Of a DNA stretch of 64,000 nucleotides, positions 1 through 64,000 are shown one piece after another (position 1 is the first letter of the stretch; each line of letters starts with the position of its first letter). The notes under the pieces were generated by a model. It saw nothing but the letters and a program-made list of their open reading frames with translations, was not told where the DNA came from and searched no databases. The translations under genes and the position numbers were made by a program. The DNA comes from a virus: positions 1 through 64,000 of the IMG/VR virus record IMGVR_UViG_3300020190_000033; one strand, given 5' to 3'.

Positions 1-241
1 AGGCTTCCTCGTAGAGTTTCTGAGGTTCTGTGAGAAGAACTCGCCAAAAGTTTACGAGGATTGAGAATATGTCGAAGCCTAAAACTTGAACCATTTTCTC
101 ACTTGCCCACCGAGACTCAAGGCTCCCTCCACCGAGAAAGGGAGAAACGATAGTTTTGGGATAGCTCTTGGAGAATAAGTGTGGGGTGATTAGCTCATAC
201 GCTTTTGACTTACCACCAGGGTATCTTAAGGGAGTCTTCAC
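1..241 (-). CDS. D12-class (Dam-type) N6-adenine DNA methyltransferase, N-terminal fragment
   Basis: Eighty codons are visible; the gene runs off the left edge. Enzymes of this class transfer a methyl group from SAM to the N6 of adenine in short DNA sites. The fragment shows the class signatures in order: RYPGGKS at residues 6-12 (SAM-binding motif I region), PFLGGGS at 34-40, and a G-F-D acidic segment at 55-57 followed by DIFSILVNFW. The start is GTG at 241-239, with AAGGA six bases upstream and an in-frame stop just before it. It lies 93 bases downstream of, and on the same strand as, a nuclease-like gene, so the two may be co-transcribed. The TSPPY catalytic motif would lie beyond the window. 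The family call is strong; the target site is unknown. Confidence 0.85.
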   Translation of the reverse strand, partial: MKTPLRYPGGKSKAYELITPHLFSKSYPKTIVSPFLGGGSLESRWASEKMVQVLGFDIFSILVNFWRVLLTEPQKLYEEA

Positions 242-334
242 GGAGGTTCCTTAACGCTTTAGACTTTTTATAGTGGTTTATACCACACCCATCCATTAGG
301 GGTATGTCCCTAGTCCATCAGTTCTGAGTGTTTT

Positions 335-988
335 TCAGAAGACTATCCGATACGGATAAATGGATTGGATAGTTAGGGGCTGAAGTTTATCTATTGCGAT
401 AAATGCGGATTTTCCTTTGTCCCTTGCCGCGTGAGCTCGGACAAACTCACGCCTAAAGTTGTTGGGGTCTGTTAAGTCGTTTGGGCTAGAGAGACCTGCT
501 ATGTAGAACATCTCCCGATCATTAGAGGTTTCCCTGAAGACAATCACCTCAGGTGAAGAGCCTTGTCGGTTGGGGTACATTATGGGATAGTTCCCCCAGC
601 AGACGCTCTTTACTCCGACCGCATATCCCGCTTGGCTAAGATCGGAAGAGAATTCTTGCGAGCACCTAACGGATAAGTCCAACACTTCGGTGAAGTCCAA
701 ACCCAAGAACTTGCAGACCGCCGCTTCGCCGTACAGCCCCGTCCTCCATCTTTTTTCTTCCTCGTTGGGGTCTTTCTGATGGTCTGCTTCGGTCTTCTTC
801 TTTTTTATGATTTTAAAAATACGCTCATCGAGGTAGTCCACCTCCCCTTTATCCAATTCGACTTTTGGATATGTGTTCTTGAGTGGTGCGACACAGATTT
901 GAAAGTGCTGTTCGGCATCACCCCACTTCACAAGTTTTTCGGGTGTAACTGCGACATCTGCATCGTCAAAGTCTTTTATCCAATTCAT
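335..988 (-). CDS. PD-(D/E)xK-fold nuclease-like protein
   Basis: A 217-aa protein I do not recognise by name. The arrangement GLYGEAAV (E88), then SSDLSQ (D116), then VGVKS (K127) resembles the E...D...(E/V)xK core of PD-(D/E)xK nucleases, with predicted beta strands around it. The N-terminal third is charged, with a lysine run at 62-65. The ATG at 988 has a strong GGAGGA ribosome site. It is transcribed toward the Dam-type methyltransferase at the window edge, an order that would suit a restriction-modification pair. The nuclease assignment is inference from motif order only; it could equally be a structural protein with a chance match. Confidence 0.6.
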   Translation of the reverse strand: MNWIKDFDDADVAVTPEKLVKWGDAEQHFQICVAPLKNTYPKVELDKGEVDYLDERIFKIIKKKKTEADHQKDPNEEEKRWRTGLYGEAAVCKFLGLDFTEVLDLSVRCSQEFSSDLSQAGYAVGVKSVCWGNYPIMYPNRQGSSPEVIVFRETSNDREMFYIAGLSSPNDLTDPNNFRREFVRAHAARDKGKSAFIAIDKLQPLTIQSIYPYRIVF

Positions 989-1076
989 GTTATTCCTCCG
1001 TTGTGTGTTCTCTTACATATAGGAATTGTAATGGTTCTATGAATCCTAAAAGGTATCTCGATATTAGGTGAGAAAT
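989..1076. promoter_or_regulatory. divergent intergenic region between the nuclease-like gene and the HExxH gene
   Basis: This 88-base AT-rich gap separates two divergent genes, so it should hold promoters in both directions. It contains ribosome sites for both (GGAGGA on the minus strand, AGGTGAG on the plus strand). I see no convincing sigma-70 -35/-10 pair and neither of the two recurring phage promoter-like elements. Confidence 0.4.
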
Positions 1077-2993
1077 ATGAAATACGCATACAGAACACCC
1101 AAGTTATTTAGCCTACAGCCTCTTCTTAGGCTGTTTAGATCGAAAGGTATTGGATACTCCGTCGACAGGTTCAAGGGTGAAAGGGAAGACCGTTTCTTTT
1201 CGGTTATTTCAGTTGCCTTAAACGCTGAGGATTGGATAGTTCGCCCGCAGGCTATAGGATTAAAGAGCGAAGAAGGCTTAGAGTTTATGGATATTAGATT
1301 TACTAAGGTGAACTACAAGAAGTTCCACGAGTACATGATGGAGACCAAGGCTGAGTTAGCTCTCCCCCGTTTGGAAGATAGCTACATGGAACAGCGAGTA
1401 GAACTATCCAAAGAAGTCTTGATTGTTGTAGTGCGTGAGGACAGATCAGGATATAGGGGTATTTCAAATCTAATGGAGGATTGGGGCATCCGCACGGATC
1501 GACTTCTAAAAACCAAAGCTCTTTTACTTAAAAAGGCTGAGGGTGAGTCTATTGAACAAGACTTAAGGGGAGTACCTGCCACGGATATTTCGGGTAATAC
1601 TTCAGCTAAGGAAGATAAAGCCATCGACCAAAGGTTCATTCAACCGATGCTTGAAAAGCATCGGCTCTCTGCTGAGATAATGGAAAAGAAGGCAGGTATT
1701 TTCAAAACGCACAAATCGAGTTTTGGTCGTCGGATTATTGCCGCCACCCACTCTTATTCCAAAACAACGGGGCGACCCCTGTATGTAGAGTTGGACAACA
1801 TACTTGGAGATACCTCCATAAACTACGCGGGCTCTTTACTAGAGAGATATGCCTGTCAGCACCTATCGGAAACTACGCTGCCCGATTTCCTTTTAAAGGC
1901 AGAGCTAGAACTGAAAGACGCTATCTATTTACCATCAGGGCGGAAAAGAAATGAGAGTGTCTATGACGAGATGGCTAAGAAGATAAAGAAAGATACCGAG
2001 GAAAGTCTAAAGGCTTGGCTCGATCTCAATGGTGTACAACTTGGTCTCTCAATGGATACTTTTATCGACAGGGGCTTCCGTTCAACTGCAACGGAATATC
2101 TCTCAAGATTGAGAGATAAGATATCCGTAGCAATCAAGCCCAAAAGGAAACTCGTAGATGGCATCCCTGATATGTACGAAACTAAGACTAAATCTGAGTA
2201 CATATCAGGACTAATGGAGCTAAATGGATTACTTGGTGGACACACAGACATAGAAACAGAAATAGCAAGGGCGGAGGGACACCCACATTTAGTTTACGCC
2301 AGCCATGTACCCAAATCCATATTGGAACTGAACAAGACGGAAATGGTTAAGAAACAGGACAAAGATGAAACCATACTTCTCGACACACTTACTTCCCTTA
2401 CACCTCAAACAATAGCCCCTCAAACAATAACAAGGGATGGACATAACCTTATCGTGTGTTCGGAGTATCCGGGTTTTGGAGTTATTTATGATGAGTTAGG
2501 TGTTACGCCTGAGAAGGTTCATTTGGAGGGGATTTTTTATGCTCTGAAAATCATGAGCCACTATACGGATAAAAGGGTGATACAGCTCAAATATGAGAAG
2601 GGAGTTAGGGCAAACTATCTTGTGGCGGGATTGGGGGGGTTAGGTAGAATTGAAATGGATAGAAAAGATGACCTAAGAGTTGCTATCCATGAGGCGATGC
2701 ACGCACTTGAATGGCACTCTCCGTCTATATGTTCCCTTGTGACAGCGTTTTGTGCTAGTCGCTTCAATCCTTTCGAGGAAAAGAACATAGGGAGAGGCGA
2801 AAAAGCCTTCTCAGGTCTTTGGGATATTTACGCAGGTAAAATGTATGATGGCGATACAATGAGTGAGTTTATTACAATGGGGGTTCAGGAGTTCAGAAGT
2901 GCAAAAACAATCGTAGGACTCGCTAAGAAAGACTACCCACACTTCCTCTTTACCCACGCTCTAGTCACAGGGAAGCTGAAGGAATATCTATGA
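1077..2993 (+). CDS. large protein with C-terminal HExxH zinc metallopeptidase motif
   Basis: A 638-aa protein. The ATG at 1077 is preferred over the in-frame GTG at 1068 because AGGTGAG sits five bases upstream of the ATG. Near the C-terminus, AIHEAMHALEWH (first His near residue 538) is a gluzincin HExxH motif. SEFITMGVQEF about 55-60 residues later offers a glutamate as third zinc ligand. The first 500 residues are charged, helical and unfamiliar. Similar C-terminal peptidase modules are found in phage head-associated and effector-like proteins. The stop overlaps the next start (ATGA), so the two are translationally coupled. The metallopeptidase domain is well supported by motif; the substrate is unknown. 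Confidence 0.75.
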   Translation: MKYAYRTPKLFSLQPLLRLFRSKGIGYSVDRFKGEREDRFFSVISVALNAEDWIVRPQAIGLKSEEGLEFMDIRFTKVNYKKFHEYMMETKAELALPRLEDSYMEQRVELSKEVLIVVVREDRSGYRGISNLMEDWGIRTDRLLKTKALLLKKAEGESIEQDLRGVPATDISGNTSAKEDKAIDQRFIQPMLEKHRLSAEIMEKKAGIFKTHKSSFGRRIIAATHSYSKTTGRPLYVELDNILGDTSINYAGSLLERYACQHLSETTLPDFLLKAELELKDAIYLPSGRKRNESVYDEMAKKIKKDTEESLKAWLDLNGVQLGLSMDTFIDRGFRSTATEYLSRLRDKISVAIKPKRKLVDGIPDMYETKTKSEYISGLMELNGLLGGHTDIETEIARAEGHPHLVYASHVPKSILELNKTEMVKKQDKDETILLDTLTSLTPQTIAPQTITRDGHNLIVCSEYPGFGVIYDELGVTPEKVHLEGIFYALKIMSHYTDKRVIQLKYEKGVRANYLVAGLGGLGRIEMDRKDDLRVAIHEAMHALEWHSPSICSLVTAFCASRFNPFEEKNIGRGEKAFSGLWDIYAGKMYDGDTMSEFITMGVQEFRSAKTIVGLAKKDYPHFLFTHALVTGKLKEYL

Positions 2994-3298
2994 CCACCAC
3001 CACTATCCATTTTCGGTACGGAAGTGTGAAAGCCCAAGTCTTAATCTTTTACAGCGATCCGTTTATGATTGAGGGTTATGAGTTCTCAGGGGATGGGACA
3101 ATCATAAACATCTACAAAAGCAAACTAGGGGGAGAACCTTCAGGTTACTTCATCGGTTCTGCCTCTGTAGATAACATAGAATACTTCATCAATGCGGCAT
3201 ATGATGCCAAAAGAGATTTCGAGCGGCTAGAGTATGCCATAGTCAACCCTCCCAACCTTAGCAGGAACAACTCAGACAACCCTGATGCCGTCTACTAA
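2990..3298 (+). CDS. hypothetical protein coupled to the HExxH gene
   Basis: A 102-aa protein whose ATG overlaps the preceding stop by four bases, which implies translational coupling. The sequence alternates hydrophobic and polar residues in a beta-rich pattern (TIHFRYG, VLIFYSD, TIINIYKS, GYFIGSAS) and ends in a helical stretch plus a polar tail. There are no cysteines, signal peptide or membrane segment. I do not recognise the family. The coupling suggests it works with the metallopeptidase, perhaps as partner or inhibitor, but that is only context. Confidence 0.8.
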   Translation: MTTTTIHFRYGSVKAQVLIFYSDPFMIEGYEFSGDGTIINIYKSKLGGEPSGYFIGSASVDNIEYFINAAYDAKRDFERLEYAIVNPPNLSRNNSDNPDAVY

Positions 3299-3313
3299 GG
3301 ATAGCTGATTAAT

Positions 3314-3324
3314 AGTTTGTTTAT
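3314..3324 (+). promoter_or_regulatory. AGTTTnTTTAT element (promoter-like), upstream of speD
   Basis: Reads AGTTTGTTTAT, 53 bases before the ATG at 3378. The same pattern, or a close variant, occurs upstream of genes at 8008, 49671, 51205, 54257 and 63153, and again at the right edge. Promoter function is inferred from recurrence and position. Confidence 0.45.
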
Positions 3325-3377
3325 GGGGGTACTCAAACGGATACTAACCCTCCCGACCCTTTTGAGGTACACAGAGT

Positions 3378-3764
3378 ATGCCCCTAGTTCATCAGCACAT
3401 TGTGATTCGTTCCCATGTCATGAAGCCTCCCATGAGCGAGGAACAGACGAAGAATTGGCTCAAAGAGCTTATTTCCAAGATTGACATGAAGATTCTTAAT
3501 GGACCTCATGCGACATATTTGGATAAAGAGGGAAATAGGGGCGTAACAGGGGTCTGCATTATTGAGACTTCTCATATCGCCATCCATGTGTGGGACGAGG
3601 AGTCACCGGGGCTGATTCAGCTTGATGTGTACTCATGTAAGGACTTCGATAAGGAAGTGGTATTTGACCACTTCAAGTGTTTCGAGCCTGTGTCCACCGA
3701 GTGGTTCATGCTCGACCGCACGGACAAGCTGTCCATCACGGATGATATTCAGGCAAAGAAATAA
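3378..3764 (+). CDS. speD: S-adenosylmethionine decarboxylase homologue (SpeD-like, pyruvoyl enzyme)
   Basis: A 128-aa protein of the length of bacterial class 1b SpeD proenzymes. These cleave themselves at an internal serine to form a pyruvoyl cofactor and decarboxylate AdoMet for spermidine synthesis. The core ETSHIAIHVWDE contains the expected precursor Ser65, and His70 lies five residues on. LDVYSC supplies the catalytic-type Cys87. The residue before the serine is Thr, where cellular enzymes usually have Glu. Some phage SpeD homologues are reported to have become ornithine or arginine decarboxylases, so the substrate should not be assumed. It has its own AGTTTnTTTAT element upstream, and a GAGG lies 13 bases before the ATG. 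Confidence 0.85.
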   Translation: MPLVHQHIVIRSHVMKPPMSEEQTKNWLKELISKIDMKILNGPHATYLDKEGNRGVTGVCIIETSHIAIHVWDEESPGLIQLDVYSCKDFDKEVVFDHFKCFEPVSTEWFMLDRTDKLSITDDIQAKK

Positions 3765-3767
3765 GAA

Positions 3768-4373
3768 ATGGCAGACGGAGAGTGCATAATAGGGGGTGAT
3801 GTATCTCTCGTCTTTTGGAAAGATGGCGGATGGTATGCTGATGGGGAGTATCTAACGGACGATATAGGGAAGTGCAAAATCCTCCCATCGAGTGAAGACA
3901 GGAAGATTGTCTTATCGGTGGGAGAACCTCCCCGCATATTTGTCCCCAAGAAGTTACCTGAGCCTGAGCCTGAGCCTGTGAGGGCAATTGAGAAATCGTC
4001 CGTTCAAGAGGTTCAGCCCATAGCGGAAGTACTTCAGGTGGTAGAGGACACTATTTTAGAGAAAGTTTTGGATAAACTAGGCGACAATCCATTAGCTGTT
4101 GTTGTCGCGATTGGATTTGTGGTCTTTAAGAAGATGATCGAGGGTAAACAGACCAAATCTGAAAGTGAAATGGATAAAAGGTGTAGCGGTCGTCATCAGG
4201 GTTCAGATGTTCAGACCAAAGAGCTAGAGAAGCAGGTTGAAGATTTGAAACAGAGATTGGAAGAAGTGAGTTCTAACTACGAGCTAAGTAAATCTAGCTC
4301 TGTGTCCCGCAGGGATTACAACAAGCTACTTGATCGGATGGAAGCACTTGAAAATTTATTGGATAATAAATAG
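3768..4373 (+). CDS. predicted membrane-anchored coiled-coil protein
   Basis: A 201-aa protein beginning three bases after speD, so probably the same transcript. It has an N-terminal beta-rich domain (1-60), a proline-glutamate linker (PEPEPEP near 64-70), one hydrophobic segment around NPLAVVVAIGFVVF (near 108-121), then a long charged heptad-like helix to the end (ELEKQVEDLKQRLEEV and a second segment), likely a coiled coil. There is no cleavable signal peptide. The ribosome site is weak. Topology suggests an inner-membrane or virion protein; the function is unknown. It ends five bases short of the convergent Mrr gene, with no clear terminator between. Confidence 0.75.
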   Translation: MADGECIIGGDVSLVFWKDGGWYADGEYLTDDIGKCKILPSSEDRKIVLSVGEPPRIFVPKKLPEPEPEPVRAIEKSSVQEVQPIAEVLQVVEDTILEKVLDKLGDNPLAVVVAIGFVVFKKMIEGKQTKSESEMDKRCSGRHQGSDVQTKELEKQVEDLKQRLEEVSSNYELSKSSSVSRRDYNKLLDRMEALENLLDNK

Positions 4374-4378
4374 TCAGC

Positions 4379-5158
4379 TTATAGCGTATCTGTACTAAGG
4401 CTTAGGACTACAAAATCTTCGCTTTTGACCCCTATTTGACACTCGATGAGCCAATCAATAAACATCTTTCCATCAACTAGGGCGATGGGTTTATTATCTT
4501 TACGGCTGGCTTCTTCAATTGCCTCTTTGGTGAAGCCCGAGGTGCAGATGATCATCCCGCTTTCATGCTTGAGGCTTCCTCTTAGCTCCCTAACTTCCTT
4601 TGATCCGACTTTGTTTTTCCCTGCGTATCTCTTAACCTGTATAGCAACCTCAGTATTGATTAAGCCTATATAAATGGCTCTTATGTCTATACCCTTATCT
4701 TTAGTGGGTGGTGTGACTCGAACATCACGACAGCCCTTTCGAGACAAGACACCTGCCACAAAATGTTCAAACTGAGTCCCATTATACTTACCCAATACAT
4801 TATCCAAAAGTTGCTTTCTTACCTTGTCGTTGTGGGCTTTGATCTCAGATAAGAAGTTGTCTTGGTGAGGGTGAGCGGGGGACGGCTTTGGATTGGTCTT
4901 GGGAGTCTTGGTGGTGGGGGGGTGGGTAGCCTGAGCGGTTTTTATCCAATAAAGACCTGCCTTATCTAAGGTGAAGTCGCCATGCCTCTTCATGTGCTTA
5001 TACAAAGCGGCTTGGATTGTAGCTTTGGGTCTCTTTCCGCCCAAGGGGGGAGACCCCTTCTTTTCTAGAATCTTATCCGTGAGGTCATCGAGAGTCAGAC
5101 CTTGAGATTGTTCTTGGAGAACCTTGATGGCGAGGGAAACATAGGAGTCTTGTTGCAT
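4379..5158 (-). CDS. HARE-HTH plus Mrr-type restriction endonuclease
   Basis: A 259-aa protein. Residues 1-75 match the HARE-HTH (HB1/ASXL) winged-helix pattern, and a proline-rich linker covers 78-100. Residues 125-235 form an Mrr-cat PD-(D/E)xK domain with E131 in QFEHFVAGVL, D158 in DKGIDIRA, and Q174/K176 in AIQVKRY, followed by IICTSGFTKEA. Mrr enzymes cut methylated or otherwise modified DNA; HARE domains are proposed to read modified bases. In a phage it could degrade host or rival phage DNA while sparing its own. It is preceded by a GTATCCCA/GTGAGAGATA element and a 15-base palindrome. Domain calls are strong; the target is unknown. Confidence 0.88.
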   Translation of the reverse strand: MQQDSYVSLAIKVLQEQSQGLTLDDLTDKILEKKGSPPLGGKRPKATIQAALYKHMKRHGDFTLDKAGLYWIKTAQATHPPTTKTPKTNPKPSPAHPHQDNFLSEIKAHNDKVRKQLLDNVLGKYNGTQFEHFVAGVLSRKGCRDVRVTPPTKDKGIDIRAIYIGLINTEVAIQVKRYAGKNKVGSKEVRELRGSLKHESGMIICTSGFTKEAIEEASRKDNKPIALVDGKMFIDWLIECQIGVKSEDFVVLSLSTDTL

Positions 5159-5192
5159 AATGGAGGTAACTTCTCTTTTGGATTTTGGGTTC

Positions 5193-5238
5193 TATCTCTC
5201 ACTCGCCATACAATAATTGTATAACCCGAATGGGATAC
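5193..5238 (-). promoter_or_regulatory. GTATCCCA...GTGAGAGATA element upstream of the Mrr gene
   Basis: On the minus strand GTATCCCA (5238-5231) is followed by an AT-rich -10-like segment, and GTGAGAGATA (5202-5193) begins 36 bases after the G. It lies 72 bases before the ATG at 5158. Spacing and sequence match the copies at 44866 and 46034. It is probably a phage promoter with the start site near GTGAGAG; that is inference. Confidence 0.55.
5208..5222. promoter_or_regulatory. 15-base palindrome, possible operator
   Basis: ATACAAT-A-ATTGTAT is a perfect inverted repeat with one central base. It covers the AT-rich -10-like part of the Mrr promoter element, a position suited to repressor binding. 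No matching copy was seen at the other five elements. Confidence 0.4.
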
Positions 5239-5289
5239 TAAATATAAGTGTTTTACTAGGGAAGTGTTCCCCCGTTGGGGATCGCTCTT

Positions 5290-6156
5290 TCAGTATCCGA
5301 AATCGGTGGGGTTTTGGGCGATGACCTTTTCGATCACTTCGATGTGTTTCTTTAGGTGTATGGTGGTGATGCCTTTAGCCTCAGCCCACTCTTGGTGGGT
5401 TTGATAGGTGCCTTCGACCTTATCACGATATATTCCATATCGGATAAGACCTGTCTCCTGACCGAACTTGGAGGTGAGGAGGTGTTTGACATGATTTGAG
5501 ATGGAATCAGCTTCAGCTAGCTTTTCAGCTTCGGAGGTGTAGTCGTAAAAGTAGTCTACTTCGGTGTTTTCGGGGTTATCCTCGTCCACCTTTGTCACCA
5601 CTTTAGCGGAGTCTTCGGACTGATAGTGATACCGAGAACCACGCTTACACTCTTGTTGAGTCTTACGCCCGCGTTGGCGTTGCAGGGCATCTTGTCCCTC
5701 GACCATACTTGCCCGCCACACGAACTGCTTAAAATGGTAGAAGATTGAGTTTTGTGTGGGTTCTTTGCCTTTATCCACCATAGCGGAAAGATTGTTCTTG
5801 TCGCAGATGAAGACGATAAAATCTTGAAAATAATCTTCCAAGTCGCCTAGAGCAAAGTTTATAGCTGTGTCCCTGCCCCCATGACGGAGGCAAAACTCTC
5901 TCAGCTTTTCGTAGTTGGCGGACTTTCCGTCATACAGCCACTTCTCTGTGGAGTTGTAAGTCCTCCTTGAGGGGCGGTTTTTAGGCGGTTGGATCGTGAC
6001 AACCTGATACGACTCAATCTCGTTGAACATGGTGTCGAAAATCGAGTCTTTATTTTCAAGGGCTTTGATCTGAGCCTCTAGAGCTTTGATCTGAGCCTCC
6101 ACCTTCGCCGCTTCCTCCCGCTTCCCAAAAAGGTCTTGCCGCAGTTTCTCTAACAC
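5290..6156 (-). CDS. divergent sigma-70-like factor
   Basis: A 288-aa protein with a GTG start; AGGAGA lies eight bases upstream. An N-terminal heptad helix (residues 1-40, repeated AQIKALE) suggests a coiled coil. The central part, LEDYFQDFIVFICDKNN... then SIFYHFKQFVWRA, resembles the helix pair and FxxYxxxxxRN-like part of sigma region 2. Near the C-terminus, QEWAEAKGITTIHLKKHIEVIEK has a region-4-like helix-turn-helix layout. Canonical consensus residues are weak, so this is a remote call. It carries its own GTATCCCA element, which would allow feedback or class-specific transcription. Confidence 0.5.
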   Translation of the reverse strand: MLEKLRQDLFGKREEAAKVEAQIKALEAQIKALENKDSIFDTMFNEIESYQVVTIQPPKNRPSRRTYNSTEKWLYDGKSANYEKLREFCLRHGGRDTAINFALGDLEDYFQDFIVFICDKNNLSAMVDKGKEPTQNSIFYHFKQFVWRASMVEGQDALQRQRGRKTQQECKRGSRYHYQSEDSAKVVTKVDEDNPENTEVDYFYDYTSEAEKLAEADSISNHVKHLLTSKFGQETGLIRYGIYRDKVEGTYQTHQEWAEAKGITTIHLKKHIEVIEKVIAQNPTDFGY

Positions 6157-6244
6157 GATGGTCTCCTCATAGAGAGGGTTAGTTGTGCCTCATATGGTTG
6201 GTCACCGAGACACGGGGGGTAGCACCTAGTCTACACAGGGTAGG

Positions 6245-6289
6245 TGGTGTCAGTCAACACTAATCATGTTAGTTGGGGGTGTGGGATAC
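6245..6289 (-). promoter_or_regulatory. GTATCCCA element upstream of the sigma-like gene
   Basis: GTATCCCA (6289-6282, minus strand) follows a run of A and is trailed by ATGATTAGT at the -10-like position. It lies 125 bases from the GTG start, longer than the 55-72 bases of the other five copies. The GTGAGAGATA box is not conserved here, so confidence is lower. Confidence 0.4.
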
Positions 6290-6341
6290 TTTTTTTCTGT
6301 TTATTGACAACCTGCTAAGAATCTTCTGAAAGGATAAGATA

Positions 6342-7934
6342 ATGGACAAGAAACTACTGACCTTAGGTGTTCTGATCGAGCGGAGTGGGTTTGCCTCCCA
6401 CAACAAGGAAGCGGCTGAATTTTTGTCCGCTTTAAAGAAACAGGCAGGAATGGATAAACTCGCCATGTTGCCGACCAAATGGGATAGTCCAGCTAAGAAA
6501 CAAGAATATGGGGAAATGCCCCTAGATACCCTTCAGCACTTTTTTGTTCAGATGTGGTGGGGTGCGATGGTGAAGCTAGGTACGACCACCGTACAGCCTC
6601 CCGCTGAACTCAAGATGACCAACATGAAGTTTATAGATCGTTTCTTGGGTGCTCCACTTAAGGCATCTTCCAATCCTAAGCCGAATACGGAGATTAATCA
6701 GCTTTGGGCTTCTCTTAAGGAGGCATGGAACAGACACCGCACCGACTACGAGTCGGCTTGGAACCGCATTTGGTTTAGGGCATATAACGCTACAAGCTAT
6801 GTCCGTGGTACTAGGAGTTACCCAACCACAGAGGCACGCAATCAAGCTGAATCTGAGCAGTCCGTTGCGGTCTTTGATAAGTATTTTAAGGGTAACTCGT
6901 TATTTAACTTTGTTTTGAAATTAAATCTCGGCTCACTAGAGTCGGTCTTTGAGCAGACCTCGGCTCTGATTGTATCTAACATCGCCAATGGGAATGTATC
7001 CTCAAAGTCGGTCAAAAGCATCTCCACAGACTTTTCCGCTCCCGAAGATGAAGATGGTGGTGGTGCGGGTGATGCTTACAACTTCACCTATGAAGATGCC
7101 GTCATTAACTATCCGAGTAAACCGAGAGCAGTCACAGAAAAGCTGTTAGGAGATGATGGTACATGGCAAGCCTTCATCAATGAAGCCGTGAAGAATGATG
7201 CTTCTTTTATGGCGGATTTAAATGGGGTAATTAAGGATGCGTTAGAGATACCTGCTATGTCTGAGGATGTGTTGTTATCCACAAGGATAACAAGTTTGCC
7301 TCAGATGGAAATACTCGCAACCCTTATTGATGATTGCATCTCTCCTTTAGCGACAAGGCGTATTCAAAATACGGATAGGAACGCGATATCCAGCGGAGGT
7401 TATGCTGTCCTTTACGCATATCTAGCCTTGTCGGGGGTGACTTTTGAAGTGGCCGGAGGGGGTACAACGACTGTGAAGCTGTCGGTTAACCCTTTCTTAC
7501 TTAACTTCAGAGAGTTGCAGAGAGTCGCTCCTGAATTTAGAAAGGCGGCAGACTTTGGGGGATTGGTGGCTAGTCTTTGGGCTTCCGTAGAGAGGTATAT
7601 GCCCACAAAGTTACTCGTCATGAATCAAGCTGTGTTCACGACTCAGATGATCAAGTTTGTTTGGGGTGGGAGTGGTATAGCTCCTTATCAGTCCGAGAAG
7701 TTCCCTGAGGGTCCCATGAAGGCAGGTAGAAGATATTTTGCAGCCTGCCTCAAAGAGTTTATCCGTCTTCGCCTTATCCTTGAAGTTTCAAACCGCCAAG
7801 TTTTGGCAGATGCCGAACCGGGTTTAAAGGGTTCTACCTGTGTGGATGCTCTTAGAGCAATCACTATGGCACCTAAGTCGGTTATTGATGTTGCTCGTAC
7901 ACTTCTGATTCAGGACTTAGTGGGAATGAAGTAA
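6342..7934 (+). CDS. hypothetical protein, first gene of the tail block
   Basis: A 530-aa soluble, mostly helical protein with no recognised domain. An acidic glycine-rich linker (EDEDGGGAGD near residue 240) divides it into two parts. The N-terminal part is rich in Trp and aromatic residues (QMWWGAMV, WNRIWFRAYN). AAAGGATAAG precedes the ATG. It opens the plus-strand baseplate and fibre cluster and is separated by a structured leader from the W-like gene. A tail or head assembly role is suggested by position only. Confidence 0.8.
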   Translation: MDKKLLTLGVLIERSGFASHNKEAAEFLSALKKQAGMDKLAMLPTKWDSPAKKQEYGEMPLDTLQHFFVQMWWGAMVKLGTTTVQPPAELKMTNMKFIDRFLGAPLKASSNPKPNTEINQLWASLKEAWNRHRTDYESAWNRIWFRAYNATSYVRGTRSYPTTEARNQAESEQSVAVFDKYFKGNSLFNFVLKLNLGSLESVFEQTSALIVSNIANGNVSSKSVKSISTDFSAPEDEDGGGAGDAYNFTYEDAVINYPSKPRAVTEKLLGDDGTWQAFINEAVKNDASFMADLNGVIKDALEIPAMSEDVLLSTRITSLPQMEILATLIDDCISPLATRRIQNTDRNAISSGGYAVLYAYLALSGVTFEVAGGGTTTVKLSVNPFLLNFRELQRVAPEFRKAADFGGLVASLWASVERYMPTKLLVMNQAVFTTQMIKFVWGGSGIAPYQSEKFPEGPMKAGRRYFAACLKEFIRLRLILEVSNRQVLADAEPGLKGSTCVDALRAITMAPKSVIDVARTLLIQDLVGMK

Positions 7935-7943
7935 ATCTTTTAT
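7933..7943 (+). promoter_or_regulatory. AGTTTnTTTAT-like element before the baseplate genes
   Basis: Reads AAATCTTTTAT, 64 bases before the ATG at 8008 and directly upstream of the nested hairpin leader. It is a looser match to the element found before other virion genes. Confidence 0.35.
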
Positions 7944-7949
7944 TGATGC

Positions 7950-8000
7950 CCCCATGTAACTATCCGTTTTGTGTGGATAGTTAACCACTTCTTCATGGGG
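7950..8000 (+). promoter_or_regulatory. nested hairpin leader with buried ribosome site
   Basis: An inner perfect 9-bp stem TAACTATCC/GGATAGTTA (7957-7965 with 7975-7983) has a 9-base loop. An outer perfect 7-bp stem CCCCATG/CATGGGG (7950-7956 with 7994-8000) encloses it. The Shine-Dalgarno GGGGTGA begins inside the outer 3' arm, so folding would limit translation of the gene at 8008. Confidence 0.6.
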
Positions 8001-8007
8001 TGACAAT

Positions 8008-9048
8008 ATGAGTAAAGACTTGCAGATAGCTCACGCTTGCCCTCATCTTATCCGTTATGAGCGGGTGTTTTTAGATGGGGGCAAGTTTATTTCACCTGCG
8101 AGTCCAATCGAAGGTGAAAATCTTTTGGTCTTGAGGAGAGACGGAATAGAACTGCCCTCGGTGGGCTTGTTCAGAGAGGCTTCAGTAATATCTCCTCTTA
8201 AAGGTCCATATCGGATAAAGGCGGGGGCGAATGAGTTGGTGGTGGAGTTAGAGGGTGGAGTTTCTTATGATTTGATCATTCCACCTAAAATTTACAGCAC
8301 AGCTACGCTTGTTTCTTTTTTAGAGAACAAGTTGGGCGAGATTTCTGTGATGGAACATCAGTTAGCATTAAAGTTTACGGATAACCGCAGGGGAGTAGGG
8401 TTTAGCGTAAGGGGTTCAGTAATGGATAGTTTGGGTTTTTCGGTTTCAAAGGTGAGAGCGAAGCCACAAAGGATAACGCCGAGTTGGAAGTTGAGGAAAA
8501 GCGGAGTGGGGGGGTATATGTTGGCGTTTGATAAACCTCTAGACCCTGAGGGGTTATTGGATATCACCTACACAACCATCAAGTCTCAATGTCGTAGGTG
8601 CAATGCAACAGGGGTAGAGAATGACCTTAGATTTTCTACCACGGGTGATTTATCCATAGTGGAGGGATATGACCTATTGTATCAGAACATAGCGAAGACG
8701 CTATTGACAATACAGGGTAGCAATCCATATCACGATTGGTATGGGTCTAATGCGGTTGGTCTAGTGGGTAAGAAGTCTAGTACTGCCCTTCCGTCTTTGA
8801 TAAGGCAAAGTGTCAAAGAAGCATTGGATAGATTTCAAGGGTTACAGAGAGAGCAATCCAAGCTACAGGTGGTGACGAATGAAGAACGCTTGTTGAGTTT
8901 GGATAGCGTCTCTGTGGAACGGATAGGGAACGATGAGACGAGTGTATTGTGTACTGTGGTGGTGAGAGCGGCTAGTGGCTCTCCCGTGAACATAAACATT
9001 GTATTTGCCGTTCCTGGCAGTATCCCGCTAGATGGAGACCTATCATGA
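8008..9048 (+). CDS. baseplate wedge-like protein (W/gp25 position)
   Basis: A 346-aa protein. The last ~130 residues (NPYHDWYGSNAVG, then a helix, then VSVERIG and a beta-strand CTVVVRAASGSPVNI) have the length and pattern of gp25/W baseplate wedge proteins. The first 200 residues are beta-rich, with one CRRC pair. The main support is order: in P2-like phages W is followed by J, I and fibre genes, and here it is followed by a J-like gene (ATGA overlap) and a giant I/fibre gene. The wedge assignment is therefore partly inferred from synteny. Expression is probably controlled by the nested hairpin leader. Confidence 0.6.
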   Translation: MSKDLQIAHACPHLIRYERVFLDGGKFISPASPIEGENLLVLRRDGIELPSVGLFREASVISPLKGPYRIKAGANELVVELEGGVSYDLIIPPKIYSTATLVSFLENKLGEISVMEHQLALKFTDNRRGVGFSVRGSVMDSLGFSVSKVRAKPQRITPSWKLRKSGVGGYMLAFDKPLDPEGLLDITYTTIKSQCRRCNATGVENDLRFSTTGDLSIVEGYDLLYQNIAKTLLTIQGSNPYHDWYGSNAVGLVGKKSSTALPSLIRQSVKEALDRFQGLQREQSKLQVVTNEERLLSLDSVSVERIGNDETSVLCTVVVRAASGSPVNINIVFAVPGSIPLDGDLS

Positions 9049-12000
9049 GTTTATTTGAGATCATTCGCCCTGATGGGGTTAAGACTTCAGCGGCTAGTGT
9101 GGTGTATTCAACCTTAAGGGAAGAGGTTGTCCTAAGAGGGAACATTTCGGATTACACCGAGATAACAATTCTATTTAATGGGACAAGTTATACATCGGTG
9201 GGAGTAGATGCGGACATAGAGATAATAGGAACCACATGGATATTTCCATCTATGGGTGGGATAGACATTTCGCAGGGATCGAACTCATTTGAAATAACGG
9301 CTAGTGGTGCGGGTTTGACGGATAAAACTATCCGTCTTGATGTGGTTTCCCCTGAGAATGAACAGGTGACACCACCATCGGCTCCCACAAATATCCGTAT
9401 CGGTCGGTCACAAAATGCTGTGGATATTTCTTTTGATCACACGGACAATGATGTGACCTACTACAACATCTATGGTTCTACATCAAGTGGTGGTGGGCTA
9501 AATGGATACTATCTAATAAATGCGATACCGCTAGACCCTGTGTCTTATGGTGTGCGGACGGAGCGGATAACTGAGTTGGGGGGTTTGACGGCGGATTTGA
9601 GTCCGAGTGTAGCTGATCCTTTGTTTGTGGAAGTTCAGGCGTTACAGAATTCTTCTTCAGCCGTACTATCTACGGCTTCTCTTGGGGATGTGGAGATACC
9701 TGAAACAACAACAAGGATAAGAGTTTCGGCAGTAGTGTCGGCAATGAGTCTGAGTGTGGAGATGAAGTTTAGGCACTCAAGGACAGCCACGCCGAACTCA
9801 CAGCCACCGACTTATCAAGTGGGAGAGTTTTCAACCCTTCCTGCGACTAGCCCTATTTATTATGTTGTGACTGCGGTTAAAGTGGTTGATGATCTTGAGA
9901 TAGAATCCGTTTATAGCATTGAGGTTTCAGGACAACCGATAGACATTCAAACCACAACGCTTAGTCTTCCAAATGTTTCGGATAGCGACCTGACCACAAG
10001 TCTGATTCAGACGATTTACGCCGCTGATGAGGATGCGGCAGTACAAGCAGGATCAGCTATCCGAGATTTGATGATAGACCCGATGGTGTCTGAGTTATCC
10101 CGTAATAGATTTGTGTTGGATTTCTCTTATCGAGCCACGAGTTTTCTGAGTCTATTAAACATAGATGACCCTTTGAACACGGGTGCATCTATATCGGTCT
10201 CCAACAGTTCATATAAGCTGGCTCTAAAAGATGCGTTATTTCTTCAGACGGATGTTCAGACACAAAACATCATAGATGGTGCCTTTGAGAGACTAGCGTC
10301 TAATTTTGGATTATCGCGTAGATTGGGGGTTCGGGCGAGGGGAGAAGTGATCTTTTATTTATCTAATAAGCCTACATTTACCTTATCCGTGCCTTTAGGA
10401 ACGGTGTTAACGGGAGGGGGGGTTTCATTTAAGACGATTCAATCAGGGGGTTTTAGTGCTGAAAATGCGGTTTCGCTTTATAACCCTGTGCGTAAACGCT
10501 ATGAATTGACCTTACAGATAGAAGCAATAGAGGAAGGGTTAAGGGGGAATTTAACAAGTGGTCAAATCACTCAGGGAGCCCCTGCGGGATTAAGGGTGAT
10601 CAACACAGCTGCTACTTTTGGTGGTCAGGATATTGAGAGCAACAGCGATTTGACGGCAAGGTCTTTAGGGTATTTGTCCTCTGTGGATGTGGGGACAAGA
10701 AATGGATACCTTAGGGTGGCGAGAGAGACCTCAGGGGTAGTTTCCGTCTTGGTCATAGATGCGGACAGCCCATATATGGTGAGAGACGATGGACTAGGCG
10801 GAAAGGTAGATGTTTGGATAAGGGGCGAGAGCGTAGCTAGTGTAACGGATACTTATGCACCTACATACAAGACCAAACGCGGGGCAAGGTTTCTTCCTCT
10901 TGTGAGCGAAGGTTCTTATTTATTTAAACTCGCTGATGCCTCCTCCCCATCTTTATTCGCCATGATAGATCGAGAAGACTTAGGTTTAGGTCTAAAGAAT
11001 GCCACGAGTGGAGAGTTCTTTGACTTGACCGATGCTGTAATTACAAATGGGACTACCATTCAGCTTGAGGTCTCAATCACACAACCGACATATGCTTTTG
11101 GCGATATCATATTGGGTGATTATCGCTCAGAGATCAGTTCAGATATCCATTTGGACAGGCAACCCGTTAGAGAAGTGGTTTCCGTAACCAAGCCTGATGG
11201 GTCGAACTTGGAGTTCGACTTCTTTAAGTCTGAAGACCCGCTGATGTTGGGTCAATCCACGAGAGCTTCGGATTATATCCGTGTTCAAAATGATGGACTT
11301 GAGAAAATCATAGATGTCACTCAAGAAGCCCACACGCTGATTGGATTTTATCCTGATAGGTTGGCAAACTTAGGTGTCGATGTAAACAGTATTGTGGTGA
11401 CAAACACTTCAGGTGTGGTGTTTGATAGTCCTCTTGATCCAAGTGTAACTTCGCCTGATTATGAAATCATCTCAGAAGGTGATGTGGTTTCTATTCGTAG
11501 GACTAGTGCCGCAGGGGGGATAACAGATGGAGAGGTGGTGTTGGTCACATACCAACACCTTGAAAACATCACAGTCACCTACAAAACAAATATCGTATTA
11601 TCCAATTTGCAGGTTGAGTTAGAGGCTAATAAACACCTAGGGGCTGATGTATTGGCGAAGGAGGTGTCCCCCGTGTATGTGGACATAAAGGCTGTAGTTG
11701 TTTTGGAGCGGGGTTCCAACATCAATACGGTTGACTCCCTTATCCGTAATAACCTTTCCAATCTCATCTTGGGTCAAGTGTTAGGTGGATCACTTCGGGT
11801 TTCGGATATTATCCGTGAGATAGATGGAACAACAGGTGTGGCATATGTGATCATGCCTTTGACGCAGCTAGCACTTCAGGCAGGGGGGTCTATTCTAAGA
11901 GAACCCGTGGTGGTAGGTTCGTTAAGAAACATAACCCAACTCAACAACTCCACACATCAGGTTTGGATACTTGACACGGGACTATCCAATAACGCGAGTG

Positions 12001-12347
12001 TAGAGGGCGGGGTAAATGCACGGGTTTTCCTTGATGGGCAGGAGATACCTTTGTTGGGCATCTCACAAAGATCATTTAAGGCAAATTGGATAAAAACCTC
12101 AGCCACAATCATGGGGGTAGAGGGACTGAGCGTTTATGACACAGGTCTAGGTGTTTATGTAGATGTCCCAAATACACAACACAAGGTGGGATTATGTTTA
12201 CCCATAGGGGATCATCCGAGTAACCACACGATAAGTGTCAACTACACAACAGGCGATTCCACAGGTGTAGTCAGAGATGTGGTGATAAATGAGTTCTCAT
12301 ATCTACAGGTGGGGGATGTGAGCTTTACTTACGAGGAGGCGAGATGA
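9045..12347 (+). CDS. baseplate J-like protein
   Basis: An 1100-aa protein far longer than P2 gpJ (about 300 aa). An FN3-like domain lies near residues 113-215 (PSAPTNIRIG...YYNIYG). The J-type core follows: GSAIRDLMIDPMVSEL (near 342), VPLGTVLTGGGVSFKT (near 450), and GGQDIESNSDLTAR (near 528), the usual J signature. The rest is beta-rich. J proteins build the baseplate wedge that holds the tail fibres of contractile tails. The gene overlaps both neighbours by ATGA, indicating coupled translation. The family call is strong, and the large size suggests extra exposed domains. Confidence 0.88.
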   Translation: MSLFEIIRPDGVKTSAASVVYSTLREEVVLRGNISDYTEITILFNGTSYTSVGVDADIEIIGTTWIFPSMGGIDISQGSNSFEITASGAGLTDKTIRLDVVSPENEQVTPPSAPTNIRIGRSQNAVDISFDHTDNDVTYYNIYGSTSSGGGLNGYYLINAIPLDPVSYGVRTERITELGGLTADLSPSVADPLFVEVQALQNSSSAVLSTASLGDVEIPETTTRIRVSAVVSAMSLSVEMKFRHSRTATPNSQPPTYQVGEFSTLPATSPIYYVVTAVKVVDDLEIESVYSIEVSGQPIDIQTTTLSLPNVSDSDLTTSLIQTIYAADEDAAVQAGSAIRDLMIDPMVSELSRNRFVLDFSYRATSFLSLLNIDDPLNTGASISVSNSSYKLALKDALFLQTDVQTQNIIDGAFERLASNFGLSRRLGVRARGEVIFYLSNKPTFTLSVPLGTVLTGGGVSFKTIQSGGFSAENAVSLYNPVRKRYELTLQIEAIEEGLRGNLTSGQITQGAPAGLRVINTAATFGGQDIESNSDLTARSLGYLSSVDVGTRNGYLRVARETSGVVSVLVIDADSPYMVRDDGLGGKVDVWIRGESVASVTDTYAPTYKTKRGARFLPLVSEGSYLFKLADASSPSLFAMIDREDLGLGLKNATSGEFFDLTDAVITNGTTIQLEVSITQPTYAFGDIILGDYRSEISSDIHLDRQPVREVVSVTKPDGSNLEFDFFKSEDPLMLGQSTRASDYIRVQNDGLEKIIDVTQEAHTLIGFYPDRLANLGVDVNSIVVTNTSGVVFDSPLDPSVTSPDYEIISEGDVVSIRRTSAAGGITDGEVVLVTYQHLENITVTYKTNIVLSNLQVELEANKHLGADVLAKEVSPVYVDIKAVVVLERGSNINTVDSLIRNNLSNLILGQVLGGSLRVSDIIREIDGTTGVAYVIMPLTQLALQAGGSILREPVVVGSLRNITQLNNSTHQVWILDTGLSNNASVEGGVNARVFLDGQEIPLLGISQRSFKANWIKTSATIMGVEGLSVYDTGLGVYVDVPNTQHKVGLCLPIGDHPSNHTISVNYTTGDSTGVVRDVVINEFSYLQVGDVSFTYEEAR

Positions 12348-15300
12348 GTATTTATCCATATGATCCTAGAGTTCAAAAAGACCCTTTGGGTAGAAAGTCT
12401 AGTTCACGCCGACTCCTTGAGGATATCTTGGCGGAACGCATCGTTTCTTCTCTAGCTAGGAGCACCGCTTCTAACTATATCACGGAAGCATATGGAGCAA
12501 ATCACAGGATATTTTATGAGGGCATAGCGGCTATCTTAGCAGAGTTCTTGGTGGACTCGGTGGATAACATAGACGATGCCGATCTCACACAAATGAGAGC
12601 TGAGTTTATCTCGACAAGGCTTTTGTACTCTGTCTTTCCACCCAACGAATCTGCCATACCCTCCACGGATACCATTGAAGAACTGCACTCCATTCTTCAG
12701 GACACGCTGAAGTCGCTCTTCAAGGGAAGCGGTAACTCCTCAATTCTAGAGGCTTTAAACTCTCTTGGTTCAGAAGTCTCCTTAGAGATTGAAAACTTTG
12801 TTGTTAATCTCACATCTAGCATCCTCAGCATCACTTCTATAGCTGAGGATCACCGACACTTTGTGTTCTCTCGACCCACGGGATTGGGAAGCACAAGTTA
12901 TCCTATTGGTATGAAGTGGGGAGATGCACTTCATACCCATCTAGTTATTGATGGTGTGGTTCAGCCTTATACGGATACGCAGGGGACTACACACACTCAC
13001 GAGGCATCTCTTGGTCTAAGTCTCAATGTTCTTAAGATTCAGGAAAATCTAAGAAAGGTATTTTCGGTTCTTAAGCCAGCCCACATAAAGACGGGTGTGG
13101 TCGCTTCTCTCTTAGAAGAAGATGAGACTCTTGGCGTGACTGAGGATGGAATGTCTTTATCCTTGGGTGAGTTCCACCAAGAGGATATGAGAAAAGTCCG
13201 TCTAGGGACATGGGGAGATGTCTTGTTTGGATATGCCTCTAATAAGACCCTGAGGCTCTATCGAACAAACATCACCAAACCCAACTCTCTTCTGATTAAA
13301 GCCTCTGAAAATGCTCCCTCTGGTCAACGCCGAAGAGTCATCTCCGTCTCTAACAGCACACCACCCTCAGGTGACTATCCAATTTGGAGTTTTCCATTAG
13401 ACGCAGTAGCCGAGGAAGTGTTACGCGACATAGGAGTGGATGTCTTATCCGTAGATGCTGATGGTTTTGTTGTTGGCAAGAACACATCTACTTCTACAAC
13501 CCAAATGTTATCCTATTTGGGTGATGGTAGTTTGGTGTTGTTAAACGGTGTGGCGTATTACTTGGATATGTTTCTAAAAACACCCGTCAAACACAAGTTA
13601 TCTGCCAAGGTCATTCAACTAGATTCTGTGAGTGCATCTCAGGGCGTTGTGGAAATCACAAACCTCTCTAGTCCTTGGAAGGTTCGGCAAGACATACGCT
13701 ATGAGAGCTACACCTTTACTTATTATCCGCCTGATATTTCAAATCTGTGGTTTAGTTTCCCTGATCTCAATATCCGTTTCTTTTACAAGGGAATCGCCTT
13801 AGGTCTCACACAATCATGTTCTATATTCGTGAATGGCATCGAATTACCAGCCGATAAAATCAAGTTTTACAGCTATTTTGACAATCGGTTTTATGTTTTA
13901 AATCCCGATGGATCATCATATCTAAATGACCTTGATAGGATAACCATCGTTTATCCATATGACGAAGATGAAGTCTATCGGTTTACAGCACTAAACGATA
14001 CTCGTTTGGTCTTAAATGCTACCCGCAAGCTCGGACAAGTCACCACCACACAAGGTCGTAAGTCTGCCTACTCCGCCCCCTCCGCTCCACCTTATTATAT
14101 AAGACGGAAAAACTTTGTACTGAACAAAGTAGAACCCATAAGCCCTTTGTTTTTTGAACAAAGAGAGGCTAGCTATGGTCTTAATTCTACATCCACGACA
14201 AACACCACCACACAATATCTAAATAGCTCTTTTATACTGAATAGAGTATCCTCGTCATCTAAGGTATCAAACATATCAGCCCCCGCTACGGCAAACCTAA
14301 GCACGAGCGATGGGAAAATATCTTTTGTTCAACTCGGCTTCAAACCTGATTACATACTATCAATAACGGATACTGATGGGAATGAATATCTAGGCACATT
14401 GGATAGTGGGTATTTATTGGTGCAGGGTGTGGATGTCTTAACGACCCTTGAGATATCGGCTGTAAGTTCAAACCCGCTCACAAGTGAAGGCACTTGGTTC
14501 TCGGGAGAGAAACTCCTTGAAGGTCAAGCCCCACTTAAGAAACCAACACATTCATTCAGCGGTTTATCCGAAAGCACATCAGATGAGATTATGTCTAATC
14601 CTTTGGGATTAGCTGAACCTCAAATAGGTGGCGGATATAAAGATGCAACACGAAGCGTTATTGCTCGATCTTCCACGACTCAAGTCGGAGTGGCAGGGGA
14701 ACCCGTCTTTTATGAAGATCGCCCCACAGCGTTTTCTGTGGGTGGTTATTTATCCGAATTACACACCGAGACTTCTTATGTAGACGAAGTGTTGTATGGG
14801 GATTACTCTCTGTACACGCTTGGACCTATCTCGACAACAGAGCTAACCACATTCACAACAATCCCCACCTACTTGTTCTTTCAGTACAACTCCCTCAGTT
14901 TATTCGGAGGGGACGGATACTACTTCTCGATTTATCGGATAAGTAGTGATGGGATCAAATACTATCAAACCCTTTATCCGATTGCAGACGGAGGCGGCTT
15001 TGAGTGTTTTGAACAACACCCGTCTCCTCCGAATGGGGCTCCTCTTGCATATAGATGGATAGACCAAGGAACAGGAAGCGGCTTTAGCCTCAACTACGAT
15101 AATGGAAACTTCGACTTTCCGTTATATGAAGCTGACCCAAATGGATACTTTAATCATATTCCAAATCAGACCTATTACATAGAAGTATATATGGAGCAAA
15201 ACGCAGGTGCTGATGGACTTAGGTTTTTCTCTAGTGGCACGAATGCCCCCTACGCATTAAATACCCCTTGGGCTTCTTCTTCCGAAGTTTATGACTTAGA

Positions 15301-18300
15301 TGACCCTATGGACATGGGGTTCAACAAGACCTACACTTTTCAGGTCACTTTTGCGACAAATCCAGGAGAGGTCACTTCTTGGCTGATGGTCTCAGACCCT
15401 GATGTTCTTGCCCCCAAATCCTCCGAAGATGTCGGGGCAAGTATTGAGATTGTGGCAGATGTGTTTTATCCAAGCGAGCCACTACATGGAGATCGCTTAT
15501 CTTTTATCCCTAGCAGCATTTACAACACAATCACACCTGAGATACCACTCATCTCCATATCAGATGTTGTAGACGCTCCCACAGATGCTTTAACTTTCGC
15601 TCAGTCCAAGTTTATCCAAGAAAACATACCTGCACCTACGGATGTACTCAGCACAAGTTATCTCATCCTCCCTAGCTCCGTCACCGAAACCACTCAATCT
15701 ATTACGGATAGTTTCAGTTACCTTTATCGCTTGTCCATAATGGATAGCTTGTCATCCATCAATGACTCCACATCTACCCAAATCATTACTCTGATATTGG
15801 ATAGTTTATCCGTAATAGATAATGCGGATGCGGTTTTGGGTCTTTACTTTTCAGATGGAGTCTCTCTTATTTCGGACTCCGTGTCTGTTTTGGAGAGTTT
15901 GTCTTTAAATTTGGGAGATTCTTTAGGTCTTAGTGATGCGGCATCAGTCACTTATGGTTTTGTACCTGCATTATCGGCGGATAATATCCCTAATCTCTTG
16001 GACAATGTTTCTACTTCTGAAACCAAGTTCATACAAGACACACTCGCTTCAATCACGGATAGCGTAATAACAGGTCTATCGGGATTTAACTTTTCTGATG
16101 TGTTGGGTGCCTCATCTGATGAAGTAGAGACCCTTTACGCCTACCTGCCGAGGACTGCATCAGATGTCATCAACAACATTCTTGATGCTGTTCTCTTAAG
16201 ATACTCCACTTCAGTATCCGATAACCTAAGCCCTATCTTGGATAGCGTTCTCTCACAATTGTCTGCATATCTGTTATTGGATAGTGTGACCTTTAGTGAT
16301 GTAGTGACCACATCATATGCGTACACGCCCATGCAGGTCCAAGATGCAGTATCGGGTATCTCAGATCAGATTTCTTTTGGCATCTCCACAAATGTCTCTG
16401 AAGTGTTATCCGTGACTGATGATTTATCCTATCTCTTTGGGGATTCCCTGAGTGTGCAGGATAGTCTGAGCGTTACGGATAGTGTGATCACATCTTACCT
16501 GTATGGCAACATTGGGATAACAGAGAGTGTTGCGGGGATTTTGGATAGTGTGATCACATCTTATTTGTATGCGGCTGTGGGTGTGTCTGATGAAGTAGTT
16601 GAGTTGGTAGATAGCGTCTTTGCCCGAATTAAGAGCTTGAGTGTTCAGGACAGCCTGAGCGTTACGGATAGCGGATTGGTATTTATCGCATCCACCAACC
16701 TCACCGATAACATCTCCATTACGGATAGTGCGGGGTTCCGTGTACCTGTCGTATCGTTATTGGATAGTGTGGATATAACGGATGAAGGAGGTGCGTTTAT
16801 AGCGTCTCAGTCGGTGTCTGATCTTGTGCCTGTGTTGGGGGATGAAATATCATCATTACTAGAGTTGGGGGCTGTTTCGGTATCGGATTTAATAATTGTG
16901 TCTGATAGCGTAGTGGCGAGCTATGAGTACACGGCGGCGGTGGTTTTGGAAGAGGGTGTACAGATAGACGATTCAACGGAAACGAGTTTAAGGCTTGTGC
17001 TGTCGGATAGCGTATCAGCATCCACGGATACCATCTCTACTTCAGCCGTTTTTGTTCCGATGAATCAAACGGATAGTGTAGGTGTTGTTTCGGATGCACT
17101 AACGACTAGTTATTTACTCTTGCCTAGTTCTGTGGTGGAGAGTGTGCCTAGTGTTGCGGATACGACATCGTTGTCTTTGAGTTTGACTTCTGTTGTAACG
17201 GAGGCTCTCGTATCCGTTTCGGACGATTGGACTGCCTATATATCGTCCAAATCTGTATTGGATAGTGTGGGTGTAATCACGGATGAAGTTTTGACGACTT
17301 ATGACGAGTTTTTGAGTTTGGTTGATGGGAGCATTTTATTTTCAGGGGAGGACACATCTTACTTGGTGGGAGCGGATATATCTGCTTTTGACACTTCGAC
17401 AACCGCCTTCAGGGTGGAGTGGTGGATGTATTTGGATAGTTCAGGGGGAGGGACGAATCCTGTAGTGTTTTCTAGGAACTTGCGTGGGACTTCGGATAGG
17501 TTCAGAGTTAGGTTATTGAGCCGAACGGGATTAGAGTTTTCGGTTTCAACAGGTTCGGCATCTGTATCCAACAACTTCGGTTCAGTTCCGAATGACGAGT
17601 GGGTTCACATCGCCCTTGTTGGTCGTAGTTCTCAAATACGAGCTTATGCCAATGGAGTTCAGCTTGGTAGCACTTGGTCAACCACCTACAACATAAACAA
17701 CTCAAGTGCGGCTAATCTTTACATAGGTAACGAAACAACTCCCGTAGCCGATAATGCCTTTAAGGGATACCTTACAAACTTAAGGTATCTCTATCAGATT
17801 TCAGGTACGGCGGATTTGACCACAAGGACGGGAACTTTCAGTATTCCACTTGCCCCACTTCCAAGTGTGAGCATAAATGTCTTTAGACTTGTGGCTACTG
17901 ATGCTGCGACCGCGTTCACAGGTACGGGTACTACACTATCCAACACATCTTCGGTGTCATGGTCGAGTGAAGTACCCACCTTGGCGAATCCTATGTCCTC
18001 TTTGTCGTTGAGTGGGGTTCTTTCTTATCCGTATTACAACGGATATCTCAGCCGAACGGGAGAGTCGGACTTCAACTTAGGTGCGGGAGATTTTACGATA
18101 GAGTGGTTTCAGTACCTGACTAACGAACAACTCAGTACTAGTTACAGCCATCGGGCATACATCTTTGATCTAGATTATCCGGGTGCGTCTAAACAACTAT
18201 CCATTTACTATGATGCGGCATTAGAGACGATATATTTGGCATATCGGATAAATGCTTCGACAAACTACACCATAGGGTTTGCGGTAAATAATATACGCGA

Positions 18301-19705
18301 CCGCTGGAGTCACTTTGCACTAACACGCTACAGCGGAACTCTTTATCTTGCCCAAAATGGATATTCATTGGCGGCGACCAAGATAGATGACAGCTTGAGT
18401 TTGGTGACTTCTTTGGACTTCACGGGGGCAAGCAATGGAAGCCTCTACATAGGCGGAGATAAAGCCCAAACCGCCAATTATTACTTTAATGGATACTTAT
18501 CGAACTTCCGTATGAGCGTTGGAGTAGCAAGATACACCTCTCAAGATGCACCCTTTACGCCTCCATCGACACAACTCTCTACAGATGCCAACACCAAACT
18601 TCTACTCTTAGCTGTTTCTGATGCCACTACAGACAGTAGTGGTTTATCCAATACCATGACGGCAACAAATGTGGAGCGAGAAGATTTTAGTGGGGCTTAT
18701 GGGAACGACAAGCTGAGTGTGGCAGTACAGACTTCTAGTACGCTTTACAGTAGTGCTGCTCAGTTCTTTGTGTACTCGGAAAACGATTATTATGCCCGAC
18801 AAGCCCAAGGGGACAACACATATCCTACCCTTGTGTCGAGCCTTCCGAGATTTATGGAATTCCCTACCAATGCCTTGGCTTATGAGGGTTTATATAAGGG
18901 CTCATTCTCTGCCGCTGTAAGTGCGGGTTATTCCAATACATCCCCGACACAAGCGGATTTGATCTATAGAGCCTTATCTACGAGTACGATTAATCATCGT
19001 ATCGAGGAATATAACTCTCCGACACAACCTACCGAGTATAAAATATTCGCTAGGTTAAATAACGATGCGAGCCCTACGCCTGAGTTCAACATCGCTTTTA
19101 AATATACGGATAATACATGGGGTAGTTATTACAACTTATTCCCTTCTACAGGGGCATTGAATGTAAAACGCAACTATCTTCACACACTTAGAGTTAATAC
19201 AGACGGAACAACAACATTCACACAAGATACAACGGGTCAGACGGCTATTTATCCATACGCCACACAAGTGCGATTGTATGCCTATTTCAAGAACCTTGAT
19301 AATGGATTAGGGGCTGCCGCAGACCCACAATCCAAGATATTGCTCCGCACCGATCCTTCATTAGGTGTTGTGACGGGGAGAGTAGTGAGTGTGCCTAGTG
19401 AGTACTCAGGCACGGGTGGATTAATCCCCAAGTCCGAAATAACGAACACAAATAATGTGTCTCAGGTTTCTTGGTCTGTGACTACAGGGACAAAATACAG
19501 ACTTTATTTGGATAAGGACGCGGGCGTTGATTTAATCCTAGCCTTTAGAGCTTACACCTACTCGGCAGGTGCAACGGACTACAACACTCTGTATGACTCA
19601 AACAATCCGCCTGATTACAGATCATTTTCTAACCTGATCTGTCAGCAAAACTTGTTTCTTCAGGTTCTTGAAGACGGAAGCATCCTCATAACCCAAGCCT
19701 CATAA
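12344..19705 (+). CDS. giant tail protein: I-like N-terminus, Ser/Asp repeats, two LamG-type lectin domains
   Basis: A 2453-aa protein. The first ~260 residues resemble a baseplate tail protein I and carry LHTH and THTHE (HxH pairs near 195 and 217), a possible metal site. A beta-rich middle follows. About residues 1065-1660 are roughly 25-aa degenerate repeats built on xVxDSVxxxxDxVxTSYxY. Two LamG/ConA-like jelly-roll domains follow, near 1685-1860 (FRVEWWMYL, EWVHIALV) and 1915-2090 (FTIEWFQYL, RWSHFALT), each ending in FKGYLTNLR or FNGYLSNFR. A C-terminal beta domain closes it. The likely role is baseplate attachment plus a long stalk carrying host-surface binding domains. Confidence 0.85.
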   Translation: MSIYPYDPRVQKDPLGRKSSSRRLLEDILAERIVSSLARSTASNYITEAYGANHRIFYEGIAAILAEFLVDSVDNIDDADLTQMRAEFISTRLLYSVFPPNESAIPSTDTIEELHSILQDTLKSLFKGSGNSSILEALNSLGSEVSLEIENFVVNLTSSILSITSIAEDHRHFVFSRPTGLGSTSYPIGMKWGDALHTHLVIDGVVQPYTDTQGTTHTHEASLGLSLNVLKIQENLRKVFSVLKPAHIKTGVVASLLEEDETLGVTEDGMSLSLGEFHQEDMRKVRLGTWGDVLFGYASNKTLRLYRTNITKPNSLLIKASENAPSGQRRRVISVSNSTPPSGDYPIWSFPLDAVAEEVLRDIGVDVLSVDADGFVVGKNTSTSTTQMLSYLGDGSLVLLNGVAYYLDMFLKTPVKHKLSAKVIQLDSVSASQGVVEITNLSSPWKVRQDIRYESYTFTYYPPDISNLWFSFPDLNIRFFYKGIALGLTQSCSIFVNGIELPADKIKFYSYFDNRFYVLNPDGSSYLNDLDRITIVYPYDEDEVYRFTALNDTRLVLNATRKLGQVTTTQGRKSAYSAPSAPPYYIRRKNFVLNKVEPISPLFFEQREASYGLNSTSTTNTTTQYLNSSFILNRVSSSSKVSNISAPATANLSTSDGKISFVQLGFKPDYILSITDTDGNEYLGTLDSGYLLVQGVDVLTTLEISAVSSNPLTSEGTWFSGEKLLEGQAPLKKPTHSFSGLSESTSDEIMSNPLGLAEPQIGGGYKDATRSVIARSSTTQVGVAGEPVFYEDRPTAFSVGGYLSELHTETSYVDEVLYGDYSLYTLGPISTTELTTFTTIPTYLFFQYNSLSLFGGDGYYFSIYRISSDGIKYYQTLYPIADGGGFECFEQHPSPPNGAPLAYRWIDQGTGSGFSLNYDNGNFDFPLYEADPNGYFNHIPNQTYYIEVYMEQNAGADGLRFFSSGTNAPYALNTPWASSSEVYDLDDPMDMGFNKTYTFQVTFATNPGEVTSWLMVSDPDVLAPKSSEDVGASIEIVADVFYPSEPLHGDRLSFIPSSIYNTITPEIPLISISDVVDAPTDALTFAQSKFIQENIPAPTDVLSTSYLILPSSVTETTQSITDSFSYLYRLSIMDSLSSINDSTSTQIITLILDSLSVIDNADAVLGLYFSDGVSLISDSVSVLESLSLNLGDSLGLSDAASVTYGFVPALSADNIPNLLDNVSTSETKFIQDTLASITDSVITGLSGFNFSDVLGASSDEVETLYAYLPRTASDVINNILDAVLLRYSTSVSDNLSPILDSVLSQLSAYLLLDSVTFSDVVTTSYAYTPMQVQDAVSGISDQISFGISTNVSEVLSVTDDLSYLFGDSLSVQDSLSVTDSVITSYLYGNIGITESVAGILDSVITSYLYAAVGVSDEVVELVDSVFARIKSLSVQDSLSVTDSGLVFIASTNLTDNISITDSAGFRVPVVSLLDSVDITDEGGAFIASQSVSDLVPVLGDEISSLLELGAVSVSDLIIVSDSVVASYEYTAAVVLEEGVQIDDSTETSLRLVLSDSVSASTDTISTSAVFVPMNQTDSVGVVSDALTTSYLLLPSSVVESVPSVADTTSLSLSLTSVVTEALVSVSDDWTAYISSKSVLDSVGVITDEVLTTYDEFLSLVDGSILFSGEDTSYLVGADISAFDTSTTAFRVEWWMYLDSSGGGTNPVVFSRNLRGTSDRFRVRLLSRTGLEFSVSTGSASVSNNFGSVPNDEWVHIALVGRSSQIRAYANGVQLGSTWSTTYNINNSSAANLYIGNETTPVADNAFKGYLTNLRYLYQISGTADLTTRTGTFSIPLAPLPSVSINVFRLVATDAATAFTGTGTTLSNTSSVSWSSEVPTLANPMSSLSLSGVLSYPYYNGYLSRTGESDFNLGAGDFTIEWFQYLTNEQLSTSYSHRAYIFDLDYPGASKQLSIYYDAALETIYLAYRINASTNYTIGFAVNNIRDRWSHFALTRYSGTLYLAQNGYSLAATKIDDSLSLVTSLDFTGASNGSLYIGGDKAQTANYYFNGYLSNFRMSVGVARYTSQDAPFTPPSTQLSTDANTKLLLLAVSDATTDSSGLSNTMTATNVEREDFSGAYGNDKLSVAVQTSSTLYSSAAQFFVYSENDYYARQAQGDNTYPTLVSSLPRFMEFPTNALAYEGLYKGSFSAAVSAGYSNTSPTQADLIYRALSTSTINHRIEEYNSPTQPTEYKIFARLNNDASPTPEFNIAFKYTDNTWGSYYNLFPSTGALNVKRNYLHTLRVNTDGTTTFTQDTTGQTAIYPYATQVRLYAYFKNLDNGLGAAADPQSKILLRTDPSLGVVTGRVVSVPSEYSGTGGLIPKSEITNTNNVSQVSWSVTTGTKYRLYLDKDAGVDLILAFRAYTYSAGATDYNTLYDSNNPPDYRSFSNLICQQNLFLQVLEDGSILITQAS
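15540..17320 (+). repeat. degenerate coding repeats in the giant tail protein
   Basis: About two dozen repeats of roughly 75 bases encode Ser/Asp/Val-rich units. Some nucleotide segments are near-identical: the run GATAGTGTGATCACATCTTA occurs at 16479 and again at 16543, and CCTGAGCGTTACGGATAG-like segments occur near 16460 and 16650. This points to recent duplication or gene conversion within the array. Confidence 0.75.
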
Positions 19706-19726
19706 ACCACCCATCATAAATCATTT

Positions 19727-19742
19727 ATAGACGCAGGTCTAT
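19727..19742 (+). promoter_or_regulatory. leader hairpin before the gene at 19767
   Basis: ATAGAC-GCAG-GTCTAT is a perfect 6-bp stem with a tetraloop, ending 24 bases before the start codon and upstream of an AGGAG ribosome site. It may stabilise or separate the downstream message after the 7.4-kb gene. Confidence 0.4.
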
Positions 19743-19766
19743 GAACTAACAACAGGAGTATCCGAA

Positions 19767-20438
19767 ATGATGATCATCACAGGAAAAGTACACGCACTTG
19801 TTCGTAACTGCAAGGGCGAGATTGTTCAGGAAGTCTTTGGGCCGAACGCCGTGGTGGAGATGTCCAACAATATCCTGATGGATGCGGTCTTCCCTAAACT
19901 TGGAACAAATGCAGCCCCCACAGCGATTCCCAATCGCCCTGAGGGAACAAACATGACTGATAATACAACCTTCCCCTCAGGAGGAAACTTCATAGGGGCA
20001 GGGGGAGCGGATCAAACTATCCAAGAAGCGGCGAGGAACCACATAGCTTATATAGCAATTGGCGACAATGAAGGTTCTAACGACACAGGTGTGGCGAACC
20101 AAAACCAAAAGGTCACTATGGTGGATACAGATTTCAATCCCACCGATGCTGTGACCGTCTATGCTCGGAGAGTCGATTCCGTGACCTTCCCTGCATACAA
20201 CCAAGTACGCTTCACAACAACTTATTCCACAGCACAAGGAAACCTAGCGGGCGGGATTGCCGAAATTGGATTGTGGACGGCAGGGAACAATGCCGATGCG
20301 GATGGATTCCTGACCAATGAAGTGCCTACGGCATCGACCAATATGAGACTTTTTGCCCGTAAGATTTTAGCGAATACCATCACCAAGACAGATGACGGTA
20401 CATTAGAGATCAACTACACGCTTACTTTTGGTGCTTAA
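19767..20438 (+). CDS. tail-associated virion protein, paralogue of the next gene
   Basis: A 223-aa protein; AGGAG lies nine bases before tandem ATG codons. The pattern HIAYIAIGDNEG, then ARRVDSVTF, VRFTTTYST, GGIAEIGLWTAG and a closing YTLTFGA is shared in outline with the gene at 20531 (LGVGTGAS, YRKEFSTP, VDFTTTFEA, GALTEMGLLST, TWRLTF). This is a fold common in phage tail and baseplate-edge proteins. It has no signal peptide or cysteine cluster beyond one N-terminal Cys. It sits between fibre genes, so a fibre adaptor or base role is likely; the exact function is unknown. Confidence 0.78.
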   Translation: MMIITGKVHALVRNCKGEIVQEVFGPNAVVEMSNNILMDAVFPKLGTNAAPTAIPNRPEGTNMTDNTTFPSGGNFIGAGGADQTIQEAARNHIAYIAIGDNEGSNDTGVANQNQKVTMVDTDFNPTDAVTVYARRVDSVTFPAYNQVRFTTTYSTAQGNLAGGIAEIGLWTAGNNADADGFLTNEVPTASTNMRLFARKILANTITKTDDGTLEINYTLTFGA

Positions 20439-20460
20439 GTTTAGGGTATTGTAATGCGAC

Positions 20461-20508
20461 GCTAGGTCTTGGGAGGCTTGCTAGTTATTAAATACTCCAT
20501 CACCTAGC
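20461..20508 (+). promoter_or_regulatory. leader stem before the gene at 20531
   Basis: GCTAGGT (20461-20467) pairs perfectly with ACCTAGC (20502-20508), and an inner GGAG/CTCC can also pair. The GGAGGA ribosome site at 20521 lies just beyond the stem. Confidence 0.4.
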
Positions 20509-20530
20509 CCCATAGGTAATGGAGGACAAT

Positions 20531-21187
20531 ATGATCAAGTCTCAAATCCCTGCCCCTAAGACATCAGCTATCCAATTTGGACTTGGGTTTTCTGAGCTAG
20601 GTGTTAAAGTCAAAGGCGATGTGTTTGGAGTTCTAATCCACGCAGATGGATCAGAAGAAGTGGTATTGGATAAGTCTAATATCTACACATTAGATGGGGG
20701 CGTATTAGCTGCGTTGTTGTTCTCGGGTGACGCAAGAGCGAGGGCAATAGATATGCTCGGTGTGGGTACGGGAGCGAGCGGAAATGCACAATCCCCTGAT
20801 GTTGCGGATAATCGCCAAAGAAGACTCCAAACACCACTCTATCGTAAGGAGTTTTCTACTCCCATTTTCCGTACCTCTTCGGGAGCCATTTCGGAAGATG
20901 GTGATGGTAACTCAATTCCCACCAATATTGTAGACTTCACAACCACCTTTGAGGCGAGTGAAGCTGTTGGTGCGTTGACTGAAATGGGTCTTTTATCCAC
21001 ATCGAGCGGGGTAGAGGGTTCCGTCTTTGACCCTGTACAAGAGTCGGGATCAGATGTGGTTTTCCCAAGTAGAGACACCACAATTGATATCACCGAGTAC
21101 GATGTGTTGGTCAATTATCTCACTTTTCCCGTGATAAACAAACCCAATGGATCAGTCTTAGCCATAACATGGCGACTCACCTTTTAA
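20531..21187 (+). CDS. tail-associated virion protein, paralogue of the previous gene
   Basis: A 218-aa protein. The ATG at 20531 is chosen because GGAGGA (20521) gives correct spacing; the in-frame ATG at 20519 overlaps that ribosome site. Conserved landmarks shared with the gene at 19767 are listed in that entry. The C-terminal half has the TTTFEASEAVGALTEMGLL segment and ends in a beta strand. It lies directly upstream of a 1059-aa fibre-like gene. It is probably a second, diverged copy serving a different fibre. Confidence 0.78.
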   Translation: MIKSQIPAPKTSAIQFGLGFSELGVKVKGDVFGVLIHADGSEEVVLDKSNIYTLDGGVLAALLFSGDARARAIDMLGVGTGASGNAQSPDVADNRQRRLQTPLYRKEFSTPIFRTSSGAISEDGDGNSIPTNIVDFTTTFEASEAVGALTEMGLLSTSSGVEGSVFDPVQESGSDVVFPSRDTTIDITEYDVLVNYLTFPVINKPNGSVLAITWRLTF

Positions 21188-21202
21188 GAGCGAGTATCCA
21201 TA

Positions 21203-24200
21203 ATGACTAAGTTTCTATCTACCGTAAGCAGAAATCTATCCCCCTCCAACTACTCTTGGGACTCCGTTGTTCATCAACAATCCCGCCCTCTATTGGATAG
21301 TGAACTCAATCTATCCCAAGACATCCTCTCCGAAAAGTCTCGGATTGACCTGCCTTCAGGCATCCTTTCCCGTTATCCAATAAACGAGTCGGTTGGCAGT
21401 CTTATTTTCTCTCCCACTACTCCAAATGAGTTTGGGGTAAATCCCTTTAAGGCGTTGGTGGCGGGGAAAATCCTTGAAGTAAAAGGAACCAACTCCACAA
21501 CAGATGTGAATAAAATCTACTTGCCAGCCCCTGAGACGACCTCAGGTCCGGGTACGGACTTAAAGAGAACGGATTTCGTATTCCTTGAAATGTGGCTTCA
21601 AGAAGTAACCCCTTCTATGAACGCTCGCTCTCGACTAAGGGTTGTAGGGGTTCTTACAGGCGATACTCTCACTATTGGTGATGGGATTAATCCTGATATC
21701 ATCCTAACTGCGGATACCGACTTCTTTGTTGGTGTTTCAAACCCCCACACGGCAAGAAACATAGCGGAAGCCATCAATGATTATGATGGACTCAACCTAG
21801 GTTTGACAATTGGCGGGGTCACCATCACGGCTGAAACAAGAGGCACGGACTTTTTATTTCTTCTGATGACGGGAGGTGCGAACGGAAACAATATCACCTT
21901 TACCCCTAGTTCTCTCACATCTATTGAGGTCATCAACTCACCCTCAGGGGGGACAACGGGTACGGGTAAACCTGATGCGGATCATATTTATTATGCGGGG
22001 AATGTTCTTTCGGATAGTTCATTGTGGTTAGACGATAATATCCAAGACCCAAATATTTCCACATCGTCTAGTAGAAGAGTGCAAATCCAATATCGGATTA
22101 GAGTTCACTCTAGCACCTTCTTTAGTCCTGTGAGCACACCCTTTGGGTTAGACGATGGGAGCATTTATGCTCAAGGGGGTGCAGGTACAGAAGTGGTGGG
22201 TCGCATCTTCTCCCGTCATGATACGGATCATGGATTATGGATAGCAGGAGATGGAGACTTAACATCTTCTACCGAGTTTTCTAGCGTAGACGGATTTGTC
22301 TATGCCATCCCATTGTTCTTTGTCTTTAGACGAAACCAAGCCGATACTGCAAGCGGGTATGGGTTTAATCCAAATGACGATGCCAACACAGGTTTGTTAT
22401 CCACCCATGATGGGACATTCACAAATGCTGTCATTTGTGTTGATCCGATTCCACTTGGGGAATCGGATAGACCTGATGGTCTATTTGCGGATGAAATATC
22501 CACATCTGATGTTTTAGACTTACGAAGAAGAGTTTTCCCACAAGGTGTAGACTTCTCAGCCGCTCTTGAATATCAGTTCCACGCCTTATTGGATAACACA
22601 AACAGAACATGGTTCTTAGACGAGTCGGTGTTTAACACTTATGCGGACGGCACAGGTGGCATATCCACAACACCCATGGTGTGTGATGTGTTTGGCTTAT
22701 CCGATTTAAGTGCGGGTAATTATAAGAGAGACTTTGATCGTGTTTCGAGGAGATTCAGTACTGCCCCTTTGATTGAGCGGACGACTATAGTTGCCTATCC
22801 ACAAGGTACAACATCCCCAACGGGTGTGAGCGTTGCCTCAGCAGGTGGTGATCCTCTGAAGTGGTATGAAGGCGATGTTATCGAGATTGACTTCTCAGGT
22901 TTAAACTCAAGATCAGACGCTTTGTGGACGACCTTTGAGCCTTTAGACCCTGAAACCGATAACCCTGTTGACTTTTGGGTGAATGGAACCCGTATCCTTG
23001 ATATTGGATACTGCTGGCATGACGATACCGATGGTACGGGCAACACGGATAACACAGCCAAGTTTTCTAAGATAGAAGTGTTATCCGAAACCTTGGTGCG
23101 ATTAACCCTAGATAGGAATGATCAACTCGCCAATAGAGGCGATGGGGTTACTGCCCCTGCCCCTACGGATTGTCTTGTTGGTGATGCAACAGGGAATACG
23201 GGTAGTGAATATGGGATATACATAGAAGTGATCCTTGAATACCCTGCCTCGGATAAGGGCTTAACAGAAACACCAATCAGTACACTTCAACCTGATGTAA
23301 CGGCTTATCCAAGAGGTGCAGTTTTAAACTTTCCTGTGGGTACGGAGCCACACTCAGATGCGGACAATGAGAAGCCATTAGTTCACTTAGAAGATCAAAG
23401 GCGAGAGTTATCCATTGAGTACATAGGTGAACAACGCACAGACGAGTTTGTTGCATATAGTGGCACGGCGGTAAGACTCCCCTATCGGATTTTTTATGAT
23501 CCCACGGATGTCCTTACATTACCTGAGGTTTATGACCGTTCAGGTGGTGCAAATGATGGGGACTTATTGGCTTTAAACTTGAGCGAGTGTCAATTTGGAC
23601 AAGCAGAGACAATACTTGTTTGGACAGCCGACAGCACCACTTTCCCTAGACTTGTGGAAGTGACTTGTTATCCATTATTGGCGTGTGTTCCAAATAATGT
23701 GAAGTTCTTCGTCTATTATCGAGGCGTGTGTCCCCAAACTTGCGGGACAAAAGCGGGGAGTGTCAACTCAGGTGTCGGAGGTCTTTGTCCTGATGAGTTG
23801 GAGCTAAAACCTTTAGCTGTATCTAGGAACATCACCACCTTGCTACAGGGTGCAGGTGCAGGTAGCTCAGGTTATCCATTTTATGCCCCTTATGAACAAC
23901 TTGGCACAAGTTCTAGGGCAGAGGATACTTATGGATACACGGAATGGGGTGTATTGAATGGAACAGAGGTTTATTTGGATGACTTAAGGATAAATACAGG
24001 GATGGTGGACTTGCCGAGTTTCGTTCCGTTCGTCAGTTCTGTAGGAGTGACCTTGGGGGAGATTTCGGGTGGTGGTGTGCCTGTCAAAGATGATGAAGGT
24101 CGGGTGATTTATCCGACTTTAGAAAACGCGAGCTACTTCCCCTCGGCATTTGCTAAGAACTTAAGTGCTTACTACAGAGACTACAAGACTTGCCTGCCAA

Positions 24201-24382
24201 TACTGATGCGTGTGGACTCAGATGCACACACACTTTATCGCAAAAATGAAGTGGTGTTGGTGGTGTTCATTAAGACAACACCTTGGGGCGAAGGTGTTGC
24301 GGTGGATATGAGAGAAGACAATACGAACCTCGTGGTGGCTTGTGTGTATCGCACAACACATCTCATGTTGTTGGGAGAATAA
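21203..24382 (+). CDS. fibre-like virion protein with PLLDSELNL N-terminal domain
   Basis: A 1059-aa protein. Its first ~400 residues are homologous to the gene at 30792. Shared landmarks are SR.LS..N, VV.Q..(R/K)P.LDSELNL, TDFVFLE(M/V)W, RRVQIQYR(I/L)RV, DKGLW or DHGLW, DGFVYA(I/L)P, FRRN and DGxFADEI..xDxLDLRR. The rest is beta-rich with scattered cysteines and no recognised catalytic motif. The N-terminus presumably mediates attachment and the C-terminus is specific to this protein. I do not know a named family. Location in the fibre cluster and size support a virion-surface role. Confidence 0.8.
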   Translation: MTKFLSTVSRNLSPSNYSWDSVVHQQSRPLLDSELNLSQDILSEKSRIDLPSGILSRYPINESVGSLIFSPTTPNEFGVNPFKALVAGKILEVKGTNSTTDVNKIYLPAPETTSGPGTDLKRTDFVFLEMWLQEVTPSMNARSRLRVVGVLTGDTLTIGDGINPDIILTADTDFFVGVSNPHTARNIAEAINDYDGLNLGLTIGGVTITAETRGTDFLFLLMTGGANGNNITFTPSSLTSIEVINSPSGGTTGTGKPDADHIYYAGNVLSDSSLWLDDNIQDPNISTSSSRRVQIQYRIRVHSSTFFSPVSTPFGLDDGSIYAQGGAGTEVVGRIFSRHDTDHGLWIAGDGDLTSSTEFSSVDGFVYAIPLFFVFRRNQADTASGYGFNPNDDANTGLLSTHDGTFTNAVICVDPIPLGESDRPDGLFADEISTSDVLDLRRRVFPQGVDFSAALEYQFHALLDNTNRTWFLDESVFNTYADGTGGISTTPMVCDVFGLSDLSAGNYKRDFDRVSRRFSTAPLIERTTIVAYPQGTTSPTGVSVASAGGDPLKWYEGDVIEIDFSGLNSRSDALWTTFEPLDPETDNPVDFWVNGTRILDIGYCWHDDTDGTGNTDNTAKFSKIEVLSETLVRLTLDRNDQLANRGDGVTAPAPTDCLVGDATGNTGSEYGIYIEVILEYPASDKGLTETPISTLQPDVTAYPRGAVLNFPVGTEPHSDADNEKPLVHLEDQRRELSIEYIGEQRTDEFVAYSGTAVRLPYRIFYDPTDVLTLPEVYDRSGGANDGDLLALNLSECQFGQAETILVWTADSTTFPRLVEVTCYPLLACVPNNVKFFVYYRGVCPQTCGTKAGSVNSGVGGLCPDELELKPLAVSRNITTLLQGAGAGSSGYPFYAPYEQLGTSSRAEDTYGYTEWGVLNGTEVYLDDLRINTGMVDLPSFVPFVSSVGVTLGEISGGGVPVKDDEGRVIYPTLENASYFPSAFAKNLSAYYRDYKTCLPILMRVDSDAHTLYRKNEVVLVVFIKTTPWGEGVAVDMREDNTNLVVACVYRTTHLMLLGE

Positions 24383-24386
24383 GATC

Positions 24387-27300
24387 ATGCCTAAGAAGTC
24401 TATCAATCAAAACGATGTGGTCATCACCTCAAACAGAGGAACTGATGAAGCCTCTTGGTTAATTGGTCTTTCCACTAACAATACACTATCCGTTAGTGCT
24501 AGTGATGTGTCTAGTTCGGGGGCTTTGGGGGGCTATCTCGGTGGGAATGTCCAAGTTAACTTGGACGATCTTACATCTGCCGCTCTACAGGATCAACCCC
24601 CTCGAATAGGATATCCCCCCATCACATACTCCAACAGGAATGGAGTCATCGCTTCACATGACGGAAGACCCGATTGGGGCGGAGCTAAGATTAACGATAA
24701 CCCACCTTGGAAAACTATCCATAAAAAGTGGGCTGAAGAAAGAGAGTTACCCCACAAGGGTGTGGGAGTTAAGCAAAATGATTCAGTTTATGGGGATTTA
24801 GCACGAGAGCAATACAAGTACATAAACGAAGATGGCGTTTATGATGTGGTGGCTTTATCCTATAGAGATGATGGAACGAATAGCTACTATGGAATAACGA
24901 CACCCACTACTCCCGCACTCCCGCAGTTTTCCTCTGGCTTGAACATCGACATTCGACAAGCTGTACCCCGCCGCGTCTATAATCTCGGACTCAATGATAA
25001 CACCATTTATCCATTTTTGCATGGTGGAACAGGTATAGCGGAAACTCAATCAGATATTTTCAACTCGGCTACAGGGTTAAGTATTGGTTTTACAGGAGAC
25101 TTGGCAACAGCGAGCTTGGGCGTAAAGAACTCTTTGGAGCCATCACTTGTTGTAGTCCCCTCCGCTCAAGTTTATGACCCCTTAAAATCTTACGACCTTC
25201 TCGATGCTACTTCTACGGATAATGGATTGGATAATGTGGGGTTGGTTGTTTCGGGCATCTTATTCCCTGCGGATAGGGGGACATTAGCTTTAATCCGTTT
25301 CCCCTCAGACGAGGACGGAGTAAGTGGTTCTATCCTCACACCCGCTGCCTCCACTCAAGATGTACTAGACCGCGTGGTGGCAGCAATCAACCTTGGTCAA
25401 GGTGTTGGTTTAAACGATGGACAACCCGGTGGAGCGTTGTTCAATAATCTAAACAATACGGACTTCCCTAGTCGTTTAACAGGGCAGTACGACCTATATG
25501 AACTTCATACAGGTAACTACATTCCCCACTCAACCCGATCAGGGGCTATAGGTGGATTGACAGGGGATAAGACCAAAGGTCAGGTCAGACTTCTTTCTGA
25601 CCCTATGGCGTTCAACATCAGTTCTTCGACTATCACAGGGGGCTTACCTGTTTTGTTCTCGCCTTATGTGTGGGACACCACATCAGGCACACAGACCTTA
25701 AAACAAGACAGAAACTTCCTCAGCTATAGACTACCTTTGTTATCCGATTACTCCCCCACAGGGTTAAAAACTCCCCCTGAGGAAAGAGATAGGTTCTATG
25801 TTAAGAACAGACCCAACAAGGAAGAATATGATGTGGATTATTATCCGACCTTCGACACGGCTGGCGGATATTTGACTTTTGGTGAGGTTGATAACTATAG
25901 TTATCAGGTTGCTCGTTATCGTCATGTGGTGACTTTGATAGAAGATTACATCGACCACCTGACAAACACCACAGGCGTGGAGGGAGAAAGCAACTTTGGT
26001 AGCTTTGCTCTTATCCATTTCAAGACGGAGGCTGCGTTTGAGAGGCTTGTGAGAGATGGTATCGCCCCTTCTGATGAAGAAGTATATAGCAAGAACCTCA
26101 TCTCTTACTCCGACATTAAAAGCAATATCGGTTACTCTCTCGGCACTTCAGGTAATGATGGCTTATTGGATAGTTCAGAGTCGTATGAGAGAAATGCAGG
26201 GTTGTCTATATTTAGACCAAATGTGAGCTTTGAAAGAAGAGCCTTACCCCCTGTAAAAGTATCCATCTCCCATGAGACAAAGACAAGATCATATCATCCA
26301 AGTGTAGCTGCCGAGACTACGATAGATAAGCTGAATAGCTACTTCATGTTCGTCTCAGGGGTTATTTATACACACCCGACTACCCATAAAGGCTATACAG
26401 GACACGCAGAAACACGAGGCGTGGATGCGGAATTTGTCCTGCCTGAAAGTATCCGTTATAGCAGGATGTCCACAAAGATTGGGGTTTGGCAACAAACCGC
26501 AGCTTTCTTTGGTGGGACTTCTTACTCTTACACCTATTGGGATGGGGCTGAAGAAAACTCAAGTAGTCCTTTTGCTACTATCCGTCCTCTTTCACAAGTG
26601 CTGTTATCCGAGTACACAGCACAAGATAACTTGTACGCTAATAGCTACGAGTATCTAAACTCAGACCCTTTGGCATCTCAGTTTGAGTTCTATCCAAAAC
26701 ATCAGCAAATGTGGATAACCTTACAGGGGTTTAATGGTGAACTAGACCCAGCGGGTTATGTGTTCACGGAAGTTTTGCCCACGGGAGATGCCCCACATCC
26801 CATAACAGATTTGTCTCTTTGGGATAAGAAAGACGGCTTGTGTGTCTTTAGTTCTGTGGGAGGCAGAGCAAGTGTACTTGTCAACAATCCATATCTTCAG
26901 CACTCCAACTTGGGGGTAGATCGCGTTGCTGACAGCGTTGAGTACTCAAATATAGCCAAAGTGCTTTACCATAGTTCCCGCAAGGTATCGCTTCTTGAGC
27001 TGTATGGACATCGACTATCCCCACAAGGCACCACAAGTTATTATGAGCCCCCCTCGACAACAGGGATCGACACCATCACAAGTGTCACCTACAGGGAAAA
27101 CCCCGACTTTCCTTCTGGGGCATATATTTGGGGAAGCGATGGTGTGGGCATCGTTTATAACGAGTACAATCAAAACTTCAAATATGTCTATTTGTGGATA
27201 GATTGGGCAACTAATCCCACCTACCCATCACCCAAAGCTATGGGTCAATCGTTTGCCATATACCGCTATGACGAAGAAGGATACAAGGTCTACCAAGACT

Positions 27301-29978
27301 TGGAGTTATTGCCTGTAGGTGGTGATGTAGATAATGGATATGCACTAGAGGCGTGTGCAGGATGGGATTGGGTAGATTCAATGGATGCCGACTTGTCTGT
27401 CCCGACAAGTTCAGCTTTCCGTTACCCTGTTGATCGACCCATTTATAGACCACTAGAGAACTCTAGCTCGGGAAGAACAACGGATAAAACTCACGCAGAT
27501 GGGCGTTTCTTAGCTATTAAAGGTGTGACCTATTACATAGAGGTTTTGCCCTCTATCGACACTAGTGCACATACAAACCCTCTCCTTTGGAATGAAGTAA
27601 CACAAGTGCTACAGGCGAGAGATGAAACAACCGTCTCAGCAGCGGATGATTTGTGTTTAGGGTTCAGCAATGCTGTATCTACCCCCGCATCTACTTACTA
27701 CAATCTTTACTACAACTACTCGACTGTGCCGTTGACACAAGTGGAGACACTAATATCTGACCCCGCTCCATCAGATCATCCGAGTGCGATACAGGGGGCG
27801 ATATTGGCACTTAGGAAGCTGTTTCTAAATGCAGCTACGGGGTCATTTACATATACTGCCACACCTGTAGCCAACCCGCATCCCTACACCACATCCGTAA
27901 ATGCAGATGGGACGATGAACTACGGATATAGGATAGTGGAGATTGTCCCTTCGGGGAGCAGGCAACTGCCTGAGTATGGAAATCTTACTATGGATACAAG
28001 GGGATTCATTTCGGTGTGTGGAGTGGGCAATCCACCTACGAATGCAGGAGATGATATCCTCGCGGTGTCTGATCCTTCATACGCGAGAAGGGTGCCTTTG
28101 AGGTCTTTATTCACCTTGCGTAAAGACACACAAGAGAGGTTCTTAGACGAGTCTTATCGAGTGGAGTCGTTGTTCACCGATATGGAGACTGACTCTTTCA
28201 GATATAACTCAAACATGGTTGAGAACCTTAGAGGGCCAGGGCTTGCGTTTCCTACAGAGGGAGAGAATATAGCGGGTTATATCGCTTTCCCCGTGAGAGA
28301 TGATTACTTTATTACTCCAAGTAATCCGCAGAGTGGAATACAGGTTTCCGAATATCGGGTAGCACCCCACGGAAAAGCGGGTTACCTGCGTAACAGTCTT
28401 CACCTTAGAAGAATAGACTCCAACTTTAGGGAGGCTCAGGTAATGGGCTTCCCTAACAGCACAAGAAATCTCCTGAGCGGGTCAAAATATGGATGCCCCC
28501 CTCGTGGGGTCTTGGTCTATCCATTTAATGACTTTGAAATGGATACTTCTATATTTTTGGGGGAGGATTTGGCGAGCAACACGATGCTCTCTGCAAATAG
28601 GGGTTTTCATACGCCCAACTCAGAAGGAGCCAATCCGAACGCGGGGGATGGTTGGATAGACGACTTGGTAGCTGAATACCCTATCTTAAGACACGCACAA
28701 CCGCAGTACAACAATGTATCTGCGGGAGACATAACAAGTGTAGATGTGAATTATGTTAGGGCATTTGACGCGAACTTTGGAAAAGACCCTCGTTTAACGC
28801 CTCAGCATCCCTATTGGAACAAGGATTGGACAGAAGCGACCACAGGTGGTGCCAATATCTATCGTTCATCGACATCTGCACAGAACTATGGGTTGATTGA
28901 GCAAAACAAATGGAACCGCGTGAGCCTTGATGATCAGGGAGTTATCCAATTTGCTCCCTTGAAGTTAAGGTTGGTGGGTGTGGATTGGGATATGATCTCT
29001 TATGTTGATCCGAACTTCCCTTTACAGCGTAGAGACGGATATGTGCATGAGATAGGTGGAGAGCTATATCTTATGCGTAAGAGAGTAATGAGAGTATTCG
29101 TTAAGGTGCCGGGTCTAACCACTTGGCTAGATGCGGGCGTAGTGGATGGGACAGAAGGGGAGAGTTATCTTCATTATGATGCGAATGCGTCTTTGATAGG
29201 AGGTCGCGACCCTAATGGATCAACAAATGAGAAGTCTCACCCAACCACAGACGGAGCAGGTTGTTGTGTTAGATATGAGGAAAAATATCTTCCTGAAGAA
29301 GGTGTGGTGTGTCTAGATTTAGATTTGAATGTTGGGTTCATACCTGCCTTTAACAATAGGTCTATCACCACACAAGACACCTATTTAGGCATCAGCACAT
29401 CTATTGATCTAAGATACGACAACACTCTTTCGGATAGTTTGTTTGAGTTAGAACCTGCACAAGATGGATACCTAGTGGAATCTAAGAGAGGGAGCAACAA
29501 TGAAGCTCCAATCCTAGTAAAGGTTATCCTTTCTGACCCTGAGTATCCAAAATACGAGGTGAATGGAGGTGGAGACTTATTAGGTTTAGGTGGGTTTACG
29601 ACTTATCCCGTGGGGGATTTGGGTGTTACAATCAAGGATATCAAGCCAGCCCCGAATAAGAGTTATATTGGTCATTCGTACCCTGCGGACGACAGAAGTC
29701 CGACATGGACGAGAAGGGGTCTTATGGGGATAGAAGTTTTACGACCTGATGGTTCTAACTATGATTACGATCAAGCCATAGCTAGACCTGACTTTTGTGG
29801 TTTGAACCTTCATGAAGATGTGGGTTTGCACTATTGGAAACAATCGGGTGCAGATGTTTATGAATGGTATCAGCCCACACTATCCAATATGACGAATAAG
29901 ATAATCTATTCTCATGAGGTGGATGCGGCAACGCGGGTGGGGAACTTGAGTTCATTGACCAATAAGGGAGAGGGTTAA
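24387..29978 (+). CDS. large virion protein of unknown family
   Basis: An 1863-aa protein starting at ATG 24387, four bases after the previous stop, with GGGAG upstream; the in-frame ATG at 24342 lies inside the previous gene and is rejected. It is rich in Tyr, Asn, Gly, Pro and Ser with beta-type patterning and few long helices, like receptor-binding or fibre proteins. A motif GRPDWGGAKINDNPPW near residue 80 is distinctive. I see no catalytic signature. Among neighbours of similar composition, it is probably a long tail fibre or a decoration of the baseplate. Confidence 0.75.
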   Translation: MPKKSINQNDVVITSNRGTDEASWLIGLSTNNTLSVSASDVSSSGALGGYLGGNVQVNLDDLTSAALQDQPPRIGYPPITYSNRNGVIASHDGRPDWGGAKINDNPPWKTIHKKWAEERELPHKGVGVKQNDSVYGDLAREQYKYINEDGVYDVVALSYRDDGTNSYYGITTPTTPALPQFSSGLNIDIRQAVPRRVYNLGLNDNTIYPFLHGGTGIAETQSDIFNSATGLSIGFTGDLATASLGVKNSLEPSLVVVPSAQVYDPLKSYDLLDATSTDNGLDNVGLVVSGILFPADRGTLALIRFPSDEDGVSGSILTPAASTQDVLDRVVAAINLGQGVGLNDGQPGGALFNNLNNTDFPSRLTGQYDLYELHTGNYIPHSTRSGAIGGLTGDKTKGQVRLLSDPMAFNISSSTITGGLPVLFSPYVWDTTSGTQTLKQDRNFLSYRLPLLSDYSPTGLKTPPEERDRFYVKNRPNKEEYDVDYYPTFDTAGGYLTFGEVDNYSYQVARYRHVVTLIEDYIDHLTNTTGVEGESNFGSFALIHFKTEAAFERLVRDGIAPSDEEVYSKNLISYSDIKSNIGYSLGTSGNDGLLDSSESYERNAGLSIFRPNVSFERRALPPVKVSISHETKTRSYHPSVAAETTIDKLNSYFMFVSGVIYTHPTTHKGYTGHAETRGVDAEFVLPESIRYSRMSTKIGVWQQTAAFFGGTSYSYTYWDGAEENSSSPFATIRPLSQVLLSEYTAQDNLYANSYEYLNSDPLASQFEFYPKHQQMWITLQGFNGELDPAGYVFTEVLPTGDAPHPITDLSLWDKKDGLCVFSSVGGRASVLVNNPYLQHSNLGVDRVADSVEYSNIAKVLYHSSRKVSLLELYGHRLSPQGTTSYYEPPSTTGIDTITSVTYRENPDFPSGAYIWGSDGVGIVYNEYNQNFKYVYLWIDWATNPTYPSPKAMGQSFAIYRYDEEGYKVYQDLELLPVGGDVDNGYALEACAGWDWVDSMDADLSVPTSSAFRYPVDRPIYRPLENSSSGRTTDKTHADGRFLAIKGVTYYIEVLPSIDTSAHTNPLLWNEVTQVLQARDETTVSAADDLCLGFSNAVSTPASTYYNLYYNYSTVPLTQVETLISDPAPSDHPSAIQGAILALRKLFLNAATGSFTYTATPVANPHPYTTSVNADGTMNYGYRIVEIVPSGSRQLPEYGNLTMDTRGFISVCGVGNPPTNAGDDILAVSDPSYARRVPLRSLFTLRKDTQERFLDESYRVESLFTDMETDSFRYNSNMVENLRGPGLAFPTEGENIAGYIAFPVRDDYFITPSNPQSGIQVSEYRVAPHGKAGYLRNSLHLRRIDSNFREAQVMGFPNSTRNLLSGSKYGCPPRGVLVYPFNDFEMDTSIFLGEDLASNTMLSANRGFHTPNSEGANPNAGDGWIDDLVAEYPILRHAQPQYNNVSAGDITSVDVNYVRAFDANFGKDPRLTPQHPYWNKDWTEATTGGANIYRSSTSAQNYGLIEQNKWNRVSLDDQGVIQFAPLKLRLVGVDWDMISYVDPNFPLQRRDGYVHEIGGELYLMRKRVMRVFVKVPGLTTWLDAGVVDGTEGESYLHYDANASLIGGRDPNGSTNEKSHPTTDGAGCCVRYEEKYLPEEGVVCLDLDLNVGFIPAFNNRSITTQDTYLGISTSIDLRYDNTLSDSLFELEPAQDGYLVESKRGSNNEAPILVKVILSDPEYPKYEVNGGGDLLGLGGFTTYPVGDLGVTIKDIKPAPNKSYIGHSYPADDRSPTWTRRGLMGIEVLRPDGSNYDYDQAIARPDFCGLNLHEDVGLHYWKQSGADVYEWYQPTLSNMTNKIIYSHEVDAATRVGNLSSLTNKGEG

Positions 29979-29980
29979 CC

Positions 29981-30778
29981 ATGCCAGCCATTTTTGAACG
30001 CTCTACGGATAAACTTATCCAAGTGATCCCTAATTACCCTGCCTCATTAGAGATGGCGGGTAAGTATGTGGTTGATTATCCCGATTATTTCAGTTTGGAC
30101 ATAGACGAACTGAGCGTCACGCCAGGTGACGAAGCGACAATCAAGGCGGCAATACTATCTGCCAAGGATAGTCTTTATGAGACATCTTTTGCGACCTATG
30201 ACAACATCCTTACGAACAATCTCATGGGTTTATCCGATATTGCTCCTTCTGCCCCCTTGAGTTTTGATTCAGCAGCGTTATTCCCTTGGGCGGCAACGGG
30301 AGAATTTTTAAGCCAAGGCATAAAGACATCCGACACAGCTAATGGATTTGCTGTAATGGGGAGATACCCAAGCGTAAACCACATAGGTGGTGGTGTGGTT
30401 ACTAATGACGATACGCTAACAGGGGCGAAGTGCGTAATCACTAAAGAAATAGACATCACGGCATACACATCTGATGGATTGGGACGATCAGAGTTTATGG
30501 TTTATTTCAGAAGTGCGTTGAAGTCTTATGTGAAGGATATTTCTTACTTAGAGGGGGTAAATAGTTCTCAGCGAGGGGGTTTGTTTTACACACAATCGGA
30601 CAAGAGTTCACCAAATGGGCTTAGACTATTTATTTCAGCCGACAATGGACTCAGCTATCAGGAAATGGATAGTTTAAGTTCTTTTGTCTTTCCCGTGAGG
30701 AAGGACGCGATCAGATTAGCGTTTGTGAACTTCACGAACGCAGATATCCACCTACTCTCTTTCACCTTGATGTTCTGA
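29981..30778 (+). CDS. probable fibre-associated virion protein
   Basis: A 265-aa protein beginning three bases after the 1863-aa gene and ending 13 bases before the 1727-aa gene, so part of the same operon. An N-terminal mixed helical part (1-100) precedes a beta-rich C-terminal half (SEFMVYFRSALKS, GLRLFISADNG, IHLLSFTLMF). The closing LLSFTLMF resembles ends of small tail proteins. No motif fixes its function; a connector between fibre subunits is a guess from order. Confidence 0.72.
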   Translation: MPAIFERSTDKLIQVIPNYPASLEMAGKYVVDYPDYFSLDIDELSVTPGDEATIKAAILSAKDSLYETSFATYDNILTNNLMGLSDIAPSAPLSFDSAALFPWAATGEFLSQGIKTSDTANGFAVMGRYPSVNHIGGGVVTNDDTLTGAKCVITKEIDITAYTSDGLGRSEFMVYFRSALKSYVKDISYLEGVNSSQRGGLFYTQSDKSSPNGLRLFISADNGLSYQEMDSLSSFVFPVRKDAIRLAFVNFTNADIHLLSFTLMF

Positions 30779-30791
30779 AAGGGCAGATAAC

Positions 30792-33700
30792 ATGGCGAAT
30801 GACAATTATGGGACAAGTGTAAGTAGAACTCTCAGCACGGACAATACTCGGTTTGCAAATGTTGTTTGGCAAGCGGGTAAGCCCCCTTTGGACAGCGAGT
30901 TGAATCTCGTGGGTCAGCTTGCATGGGAGAATCAATCGGATTTGGTTAGGTCTTTAACACACAGCGGGTTCTTACTTGATCCCCGAGATAATCTACAGGA
31001 TTTCGTCTTTAATCCATTGTGGTCAAACTACTTTGAATTTGGATCAGAAGATCGCATTCCTCCATCAGCACTTGTGAATGGTTGGGTCTTACCCCTCGCA
31101 GGTAGTGATACGGATACTGATGTCTTACCACTATCCATTAAGTTACCACCCCCACCTACAACGGGTACACGGACAGACTTTGTGTTCCTAGAGGTTTGGA
31201 AAGTGGTTCTCCCCACAGGAGCGGCTAGCATCATTAAGCCCGCTAATGGATACATTTATGATCGTGGAAATGTGGTGAATGGGAAGTCATTAGAAGATGA
31301 ACTTGTTGACCCTGAAGTTGGCTTTGAAACGACCAAAAGGGTTCAGGTGCAGTATCGACTTCGGGTGGAAGCTGGCGTTGATCTCACTTCTTATGTGGAG
31401 GGATTTTATCCAAGCATCCTTGCACAGGGACCAACATCCGCAGCGGCAGGAGGAGCCTTCACTAATGACACTTCGGATAAGGGTTTGTGGAGAGCCACAC
31501 ATGGGGATACGGCAGATGGGTATGTTTATGCCCTGCCCATAGGAGCGGTCTTCAGAAGAAACTCATCCGCATACATCATGAAAGACCCTACAGGGGGAAA
31601 TCAAAACGGAGCTATCAATAGAAAGCCCTCCGCTTCAAGCGTCAATGATGCAGGGATACTCACACAAGCTACGCTCACCAACAACATCACAGCTTCATTT
31701 ACAGGAAGCATCAGCATATCCAATCTGACCAACTCAGGGATAGACGATGCCGATTTTATGGATATCTCTCCAAGATTGTTGATCCTTGGCGAGGGTTTAG
31801 AGACTGAGGTGGTCTCTATAACTTCGGTAGGTGCAGGTGTCGTAAACCTTTCCGAAAGAGGACGAGCGGGAACACAGCCTAAAAGACACATCGCAGGTAC
31901 AAAAGTATCCATTTACAATGGGCGACCTGATGGTAAATATGCGGACGAAGTTCATGCACAAGACTTCTTGGATATGAGACACGCTGTGCGTGTGGGGGAA
32001 TGGGACTATCAGTCTTTGTTGGTAGGTGCAGTATCCGATCTAATCGGGAATAAACTGCGGACAACTCAAAAGCAAAACTCCTTGGGTTCAGACAGCAGGG
32101 GTGTGGTTGTAGAAGAAGTAAGCCTTCTTCATCACACAGCCGTCAATAACACACACAAACTCGATGCCCCTAATGGTATCCGTAATGTATGGTCAGATAC
32201 CGCTGTTCCCCAATATGGAATCACACTTTATTTAGACCCCTCTGTATCTACAGATGCTCGGGGCTTAACTACTGCAACTCTCGACTCAACAGAGGCGGGC
32301 TTTTGGGAAATAGGTGCGGATTTACAGCCTAACGCATTTTTGTACCCTGCGGGATTAAATAAGGGTTCCGCTATTTTCCTTTCTCTCGATGCTTCGGTAG
32401 GCAATCTTGGATATGGTGTAAAAGGCAGTACTCCTAATAAGAGAGGTGTAAGGCTTTTATCTCCTAAGGAAAATGCCTACGAAAACCGCTTTTACAATAC
32501 TGCTCCCCCCGTGAAAATCGAACTTCAAGGGGATGAAACCGAATACTATCCTAAGTCAACAGGGCAGTATGAGACACCTTTCATGGTGTTAGGTGATTTA
32601 CTAAGCTCTATAGACTTCTCTGCGGATACCACGAATAACATAAAAACCCTTTACCTATCCGAGGTGTCTTACTCCTCTGCGAGCGTGACAGCATTGGGAA
32701 CCTTTGAGAATGAGGTAAAGGTTTACGCCTTTAAGACAGGAACCACATACAACTCGGCATGGGCTAACACATCCATTTACGCTGGGGAAACCACCTATGA
32801 GACACTTATCCTTAATGGTGGGGAAGACCTATCAGGAAGGTCTTCTGAACTTTATGCCCTGATTTATGGAGACCCAGCTAATCCCGATAACAATGGATTG
32901 TTTAGGGTTATCTCAGCGGGTGTTGTAAATAAGAGCGTCTTTTACGAAAACACCACAGGTACAGAATGGACACCTGCGAACAGGGAACAATGGATTGTTT
33001 GTTTGCCTGTCGGGGATAACACTAACCCCACACCCGTAAATAACCCGAGCGTTTCCTTATCTTTTGAGTTAAGAACGGAATACCTTCGGGATACGGATAG
33101 TTCTGCTGTGGTGGCGATTACATCGAGTGATCTAGCCACGGCGGATTCGTTCTATTTAAGCCTCTCTGTGCAATACCCCGCAGGATTAGGCGGGACAGCA
33201 AATGTGGCTGATGATATTCACTATATTGGGGTACAGCCTTCAGATACGACCACATTCTTGAGAAATGCGGTTTCCGCCCTCGACCCCTCTCCCGGTCAAG
33301 TCCCCTCTCTGAACCTAGACGAGATAACCCTTCCGAGTAAAAACCACCTTAGCCTTTGGAATAGACTTGGGAGCAAGGGTTGGGGCAGTAGATCGGATAG
33401 TTCTAGTTTAGGATTAAGTTATGGTGGCGTGGTGGTGAACAATGAGACGGATAGAGAGGCGGAGGCGTTTTATGATAGCGGGAGCAAGACAATCTTGCTC
33501 CAAGCCTATCAGAAGAAGAATGTCATCCTGCACACGAAACAAGCCGCATCAGCCGTTATCCCCCCTGTTTATTTAGACAGCACACCCACCGATGATGCGG
33601 GCATTTTTGAAACCACACATCGTGGTGTATTCGTTTTGCCCCAAACGATCATGCCTAGATTTGGCAGACAAGATATCCCACTACACACCTATTTGGGTTC

Positions 33701-35975
33701 AGGGGATTCGTTCTTAAATGGATTAAACCACTTATTCACAGATGTGAGCGGAAACTCTGATGCCGTCTTTAATCTAATTGGCGGCAGGGATAACCATGGG
33801 ACAGCTAATGTTTATCCTATGCTGTTTGATACCGCAGGGACATCTTATGGGACATATGACTCGTCTCTCTCATCGGGTGCGTTTACCTTAACAGCTCGCA
33901 AGGTGAGTTTATCCGTACCCACTAGCGATTTCGGTGCGGTCTTGAACGGGATTGAACTCCCTCCGTTTTTGGGCATAGCTCGCGTCTATGGTGTTTACGA
34001 AAGAAGTAACTACGATGCCTATCTCGCACAAGCAGGTGGACACGACTCAACAAGGATAAACCCCGTTGTAGCCATTACTAATGGATCGGTCGTGAACCTT
34101 CTGAGAACGGATACTTCAGACTTCACAATGTATATCAGACAAGGCGGGGCTGATGTTGATATAGGTCAAACAGGCTGCCATACTTATGTCTTAACTGAAC
34201 ACGCTCTCGACATCACACGCATCCCCACTTGGACAACAGGGAATGGGTTTGACAACTTTGAGTACATCGTAGAGGCAGTTGTTTTCGGATTCGCTCAGAA
34301 CTTCATCAATCAAAATCGCTTTGTGATGATGAGAAACCACAACGGACTAGGAACTACCTTAAGCGGAACGGATAACATAACAGCAAGGGTTGGGGCTTGC
34401 ATCCCCTTTGCTTTACCCGTTGGTGCCGAGGTGGGGATAGCTTACAGCCGTACTCCGTATCAGGGAAATGTTTACCACACCCAAACAGGTATTGGATTAA
34501 ACGATGACGATCAGGTTGTTCCTTATGGGAGACTTGATCGAGATGATGCCTATACCTTCAGCGGGTCTAGACTTCAGGACACCAACACCGTTGAAAATAT
34601 CAATCTAGCCAATCCAAAAAATCTTCAGGTATTGGCTTCTATGGACTTCTACACAACCCTAGGTACAGGCGGAATCGGAGGCAACTTCTATCCGTCAACC
34701 TTACAAGACTCAGGATACTCCTCAGGAAGCAGGATGCCAACAGCGGCAGGTGAACTGCACCCTCAAACGACAAATGGTGTGTTTAACGAAGCCACACAAG
34801 GCACCAAAGGTTTCGTTTCCCTGTTCTTATTTACTAACGCCCACCCCCGCTATAATAATGCCACAGCTGGTCTTGTCATAACCCTAACGGATACAAAGCT
34901 AGGCGTTACAAATACAGTCGAGTACAACACGCTAGGTGTTACTAATTTATCCGATGCCGTGGGACTTATTCAGAAGCAGTTGGTTTTATTTGAACCCTCT
35001 TACAAGACTTATGTAATCACGGGTTTCCCTGAGGCGACTGATACTAAATCTTACATCTGTCTTTTAATCGAGGCTCCCACTACGGATAAAACGCATGAGA
35101 TAAGCGTGAACTTAACGATTGATGGAAAGACATCTCCGTATGTTGGACAAGATTTCCAACTCTTTGAGGGTGCTAGAGAGAAGCCCTTAACGATGTTGTT
35201 TAACTCATATGTGGAAGGACGCTTACCAAGCGTATTGAGAACAAAGACGAAGGCGAGTTTTGTAGAATCCGTAGCAAGGGTGAATAATGCAGGTGAAGGG
35301 AACACACCGCTTTCACTTGTCGGCTTAACGAGTCGATTGCCCTTAGGTGTCTTGGTGAGAGACTTTGACTTTCTGTGTGAGGATATCCTAAATGATGGTT
35401 CTAGCTATTTGGGATCAAACATAGGTCAAGTAAGTACAAGAGCCTTATCCATTCCTGTAGACGCTTTTGGTCAGCCTTATACGCAGGTGGCGGGGGTGGT
35501 AGGTGATACCCTTCAGCTTTGTGATGGGGATAGACTGCAATACACGAAATGGAATGGACTGAGCGGCAGTAAAAACTATCTGATAGCGAGGGGTGGGGGA
35601 AGTGTATTTGGTGTGAGTGGGGAATCCGCAGGTGGTCCACTCACCTTCCTCGCATCATCTTTTGGAGAATCTGAAATGCCCGTCTTAAAGGGTTCTGTTT
35701 TGGCAGGACGGGCTATGTTGGTTAAGAACTCTGAAGAGGTCAGTCCTGTCTCAGGTGGTCTCGTGTCTAGGGGTGACGAGATACAACTTTTGATAGTCAC
35801 CTATTGTGTAGACCCCACAGGCGGAGCCCTTAGTCTTGGTGGTGAAGTGTCTCCCTCGGGCTATGGAGAAGGCTACGCGGCGGCTGATAGATTTAGAATA
35901 AGAGGATTGCCCTTAATCAAGTCTTATAATGACAGCATCCAAAGTGGAGTTAGACCTGCACCTTATAACCCCTAA
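30792..35975 (+). CDS. large fibre-like virion protein with PPLDSELNL N-terminal domain
   Basis: A 1727-aa protein. The N-terminal ~430 residues are paralogous to the 1059-aa protein at 21203, starting SRTLSTDNTRFANVVWQ and PPLDSELNL. The remaining ~1300 residues are unrelated, beta-rich and Ser/Thr/Gly/Asn-heavy. Two fibre proteins with a common N-terminus and different C-termini suggest the same attachment site on the virion carrying different receptor-binding parts. No enzymatic motif is seen. Confidence 0.8.
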   Translation: MANDNYGTSVSRTLSTDNTRFANVVWQAGKPPLDSELNLVGQLAWENQSDLVRSLTHSGFLLDPRDNLQDFVFNPLWSNYFEFGSEDRIPPSALVNGWVLPLAGSDTDTDVLPLSIKLPPPPTTGTRTDFVFLEVWKVVLPTGAASIIKPANGYIYDRGNVVNGKSLEDELVDPEVGFETTKRVQVQYRLRVEAGVDLTSYVEGFYPSILAQGPTSAAAGGAFTNDTSDKGLWRATHGDTADGYVYALPIGAVFRRNSSAYIMKDPTGGNQNGAINRKPSASSVNDAGILTQATLTNNITASFTGSISISNLTNSGIDDADFMDISPRLLILGEGLETEVVSITSVGAGVVNLSERGRAGTQPKRHIAGTKVSIYNGRPDGKYADEVHAQDFLDMRHAVRVGEWDYQSLLVGAVSDLIGNKLRTTQKQNSLGSDSRGVVVEEVSLLHHTAVNNTHKLDAPNGIRNVWSDTAVPQYGITLYLDPSVSTDARGLTTATLDSTEAGFWEIGADLQPNAFLYPAGLNKGSAIFLSLDASVGNLGYGVKGSTPNKRGVRLLSPKENAYENRFYNTAPPVKIELQGDETEYYPKSTGQYETPFMVLGDLLSSIDFSADTTNNIKTLYLSEVSYSSASVTALGTFENEVKVYAFKTGTTYNSAWANTSIYAGETTYETLILNGGEDLSGRSSELYALIYGDPANPDNNGLFRVISAGVVNKSVFYENTTGTEWTPANREQWIVCLPVGDNTNPTPVNNPSVSLSFELRTEYLRDTDSSAVVAITSSDLATADSFYLSLSVQYPAGLGGTANVADDIHYIGVQPSDTTTFLRNAVSALDPSPGQVPSLNLDEITLPSKNHLSLWNRLGSKGWGSRSDSSSLGLSYGGVVVNNETDREAEAFYDSGSKTILLQAYQKKNVILHTKQAASAVIPPVYLDSTPTDDAGIFETTHRGVFVLPQTIMPRFGRQDIPLHTYLGSGDSFLNGLNHLFTDVSGNSDAVFNLIGGRDNHGTANVYPMLFDTAGTSYGTYDSSLSSGAFTLTARKVSLSVPTSDFGAVLNGIELPPFLGIARVYGVYERSNYDAYLAQAGGHDSTRINPVVAITNGSVVNLLRTDTSDFTMYIRQGGADVDIGQTGCHTYVLTEHALDITRIPTWTTGNGFDNFEYIVEAVVFGFAQNFINQNRFVMMRNHNGLGTTLSGTDNITARVGACIPFALPVGAEVGIAYSRTPYQGNVYHTQTGIGLNDDDQVVPYGRLDRDDAYTFSGSRLQDTNTVENINLANPKNLQVLASMDFYTTLGTGGIGGNFYPSTLQDSGYSSGSRMPTAAGELHPQTTNGVFNEATQGTKGFVSLFLFTNAHPRYNNATAGLVITLTDTKLGVTNTVEYNTLGVTNLSDAVGLIQKQLVLFEPSYKTYVITGFPEATDTKSYICLLIEAPTTDKTHEISVNLTIDGKTSPYVGQDFQLFEGAREKPLTMLFNSYVEGRLPSVLRTKTKASFVESVARVNNAGEGNTPLSLVGLTSRLPLGVLVRDFDFLCEDILNDGSSYLGSNIGQVSTRALSIPVDAFGQPYTQVAGVVGDTLQLCDGDRLQYTKWNGLSGSKNYLIARGGGSVFGVSGESAGGPLTFLASSFGESEMPVLKGSVLAGRAMLVKNSEEVSPVSGGLVSRGDEIQLLIVTYCVDPTGGALSLGGEVSPSGYGEGYAAADRFRIRGLPLIKSYNDSIQSGVRPAPYNP

Positions 35976-35996
35976 AGATTCTCCACCAAAGGCATT

Positions 35997-36293
35997 ATGG
36001 ACATAACACCTAAAAACAAGGGCTGTAGAATCCCCAATAAGTGTACAGGTTGTGGCAAGACCTTGCCCGATTCTAAGCTAGGATGGGGATTGGTTTGGGG
36101 TGACGGCTCAGGCTTTTGTGCTAAGTGTCTGTATCATATTCGTAAGGCTATTGGATACTTTGAGAGAACCAATAGAACTCTTGCACCGAAGAAACGCCTC
36201 TCGCTAAAAGAACAACGAGAACAGGCGACACAACGAGAACAGGCGGCACAAAAGGAAACTAACCATGTCGATACAAATGATCAAAATGAATAA
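35997..36293 (+). CDS. small zinc-ribbon protein
   Basis: A 98-aa protein. CTGC (C16, C19) and CAKC (C41, C44) form a four-cysteine zinc ribbon, with an extra Cys10. The C-terminal half is a basic to polar helix with two near-identical REQATQ/REQAAQ units encoded by a short direct DNA repeat near 36210-36250. It could bind nucleic acid or act as a structural mini-protein. The last 29 bases overlap the next gene in another frame. Confidence 0.78.
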   Translation: MDITPKNKGCRIPNKCTGCGKTLPDSKLGWGLVWGDGSGFCAKCLYHIRKAIGYFERTNRTLAPKKRLSLKEQREQATQREQAAQKETNHVDTNDQNE

Positions 36294-36561
36294 TCCCATA
36301 TATGCCGTAGTATCCAATATGTTCAAATCCCCTTTGGGAACCTTCCCAAGTGACAGACTATCCGTTTTGGGGTTTACCCTTGGATATTTCCCAAGGGGAG
36401 TTTCATTGAGCAGGGAGGGATTGACCACTCGTCTTGAAGTATCCGAAAAGGATAACACCTTGTATGTGGGCTCTGATGGGAGGACATACAAGGTGTTAGA
36501 AGAAGCGATTGTGGGGCTATTTGAACCCCATCTGAAACATGAGATTAATAAGAGGCTTTAA
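36265..36561 (+). CDS. hypothetical small protein
   Basis: A 98-aa protein starting inside the preceding gene; AAGGA lies well placed before the ATG at 36265. It is mixed alpha/beta, with GFTLGYFPRG in the middle and a C-terminal amphipathic helix. Its last four bases overlap the end of the convergent gene at 36558. No family is recognised. Probably the last gene of the tail transcript. Confidence 0.72.
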   Translation: MSIQMIKMNNPIYAVVSNMFKSPLGTFPSDRLSVLGFTLGYFPRGVSLSREGLTTRLEVSEKDNTLYVGSDGRTYKVLEEAIVGLFEPHLKHEINKRL

Positions 36562-36920
36562 TCTTCCTCCGCCAAATCATCAACGCCGATATCCTTCTTC
36601 TTTTCCTCGATGGGGGTCTTAGAGGGTGCAGGTAAGAGCTTTATATCAAGCGTAGCACCAAACAACTGCCTCTTCGACAATGAACGAATCGTCTCGGAGT
36701 CCCACTCCTCCACATTGTAATACTCCGTATCCTCAAAGTCGAACATATCCGTTTTGGTGAGCGGGAGCTTCAGAGCCTCAACCTTTGAGGGGGCAAACTC
36801 CGTGCGGAGGATTTTGTACTCGCCTTCATCATCAGACTTGGCTGACAAGACAATCCCAAATGAAAACTGATCCTTGTTGGCAGTATTTAAGAAAAATGAC
36901 AATCCGCGTCTCGGCTTCAT
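36558..36920 (-). CDS. hypothetical acidic protein
   Basis: A 120-aa protein with an N-terminal beta-rich domain (GLSFFLNTA, FSFGIVLSA, YKILRTEFA) and an acidic, lysine-containing tail ending DDLAEED. The leader contains TATAAATAAAAG about 45 bases upstream (36959 downward), reminiscent of the T4 late promoter core TATAAATA, though nothing else here confirms T4-type late transcription. Function unknown. Confidence 0.72.
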   Translation of the reverse strand: MKPRRGLSFFLNTANKDQFSFGIVLSAKSDDEGEYKILRTEFAPSKVEALKLPLTKTDMFDFEDTEYYNVEEWDSETIRSLSKRQLFGATLDIKLLPAPSKTPIEEKKKDIGVDDLAEED

Positions 36921-37010
36921 AAAACCTCTTTAAGGGGTGAGGGTCACACTTTTATTTATAGATTTCGCGGCGATGAACCGCCTCGTTCTACGAAAAAACC
37001 TGCCAAATCC

Positions 37011-37304
37011 TTAACGGATATCAGCACAAAGACGAGCTAACAAGATACCTAAAGACTCCCCAACAAGCGGCTCGCCTCCATCCACAGACACCGACCACTC
37101 ACCTTCTATCCGTTTTAGTTCCACTCGGGAGCCTCCCAACAGATAAAGTAGACAACCAATGGTGGCAGGGTCTTCTAAGCAATAACCTTCGGGTCTCCAC
37201 TTTTGTGCGTCTATCTTTTCATTAGAAGCCCTCCAAGTTCCATCAAAGTTAAGCTGATGTAGCCTCCATCCATTTCTGTCTTTCATCCCTGCCAAGTGTT
37301 TCAT
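37011..37304 (-). CDS. hypothetical small protein
   Basis: A 97-aa protein. The ATG at 37304 is preferred over the tandem GTG codons at 37310 and 37307 because AGAGGTGG then serves as ribosome site. The sequence contains aromatic/basic NGWRLHQLNFDGTWRAS and a C-terminal pair of short helices. TATAAT is present upstream on the minus strand (37343-37338), a possible host-type -10. No family is recognised. Confidence 0.68.
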   Translation of the reverse strand: MKHLAGMKDRNGWRLHQLNFDGTWRASNEKIDAQKWRPEGYCLEDPATIGCLLYLLGGSRVELKRIEGEWSVSVDGGEPLVGESLGILLARLCADIR

Positions 37305-37356
37305 CACCACCTCTTAATGTGTGGGGTTGGGTCGATGCCGATTATACGAAGTTTAA

Positions 37357-37426
37357 TAGACTATATATCGAAGTACGCAAGAACCATAAGAATCAAGAAC
37401 CATAAGAATTATGGAGTCATAGTCTA
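37357..37426 (+). promoter_or_regulatory. nested hairpin leader before the second HExxH gene
   Basis: Outer arms TAGACTAT (37357-37364) and ATAGTCTA (37419-37426) pair perfectly; the right arm includes the A of the start codon. An inner stem CCATAA/TTATGG (with a GAA loop) ends at the GGAG ribosome site. The leader also holds a 16-base tandem repeat. Confidence 0.55.
37379..37410 (+). repeat. 16-base tandem direct repeat in a leader
   Basis: AAGAACCATAAGAATC is followed at once by AAGAACCATAAGAATT (one mismatch), immediately upstream of the ribosome site of the gene at 37426. Confidence 0.8.
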
Positions 37427-39084
37427 TGCTAGACGACAAGAAGATACTAGACATGAAGCGTGAGTGGCTCACTTACAGCAAGAATGTCCCTGATCGCTTA
37501 ACGCCTCAAAATAGGTTAGAACTATCCAAATATCTGCACAGATACGCAAAAAACTTGGATATGGGATTACGAGCTTTCCGATACGATTTAGAGGTGGAAT
37601 CGTATCGGACAGAAAACAAACCCATCAAGCATGAGATAGAGTATGTGATAGAGAAGACTGCGACTGCGTGGTGGGGCTTCTTTTTAGCCATAAACGAGAT
37701 GGCGGAAACTCTCAGAAAGAGTTCGGATACAGCGGACTCTCCCGAAAAGATTGAGCAGGACAAGGCTGAACTTAAAAGCAAGTATCCAAATACGGATTGG
37801 GATGATTACTTTGAAAGAAATCCTCGTAAAACCCAAGCCGAGCTAGACCGCATCAAGTTCGAGCAGATACTCCCCACACTCAAAACGGATAAAGCCCGTG
37901 CTGAGAGGAAGTGGCGTGACTTTTGGAATGTGCTTAAGGACTTATCCGATTTCTTGTCGAGGCACGATTTTACAGATGTGGGTGTTGAGACTTCGTTTTC
38001 AGAGGAGAGACAGACGGTGCAGGGTGTTCCTGTAGGTTTTGTGGGCGGTTTGTCTTTTGAGGATAAGAAGCTGATCGTGAATGAGCATATCCCGTTCTAT
38101 GTGGGGAGGGTAAAGGAATACTTCCCTCGGTTGCTCAACTACCAACTCCCTTTTGTGTTTCACGGGTCGGAAACATCTGATTGCGGTACTGCTGCCGCGT
38201 GTTATAAGGGTAAACGGATAGAAATAACAGCTTCTGGGTTCAGATTCAACAGAACTAACAAGGAAGCGATGTGTCATATTTTAGCACATGAGATGGGACA
38301 TCACTATTTTGATATCTTGTCGGGTTCTGCTAAAGACTTTTGGACGAGTGCGATTAAGGGTGACTTTGGAGATTTAGACCTAGAAGAAGTTGGCAAGATT
38401 ACGGATAAGATCAATCGTGAGAGTGATCTTAAAGAAGCATATCCAATCCTGTATCTACAGGATTATGCTCTTTTTCATAAACGACATAAAGATTATTACT
38501 CGCTTGAAAGTGCCGTTAAAGCATATCGAGATGGCAAGATTGGGAGGTTCATTAAGGTTCCTATGAACCCCATCACGGGATACGCGGTTAAGAACCCCGA
38601 GGAAGCCTTTTGTGAGGCGTTTGGAATGCTTGTAGCTTATGGAGCAAACGCAGTATTGGGTAAGATAAAATATCTACTCTCGGTTGTCTTATCGGGACAC
38701 CTTAAGATTTCTTCAAGAACTAAACGGGCATCGGATAAGGCATACAGGAGTTTATGGTTATCCAAAATAGACTCCCTACCACATTCAGGCGATGATCCTT
38801 TGCTTATCCAATATCGAGATCAACTTGAAGCTGGATACAGGCTTAGGGGAGAAGCGGAGAGGGTCATAGAAGAACGCTTGGCAATTAGATCGAAACCAAG
38901 CGTATTATCTCAGCCTTTGCCTGTTGATGAACTAAGGACATTATGGCTAATAGCCAAGAGGAAGAAAGATATCGAATCTATGGAACGGATAAAAGCGTTA
39001 GGTCTTGACGCACGAGATGGAAAGCGACCTAGCCTTTTAGATGTGGTGGATTTTAAAAGGCTTCAGAAGCTACTCAACTCTTAA
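37426..39084 (+). CDS. HExxH zinc metallopeptidase-like protein
   Basis: A 552-aa protein. LAHEMGHHYFD places H288-E289 and H292 in a zincin motif, and EEAFCEAFGML near 392-401 supplies a candidate third ligand and resembles the downstream helix of such peptidases. Residues 1-200 are charged and helical, with a DNA-binding-like lysine/arginine content; the C-terminal 130 residues are helical. It is not obviously homologous to the other HExxH protein at 1077 outside the motif. It sits alone on the plus strand between minus-strand genes, behind a structured leader. Possible roles are virion maturation or host-protein cleavage; neither is shown by sequence. Confidence 0.75.
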   Translation: MLDDKKILDMKREWLTYSKNVPDRLTPQNRLELSKYLHRYAKNLDMGLRAFRYDLEVESYRTENKPIKHEIEYVIEKTATAWWGFFLAINEMAETLRKSSDTADSPEKIEQDKAELKSKYPNTDWDDYFERNPRKTQAELDRIKFEQILPTLKTDKARAERKWRDFWNVLKDLSDFLSRHDFTDVGVETSFSEERQTVQGVPVGFVGGLSFEDKKLIVNEHIPFYVGRVKEYFPRLLNYQLPFVFHGSETSDCGTAAACYKGKRIEITASGFRFNRTNKEAMCHILAHEMGHHYFDILSGSAKDFWTSAIKGDFGDLDLEEVGKITDKINRESDLKEAYPILYLQDYALFHKRHKDYYSLESAVKAYRDGKIGRFIKVPMNPITGYAVKNPEEAFCEAFGMLVAYGANAVLGKIKYLLSVVLSGHLKISSRTKRASDKAYRSLWLSKIDSLPHSGDDPLLIQYRDQLEAGYRLRGEAERVIEERLAIRSKPSVLSQPLPVDELRTLWLIAKRKKDIESMERIKALGLDARDGKRPSLLDVVDFKRLQKLLNS

Positions 39085-39625
39085 GTGTTTCTCTTATCCA
39101 ATTCATATAGGTATCAAGGCTTAGGGTAAAGTTTTTATACAGGGAGGGAGCCAAGTTATCGCTAAACCATGTGGTTTTGTAGTACGCAGATGTGGCGGGC
39201 TTAGAGAACAGGATAAGCTGTATACAACCCGTGGTGTCTTTAGGTATCCTGAACCCCGTGAAAGATTTGCCATCCGTGTAGGTGGGGACGAAAACATTAT
39301 TCATATCGCTACACCACTCCACCTTTATGGTAAAGTCAGAGGAGTGTTCAGCCGCCATAGTGTAGACTATGGTGGTGTTGCTTTTGTTCTTATGCAAGGA
39401 TACATCATAGAAGCCCATTTCAGTCAACCACACAAGTAGTATCTTGTGGAGCGTATTGGGCGTGATCTGATTATTTTCATCACAAAAGTAATAAAGGTGA
39501 TCGTAATTTACATCCATCGCCTTTTTCTTCCCATCTACCTTGATCAGGACAGAGGGTAGAAACATCTCGATGTTAGTGGAGTGTCCCCCTGTACTCATAT
39601 CGACAAGTGACATTGAATATATCAT
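39074..39625 (-). CDS. hypothetical protein
   Basis: A 183-aa protein starting right after the stop of the upstream minus-strand gene, with AAGGAAA as ribosome site. Alternating beta segments (TTIVYTMAAE, FTIKVEWCS, CIQLILFSKP) and aromatic residues suggest a compact beta-rich fold. It converges with the HExxH gene, overlapping it by 11 bases. No family is recognised. Confidence 0.72.
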   Translation of the reverse strand: MIYSMSLVDMSTGGHSTNIEMFLPSVLIKVDGKKKAMDVNYDHLYYFCDENNQITPNTLHKILLVWLTEMGFYDVSLHKNKSNTTIVYTMAAEHSSDFTIKVEWCSDMNNVFVPTYTDGKSFTGFRIPKDTTGCIQLILFSKPATSAYYKTTWFSDNLAPSLYKNFTLSLDTYMNWIRETLKS

Positions 39626-39916
39626 TTAGTTTTCCTTGACCTTGCCCTTGCTGTTAATCGAGAGCGTACACCCCTTATTATCGGTAAAGATGGTCATCCG
39701 CCCCTCTTTTTTCCACACAACTCTTAGAGTATCCGTTCCCACATTGAAGGTGACGGAACCCTCCGTATTCGGGTTGATTGACCATGACATAGGGGCAATC
39801 TTAGAGGCATCACCAAGTACTAGGGCGGGCTTTGTGGTGATCACCACGACCTCCCCCGCTTTGACGAGGGCGAACCCACCACCCATGATCTTGCCGAATG
39901 TTTTGATCTCGTACAT
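39626..39916 (-). CDS. hypothetical beta-rich protein
   Basis: A 96-aa protein. The ATG at 39916 is chosen for its AGGAGA ribosome site; the upstream in-frame ATG lacks one. Beta-strand pattern throughout (FALVKAGEVVVITT, SVTFNVGTDTLRVVW, MTIFTDNKGCTLSI), like small capsid or tail decoration proteins, though nothing specific identifies it. It is coupled to the downstream gene, whose ATG follows the stop directly. Confidence 0.68.
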   Translation of the reverse strand: MYEIKTFGKIMGGGFALVKAGEVVVITTKPALVLGDASKIAPMSWSINPNTEGSVTFNVGTDTLRVVWKKEGRMTIFTDNKGCTLSINSKGKVKEN

Positions 39917-39960
39917 AGTATCTCCTATAGGGTCACACCACATCTAATAAGACAGAATGG

Positions 39961-39995
39961 GGGTTGGGACACAGAAAAGGATAGTATCCCAACCC
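39961..39995 (+). promoter_or_regulatory. 9-bp hairpin overlapping the GTATCCCA element
   Basis: GGGTTGGGA (39961-39969) pairs perfectly with TCCCAACCC (39987-39995). The right arm overlaps the promoter-like element, so it could also act as a bidirectional terminator between divergent genes; there is no T-run. Confidence 0.4.
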
Positions 39996-40026
39996 GAGCT
40001 ATCTATTATTAATGGGGTGTACCCCC
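39984..40026 (+). promoter_or_regulatory. GTATCCCA element upstream of the first transglycosylase
   Basis: GTATCCCA at 39984, TATTATTAA about 20 bases on, then a GGGGTGTACCCC palindrome at 40014-40025 where other copies have GTGAGAGATA. It lies 55 bases before the ATG at 40047. Its first 20 bases are almost identical to the copy at 46034. Confidence 0.55.
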
Positions 40027-40046
40027 TCTACGAAGAGAGAAGCATA

Positions 40047-40622
40047 ATGAGCAAGTTGGATATACTCAACATCATCATCAAGCTGTTGGTTTTGGATAAT
40101 GCTCAGGGTTTGGATAAACCCGCAGTTAAGGCACACCTCAATGAGGTAGCCTCGGCTATATACGCGGAGGGGGGAGTGAAGGCGGGTGTGCCTCATGAGA
40201 GGCTAATCAGCTTGGCGTATAATGAGAGTAGGTTTGGATACAAGTATGTGGGGACGGGAACCTACCCTAAGACCTCATGGGGGGCGTGTGGTGTGTATCA
40301 GCAAGTCCCCGCCTACTCCACCATCCCCACCACCTGCGACAAGTTGGGGAAAAATATCCGTCACGCCACAAAGGTGGCGGTTGGGTATCTGAAGTACATG
40401 AGGGCAAGGTGGAAGGTATCCAATACGGATAAGATGGATACCTTAATGTGTCACTACTACAGCGGCAACACTTGTGATGTGGAGGCGAAGGGTTATGCCT
40501 CACGGCACAAGAAGATTAGACTCAAGGCGATCAGTCTTGTGGGCAAGAAGAAGGTTGTTGTGGGGAAGAAGAAGGTTCTTGTAGCCTCACGGAAAAAGGG
40601 GCTCCCTCCTGCAACTATTTAG
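40047..40622 (+). CDS. soluble lytic transglycosylase (SLT) domain protein
   Basis: A 191-aa protein starting at ATG 40047; the longer reading frame has no ribosome site. LISLAYNESRFGYKYVG carries the catalytic-type glutamate (E60), and WGACGVYQQVP matches the SLT G-x-x-Q segment. These enzymes cleave the MurNAc-GlcNAc bond of peptidoglycan by an intramolecular transglycosylation. There is no signal peptide. The C-terminal tail is strongly basic with repeated GKKKV units encoded by a short DNA repeat. The role could be virion-borne cell-wall entry or lysis. It is controlled by a GTATCCCA element. Confidence 0.82.
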   Translation: MSKLDILNIIIKLLVLDNAQGLDKPAVKAHLNEVASAIYAEGGVKAGVPHERLISLAYNESRFGYKYVGTGTYPKTSWGACGVYQQVPAYSTIPTTCDKLGKNIRHATKVAVGYLKYMRARWKVSNTDKMDTLMCHYYSGNTCDVEAKGYASRHKKIRLKAISLVGKKKVVVGKKKVLVASRKKGLPPATI

Positions 40623-40670
40623 TATAATGCCTCGGGGTCGAAGGTGAAAGCTCTAAACAAAGGATAGGTG

Positions 40671-41276
40671 ATGCTAAGTTTTTTGTACTCTACAGTAAAC
40701 GCGGGAAAGACAGCTCATTTGATAATGAGAGCACACTCTTGTTCCGAAGCTGGCATTAACCACGAGGTTCTTGTCCCTGAAATAGCATCTAAGAGAGATG
40801 GCATATCTCGTGTTTCCTCTAGGATAGGGATACAGAGAGGAGCATCGTCTCTTAAAGGCGACACTTGTCCTTATGAGTATATTATCTCTTGTAACGAAAG
40901 AGCCTTGAGGGTTTGGGGCAAGCCTAATCCGATTAAGATAGTTTTTGTGGATGAGGCTCAATTCTTAACAAAGGCTCAGGTGGTGGGGCTAACGCGGATA
41001 GTGGATGAGCTAGCTGTTCCTGTTTTCGCCTATGGCTTAAGAACGGACTTCAAGGGAGAGTTATTTGAGGGCAGTTCTTATTTACTTGGTTGGGCGGATA
41101 AGGTGGAGGAGATATCCATATTTGGTAAGTCAGAATATGGGGGATTGGTGGAGCGAGCGACTTTCAACATGAAAGTCGATTTAGAGGGTAAGCAGGTAGT
41201 CAAGGGAGACTCGATTGATCCAGGGTTTGGATACCTTCCTGTATCCCGCAAGAGGTTTGGTTTAACGAAGTTTTAA
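40671..41276 (+). CDS. tdk: thymidine kinase, type II, lacking zinc cysteines
   Basis: A 201-aa protein; ATG 40671 with AAAGGA upstream. It phosphorylates thymidine to dTMP for phage DNA synthesis. The P-loop STVNAGKT is at residues 7-14, the VDEAQFLT Walker-B/DExQ segment is near 90, and YGLRTDFKGELFEGSSYLL matches the family closely. The lasso region, usually held by a Cys4 zinc site (ICFCG and CR..H/C), here reads ISIFGKSE and PVSRKRF, so all zinc cysteines are gone. Its stop overlaps the convergent sigma gene. The family call is strong; retained activity is uncertain. Confidence 0.88.
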   Translation: MLSFLYSTVNAGKTAHLIMRAHSCSEAGINHEVLVPEIASKRDGISRVSSRIGIQRGASSLKGDTCPYEYIISCNERALRVWGKPNPIKIVFVDEAQFLTKAQVVGLTRIVDELAVPVFAYGLRTDFKGELFEGSSYLLGWADKVEEISIFGKSEYGGLVERATFNMKVDLEGKQVVKGDSIDPGFGYLPVSRKRFGLTKF

Positions 41277-41899
41277 GCGTCTCTACGCTGTAAAAGAGAA
41301 GCGACCTGAGACCTTATCTCTTTGACGCAAAGATTGACCCTCTTCATTTCCCAGCCTAGTTCTTGGGCGATGTGTGCGTGTTTGGTGCCTTCCATCATGG
41401 CATCGAACACTTTGAGTAAGTCTCCTTGAAAAGATGACCTTACTTGTTCGATTAAGAAGTCATCTTCTTCGGTGGAGTAATGAGATGCGAGATTTGATGT
41501 AGCGGCATCATCTTCAGAACCAACACATTCGCGGTCATTGTGTAGTTTCCGCTTCTTGACAATGTTCATGACAACGCAGTTCATGACCATGACGACATAG
41601 GTAGAGAAGGCAGACTTCTTTGGGTCATAGGGACAAGTGCCTTCGTTACGGATAATCAGTCCTTTATAAACCTCTTGGAGGACATCTTCGGGGTCTAATC
41701 CGAGACGAGCGACTTGTTTTGCTTGGCGTTTGTAGAACAAGAGTCGGATGTCGGACGACTTTTTATTGATGTCGATTCCGTGGGGTTTCTTTTTGATTGG
41801 GTTGAACTTCTTTTTGAAGTCAAAGCTGAGTATCGCATAGACCCCCTGATGCCATTTTTTGTTTGGCTGCACTTGGGTATAGTCAACAAGGCACTCCAT
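41273..41899 (-). CDS. RNA polymerase sigma-70 family factor
   Basis: A 208-aa protein. Start chosen at ATG 41899, where GGAGAG is correctly spaced; ATG 41911 is possible. DPEDVLQEVYKGLI and AFSTYVVMVMNCVVMNIVKKRKL match sigma regions 2.1-2.4, in which the core-binding and -10-recognising helices lie. The C-terminal TKHAHIAQELGWEMKRVNLCVKEIRSQV is a region-4 helix-turn-helix. It lacks region 1 and is the size of ECF or phage sigma factors. It probably redirects host RNA polymerase to phage promoters; the recurrent upstream elements in this window are candidate targets. Confidence 0.82.
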   Translation of the reverse strand: MECLVDYTQVQPNKKWHQGVYAILSFDFKKKFNPIKKKPHGIDINKKSSDIRLLFYKRQAKQVARLGLDPEDVLQEVYKGLIIRNEGTCPYDPKKSAFSTYVVMVMNCVVMNIVKKRKLHNDRECVGSEDDAATSNLASHYSTEEDDFLIEQVRSSFQGDLLKVFDAMMEGTKHAHIAQELGWEMKRVNLCVKEIRSQVASLLQRRDA

Positions 41900-41964
41900 A
41901 TAACTCTCCATAAAGGTGGGTTCAAAGGAGTACCCGTTATTGCCTAATTAACCTAGGGTGTCAA

Positions 41965-42975
41965 ATGAAACTTGCAAAGCAAATACTACTGCTGGCGTGG
42001 GTCAAAGAGAAGACACAGATCAACCCTAAACGCCTATCGGATAACCTGACAAGAGATCAGCTTTCCGAGTTGTTGGGGTTATTGGATAAGCTAAAGAGCT
42101 TAGGGGGAGTGTTCACGCCGCAGGAAGTGATAGAGGAGTATCTCGAAGATAATGGTGTGGATTTATCAGCCCCGAAAAAGTGTTCATCAGGGCAAAAGAT
42201 AGATATGGTTCTTTTAACTGCAACACATCCAAAATTGGATAATGGGTGTGTGAGCGTTTTTTTAAGCCATTTATTATTGGCACACGGCTTCAAGAACACC
42301 CGTTCAAACAGGAGACTTCTGACTAAACACTTTAAGGAGTTGGGTTATCAGCTATCCAAAAAGGAGCTGATAACTAGTCCACATAGAGAGTTATCAGAGG
42401 TAGTGCAACTAAAGGAGGCATATGAACCGAAGTTCCCCTCAGGTCTAGATGTGAGTGAAGCGGAGCCGAAGAAGCGTAATGCTCACATAGTGGATTGGCT
42501 TTATGAAGGTCATGAAGTGCAGGTAGGGGGAGAAGCATACACAAGAAAAAATGTGAACGCTCGTTGGGAAGCCTTTATGGTGAGACGGATGCACGAGTTG
42601 TATGAGTCAAGCGAGCTACCTTATCTATATAAGCACCGAGTACAACGCGGGGTCTTTGATGATGTCGCTGAAGTACGCATGATCTTCCAACTAGCTATCC
42701 GAGATGTGTTTAAGCCGATGAACATAATAGATTGGGTCACTCTCTCAGTCGGGTATGAACTGCCTTTGTTTGATTCGGCGGATAGCCAACATAAAGAAGT
42801 CTTGGTGTCCACCTGTACCGACAGCGTATTGGGGATTTTGAACAAGACACTTGTAGACGGAAAACCGCTAGCTATTGACCCCAAAATGGTAAGTGGTTGG
42901 TTAAGTCTGTTGGTTATTTCGTATGTCGAGGATGCTCTAAGCCAATTCAAAGGAATGAGATGTCATACCTCCTGA
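41965..42975 (+). CDS. hypothetical protein upstream of transglycosylase and primase
   Basis: A 336-aa, mostly helical, soluble protein. The N-terminal 60 residues (LSDNLTRDQLSELLGLLDKLKSLGGVFTPQEVIEEYL) form a helical bundle. Residues 80-140 contain a basic segment KNTRSNRRLLTKHFKELG that could be a helix-turn-helix. It divergently faces the sigma gene and overlaps the next gene by 16 bases. It may be a replication or regulatory protein given its neighbours, but I cannot assign it. Confidence 0.75.
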   Translation: MKLAKQILLLAWVKEKTQINPKRLSDNLTRDQLSELLGLLDKLKSLGGVFTPQEVIEEYLEDNGVDLSAPKKCSSGQKIDMVLLTATHPKLDNGCVSVFLSHLLLAHGFKNTRSNRRLLTKHFKELGYQLSKKELITSPHRELSEVVQLKEAYEPKFPSGLDVSEAEPKKRNAHIVDWLYEGHEVQVGGEAYTRKNVNARWEAFMVRRMHELYESSELPYLYKHRVQRGVFDDVAEVRMIFQLAIRDVFKPMNIIDWVTLSVGYELPLFDSADSQHKEVLVSTCTDSVLGILNKTLVDGKPLAIDPKMVSGWLSLLVISYVEDALSQFKGMRCHTS

Positions 42976-43706
42976 TTTTAAGTCTTTCTTTCCAATGTTT
43001 ATTGGACGGACTGCAACAAGCCTCCCGAGTTAATATCCTGCCGAAGTGGAAGTTTGTTTATTCTCGCCCCGCCGAGTATGGAGACCAACTCAGATTTCTT
43101 CAACACGCTTGGGAGGATGCAGAAACCGATCCAAGAATACTAGCACTCGCTTGGATGGAAAGTCGGATAAGACCAACTATCCATAAAGGAGATAATGGTA
43201 AAGCCTGTGGGGTGTTTCAAATTCATGCTAGGTATTCGTATCCCGCTTTCACAAGGGGACATTGGAATAATTGGAACCCTGAGGAACACAAAGAAGCTAT
43301 CCAAAAAGAGTGCGTCAAACTAAAACACCCTAAATACGCAGTCCAAGTCATGAGGAAGTTCCTCCACCTTTTTGACGAAGAAGATTTACACTCCTGCCAC
43401 CACCAAAGCGGTATCCGTGGCTCTTGTAATGATTGGTATAAACAACGCCTTGATTATTGGATAACATTTTTCCAATATAAACTCGTAACCTGTTCTAATG
43501 GAGATATGTCGATGGCTATGATGCGTACAGGAACCCCTACTTCCGCTACACCTATTGAGATGGTTCAGGGATATCTTGATGGGATGCAGGGCAAGTCACC
43601 TTCTTCTCAGTCCGATGTCTATAAGACAGGATACGAACTCGCCCTTAAAGTTAAACGCGGGGAAACCGAAGCTCCAGCTTGGGCTATCACCCACCAAAAT
43701 GGATAA
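42960..43706 (+). CDS. secreted or virion SLT transglycosylase with C-terminal repeat motif
   Basis: A 248-aa protein. ATG 42960 with AAAGGA upstream, inside the end of the previous gene. The first ~16 residues are hydrophobic (SYLLILSLSFQCLL), a possible signal or anchor, though without an N-terminal basic residue. ILALAWMESRIRP holds the catalytic-type E67, and KACGVFQIHARYSYP the G-x-F-Q motif. The C-terminal 50 residues (GYLDGMQGK...Y..GYELALKV..G) match a GY-DG-x-GK pattern I know from phage proteins. It probably cuts peptidoglycan in lysis or entry. It is distinct in sequence from the SLT protein at 40047. Confidence 0.8.
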   Translation: MSYLLILSLSFQCLLDGLQQASRVNILPKWKFVYSRPAEYGDQLRFLQHAWEDAETDPRILALAWMESRIRPTIHKGDNGKACGVFQIHARYSYPAFTRGHWNNWNPEEHKEAIQKECVKLKHPKYAVQVMRKFLHLFDEEDLHSCHHQSGIRGSCNDWYKQRLDYWITFFQYKLVTCSNGDMSMAMMRTGTPTSATPIEMVQGYLDGMQGKSPSSQSDVYKTGYELALKVKRGETEAPAWAITHQNG

Positions 43707-43712
43707 CGCTAC

Positions 43713-44384
43713 ATGGACGATGGATGGCTTAAACAAGGTTTTGCAAGCCCCCTAGAGACATATCGACCATACCTCCTCTCTAGAGGTGTCAATAGCCAAT
43801 CCACTATCCATTTCCACTCTTGGAACCCCCATTCAAATGTCCAAGACCCCCGTTTTAAATCTATGTTTGGACAACAAGGGGAACGCATAAAAGAACACCT
43901 GATTATTCCGATCTCCTCCCCTAGAGGTCAAATCATCGGACTTGAAGCCCGCTCTCTTTCTGAAGATGGACAAAAGAAAGTCCTTCAGTATCGTACACCA
44001 CACTCTCAATGGAACCCTTACCTACTCGGCTCTCAAAATGCTTTTAAAGCCCTTTGGGAAGGACACGACCTTTGGATAGTCGAAGGTGTGTTTGATCTGA
44101 TCGCAGTTGAAAAATGCCTCTCTAATGGAGATGCCGTTTGTTCAACCCTCCGTGCAGGTATGGACGCAAATACTCTCGCATCCATCTCTCAGTTTTATAC
44201 TCCCATGTCCACCATCTATATCTGTTACGACAATGACGAAACAGGAAGAAAGAAATCTCTTTGGCTTCATAAGGAGATGTCCCGCCTCGGAATCCGTTGT
44301 GTAGAATGGAAGTACAGAGGAAAAGACCCCGGAGAAGTTTGGAAAGCTGGCGGTCTTCAGGGTCTAAAGAAAATGTTTTATTAA
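43713..44384 (+). CDS. DnaG-type primase fragment (TOPRIM core, no zinc domain)
   Basis: A 223-aa protein. The N-terminal part YLLSRGV...F and HLIIPISSPRGQIIGLEARSL match the RNA-polymerase-like core of DnaG. The TOPRIM fold follows with E124 in WIVEGVFDLIAVEK and D173/D175 in YDNDETGRK, the metal-binding acidic set. The CHC2 zinc-binding domain and the helicase-binding C-terminus are absent, so priming may need a partner. It begins six bases after the transglycosylase gene. A minimal phage primase is the best reading. Confidence 0.83.
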   Translation: MDDGWLKQGFASPLETYRPYLLSRGVNSQSTIHFHSWNPHSNVQDPRFKSMFGQQGERIKEHLIIPISSPRGQIIGLEARSLSEDGQKKVLQYRTPHSQWNPYLLGSQNAFKALWEGHDLWIVEGVFDLIAVEKCLSNGDAVCSTLRAGMDANTLASISQFYTPMSTIYICYDNDETGRKKSLWLHKEMSRLGIRCVEWKYRGKDPGEVWKAGGLQGLKKMFY

Positions 44385-44418
44385 TAGATCATCTATCATA
44401 TGCACCTAATCAAGACAA

Positions 44419-44428
44419 CCTGATCAGG
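44419..44428 (+). promoter_or_regulatory. palindrome covering a ribosome site
   Basis: CCTGATCAGG is a perfect 10-base palindrome whose right half forms part of the AGGAG ribosome site of the gene at 44439. Confidence 0.4.
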
Positions 44429-44438
44429 AGCATAAACC

Positions 44439-44864
44439 ATGAGAAGAACCGCTAGTGAAATCTTAAGTGACCTTGAAACCCGCATCGCACGCTTAGAGCG
44501 TCACGCTTCCAAGTCCCGTTTCGCTGACGATATGTGGGCGGATGACCTTGAGGCGGATGATATGTTCGCTGATGAGATGTTCGCAGGGCGTACTTGGGAC
44601 GGCAAGGGGAATCAGAAAGACTACAACAACCCACCCGCCCCAAAAAATCAAGCAGATTGTTACTCCGCAGACAATTGGGAAGGACTCGGTAAGCCCGGTC
44701 AGGGCGAAACCTGTTATCGTCTCCACAACAACTACGGCGAAGCCAACTCAGGTAAGCCGGGTTCAGCCGCTAGAAAAGAGTACAACAGGAGATACCGTGA
44801 GGAGTGGATGGACTCTGCCTCCATCAAGAGACCTGAGGGTAAGAGACCAGGCGGTCGTAGATAG
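44439..44864 (+). CDS. small protein with RTAS/ARLER N-terminal tag
   Basis: A 141-aa protein beginning MRRTASEILSDLETRIARLE, a sequence shared in pattern with the proteins at 47388 and 47907 (minus strand). It continues with an acidic repeat (ADDMWADDLEADDMFADEMFA) and a polar tail with two cysteines (DCYSADNW, ETCYRL). It has no signal peptide or membrane segment. The common N-terminus with different bodies suggests a shared localisation or processing signal, for example packaging into the virion, but that is inference. Confidence 0.78.
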   Translation: MRRTASEILSDLETRIARLERHASKSRFADDMWADDLEADDMFADEMFAGRTWDGKGNQKDYNNPPAPKNQADCYSADNWEGLGKPGQGETCYRLHNNYGEANSGKPGSAARKEYNRRYREEWMDSASIKRPEGKRPGGRR

Positions 44865-44865
44865 A

Positions 44866-44924
44866 GTATCCCAAGGGGGTTTCTCCGTTATTAGTTAGGT
44901 GTGAGAGATACACACCAACCCCCT
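44866..44924 (+). promoter_or_regulatory. GTATCCCA...GTGAGAGATA element with nested hairpins
   Basis: GTATCCCA at 44866, TTATTAG near +22, and GTGAGAGATA at 44901, exactly 35 bases from the first G. AGGGGGTT (44874-44881) pairs with AACCCCCT (44917-44924), enclosing GGTGTG-AGAGATA-CACACC (44898-44916). The start codon at 44937 is 63 bases after the element. Confidence 0.6.
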
Positions 44925-44936
44925 CAGGAGATGATC

Positions 44937-45164
44937 ATGCCCAAGCTCTTCATGACCCGCCACAAGCTCCACGGCACCCTCGACCTCACCGTCCACACCG
45001 CTCACCACATCAAGCTCCTCAGCATCCTCCCCCACGCCAAAGTCCTCGTCAAGACCCCGACCACCACGATGCTTACCTTGAAGTACGACTCCTTCAAGGG
45101 GAAGGATGGGTCGGAGGAGGTGGTGGGGGTGTTGCGTGGATACTACGAGATTGTGGAGGGGTGA
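44937..45164 (+). CDS. hypothetical small basic protein
   Basis: A 75-aa protein; the ATG at 44937 is correctly spaced from AGGAG (44926-44930), unlike ATG 44931. It is histidine-rich (RHKLHGTLDLTVHTAHHIK) with a beta-rich body. Codon use is unusual for this genome: long C-rich runs (CTCCACGGCACCCTCGACCTC-like segments) raise local GC well above neighbours. This suggests recent acquisition or special expression. Function unknown. Confidence 0.68.
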   Translation: MPKLFMTRHKLHGTLDLTVHTAHHIKLLSILPHAKVLVKTPTTTMLTLKYDSFKGKDGSEEVVGVLRGYYEIVEG

Positions 45165-45184
45165 CCCCCCCTTGGGGATGTTGA

Positions 45185-45550
45185 GTGATAAGGCTCGGTG
45201 ACTACATCCTTTATGGGAAACACTTAAAGCTACGCCAAGTCTTGTCTCTGAACACCTTACATGGATATGGGGTGAGTAATGGCGTATGTGTTCCCCTTAA
45301 AGATATCTACGCAGTAGTCCCAACCCTTTATCAGCCACAGACCTTGACTAATGTCAACATACTCGTAAACGGATACCTTCCAATATATCGGCATATATTA
45401 TTGTGCCTACCACCCTCTACAACGGGTGACCTAGTAAAGGTTTATATACCCCATGCAGGGGTATTAGAGGGTGTTGTTTCCCATTGGGAGGGAAGCTCAG
45501 TTTTTATATTTGAGCTAGTGTCACACGCCAAAATAGTTCTCGTAGCGTGA
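45185..45550 (+). CDS. hypothetical protein, tandem paralogue of the next gene
   Basis: A 121-aa protein with a GTG start; GGGGA upstream is the only ribosome site. The N-terminal region IRLGDYILYGKHLKLRQVL ... YAVVPTLY parallels NIGDFMVWGGNQLRFARIL ... FAILPTHY in the gene at 45581, so the two are diverged duplicates. Beta-rich, with no recognised family. Confidence 0.65.
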   Translation: MIRLGDYILYGKHLKLRQVLSLNTLHGYGVSNGVCVPLKDIYAVVPTLYQPQTLTNVNILVNGYLPIYRHILLCLPPSTTGDLVKVYIPHAGVLEGVVSHWEGSSVFIFELVSHAKIVLVA

Positions 45551-45580
45551 ATCTAGTGCAGCACAGAAAGGATAAAAGAG

Positions 45581-45997
45581 ATGGGTAATATTGGAGACTT
45601 TATGGTTTGGGGGGGAAATCAACTGAGGTTTGCCCGCATCCTCGAAAAACACTCACAGGGCTTGTTTTACGGATACTTGAGTGATAATGGCAAAATAAAG
45701 TATATAGCCGATCCTTTCGCTATCCTTCCCACGCACTATGCGGAAATATCCCCAACATCTTCGGATCGTATCATCGTTTGTGGGGATAAAAGTTTCATAT
45801 ACTTGAATTGGGAAGAAGCGAGTGTGAGTTTTTTCGGTAGCGGGGTATTCGAGATTTACTTTGAGGGCAAATTATATTTGGGGGTTGGCACAGCTTGCCC
45901 TCATGCCTTTCGAGGCGTAGAGGGGAGGAGGAGTTACTTCTTCTTTACTGAGATCAAAACTAATACTCTTTACGCTTTGCCCTCAAGCAAGACCTGA
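45581..45997 (+). CDS. hypothetical protein, tandem paralogue of the previous gene
   Basis: A 138-aa protein, AAAGGA upstream of ATG 45581. It shares the GDxxxxGxxLRxxxIL and P-T-x-Y landmarks with the gene at 45185. The C-terminal half (FEIYFEGKLYLGVG, SYFFFTEIK) is beta-rich. Function unknown; the duplication indicates a selected role, perhaps host interaction. Confidence 0.68.
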   Translation: MGNIGDFMVWGGNQLRFARILEKHSQGLFYGYLSDNGKIKYIADPFAILPTHYAEISPTSSDRIIVCGDKSFIYLNWEEASVSFFGSGVFEIYFEGKLYLGVGTACPHAFRGVEGRRSYFFFTEIKTNTLYALPSSKT

Positions 45998-46033
45998 TAA
46001 TCCGTAAATGATCCTCGCTTAGGTCTTATAAGG

Positions 46034-46083
46034 GTATCCCAACCCGAACTATCCTATATTAGTGGGGTGTGAGAGATAGACCC
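46034..46083 (+). promoter_or_regulatory. GTATCCCA...GTGAGAGATA element upstream of the ligase
   Basis: GTATCCCA at 46034, TATATTAG near +21 and GTGAGAGATA at 46069 (35 bases on). A GGGGT/ACCCC stem brackets the second box. The ligase ATG at 46105 is 63 bases after the element. Confidence 0.6.
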
Positions 46084-46104
46084 CCCTTAACTAAGGAAAT
46101 TGAG

Positions 46105-46302
46105 ATGAAGTACCACAAGCCTCAGCTTGCCAAGACTGCTGACGAGAAGTTCTTATCCGCCTGTAAGGGTAGCCACCTTGTGGTGGCAGAGATGAAACTC
46201 GATGGGCATCGCATCATGATTGCCCATGATCAGGCATGGTCTCGTATAGGTAAGGAGATCAAGTCGGTGGGGCATATTCAGCTCACTTGCCCGCTGGCTT
46301 AA
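46105..46302 (+). CDS. ATP-dependent DNA ligase, N-terminal part (frameshifted)
   Basis: Sixty-five residues from ATG 46105 (AAGGAA upstream). VVAEMKLDGHR contains motif I with the AMP-accepting lysine K31, and the R-I-G-K segment follows as in the family. The reading frame then leaves the homologous path and stops at 46302. The rest of the enzyme continues in the -1 frame from 46254. One extra G in the run 46269-46272 would fuse both parts into a 299-aa ligase reading SVGAYSAHLPAG. It may be a sequencing error, a true mutation or programmed shifting. Confidence 0.8.
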   Translation: MKYHKPQLAKTADEKFLSACKGSHLVVAEMKLDGHRIMIAHDQAWSRIGKEIKSVGHIQLTCPLA

Positions 46303-47003
46303 TGCTTGACGGGGAGTTGATCCCTCGGGCAGGGGTGGAGGGTTCCGATGTCGTTTCTCATCTCAGAGCGAATGACCCTGAGGCACTTGAGTTTGTTATC
46401 TTTGATGTCCTCTATGTAGAGGGACAAAGCGTGATGAACCTGCCTTGGTTGGAGAGGCGTAAGATCATTGAGAACCTACCCTCTTTCACCAACACTCGAC
46501 TTTCTGTTTTGTATCCTCTGTCTCAGTACACGATTGAGGATTTGATGGCGTTAGCGGCAGATCGAGGGCATGAGGGCATCATGCTCAAAAAGGTTACGGA
46601 ACCCTACAAGGAGAATAGCCGCTCGGCTTGGGTGAAGCACAAGTTTACGGATACTCATGATGTGGTCATTGTGGACGCTAATGCCAAGCCCTCAGAATGG
46701 CGTGTCCGTCCAGGAGAGATGGGTACAGATGGTATCTTGTACCCTCAAGGTCGTCACTCAGACCCTTGGCTTGCAGGTCATGTCGGACTGAGTTATGGAT
46801 ATTATGACCAACAGGGGGTTCTTCGTGTGGTTGGTTCCCTTGGGGAAACGGGAACGCCTGAAGATATGTCCGCCCATGTTGGAAAAGTTGCAGAGGTTAA
46901 GGGTTATGGATTGTATCCCACAGGGGCTATTCGACACCCTGTGTTCCTCCGCTGGCGTGACGACAAGCTACCTACCGATTGTGTGTTTAACTTCGCCAAC
47001 TAA
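46287..47003 (+). CDS. ATP-dependent DNA ligase, catalytic and OB part (frameshifted)
   Basis: The downstream part of the split ligase, drawn from TTG 46287 (open from 46254); ATG 46302 is another internal start. It contains motif III MLDGELI, IIIa EFVIFDVLY, motif IV HEGIMLKKV and motif V AWVKHKFTDTHDVVIV, followed by an OB-fold domain. Without the lysine of the upstream part it cannot form the enzyme-AMP intermediate, so activity needs fusion or reassembly. ATP-dependent ligases seal nicks during phage replication and recombination. The intact reconstructed length, about 299 aa, suits minimal phage ligases. Confidence 0.82.
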   Translation: MPAGLMLDGELIPRAGVEGSDVVSHLRANDPEALEFVIFDVLYVEGQSVMNLPWLERRKIIENLPSFTNTRLSVLYPLSQYTIEDLMALAADRGHEGIMLKKVTEPYKENSRSAWVKHKFTDTHDVVIVDANAKPSEWRVRPGEMGTDGILYPQGRHSDPWLAGHVGLSYGYYDQQGVLRVVGSLGETGTPEDMSAHVGKVAEVKGYGLYPTGAIRHPVFLRWRDDKLPTDCVFNFAN

Positions 47004-47006
47004 CTC

Positions 47007-47388
47007 TTAGTCGCCGTAAACATCCAACTCACTTAAATTGCCCATGCGAGGTCTGCCCCTATAGTTAGGGTTCGCATAATGTAAGGGGTCTCCTGTAATA
47101 TCCTGAACCACCGCAGTCATCTCCTCCGCTGTCCTAGCCCTTGTATTAAAGGCTTCTTGGAAATTAGCAATGAATTCCTTCTCAGAACAGCGGAATACCA
47201 TATCTCCGTCTCTGTCGAAGTCGTACTGCAAGAAGGTGGCACCATCGAAGTAGTCGTGATATAATCCTACTATATCACCGTAGTACTTACCCGCCGCTGT
47301 CCTCGAAGTGGAACCCGCACGCCTTTCAAGGCGTGCGGGTTCTCATCTCAAGGCTTCTTAAAACTTCACTAGCGGTTCTTCTTATCAT
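47007..47388 (-). pseudogene. RTAS/ARLER-tagged protein, frameshifted in a perfect hairpin
   Basis: Reading from ATG 47388 (GGAGA seven bases upstream) gives MIRRTASEVLRSLEMRTRTP and a stop. Shifting by one base at the CCC near 47337-47339 restores ARLERRAGSTSRTAAG, then KYYGDIVGLYHDYFDGATFL and an acidic body to the stop at 47007. Deleting one C yields a continuous tag MIRRTAS...SLEMRTARLERRA, matching the proteins at 44439 and 47907. The insertion lies in a 15-bp perfect inverted repeat. Either a real +1 mutation or an assembly artefact. The body (74 residues from a TTG at 47231) has no other credible start. Confidence 0.7.
47311..47342. repeat. 15-bp perfect inverted repeat with 2-base loop
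   Basis: GAACCCGCACGCCTT (47311-47325) and its exact reverse complement (47328-47342) flank TC. It is GC-rich in AT-rich surroundings and lies inside a coding region at the site of a frameshift. There is no T-run, so it is not a typical terminator. Confidence 0.85.
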
Positions 47389-47460
47389 TATCAAATCTCC
47401 AAGGGGGTAATGGATAGGGGTTAATAGATAACTTGTAGGGGTCTCTAGATGACGGATATG

Positions 47461-47907
47461 TTAATCCACTCTGCGACCTTTGATGTCTTTCACAGCAGAG
47501 GCAATACCGATAGAAACTTCTGTTCTGAAATCAGTAGGCACCCCGCCCGATGGGGTGATAACGCAGTCAATCTCTAGCTTCAAGAGACCACCTGAACGAA
47601 ATTCACCACTTCCCGAAAACGAATTCCAAGTACCCACCTGAATACTCTTGAACTCAATATCCGCATCGTGATCAAGGTCTACTCTACTCTCCTTCTCAAA
47701 CTGAGATTGAACTGCCCGCACTACTGCATTATTTACCCCATCCCCAAAGAATTTAAAAGCGTCGAATTTCATTAGGGATTTCTGTACGACAGGTTCTATA
47801 CCCTCACCCATCTGAACATAGAACATACCATTACTTGCGGTACGACCTTCGAGGCGAGCAACGCGAGCCTGTAGATGACGGATAACATCAGCAGCACTTC
47901 TTCTCAT
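47461..47907 (-). CDS. small protein with RTAS/ARLER-like N-terminal tag
   Basis: A 148-aa protein beginning MRRSAADVIRHLQARVARLE, the same tag pattern as at 44439 and 47388. The body is an alpha-beta domain (KFDAFKFFGDGVNNAVVRAVQSQF helix; VDLDHDADIEFKSIQ, LLKLEIDCVI and RTEVSIGIASAV strands), possibly a small nucleic-acid or structural fold. Its leader forms a nested hairpin with the TTGGAG ribosome site in the outer arm. It is immediately upstream of, and co-oriented with, the frameshifted tagged gene. Confidence 0.76.
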   Translation of the reverse strand: MRRSAADVIRHLQARVARLEGRTASNGMFYVQMGEGIEPVVQKSLMKFDAFKFFGDGVNNAVVRAVQSQFEKESRVDLDHDADIEFKSIQVGTWNSFSGSGEFRSGGLLKLEIDCVITPSGGVPTDFRTEVSIGIASAVKDIKGRRVD

Positions 47908-47915
47908 GATTGAAA

Positions 47916-47960
47916 CTCCAAGGGATTAATGGATAGGGATTTATCCACTCACGCTTGGAG
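47916..47960 (-). promoter_or_regulatory. nested hairpin leader of the tagged gene at 47907
   Basis: Outer perfect 7-bp arms CTCCAAG (47916-47922) and CTTGGAG (47954-47960) enclose a perfect 6-bp stem TGGATA/TATCCA (47930-47935 with 47942-47947). On the minus strand the outer 3' arm contains the Shine-Dalgarno of the gene starting at 47907. Confidence 0.58.
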
Positions 47961-48010
47961 AGAATATAGATAAACTATAAAAGCCTTAAATCTCTAAAGG
48001 AGTGTGACAT

Positions 48011-49192
48011 ATGTTCTTTGAGTACGACAAGAAGCCGCTGATGAGCTTAGACGAATGTGAAATAAAGGTGGGAGACAGGGTTCAAATTCCACCTAGCTTG
48101 TGGGTCGAGATTAGGGAATCGTTTACGCAGGAGGCTATTACTGCACATTTGGGAAATGTGATCAAAAGATTGCCCTTTCCAATTAGGGAGTACACGCAAC
48201 AAGAAATACAAGATGACTTGAACGCATTGAGAGCGGAATCCTTGAAATATGAAGTATCTCCTTGGAGCACCCCACGGATAAACACACCAATGAACTTGGT
48301 TTATGGTTCTAAGCCTATCTGCCTGATAGGAAACAATAGTGGGCTAAAAGTATCCAATATCCAAACTCAGGCTATCCGTATGGAGTGTGGGTTAAAGAAG
48401 CAGGGTGCTCCGATGGAAGAATGGAGGAACGCCCATGCGAAAAAGAGCAACTTCTTTAGATGTCTGTTTGGGATACTTTCAGAGGAAGTGTCAACTAAGG
48501 GGATAGAGAACTCGATTTTGTATCGAGCGTTAAAGATGCACACCTATATGGCGAGTCAGTTTAAGCCTAGCGTAGCGAAATCTATTTATGACCTGTTTGG
48601 TGCGAAGAGGGTCTTAGATTTCTCAGCAGGTTGGGGGGATAGATTGGTTGGGTTCTTGGCTAGTGGGGCGGAGAGTTATGTAGGGATTGATCCGAATACC
48701 AAACTGCATGAGCCATATAGACGGATATCGGATAGTGTAGGTGGAACTAAGGCAACGGAGTTTATTTGTTCTCCAGCTGAAGAAGTGAACTATGGGGGCA
48801 TTTCGTATGATTTTGTGTTTACAAGCCCGCCATATTTCGACACCGAGAGATACTCGGAAGAACCTACACAAAGTTGGATAAGACACTCCACATTGGATAA
48901 ATGGTTGAATGGGTTTTTATTTGAGGTATTGGGCAGGGTCTATGGTGGTCTTGAGGATGGAGGCAGGTTAGCTGTGAATATATCGGATAAGAAAGGCGAG
49001 GGAAATATCTGCCAACCGATGTTGGAGTTTATGGATAAACTAGGTGCGACTTATGAGGGCGTGATTGGATATAAAATGCACAAGAGGAACGGGATAGGTC
49101 TTGAGGGGAATTTCTGCGAGCCTGTTTTTGTTTGGAGCAAGGGGGGAGCCCCTGAGCCGAAATGGATAACCGATAACTTCTTTGGTGTATAG
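48011..49192 (+). CDS. SAM-dependent DNA methyltransferase (N6-adenine/N4-cytosine type)
   Basis: A 393-aa protein. VLDFSAGWGDRLVGFLA (near 201-217) is the SAM-binding motif I, YVGIDPNT (near 223-230) the acidic loop, and VFTSPPYFD (near 269-277) the catalytic (D/N/S)PPY motif of amino-methyltransferases. The first 190 residues form a separate helical domain, perhaps for DNA recognition. AAAGGAG precedes the ATG. It may methylate phage DNA against host restriction. It belongs to a different class from the D12 enzyme at the left edge. The target site is unknown. Confidence 0.84.
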   Translation: MFFEYDKKPLMSLDECEIKVGDRVQIPPSLWVEIRESFTQEAITAHLGNVIKRLPFPIREYTQQEIQDDLNALRAESLKYEVSPWSTPRINTPMNLVYGSKPICLIGNNSGLKVSNIQTQAIRMECGLKKQGAPMEEWRNAHAKKSNFFRCLFGILSEEVSTKGIENSILYRALKMHTYMASQFKPSVAKSIYDLFGAKRVLDFSAGWGDRLVGFLASGAESYVGIDPNTKLHEPYRRISDSVGGTKATEFICSPAEEVNYGGISYDFVFTSPPYFDTERYSEEPTQSWIRHSTLDKWLNGFLFEVLGRVYGGLEDGGRLAVNISDKKGEGNICQPMLEFMDKLGATYEGVIGYKMHKRNGIGLEGNFCEPVFVWSKGGAPEPKWITDNFFGV

Positions 49193-49236
49193 TCTAGGTG
49201 GGCAAACTGAAACCTCTTTGATGTGGGGTCAAGAAG

Positions 49237-49288
49237 GTATCCCAAGGGGGTGTTCTCCGTATATGTGTGGTGTGGCTACCACACATAT
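49237..49288 (+). promoter_or_regulatory. GTATCCCA element with 10-bp hairpin
   Basis: GTATCCCA at 49237, TATATG near +23, then a perfect 10-bp stem ATATGTGTGG/CCACACATAT (49261-49270 with 49279-49288) in place of GTGAGAGATA. GGAGAAG follows and the ATG is at 49301. Confidence 0.55.
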
Positions 49289-49300
49289 GGAGAAGCAAAG

Positions 49301-49504
49301 ATGATCATAAAGGGACTTGAAGAAAAGTTTTATGGACTCAATGAGGTTGAGTATTCGCTGAGTAAGCTCGGCTTGACGGAGGCAGGGATTATAGACCTGT
49401 GGAATGGGGACTATATTGCCAATCCGTTTGGGGAGGATTGGTCTTCTCTCAGCAGTTACAAGAAGTGTGCGTTTATGGATAAACTTCTTGACATGGGGGA
49501 GTGA
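49301..49504 (+). CDS. hypothetical small protein
   Basis: A 67-aa protein starting at ATG 49301 after the hairpin leader; a longer reading frame from 49223 would run through that leader and is rejected. Helical, with VEYSLSKLGLTEAGIIDLWNGD in the middle, resembling a small regulator. It has a dedicated GTATCCCA element. Function unknown. Confidence 0.68.
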   Translation: MIIKGLEEKFYGLNEVEYSLSKLGLTEAGIIDLWNGDYIANPFGEDWSSLSSYKKCAFMDKLLDMGE

Positions 49505-49543
49505 GATATAGTAGGGGTGTGGCACATAAGTGAGGAAATACCT

Positions 49544-49630
49544 ATGTGTCTACTATATACGCTAATAATTGCCTTTTCTTATGGGATATTCGTAAGGGAG
49601 GCGATTAAGCATTATCGTTCTAATGGGTAG
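49544..49630 (+). CDS. 28-residue predicted membrane microprotein
   Basis: Reads MCLLYTLIIAFSYGIFVREA and then IKHYRSNG before TAG. GAGGAAA lies upstream at normal spacing. A hydrophobic stretch of about 16 residues is followed by a basic C-terminus, the layout of small phage inner-membrane proteins. It fills a 165-base gap between two genes. It is short, so coding status rests on the ribosome site and composition only. Confidence 0.45.
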   Translation: MCLLYTLIIAFSYGIFVREAIKHYRSNG

Positions 49631-49639
49631 ATTGTTTAT
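49631..49639 (+). promoter_or_regulatory. GTTTAT element before the SWIM gene
   Basis: ATTGTTTAT, a partial match to the AGTTTnTTTAT family, 31 bases before the start codon at 49671 and just upstream of a hairpin. Confidence 0.3.
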
Positions 49640-49642
49640 GAT

Positions 49643-49668
49643 GCGTCACCGATGAAAGAAGGTGACGC
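49643..49668 (+). promoter_or_regulatory. hairpin containing the ribosome site of the SWIM gene
   Basis: GCGTCACC/GGTGACGC is a perfect 8-bp stem with a 10-base loop GATGAAAGAA. The Shine-Dalgarno AAGGTGA starts in the loop and continues into the 3' arm, two bases from the ATG. Confidence 0.58.
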
Positions 49669-49670
49669 GA

Positions 49671-50051
49671 ATGAGACGGACATCTGCTAAATTAAGTTTA
49701 GTCTTAGAGGGATTAGACACGGGTGTGGTGTCTAATTCAGAGGGTTTAGTCGCTTCGGTGGTGGGTTCTTTTGAAGAACAGCTAAAGAAGTCTCCCATAA
49801 CCTTTAAGGTGGGGGATTACGAGGTGGTGGTGGAAGCGTTTGATGGGGAGGGCAGGGAATTGGATATCCATCTAAGGTGTAGTTGTAATTATTGGCAGTA
49901 TCAGGGACCTGAGTATCACGCACAAAAAAATGGATACTTGTTTGGTAAACCTAGGGGAACGGCGAGCAAGCCTGATTCAAAAGACCCTAAGGGGAGCCAC
50001 AAGGTGTGTAAACACGCCTATGCGGTTTTATCTACCTATTTTGGAGTGTGA
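49671..50051 (+). CDS. SWIM zinc-finger domain protein
   Basis: A 126-aa protein; ATG 49671 follows AAGGTGA (the in-frame GTG at 49662 lies inside the hairpin). LRCSCNYW then HKVCKHAYAVL fit the SWIM pattern CxCx(n)CxH, a zinc motif that binds DNA or proteins. The N-terminus MRRTSAKLSLVLEGL recalls the RTAS tag but lacks the ARLER part. The spacing between the two cysteine clusters is about 50 residues, long for SWIM, because of a GKPRGTASKPDSKD insert. Role unknown. Confidence 0.7.
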   Translation: MRRTSAKLSLVLEGLDTGVVSNSEGLVASVVGSFEEQLKKSPITFKVGDYEVVVEAFDGEGRELDIHLRCSCNYWQYQGPEYHAQKNGYLFGKPRGTASKPDSKDPKGSHKVCKHAYAVLSTYFGV

Positions 50052-50053
50052 CG

Positions 50054-50434
50054 ATGCCGACCTATGATTTTCTCTGTAGTTCCTGTGAAAACCGCTTTAC
50101 CAAATCGCTGAGGATGTCAGAGCGAGATCAGGAGACAAGATGTCCTGATTGTGAAGCTGTGGGTAAGAGAGTTCCTTCGCTACCTCAGTTTATCCTTGTT
50201 GGGGATGGTTGGACGGGTAAAAACTTGAAGATAAAGCAACAGATGGCGGAAAAGAACTCGAAGCTAGAGATGAGGCAAAACGAGATGAAGCGTGATGCAC
50301 CATCAGTCACACTAGCTCCAAATGTGGATGGGGAGAGGGTGGATAGTTGGGCTGATGCTCAAAAGCTGGCGGCATCAAAGGGAAAAAACGCAGACAGCTA
50401 CAACACACTAGTGCAGAAAGAGAAGGTTAAGTAA
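50054..50434 (+). CDS. FmdB-type zinc-ribbon protein
   Basis: A 126-aa protein. MPTYDFLCSSCENRFTK...RCPDC gives C8, C11, C30 and C33, the standard FmdB-family putative regulatory ribbon. The remaining residues form a charged helix (KQQMAEKNSKLEMRQNEMK) and a polar tail. The ATG at 50054 has GGAG upstream. It lies three bases after the SWIM gene and overlaps the next ATG by one base, so the three are one operon. FmdB proteins are widespread in phages near structural genes. Confidence 0.8.
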   Translation: MPTYDFLCSSCENRFTKSLRMSERDQETRCPDCEAVGKRVPSLPQFILVGDGWTGKNLKIKQQMAEKNSKLEMRQNEMKRDAPSVTLAPNVDGERVDSWADAQKLAASKGKNADSYNTLVQKEKVK

Positions 50435-51144
50435 TGTCTAGAGGGCGTTTACTTCCAAGTTTGAACTATCGCTCTAAGGGGCTGATAGATGTCTCTATCC
50501 CCAATCAATCCCTAAGGGGGATGGATGAGGTAAGGGTTTATGGAGCGTCCAATTTGATGGATGCTTTTAACAATCCAATAGAGATACTGCGAACTCGATA
50601 TGATGTGAACTTCAAAAGTTCATCCATTTTGAGCCAGCGGCTGAGTGTCGAGGAAAGTAGTCGAGATTTGACCCGCATGGTGTTCAATCTGAACGATTTT
50701 TCTACTGCCCCTCCGAACCCTAGAATCCCTACGGATGAAGAGGTGTGTTTTATCCGTTTGAGAGGAAAGATGAGGGCGACTCAAGAGCTAACGGATTTCG
50801 GCCCCGTTGTTGTGGTTGTGCCTTATGATTTCTTTAGTGTGACAGCACCGATCTTCACCGTTGTAGGTACTGCACCCGACATCAATACAGGTGCAGTACC
50901 TGACAATTTGGGTGTTGGAGCGATCAATATCCATTTGCCGTATTTTAGCCAAACCATCAGCGTTCAAAACTTGGATGACACGGATAACCTGTATGTTTCT
51001 TGTGCGGCGGGAATGAGTCCAACGATCATACGCCCATTGGATACTTTGAGTCTAACAGGTGGTGCAGTACCTGAGTTCTTTCTAGCGGGAGATGGTGCAA
51101 CCCCCCAATTTACGATACGGACGAGCCTTGTAAATAGGGGTTAA
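50434..51144 (+). CDS. probable virion structural protein
   Basis: A 236-aa beta-rich protein (VVVVVPYDFFSVTAP, AINIHLPYFSQTISVQNL, LYVSCAAG) with a jelly-roll-like alternation in its second half. It has no catalytic motif. It is followed by the three tandem paralogues at 51205-53298. The composition fits a capsid decoration or tail component; the specific role is unknown. Confidence 0.7.
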   Translation: MSRGRLLPSLNYRSKGLIDVSIPNQSLRGMDEVRVYGASNLMDAFNNPIEILRTRYDVNFKSSSILSQRLSVEESSRDLTRMVFNLNDFSTAPPNPRIPTDEEVCFIRLRGKMRATQELTDFGPVVVVVPYDFFSVTAPIFTVVGTAPDINTGAVPDNLGVGAINIHLPYFSQTISVQNLDDTDNLYVSCAAGMSPTIIRPLDTLSLTGGAVPEFFLAGDGATPQFTIRTSLVNRG

Positions 51145-51148
51145 TAAT

Positions 51149-51159
51149 AGTTTCTTTAT
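51149..51159 (+). promoter_or_regulatory. AGTTTnTTTAT element before the tandem paralogues
   Basis: AGTTTCTTTAT, 45 bases before ATG 51205; an exact match to the consensus seen at 3314 and 63096. Confidence 0.45.
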
Positions 51160-51204
51160 ATTGAGGTGCAGTATTGTAGATACCCCCCCAATAGGAGAGA
51201 AACG

Positions 51205-51912
51205 ATGCCGTATATCATCGCGAGGCGTAGTGAAATTCAAAATGGTTCGATTCAGGTAACGGATTTATTTCCCGATCAGAGTCAAGCCAACCTTGTGAAC
51301 GACCCTGCCCCTCAGGGTCCTTTTTATGTCAGAGTTCCCAATATGGGTAACTCGGGCTTTTTCCGTCCCGTTCTTGCCGAGATTGCAGACGAGTCGATTG
51401 TCTTTGCTCGTGAGGCAAGAGGACTAGTTTCCTACATCATTAAAAATGTAGATGCCGTGAATGGTGCAGGAACTCGTACCGTGACTGTCACACAGGCGGA
51501 GACGATTGCCAACGCCATCTTAGCTAGAGCCCAAGGTGGCTTGGCTTTGGCAGAGGCGAACATCAACGCTCTTTTAGTCGCCACCTTGGGTGAAGGTGCG
51601 GCTATAGACGCGGGGGACAGCACAGCATCAGTCGATGCCATTCTTCAAATCCTAGCTGGAGAACAATATGTGATCGAAGCAGGATATGTGGTTCAGGACG
51701 CGGAAGGCGACCATGTGGTGGTTATCGCGGATACTAGCCTTGGTGCCACGATGAGAAGACTTGTTGAGAGAGATACTTCTTGGCAGGTGTCTTTCAATGA
51801 AGGAACTCTTGCAGGGCTTGTCGCCGCTAGACCTAATGGCTTCGCAGGTAATACCGCTACCACCCCCCTCGTTGCCGTCTACAATACAGACGGCACCGTC
51901 TATAACGGATAA
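51205..51912 (+). CDS. virion-like protein, tandem paralogue 1
   Basis: A 235-aa protein; ATG 51205 has AGGAGAG upstream. It shares with the next two genes: S.QNGSIQVTDLFPDQSQAN.V near the start, DPAPQGP, a helical ALA-rich centre, GDSTASVDAILQILAGE, SWQVSFNEGTL and a terminal PLVAVYNTDGTVYN. The same scaffold is repeated in three consecutive genes, so it is a triplicated gene. A structural role (decoration, spike or internal virion protein) is likely from the location. Confidence 0.78.
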   Translation: MPYIIARRSEIQNGSIQVTDLFPDQSQANLVNDPAPQGPFYVRVPNMGNSGFFRPVLAEIADESIVFAREARGLVSYIIKNVDAVNGAGTRTVTVTQAETIANAILARAQGGLALAEANINALLVATLGEGAAIDAGDSTASVDAILQILAGEQYVIEAGYVVQDAEGDHVVVIADTSLGATMRRLVERDTSWQVSFNEGTLAGLVAARPNGFAGNTATTPLVAVYNTDGTVYNG

Positions 51913-51922
51913 GGAGTCCATC

Positions 51923-52621
51923 ATGCCTTTCGTATGCACACCTAGAGTTACCAACTCTACCGATGGTGGTGTCGCCCTACAGATTACTGATCTCTTCCCT
52001 CACAAGACACAATCCAATGCTGTCATCACACCCCGTTTTCAGGGACCTCGTTATCTCTATGCCCACGGCAGAGCGTTAACTCAAACTGTATCTCTAAACG
52101 CTGCTTTTGACACTACAGCAGAATTCAAGGGTTTAGCCGCCTATATTCTCGCTACGATTGCGAGGGCTGCGGCGGGTGGTCTAGCTCTCACAGCCGCTCA
52201 GGCGAATTTCATCGCTGCCGACATCATCGCCATCATGGAGGGTGGTGGTGCTTTGACGGTCGATGCTATCAACGCTAAGATTGCAGTTCGCACGGGTGGA
52301 AATAACGGCATTGGTATTGGCGGTTCTGTTGCTACCGTGCTTCAGATCCTTCAGATTGTGTCGGGTTATAAGGTATTCACCCTCCCCGCAGGAACTTCTG
52401 TAGGTGGTGACGGTGGTGTTTATAACTTCATCCCCGCAGGTCTTGATGCGAGGTTTACTGACCCCACGGATGTAGCGAGCCTTTGGACAACTTTTGAGTC
52501 GAGCTTTTATGTATCCGCTAGGAGCGGACAGCTAAAGAAGGCTCAGACTAGAAGACTTGCTAACGGCGATCTCGCACCCTTCGTTGTCTGTTATGCAGAT
52601 GACGGCACACTCATTCAGTAA
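51923..52621 (+). CDS. virion-like protein, tandem paralogue 2
   Basis: A 232-aa protein; AAGGAG lies upstream of ATG 51923. It carries the paralogue landmarks ALQITDLFPHKTQSNAV, FQGPRYL, GLAAYIL, GGSVATVLQILQIVSG, PAGTSVGG and SSFYVSARSGQL, ending FVVCYADDGTLI. It is the most diverged of the three, with the VDPAPQGP segment altered to ITPRFQGP. Tandem placement and a 10-base gap to the preceding gene imply co-expression. Confidence 0.78.
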   Translation: MPFVCTPRVTNSTDGGVALQITDLFPHKTQSNAVITPRFQGPRYLYAHGRALTQTVSLNAAFDTTAEFKGLAAYILATIARAAAGGLALTAAQANFIAADIIAIMEGGGALTVDAINAKIAVRTGGNNGIGIGGSVATVLQILQIVSGYKVFTLPAGTSVGGDGGVYNFIPAGLDARFTDPTDVASLWTTFESSFYVSARSGQLKKAQTRRLANGDLAPFVVCYADDGTLIQ

Positions 52622-52632
52622 GGATAAAACCC

Positions 52633-53298
52633 ATGAATAGCCCCGTAATTTGTATCCGTGATTTGTCTATCCCTAATGGGTCACTTATGATCAAGGATAT
52701 GTGGCCGAACAGGTCTTTGGCAAACCCTGTGGTCGATCCCGCTCCTCAGGGACCTCGTTATCTTCGTCAGCCTGAGAACACCCTTCCTGTGGTGGTTGCA
52801 GATGTGGTGACAAGAGAAGTAAGTGGACTTGCCGCTTATCTCTTAGTGACAGTTGACGCAGGTGACGCAGGTGCCAACTTCACCCCTGCTCAGGCTAAGA
52901 CTGCCGCTGATGATATCATCTCAGAAATGAGGACAGGGGGTGACTTAGATGTTGCCACCGTGGAGGGAATTCTAGCCGGTGTGGTTGAAGGATCGGGTAT
53001 TGTTGGTACAGGGGACTCGACCGCTACCTTAGGCAACATCTTGGCGATTGTTGGTGGTGCGAAGTTTGTGGTGCCAGCGGGAACTGATGTCGGTGCGGTT
53101 TTCCAAACGGAAGCGGCTCAAGAGGCTTTATTTGATACGGGTGCTTATGCCCCCATCGTAAATGAAGATTCGAGCTTTTGGATTTCCTTGGCTCAGGGTA
53201 ACTTGTTCAAGGCTAAGAACAATCGTGTTAACCCTGTCACAGGTGCTGCATTAGACCCCTTAGTGGTTGTTTATGATGTGGATGGGACTGTGCTGTAA
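52633..53298 (+). CDS. virion-like protein, tandem paralogue 3
   Basis: A 221-aa protein; AAGGA lies upstream of ATG 52633. Landmarks: IRDLSIPNGSLMIKDMWPN, NPVVDPAPQGPRYLR, GLAAYLL, GDSTATLGNILAIVGG, VPAGTDVG, SSFWISLAQGNL and a final PLVVVYDVDGTVL. It is closer to paralogue 1 at the ends and paralogue 2 in the PAGT segment, suggesting recombination among copies. Confidence 0.78.
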   Translation: MNSPVICIRDLSIPNGSLMIKDMWPNRSLANPVVDPAPQGPRYLRQPENTLPVVVADVVTREVSGLAAYLLVTVDAGDAGANFTPAQAKTAADDIISEMRTGGDLDVATVEGILAGVVEGSGIVGTGDSTATLGNILAIVGGAKFVVPAGTDVGAVFQTEAAQEALFDTGAYAPIVNEDSSFWISLAQGNLFKAKNNRVNPVTGAALDPLVVVYDVDGTVL

Positions 53299-53299
53299 G

Positions 53300-53524
53300 A
53301 TGAAAATCGCCTTAATGGATAAGAAGGCAGTAAGTGCTTTCGTGTCGAGACAAACATTTGAGGGAAGAGTCTTGGTTTCCACAGGGACTGAACTTAGAGC
53401 CTCTTGGGGCTCTAAGCCTATTATTGCTAAGTGGATTTCGGATAAAATTGTCCGAGAGACTTCTGAGGATAAGGGTGTGAAGAAAGCACTTGAGTTACTA
53501 TCGGAAGTGTTATCGGACAAATGA
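53300..53524 (+). CDS. hypothetical small protein
   Basis: A 74-aa protein starting two bases after the preceding stop; no strong ribosome site, so translation is probably coupled. Mixed alpha/beta with ASWGSKPIIAKWISDKIV and a closing helix. The family is unrecognised. It precedes a DUF5659-like gene. Confidence 0.6.
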   Translation: MKIALMDKKAVSAFVSRQTFEGRVLVSTGTELRASWGSKPIIAKWISDKIVRETSEDKGVKKALELLSEVLSDK

Positions 53525-53535
53525 GGATTGGATAA

Positions 53536-53799
53536 GTGAGGGTTTTGGACATAGAGCCTGCGGAGTTGTACAAGACATCCGACTTGTATTTTGCAGCCTT
53601 CCTTAAAGCTGCGGGCTTAGACCTGCTCACCTCTGAAGTATTGGATAAGAAGGTGTTGTTTGTCTTTGAGCGGGTGGATTTGATTAAAGATTTGAAAAGG
53701 GAATACTTTAATCGAACCGCTCGTGTTCCTGCTCTTACTTTTGTTGATGAGATCAGAAGCCTCAAAGCCCTAACACATATGACAAGAGAAGGCTCTTAA
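53536..53799 (+). CDS. DUF5659-like small protein
   Basis: An 87-aa protein with a GTG start. YKTSDLYFAAFLKAAGLDLL, VLFVFERV, LKREYFNRTARVPALTF and IRSLKALTH match the layout I know from DUF5659 phage and bacterial small proteins. Function unknown; commonly found near phage structural genes. GAGGA lies about 12 bases upstream, rather far. Confidence 0.62.
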   Translation: MRVLDIEPAELYKTSDLYFAAFLKAAGLDLLTSEVLDKKVLFVFERVDLIKDLKREYFNRTARVPALTFVDEIRSLKALTHMTREGS

Positions 53800-53800
53800 A

Positions 53801-53845
53801 GGTTTTATCTAATTTTGGTGTGTAAAGCCAAAGGAGAATAAAACC
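53801..53845 (+). promoter_or_regulatory. nested hairpin leader enclosing the ribosome site
   Basis: Outer arms GGTTTTAT (53801-53808) and ATAAAACC (53838-53845) pair perfectly and end at the base before ATG 53846. The inner stem TTTGG/CCAAA (53814-53818 with 53828-53832) has a 9-base loop TGTGTAAAG. AAGGAG lies between inner and outer arms. Confidence 0.6.
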
Positions 53846-54205
53846 ATGACCCCTATCATGATTCATGTGGAAGAGGGCAAATCTGTTCCTTGTCCTATTG
53901 CGTGGACAGATGAGCTAGGTCGCCCCTTAGATGTAGAGGGCGTAGAGGCTTCTCTCTACACCTATGTGGGGAATGTAAGAACTATCCTCCAAGAACCTGC
54001 CGTGATGGTTCAAACAGATCAACCTCATAGATATGTCTTAAGATTTACAATCCCTGAAGGTTATTTGGGAAAGTACCTTTATGTTGGCTTTAGTGCTACG
54101 CTTATTTCGGATAACTCTACGCTCTATGCGGACATGATCCTTTATGTTATTGACCCCTTATCAGATGGGGGAATAACCCCAAGTCCCATCATAAGGGTTT
54201 TGTAG
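53846..54205 (+). CDS. probable beta-sandwich virion protein
   Basis: A 119-aa protein with alternating strands (MIHVEEGKSVPCPIAW, EASLYTYVGN, YVLRFTIPEG, YLYVGFSATL, YADMILYVI), an immunoglobulin-like pattern. It has a similar outline to the gene at 54598. Its end contains CCCTTAT/ATAAGGG (54155-54161 with 54190-54196), a possible terminator stem overlapping the stop region. The nested hairpin leader probably tunes its translation. Confidence 0.68.
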   Translation: MTPIMIHVEEGKSVPCPIAWTDELGRPLDVEGVEASLYTYVGNVRTILQEPAVMVQTDQPHRYVLRFTIPEGYLGKYLYVGFSATLISDNSTLYADMILYVIDPLSDGGITPSPIIRVL

Positions 54206-54214
54206 TTCTTTTAT
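54204..54214 (+). promoter_or_regulatory. AGTTTnTTTAT-like element before the gene at 54257
   Basis: AGTTCTTTTAT followed by TTATTTAC, 42 bases before the start codon. Confidence 0.38.
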
Positions 54215-54256
54215 TTATTTACTCCTCATAACCTCTTTGTCCAACGGAGATAGAAG

Positions 54257-54598
54257 ATGAAAGTAAAAGCTGAACTTGTCCGTATCGCCCAAGAAAACCC
54301 CAAACTCCGCTCGATCATCATTCCTGTGGTGAAGAGCAACGATGTCCAAAAGATGATCCATCTTGCCAAAGCTATTTTGGCGGAGGAAGAAGCTAAGGCT
54401 GAGGAGCTTAAGGCTGAGGAGCTTAAGGCTGAGGAGCCTAAGGCTGAGGAGCCTAAGGCTGAGGAGCCTAAGGCTAAGGAGCCTAAGGCTGAGAAAAAGG
54501 CATCAGAGAATACTCTCCGCAAGCAGATTATCCGTTTAGCTTCAGAGAGACCTGAGCTTAGGGAAGTTCTTATTCCCCTGTTGAAGGCTAATAAGTAA
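54257..54598 (+). CDS. protein with duplicated LIRLA-PELR-IPLLK motif and AEEPK repeats
   Basis: A 113-aa protein. The N-terminal LVRIAQENPKLRSIIIPVVK and C-terminal IIRLASERPELREVLIPLLK are copies of one motif. They flank a highly charged tandem repeat of KAEEL/KAEEP units (residues 48-77), probably an extended helix. The motif resembles short N-terminal segments of structural proteins of large phages. The two ends joined by a rigid linker could bridge two copies of one partner. The gene is coupled to the next (overlap at ATG). Confidence 0.7.
   Translation: MKVKAELVRIAQENPKLRSIIIPVVKSNDVQKMIHLAKAILAEEEAKAEELKAEELKAEEPKAEEPKAEEPKAKEPKAEKKASENTLRKQIIRLASERPELREVLIPLLKANK
54398..54487 (+). 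repeat. six tandem 15-base repeats
   Basis: Six consecutive copies of GCTGAGGAGC(T/C)TAAG, one with GCTAAGG in place of GCTGAGG, encode the AEELK/AEEPK units. The near-identity of copies implies recent slippage and likely length variation between isolates. Confidence 0.88.
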
Positions 54599-54918
54599 TG
54601 TCTGTTGTCTTTAGACAAAGACAGGTACTTGGTCCGAATGATTTAAGGATAGAGTTTTATTTGTCCGATGGGACACCTTATGATCCGCACTCCATAACAT
54701 ACGCCTTTTATGGGAACGATCCGATTATGGGCTTGTGGAGGGTAGGCGGTGGGGGTCGCCTTCCCTTTCAGGAAGCGGAGGGTAAGTATTTTGTGGCTGA
54801 AACTCTAACCACAGCATTTAGACCTGGGTCTTACTTCATCGAGTGGACGATGAAGAGGACAAGCACATCTCCCTTAGAAATAGCTAAGAAACAAGAGTTT
54901 GCATTTGTAGCGGGGTAA
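54598..54918 (+). CDS. probable beta-sandwich virion protein
   Basis: A 106-aa protein overlapping the previous stop. LRIEFYLSDGTPYDP, ITYAFYGND, GKYFVAETL and GSYFIEWTMK form a strand series typical of small Ig-like tail or head-tail proteins, in which a G-x-P-x-D-P segment is common. Similar in outline to the gene at 53846. No named family. Confidence 0.68.
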   Translation: MSVVFRQRQVLGPNDLRIEFYLSDGTPYDPHSITYAFYGNDPIMGLWRVGGGGRLPFQEAEGKYFVAETLTTAFRPGSYFIEWTMKRTSTSPLEIAKKQEFAFVAG

Positions 54919-54935
54919 GTTTATCCCTTTTTAAC

Positions 54936-54962
54936 CCTTTATTGTGTGTTATCCAATAAAGG
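54936..54962 (+). promoter_or_regulatory. 9-bp hairpin overlapping the ribosome site
   Basis: CCTTTATTG/CAATAAAGG with a 9-base loop TGTGTTATC. The 3' arm supplies the first half of the AAAGGAG ribosome site for ATG 54972. Confidence 0.58.
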
Positions 54963-54971
54963 AGAATGAAG

Positions 54972-55337
54972 ATGGGAAACTTTTGGATAAGGGACAGCGG
55001 TGTGAATACCCTGAAAGGGGTAGAGGGGGATGTGGATAATCCTCCCGTGTTGCCTGCGATGTTGATCGTTACGATGCTGAACGAGAACCAACAGGCAAGG
55101 GATGATTTTGAGTTCTTGTTTCCAACTATGAGTTCTTTGGAACAAGAGCGTCTTACGGAGTTATTTTCCTATTCAAGACCTCCTTTGGAATACCCGCAGG
55201 TATCTGAGGATAAGTTCCAACGCAGGGCAAATGACTTGGTGGTGCGTAGGTTGGATACGCTGCCAAAAAGTATCAACACATCGGATAACAAGTACTCGGG
55301 TCCTGTGATCCGATTGACCCTTCCACCAAGGAGATAA
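54972..55337 (+). CDS. hypothetical protein
   Basis: A 121-aa protein; ATG 54972 is correctly spaced from AGGAG, whereas ATG 54966 abuts it. The centre is helical (NENQQARDDFEFLFPTMSSLEQERL) and the C-terminus polar, ending in a short strand and PPRR. The family is unrecognised; the location suggests a virion component. Confidence 0.65.
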   Translation: MGNFWIRDSGVNTLKGVEGDVDNPPVLPAMLIVTMLNENQQARDDFEFLFPTMSSLEQERLTELFSYSRPPLEYPQVSEDKFQRRANDLVVRRLDTLPKSINTSDNKYSGPVIRLTLPPRR

Positions 55338-55340
55338 GTC

Positions 55341-55700
55341 ATGGGTACAGACCAAGAAGATGATGGATTTGATATAGAGGACTTGAATAAACTCCCCTTA
55401 AAAAGCAAAAAGTTTCTCGCGTATTTAATATCCGAGGTCACTTGGAAACTTGTGCTTTTCGTAATCTTATTTCTTTATCGGGATAAGATAGATTACTATG
55501 CTTTCTTTATCTTATTGGCAATAGTCATCACCAATGGATTTCTTCAAATTGGATACATATTGGGTGAGGTTGCCTTAGACAAATATTCTAGGGTAGCTAA
55601 AACAGCGTTATCCAATAAGCGTGTGGGGGGCAGGAAACCAAGGCAAAAGATAGAAGTGGATAAACAGACAAAGATTCTGATAGATGAGGATGACCTATGA
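55341..55700 (+). CDS. predicted two-helix membrane protein
   Basis: A 119-aa protein with an acidic N-terminus and two hydrophobic segments (VTWKLVLFVILFLY near 33-46 and AFFILLAIVITNGFLQIGYILG near 54-75). A basic C-terminal tail follows (VGGRKPRQK). Size and topology fit a class II holin or other inner-membrane phage protein, but no lysis partner is adjacent (the transglycosylases lie over 11 kb away). The ATGA overlap with topoisomerase implies a shared message. Confidence 0.68.
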   Translation: MGTDQEDDGFDIEDLNKLPLKSKKFLAYLISEVTWKLVLFVILFLYRDKIDYYAFFILLAIVITNGFLQIGYILGEVALDKYSRVAKTALSNKRVGGRKPRQKIEVDKQTKILIDEDDL

Positions 55701-57055
55701 GTGCTTCATCTCAGTACGCAACGAGCACGCTAAAAGTTTTTAAAGCCTTGGCTGTGTCTTTAAAGCACTACAAGGCACCGATGCCATCAGGTGACGAAGA
55801 TGAACAAAGACTCCACATCAAGTCCATATTGGATAAGATAAAAGAGCTACCTAATGTGCTGAGGTTTTTGGATAATAACATAGGTAAGAGTGTAAATGTG
55901 AAGCCTGTGAAGTCTGGCAGGGCAGGTGCTGTAAGGCTTTTGGCTCAGTATTTAGGAGGGAAATACTCAATGGGGGAGATGTCTGAAAAGGCTAGGGGGT
56001 TCTTTCAGAGGAACTACGAAGCGAGGTCATTATATAGGGGACAAAAACCCCTCCTAGTGGCAATTCCTGAAGAGATAAGAACCTACTTGCCTCCCAAAAT
56101 CGTGGTTAAATTGGATAACGCGGGGTACATCAAAGAGATAACGGATATGTACGATAATGTGTCTTATGGGTTGTTGGAGAAGATTACAGCTCAACAACAA
56201 CTGCTGAGAGAGTACAAATCCATAGAGAAAAAGATAAAGGTCGGGTTAACATCTAAAGATGAAACCGCTCGATACTTATCAACCATCATGGGGATCATCA
56301 TGGAAACAGGCATCCGTCCTGGGAATAGGTCTAATGGAATAAAAGAGATTTTGGATAAAGGTGAGGTGAAGAAGGAAACCTTTGGAGCTATCACTTTAAA
56401 GAGGCAGCACATAAAGGTGAAAGAAGGCGAGATACAGCTACAGTTCCCCGGTAAGAAAGGTACGCTCAACAACGCCGTCTTATTGGATAAAAAGGTTATC
56501 CGTGCCGTCTCTGATATAGCCGAGGGATTAGAACCTGATGATTACCTTTTCGGTGATTTAGACTATGATGACTTATCCGCATACTTCAATAAAAACTTCA
56601 AAGGACTACGGATAACTGATTTTAGGAAACTAAGGGCAACCAAAGAGGTATTTGAAGGGCTTAAAGCGGAACAAACAGAGCTATTTAAAAGGATTAAGTC
56701 TTTTGTAGATTTGGAGGTTAAAGAGCAAGAGGCGAGGGTAATTAAAGAGATTGTGCGTGCTCTTAAAAAGGTTCACACGCAGGCTCAGGTGGCACTTAGC
56801 CATGAGTCCTCGAAGACGACTGAGAAGTCTTACATCAATCCGCAGGTTTTATTAGCGTTCCTCTCTAGGGGTGGGCTTTTACCCACTCTAGAAGAGTGCG
56901 TACTATCAGGTAAAACCAAACTTGAGTTCAATCCCCTTGCATTTATCCAAAACGCGAATAAAATAGCCACCCTAAGGTATCCTATTACGACTAAGTGTGC
57001 GGGATTGGATAGATGCTTATCCGATATTCTGTTCGACTTGGTAGACAGCATCTAA
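55697..57055 (+). CDS. type IB DNA topoisomerase
   Basis: A 452-aa protein. It nicks one strand through a 3'-phosphotyrosine and relaxes supercoils without ATP. The catalytic set is present in order: R207 in TGIRPGNR, the beta-hairpin lysine K253/K254 in FPGKKG after KRQHIKVKEG, R310 in ITDFRKLRAT, H369 in ALSHESSKTT and the nucleophile Y379 in KSYINP. The core domain of about 200-400 matches viral and bacterial TopIB; the N-terminal 180 residues include the KPxPSGDED-like region of the clamp. Type IB enzymes are uncommon in phages. It probably eases replication and packaging torsion. Confidence 0.88.
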   Translation: MSASSQYATSTLKVFKALAVSLKHYKAPMPSGDEDEQRLHIKSILDKIKELPNVLRFLDNNIGKSVNVKPVKSGRAGAVRLLAQYLGGKYSMGEMSEKARGFFQRNYEARSLYRGQKPLLVAIPEEIRTYLPPKIVVKLDNAGYIKEITDMYDNVSYGLLEKITAQQQLLREYKSIEKKIKVGLTSKDETARYLSTIMGIIMETGIRPGNRSNGIKEILDKGEVKKETFGAITLKRQHIKVKEGEIQLQFPGKKGTLNNAVLLDKKVIRAVSDIAEGLEPDDYLFGDLDYDDLSAYFNKNFKGLRITDFRKLRATKEVFEGLKAEQTELFKRIKSFVDLEVKEQEARVIKEIVRALKKVHTQAQVALSHESSKTTEKSYINPQVLLAFLSRGGLLPTLEECVLSGKTKLEFNPLAFIQNANKIATLRYPITTKCAGLDRCLSDILFDLVDSI

Positions 57056-57064
57056 GGAGTTGAG

Positions 57065-57268
57065 ATGATCCACCACAGCCCTAATCTGAAGTATTTTGTG
57101 ATTGCAGTCATTTATTTTGCCGTGCGGATAGTGGCAGATTCCCTGCCTGCGGTGGGGAATACAAAGATTCACTTTGAATACTTTGAGGAAGTCCCCTATT
57201 ACCAACCTGTATGTAACGACAAGGACAAGGATATAGATATGTCCTTTGACGAGGATTATGGTTGCTGA
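57065..57268 (+). CDS. small predicted membrane protein
   Basis: A 67-aa protein with one hydrophobic segment (YFVIAVIYFAVRIVA, near 10-24), then a polar acidic C-terminus with Cys50 and a terminal Cys67. GGAG precedes the ATG. Topology N-in with the tail outside is possible. It overlaps the next gene by 11 bases. Function unknown. Confidence 0.62.
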   Translation: MIHHSPNLKYFVIAVIYFAVRIVADSLPAVGNTKIHFEYFEEVPYYQPVCNDKDKDIDMSFDEDYGC

Positions 57269-57854
57269 TATGGATAAAAACCCATTTGGAGGTGGTAACG
57301 CCGTATCTCTTTACATCCCGATTACGGACATAGAGCAAGAGTTCTTATCTCGGTTGGTAGAGAGTAAAGAAGTTCAGCTTATTGTTCATGATTGGGGATT
57401 TGTAGAGTCGCCTCGATTAACTTTTGGGGATAAGAACCTTCATGTGCATTTCAAGTTGCAGTTCGACAGACCCGATCCGCCTATGGCTGTTAGGGCATTT
57501 GATTTAGAACTGAGGACTCGAAGCGGAATTTGTCTCTTCCGTCAAAAGATGAGCACAGAGTACGCGGGAGAACCTTTGTTGGTCGGAGCTGGACTTGAGT
57601 TTGATATGGTGTGGGACATCGCCATTCGATTTATTGATCCTAAGTTAATCAAAGCCCTTATGCCGCAGACATTAGGTATCACTTCTAGGTTAGAAGATAC
57701 AGCTACACATGAAATGACAATCTTGGGAAATATGAACCTTTCCCAAGACCTTATCCGTAAAGCACACGATTTACGGACTAAAGAGTTACTGCTTCCTAGT
57801 TTGGTGGCTAGAGCAAAGCAAGAAGCCCGGGTGAAGGCACAGCGTAAGGTTTGA
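57258..57854 (+). CDS. hypothetical protein
   Basis: A 198-aa protein; start taken at ATG 57258, although GAGG lies very close, and ATG 57270 is an alternative. The N-terminal half is beta-rich (VSLYIPITDIEQEFLS, LIVHDWGF, LHVHFKLQF, VRAFDLELR), and the C-terminal half is helical and basic (LIRKAHDLRTKELLLPSLVARAKQEARVKAQRKV). Possibly a virion or nucleic-acid-binding protein; the family is unrecognised. Confidence 0.68.
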   Translation: MVADMDKNPFGGGNAVSLYIPITDIEQEFLSRLVESKEVQLIVHDWGFVESPRLTFGDKNLHVHFKLQFDRPDPPMAVRAFDLELRTRSGICLFRQKMSTEYAGEPLLVGAGLEFDMVWDIAIRFIDPKLIKALMPQTLGITSRLEDTATHEMTILGNMNLSQDLIRKAHDLRTKELLLPSLVARAKQEARVKAQRKV

Positions 57855-57866
57855 TAATCCATTTAT

Positions 57867-57892
57867 CACTTCAGCTTATGTGGGAGGTGATA
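57867..57892 (+). promoter_or_regulatory. leader stem around the ribosome site of the gene at 57894
   Basis: TATCAC and GTGATA pair (6 bp) and place GGGAGG in the loop, directly before the start codon. Same theme as the other hairpin leaders, but weaker. Confidence 0.35.
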
Positions 57893-57893
57893 T

Positions 57894-58352
57894 ATGGATA
57901 TAAACGAACGCCTGAAGATGCTTCATATGAGAATAGCTGCACTTGAGGCTAATGCCCCAAGTGCAGAGAGCCATTTCTTTGATAACCCTCAACACAAGGG
58001 AGTGAGGGAGTTCGGAGAGTCTGAAGCTATTTCAAATAGCCCTGAAACAGCGACCAAAGCGGTCAAGAACTCGGACGCTCCCGACCGAGGTGTGGCGAAA
58101 GCTAAAAAAGAGAGTCTGCTTGCTCCACCTCCACCCGAGGAAGTTCTCGAAATTCAACCTGGAGCAAATCAGTTTTCGACACTCAGTCAGCTTTTAGTCG
58201 AAACAAAAGAACCCATAAAGGGGGTTCCCCAAGGTTATGAGGATATGCCCAAGGCAACGCCAATCAAACCAACAAGCGAGAAAACCCACAAAGAAGAGAA
58301 ACAAGAAGCAGTCCAAAAGATGATGAGGAGACTAGGCTATGGCCTCCGTTAA
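57894..58352 (+). CDS. small disordered protein with RIAALEA-type N-terminus
   Basis: A 152-aa protein beginning MDINERLKMLHMRIAALEA, similar to the RIARLER half of the RTAS tag family but without RTAS. The remainder is rich in Pro, Glu, Lys and Ala and probably disordered until a final basic helix (EAVQKMMRRLGYGLR). GGGAGG lies upstream within a small stem. It overlaps the next gene by 14 bases. A scaffold-like or virion-interior role is possible. Confidence 0.66.
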   Translation: MDINERLKMLHMRIAALEANAPSAESHFFDNPQHKGVREFGESEAISNSPETATKAVKNSDAPDRGVAKAKKESLLAPPPPEEVLEIQPGANQFSTLSQLLVETKEPIKGVPQGYEDMPKATPIKPTSEKTHKEEKQEAVQKMMRRLGYGLR

Positions 58353-58902
58353 TCTTAACAAAACATCGGACGATATAGACGCACACTTTGTGGGGGATAA
58401 GTTCCCCGTCGTAGCTGGTCCTATCCTTAGAGCCACTAAGTGGAAGGCAGGGCTGTTTGTCCGTTATGTAGAAGATGAGATAGAAACAAACAACTTTACG
58501 GTGGAACAATCTAATGGCAGGGAAGTTGTTGGATTTCTCTTGTTTGGGAGCGAAGATTACGCTGATGCAAGACAATCCAATTTCCGTAACTTTACATCTT
58601 ATCAAAACACATCTGCACTTGCCTCTTCTAGCGGCTCGGCTACACTAACCATGATCAGCGGAGGAGCTAGATACCTGTTCAAAAACTTTGAAACTATTGC
58701 CCTTGATGCAGGAGGGGTTCGTCAAGGTGGGGCTATCACATACAACCTTAATGAACCCCTTAAAATATCCGAAAACGGACTTCTTTGTAATGACCCTGAT
58801 GATCGTCTATCTCTTGCGATAGGTGGCGATCCGATTGTGGTAGGCTTCTGCTCCAAGAAGCCAGGTATAGATGGCAAGTTGGGTATTGACCTTAAGTTCT
58901 AG
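58339..58902 (+). CDS. probable virion structural protein
   Basis: A 187-aa beta-rich protein (KFPVVAGPILRATKWKAGLFV, VVGFLLFGSED, ITYNLNEPLKISENGLL). The segment LKISENGLLCNDP and the closing GIDLKF are like capsid decoration or fibritin-like domains. No enzymatic motif. It ends the structural block before the convergent minus-strand module. Confidence 0.66.
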   Translation: MASVNLNKTSDDIDAHFVGDKFPVVAGPILRATKWKAGLFVRYVEDEIETNNFTVEQSNGREVVGFLLFGSEDYADARQSNFRNFTSYQNTSALASSSGSATLTMISGGARYLFKNFETIALDAGGVRQGGAITYNLNEPLKISENGLLCNDPDDRLSLAIGGDPIVVGFCSKKPGIDGKLGIDLKF

Positions 58903-59179
58903 CCTTAAGTCTATTACGGATAGTTCGATCACAAACACCAAACCATGATCCTATCCGTCTGTAGTCCCAACCCAATGATCTCAATCTATCGACCTCGCTC
59001 AAGTCGATGGGGGTCATCTTTCTGTTCTTGCTGTGTCCTTGTTTGCGTAACTTACAACCCGCTTCTATTAGCCTATTACGGATAGTGTTCGAGGAAACTC
59101 CATAACGCTTCGCTAGGATACTAAAGCTGTCTCCCTGCTCATAAGCCTCTACAATCTGTGCGACAGGCAATGAAATCAC
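58892..59179 (-). CDS. protein with two helix-turn-helix motifs, beside an HNH gene
   Basis: A 95-aa protein. GTG 59179 is chosen because GGAGG is well placed and it overlaps the upstream stop (GTGA). Two copies of an HTH of the same type: SILAKRYGVSSNTIRNRLIEAG and DYRRIGSWFGVCDRTIRNRLK. These resemble DNA-recognition modules attached to homing endonucleases. Coupling to the HNH gene upstream suggests the two act together as nuclease plus targeting protein, or that one split from the other. Confidence 0.75.
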   Translation of the reverse strand: MISLPVAQIVEAYEQGDSFSILAKRYGVSSNTIRNRLIEAGCKLRKQGHSKNRKMTPIDLSEVDRLRSLGWDYRRIGSWFGVCDRTIRNRLKART

Positions 59180-59616
59180 AGCTTCCCCTCCAACCAACTC
59201 AGGTCAAGTATCCATTTCTTACCTGATCTTTCGCTCCATACCTTAAAGACATTTTGTACTAGCTTTTCCATATCTTCCACGGATAGTCCGTTTACAATGG
59301 CTAGGTGGGTCATGACGGAGACAACATCTACCTTAAGGGCGAGCGTTCTACCTAAGTGTTTTGCCTTGTGGCAGAGCGGACACAAGGCAATAAGTCCCTC
59401 TAGCTTTTGGATATTCTTTTGGTCGTCATAAGACCAAATCTCATGACACTCGACAGGGTGTGTTGATCCTTTGCCGCCACACACCTCACAAACATAACCT
59501 GCCTTCTTGTAACACTCTTTCCGCAGTTTATCCCAACTTGATTTGGATAGATTGGCTTCATCTCTTAGGTTGTTCCCCCAACTTGATTTGGGGACAAGTT
59601 CTATATTCAGCTTCAT
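59176..59616 (-). CDS. HNH endonuclease
   Basis: A 146-aa protein; GGAGGAG lies upstream of ATG 59616. CEVCGG (C43, C46), ECHEIWSYDD (H58) and LCPLCHKAKH (C79, C82, H83 and H87) form a zinc-bound HNH core of the beta-beta-alpha-metal type. The C-terminal helix may be structural or DNA-contacting. Phage HNH enzymes serve as homing endonucleases or in DNA packaging; here it is placed among replication genes and coupled with an HTH protein, which favours homing. Confidence 0.84.
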   Translation of the reverse strand: MKLNIELVPKSSWGNNLRDEANLSKSSWDKLRKECYKKAGYVCEVCGGKGSTHPVECHEIWSYDDQKNIQKLEGLIALCPLCHKAKHLGRTLALKVDVVSVMTHLAIVNGLSVEDMEKLVQNVFKVWSERSGKKWILDLSWLEGKL

Positions 59617-59683
59617 GGGATTAAGACTCCTCCTTCAGGGCGGTAGTATCTTACTTATAACTATCCAATTTACGGAGCAAAGA

Positions 59684-59998
59684 TTGAACCTACTAAGGCA
59701 CACCAAGTTTAGGCTCAAGGCTGATATGGAGTTTATCACCACGGCTGAGATGGGCGATCTTCATGTGATTCTTCTACAGGATGAAACCGATCACCTTAGC
59801 GTGAAGTCACAGGACTTACTTACACGCAAAGAAATGGATTTATCTGTGTCGCATCTTAAGGAGAAGTTTATTTACACAGGTTGCCCTGCTAACCTGCGTT
59901 ACCTGATGGACTTTATCCGTCATGAGGGGCAGGAACCCTGCTCTCAATCGGATAAGTTCGCATTAGCGACTCAGTTAGAGTCGCTGTGGGTCAAGTAA
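59684..59998 (+). CDS. hypothetical protein (TTG start)
   Basis: A 104-aa protein. TTG 59684 is chosen for the GGAG six bases upstream; ATG 59726 is an alternative. The longer frame from 59543 would overlap the HNH gene and is rejected. Mixed alpha/beta (MEFITTAEMGDLHVILLQDE, then helix LRYLMDFIRHEGQE). It converges with a small minus-strand gene, overlapping by eight bases. No family recognised. Confidence 0.6.
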   Translation: MNLLRHTKFRLKADMEFITTAEMGDLHVILLQDETDHLSVKSQDLLTRKEMDLSVSHLKEKFIYTGCPANLRYLMDFIRHEGQEPCSQSDKFALATQLESLWVK

Positions 59999-60170
59999 GA
60001 GAGTATCCCTTACTGAGGTAAAGGACAACCAAGTCCTCAATATCATCCTCCTTGATTGGCTTGATGGTGATTTTCCCCTTGCTCAAGTCGCCAATCATCA
60101 TGTCTATGTGACCATCCTCCATCGACATAAATGACACCCATTGCCCACCCTTCTTTAACCGAATATCCAT
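59991..60170 (-). CDS. hypothetical small protein
   Basis: A 59-aa protein; AAGGAG lies upstream of ATG 60170. Two basic beta strands (DIRLKKGGQWVSFMSM) and an acidic helix with IKEDDIEDLVVLYLSKGY. Its upstream region is shared divergently with the small gene at 60232. Function unknown. Confidence 0.62.
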   Translation of the reverse strand: MDIRLKKGGQWVSFMSMEDGHIDMMIGDLSKGKITIKPIKEDDIEDLVVLYLSKGYSLT

Positions 60171-60231
60171 CTTAGTACTCCTTGTGAGTGACACGCTACT
60201 AATAATGGATAAACCGATATGGGATACGAAC

Positions 60232-60384
60232 ATGACGGAAAAAAAGACGAAGAGAGAAGAAAAGAAGCTGAAGTACCTAGCCAAGTTAGAACAGCTAAGG
60301 GAAAAGGAAAGATTGTTATTGGAGTATCTAGCTTGGCTAGAGAGGAATAACCCACCAATCATCAAAGGCACCGATGTCGATTAG
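60232..60384 (+). CDS. hypothetical small coiled-coil protein
   Basis: About 50 residues, nearly all a single charged helix (KKTKREEKKLKYLAKLEQLREKERLL in pattern), with a short polar end. ATG 60232 is the most likely start; ATG 60208 is possible, and neither has a strong ribosome site. It overlaps the end of the convergent GIY-YIG gene by 48 bases. Low-confidence gene. Confidence 0.42.
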   Translation: MTEKKTKREEKKLKYLAKLEQLREKERLLLEYLAWLERNNPPIIKGTDVD

Positions 60385-60687
60385 TTCATAGATGTCATCG
60401 GGGATATAAGAGACGCAATCATGGGAGAACCATTCTCCGCTGAGACGGAAATCTTTTAGATGTTCATGTAGGTAGCGTTCTCTCCACGCCCAACCCTGAA
60501 AGAAGGCTATGAGACGCAGTTCTTCGCCATTCCCTGTTTGTAGTTCTCGTATGCGTTTATGTGGGTCTTTAGCCCGACCTATTTTGATGTGTCCCGTCTT
60601 ATGAGATTGGATAAAATAAAGGTAGTCAGAGCCTTTTTTTTGAATTTGTCTTTGTAGGTGCAGGGATTTTAGGATATTTGAGTCCAT
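60337..60687 (-). CDS. T5orf172/MUG113-type (GIY-YIG superfamily) nuclease domain protein
   Basis: A 116-aa protein. DYLYFIQSHKTGHIKIGRAKD and KRIRELQTGNGEELRLI, then ERYLHEHL...LSGEWF, follow the T5orf172 layout: tyrosine pair, IKIG-R, a helix with Arg and a C-terminal W-F. Many phages carry such proteins; some act as DNA nucleases. It starts just after the helicase stop, so it may be a mobile insertion into the replication operon. Confidence 0.76.
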   Translation of the reverse strand: MDSNILKSLHLQRQIQKKGSDYLYFIQSHKTGHIKIGRAKDPHKRIRELQTGNGEELRLIAFFQGWAWRERYLHEHLKDFRLSGEWFSHDCVSYIPDDIYELIDIGAFDDWWVIPL

Positions 60688-60690
60688 GCT

Positions 60691-62241
60691 TCAGAGGTCT
60701 TCCATGAGGTCTTCGAGGGGGTCTTTTTCTTTCTTAGAGGATTTGGGATTGGGCTTTTGATTATTTTTAGGTTTAGGGGAAGATTGAAACTGAAGGGGCA
60801 TATCGAGGATACGCCCATAAGGCCAGGCGACCTGAGCTTCAAACTCTTCAAATGGAGCTTGATCACGAGACTTCAGACATTGGTATTTGATGCAGGACTT
60901 TTCCTTCATATCATCACCGAACCAATTGGAGATGACCACATCTGCGGAGCGTTCGGCTTCGTTTGCATAGCTAAGGTGTGTGAGGTTGTAAGAACCACCA
61001 TTCTTCTCTGCGGCTTTATAACCTTCACGGCTAATCTGAAACAGACAAAGGATAGGGACACCTTCTCCTTTGTTGAAACCCAAAGCGGTCTTCTTCAGAT
61101 CACGGATAACTTCATTCAATCTATCCGTAGTACTCGACACCCATTTACGAGGAGAGAGCAAAAGGGCATGGTCAACCACGATCATTTTAACAGGTTCGCT
61201 TTGTGCCAAAATCTCTGCTTTTGTGCGGAGGTTTTCCACCGTGAAATCGAGCGTGTTGGGATCAGCTACCTCAAAACGGATACTGCCGTAAATACCCTCT
61301 TTAACACCCTGATCAAGGTCTTGCGTAACATCACGCAAAAACGCTTCTTCATCAGGGGTCAATAAGCCCGTCTTGATGCGTTGAGGGTCTATTCCTACAT
61401 CAGGGTTCTGCGTCTGTTGGATACCTAGAGCCATGCGTTTTGCTCTAAATTTGGGGTGCATGGAGTGGTAGATGTACAACATTCTACGACATTGATTGTA
61501 GTGCATCTCAAGCGAAAAATATATCGTGTTTGTTCCACCATATACGGCTTGGTTATAAACCCAATTCATAGCTGATGTGGACTTCATGTGTCCTGTAAAC
61601 GCGGCTAGTATATACAATTCCTTCTTTCTAAACCCACCCAATGCAGAGTCAATAATGGATAGTCCTGTAATGGGTAGTTTTTCGACCTTTACATCTTTGG
61701 CTCTCTGATATTCCTCCCAAAAGTCAGCACTATCTGATAGAGCTTCCCCACCGAGACTTCCACCAAAAGTCGGCGTATTAATTTTCCCTATCTCAGATAC
61801 AAGGAAGTTGCTTGCATCTCTAGCCCCTTTCAGGAGCCTTTTCTTCTTCCCCCCATCTTCTTTCACCTCTAGCCCCGACTTGGCGATGGTTTTAGCTTCT
61901 GCCATAGCTGTAGCTAGTTGTACTTGTCGAGCCTCCTCCACCTTACGCTCCACCTCCAACATAAAGTCCCCTCTATACAAAGGGGCGGAAGTGGCTAACT
62001 GCGTGACCTTATCTACTTCATCAAAGCCTTGATTGGCATTGAAGTGATCAATAAGTGTCTCTTGTGTGGGCAGATGCCCATGTATCCGTACAAAGGTTTG
62101 GATAAAATCATAAATATTGGTCTCGGCAGGGTCGGGGAAAACATAAATGCTTCCCCTGAGAGAACAATAGCTCTGAAACATCAGATTAGTGTCGTCCCCA
62201 ACTCTTGGGTCGGGAAGGATACTTCTTAAGATTTTACTCAC
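60691..62241 (-). CDS. DnaB-like replicative helicase
   Basis: A 516-aa protein of typical DnaB length. The RecA-type core starts near residue 188 (LPITGLSIIDSALGGFRKKELYILAAFTG). The P-loop reads AFTGHMKST with K220 but Met219 where the GK glycine is usual. IYFSLEMHYNQCRRML follows as in DnaB, and MIVVDHALLL is Walker B. The C-terminal third is proline-lysine rich after the core. It unwinds DNA at the fork with the primase. It overlaps the upstream gene (GTGA), giving coupled expression of a helicase-loader-like pair. Confidence 0.84.
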   Translation of the reverse strand: MSKILRSILPDPRVGDDTNLMFQSYCSLRGSIYVFPDPAETNIYDFIQTFVRIHGHLPTQETLIDHFNANQGFDEVDKVTQLATSAPLYRGDFMLEVERKVEEARQVQLATAMAEAKTIAKSGLEVKEDGGKKKRLLKGARDASNFLVSEIGKINTPTFGGSLGGEALSDSADFWEEYQRAKDVKVEKLPITGLSIIDSALGGFRKKELYILAAFTGHMKSTSAMNWVYNQAVYGGTNTIYFSLEMHYNQCRRMLYIYHSMHPKFRAKRMALGIQQTQNPDVGIDPQRIKTGLLTPDEEAFLRDVTQDLDQGVKEGIYGSIRFEVADPNTLDFTVENLRTKAEILAQSEPVKMIVVDHALLLSPRKWVSSTTDRLNEVIRDLKKTALGFNKGEGVPILCLFQISREGYKAAEKNGGSYNLTHLSYANEAERSADVVISNWFGDDMKEKSCIKYQCLKSRDQAPFEEFEAQVAWPYGRILDMPLQFQSSPKPKNNQKPNPKSSKKEKDPLEDLMEDL

Positions 62242-62960
62242 GATAACCGCACTCTCTTATGTGTCGCCTCAGGTAAAGCATAAGTGCTAGCCGAGGGCTC
62301 ATTGGATAACCCCTGTACCCTTGTGGTTGGGGTTATCTGCTCATTGATGCTTAAACGAATCCGTTCCCATCCACTTATAGTATCCTCCACAGCACGGCTC
62401 CATGAGAGATGTCCCTCTTGAAGGGGCTTCGTGGGCTCTTCTACTATCCAAGTCGGCTTGTGTAAATGATTACGCAACTCAATTGTCTCGACTAACACCT
62501 CTGACATTGCAGAGTTCCTTGCCCTTTTCACACCCAAACGGATAATAAGTAAATGCGGACTCTCAGCTAAGTCCTCAAGGGAAGAAACCATCAAGTCCCT
62601 TTTGTAATCGGGATCGGCTATCTCTGAAGAGTTTAAATTCGCTAACCAAGCTGACATAAGCGTAGCATCATTTACTACCTTCACAAACGCTTGTGGTTTA
62701 CGCCAATCAGCAAGCGATGACCTAAGTGATACCTGCAACGCGGGTATCTCGGCATTGATCAACAAACACTCATCTATCTTGCCGCACAACATAGATTTCT
62801 TTTTGATCGGAACCTTGGATAAGTTCGTCCACGCCTTTTCCGCTTGTTGATCTAATGCCCTATTGAACACACACTCGCATTGGATAGCCCTTGGTATCCC
62901 ATAAGCCCCCTCTTCGGTTTGTGTGTATCCAAAACCATTACACTTCTTACAAGTCGTCAT
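62238..62960 (-). CDS. zinc-finger protein coupled to the helicase (loader-like)
   Basis: A 240-aa protein. N-terminal C4-KK-C7...C28-E-C30 is a compact zinc site (CKKCNGFGYT resembles DnaJ-type fingers). The middle contains beta-helix units (AESPHLLIIRLGVKR, ELRNHLHKPTWIVEEP) in the order expected for the sensor part of a DnaC/AAA+ fold. There is no Walker A, so ATP binding is doubtful. It overlaps the helicase start by four bases. By position it is a helicase loader or accessory factor. Confidence 0.66.
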   Translation of the reverse strand: MTTCKKCNGFGYTQTEEGAYGIPRAIQCECVFNRALDQQAEKAWTNLSKVPIKKKSMLCGKIDECLLINAEIPALQVSLRSSLADWRKPQAFVKVVNDATLMSAWLANLNSSEIADPDYKRDLMVSSLEDLAESPHLLIIRLGVKRARNSAMSEVLVETIELRNHLHKPTWIVEEPTKPLQEGHLSWSRAVEDTISGWERIRLSINEQITPTTRVQGLSNEPSASTYALPEATHKRVRLS

Positions 62961-63037
62961 CTACGCCTCCTTTTGTGCGTGTCCCTTCGCTTCATTATAG
63001 ACCTACACCCCACCTGCTCTATCATTTATCGCTCCCT

Positions 63038-63134
63038 ACCAAAAGATCATTATTTTTCTTCTTGCCGAATAGATACCCCCCATACCTTTTGCGATAGTTT
63101 ATTTATATCCCCTCCAAGTCATCAATGGATAACC
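63038..63134 (+). repeat. 97-base direct repeat, copy 1 (leader of the gene at 63153)
   Basis: Identical to 63904-64000 except one base (A at 63096, T at 63962); the second copy runs off the window. It ends 18 bases before the start codon and contains AGTTTATTTAT. Confidence 0.92.
63096..63106 (+). promoter_or_regulatory. AGTTTnTTTAT element within the repeated leader
   Basis: AGTTTATTTAT, 46 bases before ATG 63153, in the conserved part of the duplicated leader. Confidence 0.45.
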
Positions 63135-63152
63135 CTTATGGAGACCAGGATC

Positions 63153-63887
63153 ATGATAAGAAGAACCAAGATGTTTAGAACCGCATCCTCATCAGATTTT
63201 ACTGCTATTGGCTATGGGTCAGACGCTCGGTCTGTATTCCGTGAACTTGTACAAGATGCTCAAGATGACTATGGTAGCGGCGGAAATACGGGAACTATTG
63301 CTGAAAAGGATAGCTATAAGATAGTTGCGGAGCCTATGACTCAAGCCCAAGCATATAAATACGCAGATCAACATATAAGTGAATATGACAAGTATGGTCC
63401 CGCAGGTTGTATTCCCATAGTTGAATCAAAGGTTGTTGCACAGAAAGAATTTGAGGTTAAAGTTAAAGCAAAGACTAGAGAGGAGGCAATGAATATTGTT
63501 TCAGAACAGCTCAAAACGGGGCAAAAGCGAGCTGGCACCACAATAGAAGTTAATTTTACTAATGTTACTATGACAACACCCGCAAGCAAAGGAACAGTTG
63601 ATGGGTCGCCATCAACTGTTGGCACCAAATACATGATTGAGGGGTGGGAGGCACATCCAAGGAAGTTTTCGACAAAGCGAGAAGCTATTGAACATTATAT
63701 GGCGTTTGCGGGAAGCCCAAGTTGGGATAATAGACCTTGTACCTTAGTGAAGGTGGAATCGCTAACTGTATTATCTTATGTGCCTTCGGCTAAACTCCCT
63801 ACTTTTACTTTAAAAGGAAAAAGGGTTCAAGTCATCTTAGATACAAAAATTAAGGGGTTTTTGTTCTTTGGTTGGGCAGCAGATTAA
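63153..63887 (+). CDS. hypothetical protein with RTAS N-terminal motif
   Basis: A 244-aa protein; GGAGA lies upstream of ATG 63153. The N-terminus MIRRTKMFRTASSSDFTAIG contains RTAS like the tagged proteins, then a helical part (residues 30-60), a beta-alpha region (FEVKVKAKTREEAMNIVSEQL) and a second such unit (KYMIEGWEAHPRKFSTKREAIEHYM). It may be virion-associated. The same leader is repeated at the window end, so a paralogous gene probably follows. Confidence 0.72.
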   Translation: MIRRTKMFRTASSSDFTAIGYGSDARSVFRELVQDAQDDYGSGGNTGTIAEKDSYKIVAEPMTQAQAYKYADQHISEYDKYGPAGCIPIVESKVVAQKEFEVKVKAKTREEAMNIVSEQLKTGQKRAGTTIEVNFTNVTMTTPASKGTVDGSPSTVGTKYMIEGWEAHPRKFSTKREAIEHYMAFAGSPSWDNRPCTLVKVESLTVLSYVPSAKLPTFTLKGKRVQVILDTKIKGFLFFGWAAD

Positions 63888-63903
63888 GTGCTGTTTATGC
63901 AGC

Positions 63904-64000
63904 ACCAAAAGATCATTATTTTTCTTCTTGCCGAATAGATACCCCCCATACCTTTTGCGATTGTTTATTTATATCCCCTCCAAGTCATCAATGGATAACC
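63904..64000 (+). repeat. 97-base direct repeat, copy 2 (truncated by the window edge)
   Basis: The copy of 63038-63134 starts 17 bases after the preceding stop and reaches the end of the window, so the full repeat may be longer. It is expected to lead a second gene. Confidence 0.9.
63962..63972 (+). promoter_or_regulatory. TGTTTATTTAT element in the second leader copy
   Basis: The only base that differs between the two leader copies falls in the first position of this element (A to T). Confidence 0.4.

What the first reader, a model, noticed from the sequence alone, without database searches (positions are those of the whole stretch)
5193..49288. Recurring GTATCCCA promoter-like element with fixed 35-base spacing to GTGAGAGATA
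GTATCCCA occurs upstream of six genes on both strands: Mrr (5238-), sigma-like (6289-), transglycosylase (39984+), small gene (44866+), ligase (46034+) and small gene (49237+). In three copies GTGAGAGATA starts exactly 35 or 36 bases later; in two others a hairpin sits at that place. An AT-rich TATTA-like segment lies about 20 bases after the G. The distance to the start codon is 55-72 bases except for the sigma-like gene. It looks like a phage promoter class with a conserved transcript start, and the phage encodes two sigma-like proteins.
Basis: partly seen in the sequence, partly recalled or inferred. Interest (0 to 1): 0.75.

Follow-up and report, generated by a model that had tools for sequence, protein, structure and literature searches.

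The report
Jumbo-phage promoter class with sigma gene
The repeated GTATCCCA element looks like a real on-switch shared by dozens of genes in a group of uncultured giant phages, probably read by the host's RNA polymerase fitted with a phage-made sigma factor.

Summary
GTATCCCA occurs 10 times in the window (2.1 expected). Seven copies sit before genes; an eighth site is a GTGTCCCA variant. The element is bipartite: (G/T)TATCCCA, 15 bases, [T/C]ATTA. The window is part of an incomplete jumbo-phage genome. A matrix from 12 of its sites finds 24 in a 290-kb relative (~75% DNA identity); permuted matrices average 1.3. After retraining, 29 of 32 sites lie outside called genes and 30 of 32 lie 58-115 bases before a start codon. 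All 7 class-A genes of the relative with a window-phage orthologue have a site there too.

GTGAGAGATA marks only 5 of 18 sites. Leader hairpins are not a class feature.

Protein 41273-41911 is a two-domain sigma by profile and fold; 5290-6156 is unproven. Five phages, chosen for carrying the first, all carry the second. Both genes tend to have strong host-sigma70-type promoters (families ranked 1 and 3 of 104). PF00562 found no multisubunit RNA polymerase in six records.

Best model: host sigma70 makes the phage sigma, which redirects host polymerase to GTATCCCA promoters, mostly before small accessory genes. A second class (TAATAG..TTTATA) may serve late genes. Transcript starts and the sigma-promoter pairing are inferred.

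The parts
5193..5238 (-). class-A promoter of the Mrr-type endonuclease gene (4379-5158); GTATCCCA, TTATTG, then GTGAGAGATA 36 b after the G
6245..6289 (-). degenerate class-A-like copy before gene 5290-6156 (ATTAG shifted by one base)
6228..6257 (-). sigma70-like promoter TTGACT-N18-TAGACT before gene 5290-6156; best-scoring of 244 window-phage genes
5290..6156 (-). P0002: conserved protein with homologues in all five jumbo phages compared; proposed sigma-like, not proven
39927..39972 (-). class-A promoter variant GTGTCCCA..TTATTAG, divergent from 39984, 56 b before ATG of 39626-39916
39984..40025 (+). class-A promoter of the transglycosylase-like gene (ATG at 40047); orthologous site in G008 at 272063
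41273..41911 (-). P0001: two-domain (sigma2+sigma4) phage sigma factor by profile and fold; best candidate reader of class A
41936..41964 (-). candidate sigma70-like promoter TTGACA-N17-AATAAC before P0001 (only rank 43 of 244); by eye a TTGACT-N17-AATAAC also precedes the G008 orthologue
44866..44910 (+). class-A promoter, GTGAGAGATA 35 b after the G, ATG at 44937
46034..46078 (+). class-A promoter of the DNA-ligase region (ATG at 46105); a leader hairpin also lies at the orthologous G008 site 216899
49237..49290 (+). class-A promoter with a strong leader hairpin before gene 49301-49504; orthologous site in G008 at 278530

Best explanation
The element is a bipartite promoter, class A: -35-like (G/T)TATCCCAA, a spacer of about 14 bases, then -10-like TTATTAGT, with the start expected about 6-8 bases later in the conserved G-rich stretch (GGTGTG in this phage, GGGG in the relative). 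The phage appears to use the host core RNA polymerase. Host primary sigma reads a few TTGACA/TATAAT-type promoters, among them those of the phage sigma P0001 (41273-41911) and of P0002 (5290-6156). P0001 then carries the host core enzyme to the class-A promoters, which mostly drive small accessory genes. A second promoter class, TAATAG-N4-TTTATA, drives others, including tagged and structural-like genes. Shown: the element, its spacing, its placement, its conservation, that P0001 is a sigma by profile and fold, and that sigma70-type promoters rank high before the two genes. Inferred: start site, timing, use of host polymerase, and which protein reads which class.
For: A matrix from 12 window-phage sites (one of them from G009, whose membership is inferred) gives 24 hits above 8 bits in G008; 50 column-permuted matrices give mean 1.28, max 5; 10 Markov genomes give 1-4. 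Of 32 retrained sites 29 lie outside called genes (non-coding fraction 8.4%) and 30 lie 58-115 b before a start. Class A is conserved between orthologues: by script 6 genes in each phage, 4 shared, among 162 pairs, Fisher 8e-6, no A/B switch. By hand, all 7 G008 class-A genes with an orthologue have a site in the window phage. P0001: the five-member profile hits sigma-H 3mzy at 1.8e-6 over residues 69-209; the G011 homologue hits a phage sigma PHROG at 1.8e-6; 47 of the 50 Foldseek rows shown are sigma-factor entries; region 4 on 3mzy Z 9.0 over 69 residues at 2.5 A. Sigma70 promoters: P0001 gene rank 1 of 646 (LR745208) and 1 of 320 (G011); P0002 gene 1 of 244 (window phage), 4 of 320, 6 of 646. 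Among 104 conserved families P0002 ranks 1 and P0001 ranks 3. No PF00562 RNA polymerase in six records.
Against: P0001's own promoter scores only 43 of 244 in the window phage, 31 of 317 in G008 and 147 of 282 in G012. Nothing links P0001 rather than P0002, or a host sigma, to class A. Distant homologue carriers use other motifs (LR745208: zero class-A matches). The five phages were found through P0001, so its presence in all five is by selection. Both AlphaFold models are poor (pLDDT 52.9 and 48.7); no Foldseek hit reaches 0.001, and the aligner warns that Z under about 13 is common for helical models. PF00562 was not shown to detect diverged phage polymerases, the window phage is incomplete, and the single-subunit RNAP search had no ringing control.
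Confidence: 0.62

Rival explanations
1. Class A is read by the host RNA polymerase with one of the host's own sigma factors (an alternative or diverged primary sigma), and P0001 serves class B or something else.
For: No host is known, so its promoter code is unknown. P0001 could equally be the class-B factor: both classes coexist in the window phage and G008.
Against: The phage also carries TTGACA-type promoters ahead of the sigma pair, so the host primary sigma seems to read a different sequence. The class looks lineage-bound: a strict pattern scan of the viral contigs gave more than one hit per record only in G008 and in 3300008459_000021, which looks like a near copy of part of G008 by equal site spacing. 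The window phage's near copies gave one hit each with that strict pattern.
Confidence: 0.2
2. P0002, not P0001, is the class-A factor, and P0001 reads the TTTATA class.
For: P0002 has homologues in all five phages, its central segment is nearly identical between the two class-A phages, and its gene has the best sigma70-type promoter in the window phage.
Against: No good sequence or fold evidence that P0002 is a sigma, whereas P0001 has it.
Confidence: 0.15
3. The element is an RNA leader motif (hairpin with a GTGAGAGATA loop) rather than a promoter.
For: A strong hairpin at 49237 (z -3.2) and hairpins in the ligase leader of both phages. Leaders fold slightly better than their shuffles on average (mean z -0.70 over 18 and -0.62 over 32 sites).
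Against: Only 5 of 18 and 6 of 32 leaders have z below -1.5. Pooled cross-site arm tests are not significant (45 to 261 of 500 shuffles reach the observed value). No Rfam match at gathering level in the window. The most conserved columns are upstream of the expected leader.
Confidence: 0.03

Closest known systems
Jumbo phages without their own RNA polymerase that encode sigma factors (group 2 of the comparative survey PMC7824862; review PMC13282480; passages read)
   Same: No multisubunit RNAP found by PF00562, a phage-encoded sigma, expected use of the host core enzyme at phage-specific promoters
   Different: In the passages I read such promoters are inferred in general terms; here a concrete consensus, its spacing and its gene set are derived. 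Whether this lineage belongs to group 2 was not tested
T4 gp55/gp33 late-promoter system (recalled)
   Same: A phage sigma reprograms the host core enzyme; the second class here (TTTATA) resembles a -10-only late promoter
   Different: Class A is bipartite with a strong -35-like block; P0001 appears to carry both region 2 and region 4
SPO1 sigma cascade gp28 and gp33/34 (recalled)
   Same: Early host-sigma promoters, then phage sigma(s) with their own bipartite middle/late promoters
   Different: Different consensus and other phages; timing not measured here
ECF sigma factors (SigH, RpoE)
   Same: Two-domain sigma2-sigma4 layout; class A blocks start about 22 b apart
   Different: Phage-encoded, TATCCCAA instead of a GGAAC-type -35 (recalled); phylogenetic membership not tested
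AR9 and phiKZ jumbo-phage promoters (PMC9209446, PMC5312081 seen as search listings only)
   Same: Jumbo phages with promoter classes of their own
   Different: Those use phage multisubunit polymerases; none found here

Membership tests
Bacterial-type sigma factor (P0001) | sigma region 2 | tested here: met
   Pfam Sigma70_r2 below its cut-off for the window protein (17.4 of 24 bits) and for G011 and G012 homologues, no hit for LR745208's; five-member profile to sigma-H 3mzy at 1.8e-6 over 69-209
Bacterial-type sigma factor (P0001) | sigma region 4 (-35 reader) | tested here: met
   The profile match to 3mzy runs through residue 209; model residues 133-211 on 3mzy, Z 9.0, rmsd 2.5 over 69, with the aligner's caution on helical folds
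Bacterial-type sigma factor (P0001) | binds core RNA polymerase and directs initiation | not testable with these tools
   needs biochemistry
Bacterial-type sigma factor (P0002) | sigma regions 2 and 4 | tested here: inconclusive
   weak Foldseek sigma hits at E above 1 with pLDDT 48.7; hhalign to P0001 colinear but Prob 2.6; no Pfam sigma hit
Phage-specific promoter class | recurrent upstream of genes above chance, fixed internal spacing, conserved between relatives | tested here: met
Phage-specific promoter class | transcripts start at a fixed distance | not testable with these tools
   no RNA data
RNAP-encoding jumbo phage | multisubunit RNAP genes | tested here: inconclusive
   PF00562 gives no match in G000, G001, G002, G004 and G008, G009, cellular controls ringing 14 of 14; diverged phage polymerases were not used as control, the window phage is incomplete, and G011, G012 and LR745208 were not searched
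T7-type single-subunit RNAP user | PF00940 polymerase gene | tested here: inconclusive
   no match in four records but no control genome rang; G008 and G009 not searched
RNA leader or riboswitch family | match to a described Rfam family | tested here: not met
   0 matches at gathering level in the window
RNA leader or riboswitch family | class-wide conserved leader structure | tested here: inconclusive
   mild mean excess of folding, no significant pooled arm covariation

The most novel reading that the evidence does not exclude
A widespread lineage of uncultured jumbo phages runs a conserved two-sigma cascade: host sigma70 switches on a pair of phage factors (P0001 and P0002), each of which owns one promoter class, and the promoter code is rewritten from phage to phage while the pair of regulators is kept.
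Probability: 0.35. Interest if true: 0.65.

Novelty: new variant of a known kind. Interest (0 to 1): 0.52.

Why it matters
Transcription programmes of jumbo phages that lack their own polymerase are, in the papers I saw, mostly inferred from gene content. Here the promoter code of an uncultured lineage can be read from sequence: two promoter classes, a sigma with a companion protein, and sigma70-type promoters before that pair. It gives a testable sigma-promoter partner, marks which genes are likely switched on together, and offers an orthogonal bipartite promoter. The element also flags members of the lineage in metagenomes.

Tried and rejected
Hairpin or loop as the class feature: folding and 15 cross-site arm-shuffle tests gave no class-wide support. 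The lowest were G008 arms flanking the -10 (20 of 500 shuffles), window-phage leader (31 of 500) and window-phage spacer against leader (33 of 500); the five pooled tests gave 45 to 261 of 500. I first read compensating stems by eye in several leaders; the tests did not bear this out as a class.

Rfam: 0 at gathering in the window. One sub-threshold hit in 44850-49320, RF02503 at 47312-47396(-), 24.2 of 40 bits, taken as chance.

Named phages: no megablast match for window 1-25000 and 40000-64000. tblastn with two helicase-like proteins reaches LR745208 best and Tunturiibacter phage Tunturi_5 weakly; P0001 reaches LR745208 only. No homologue of P0001 was confirmed in the genome-contig scan (38 candidate stretches, 0 confirmed).

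A matrix for the TTTATA class degenerated on iteration to about 500 hits and was dropped; class B rests on k-mers and aligned hits.

Of 20 stretches in the first viral scan and 40 in the second, those outside the window phage's near copies and the 3300020578_000074 / 3300021424_002684 records looked by eye like chance matches in coding sequence and were not used. Of the further loci of the third scan (72 stretches) I looked at six and used none; the remaining ones outside G008 and its near copy were not looked at.

The list of 18 window-phage sites leaves out one weaker hit, G009 40319(+), CTATCCCA. The G001a 41558(-) site has ATATAAAT in place of TATTA, and its G008 counterpart scores only 7 bits. 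The ligase counterpart at 46034 stands before the separate N-terminal frame 46105-46302, and at 39984 my caller set the gene start too far upstream (39957), so the script missed both.

AlphaFold models had pLDDT 52.9 (P0001) and 48.7 (P0002) from two-sequence alignments. The gene calls are from a simple script of mine, with some wrong starts. The sigma70 matrix is recalled textbook frequencies. That G009 (61 kb) belongs to the window phage is inferred from complementary synteny to G008, shared dispersed repeats and the same GTATCCCA form. The print-out was cut, so its comparison for G010 was not seen and G010 was not used. P0002 is not among the families of the 64- and 59-family controls, because its LR745208 and G012 homologues were found by profile or phmmer and not by reciprocal BLAST.
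Full report
WHAT THE WINDOW IS. The window is bases 1-64000 of an 82,226-b IMG/VR virus record. Its bases 1-25000 and 40000-64000 have no megablast match in 50,697 named phage records. A 110-kb record (G001) is 99.9% identical over 52 kb and extends the genome leftwards; a 17-kb record (G004) extends it further. G008, a 290,179-b contig, is a relative at about 71-86% DNA identity over matched blocks, many of them colinear. So the window is a piece of a jumbo-phage genome; its Pfam hits include a thymidine kinase, a DnaB helicase, topoisomerase I and a weak sheath-initiator match.

THE OBSERVATION. GTATCCCA occurs 10 times in the window against 2.14 expected, with 0 of 100 shuffles reaching 10. 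Seven exact copies have a TATTA-like block near the right distance (5238-, 6289- degenerate, 39984, 44866, 46034, 49237, 60227-), and 39972(-) is a GTGTCCCA variant; the other exact copies lie in called genes without it. GTGAGAGATA follows at 35-36 b in three, as stated. Over all window-phage pieces, 5 of 6 exact GTGAGAGATA lie there, but that is 5 of the 18 sites listed, so it is a frequent initial sequence rather than a defining part.

IS IT MORE THAN CHANCE. A matrix built from 12 sites (11 from G000, G001 and G004, one from G009) was run on G008. It gave 24 hits above 8 bits; 50 column-permuted matrices gave mean 1.28 and at most 5; ten Markov-1 genomes gave 1 to 4; the reversed matrix gave 1. 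The fixed pattern TATCCCAA-N13,14-[TC]ATTA occurs 28 times in G008 and 0 times read backwards. After retraining on G008 there are 32 sites, 29 outside called genes although only 8.4% of G008 is non-coding; 30 of 32 are 58-115 b before a called start, the exceptions being 224552(-) and 167701(-). The gap between TATCCCA and [TC]ATTA is 15 b in 28 G008 cases and 13 window-phage cases. Consensus: G008 TTATCCCAA-N13-TTATTAGTGGGG; window phage GTATCCCAA-N13-TTATTAGTnnGGTGTG.

CONSERVATION BETWEEN ORTHOLOGUES. Among 162 reciprocal-best-hit pairs, the script scored class A in 6 G008 genes and 6 window-phage genes, 4 shared (Fisher 8e-6), with no pair switching between class A and class B. By the simpler pattern 7 of 31 G008 class-A genes have an orthologue, and by hand all 7 have a site in the window phage: 39984 and 49237 (G000), 46034 before the split ligase frame, 906 and 41558- (G001), 1057 (in my G004 piece) and 13011 (G009). 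The 41558- site has a weaker -10. In the other direction, window-phage site 48965(-) has no G008 counterpart. Class-A genes are small (median 120 aa against 179.5 for all genes) and poorly conserved: 7 of 31 have a window-phage orthologue against 162 of 317 genes; in G011 6 of 31 against 18 of 34 class-B genes, Fisher 0.009. Ten of the 31 were scanned against Pfam, with no hit at 0.01. This fits early or accessory takeover genes, but timing is inference.

A SECOND CLASS. Upstream regions are also enriched in TTTATA, preceded by TAATAG-like bases. In G008 it lies before a 2658-aa protein with a structural-protein PHROG hit, a 1123-aa helicase and a clamp loader. Of 11 G008 proteins with an N-terminal tag of the type MRTASEVLRSLEARIARLEGR, found by a loose pattern, 9 appear in the TTTATA list. 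I read it as a late class, not shown; helicase and clamp loader do not speak for late.

WHICH POLYMERASE. PF00562 gives no match in six records while all 14 cellular controls ring; diverged phage polymerases were not used as control. A T7-type polymerase was not seen in four records, but no control rang. The window phage is incomplete, so absence is provisional.

THE SIGMA. The protein at 41273-41911 (P0001) scores below Pfam's cut-off for Sigma70_r2 (17.4 of 24 bits). Homologues occur in G008, G011, G012 and LR745208; these phages were found by searching for it. A profile of the five hits PDB 3mzy, a sigma-H, at 1.8e-6 over residues 69-209; the single sequence and the two-member profile had no such hit. 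The G011 homologue hits PHROG 1740, RNA polymerase sigma factor, at 1.8e-6. Of the 50 Foldseek rows shown, 47 are sigma-factor entries, many of them ECF, best E 0.015, none at 0.001. Region 4 aligns with Z 9.0, rmsd 2.5 over 69 residues; the tool cautions that such Z is common for helical models, and the model's mean pLDDT is only 52.9. P0002 (5290-6156) has homologues in the same five phages, that of LR745208 found only by profile. Evidence that it is a sigma is weak: Foldseek E above 1, hhalign Prob 2.6 to P0001, no PDB or Pfam sigma hit.

THE CASCADE. Sigma70-type promoters (recalled E. coli matrix) were scored before every called gene. The P0001 gene ranks 1 of 646 in LR745208 (TTGACA-N16-TATATT), 1 of 320 in G011, 31 of 317 in G008, 43 of 244 in the window phage and 147 of 282 in G012. 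The P0002 gene ranks 1 of 244 (window phage), 4 of 320 (G011), 6 of 646 (LR745208), 9 of 282 (G012) and 21 of 317 (G008). Fisher over the ten gives 2.4e-8, though orthologues are not independent. As a control I ranked conserved families: of 104 with orthologues in window phage, G008 and G011, P0002 is first and P0001 third; of 64 including LR745208, and of 59 in all five, P0001 is first (P0002 is not in these two sets). So host sigma70 is likely to switch on the pair, which then reads the phage classes. The pairing P0001 to class A is the most likely one because P0001 is the better supported two-domain sigma and class A is the bipartite class; it is inference.

TURNOVER OF THE CODE. LR745208 has no class A (0 pattern matches) but 45 upstream copies of CCGATAG, most of them in the frame GATTTCnCTAAAAA-N14-CGTGCCGATAGGG. 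G011 has ATATAAG and TTTTATA motifs (15 upstream hits each), and G012 a GGCGTAA motif (31 hits) that I could not place. The regulators are kept while the promoter code seems to change.

LITERATURE. The review PMC13282480 (passages read) says that jumbo phages without RNAP often encode sigma homologues that likely act with host RNAP at phage promoters. PMC7824862 (passages) describes group-2 jumbo phages with sigma factors. PMC12619734 (passages) reports a sigma-factor orthologous group in another aquatic lineage. PMC7162821 (passages) mentions phage sigma70. Six searches listed no paper that, from its listing, describes this consensus; the library lacks most subscription journals.

VERDICT. 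A very likely genuine promoter class in an uncultured jumbo-phage lineage with a plausible sigma partner; a known kind of system with a new code and a conserved regulatory layout.

Noticed in passing
window 44439-44864, 47461-47907, 64031-64468; by a loose pattern 16 proteins in the window-phage pieces, 11 in G008, 15 in G011: Many otherwise different small proteins share an N-terminal tag of the type M(I)RRTASEVLRSLEARIARLEGRT (a related one in G011); 0 in G012 and LR745208 by the same pattern. It may be a virion-targeting or prohead-protease tag; in G008 9 of 11 lie in the TTTATA promoter list.
   Followed up: partly
window 63038-63139, 63904-64005, 63963-64101, 47341-47417, 47837-47968: Dispersed repeats of about 60-150 b at 77-98% identity, some next to a TTTATA promoter and the start of a tagged gene, also in G001 and G009.
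   Followed up: no
window 46105-47003: The DNA-ligase gene is split over two overlapping frames (46105-46302 and 46287-47003), while the G008 orthologue is one frame (215939-216832).
   Followed up: no
LR745208.1, whole record: A 485-kb uncultured huge phage with 45 upstream CCGATAG copies, most in a bipartite frame GATTTCnCTAAAAA-N14-CGTGCCGATAGGG; zero annotated features in the public record.
   Followed up: partly
G012 (IMGVR_UViG_3300032243_000867): GGCGTAA occurs in 31 upstream regions, in 19 of them ending about 7-12 b before the called start codon. It could be a translation signal or belong to very short leaders.
   Followed up: no
window 4379-5158(-): A Mrr-type restriction endonuclease with a HARE-HTH domain sits under a class-A promoter, so it may act early, e.g. 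on host DNA or rival phages.
   Followed up: no
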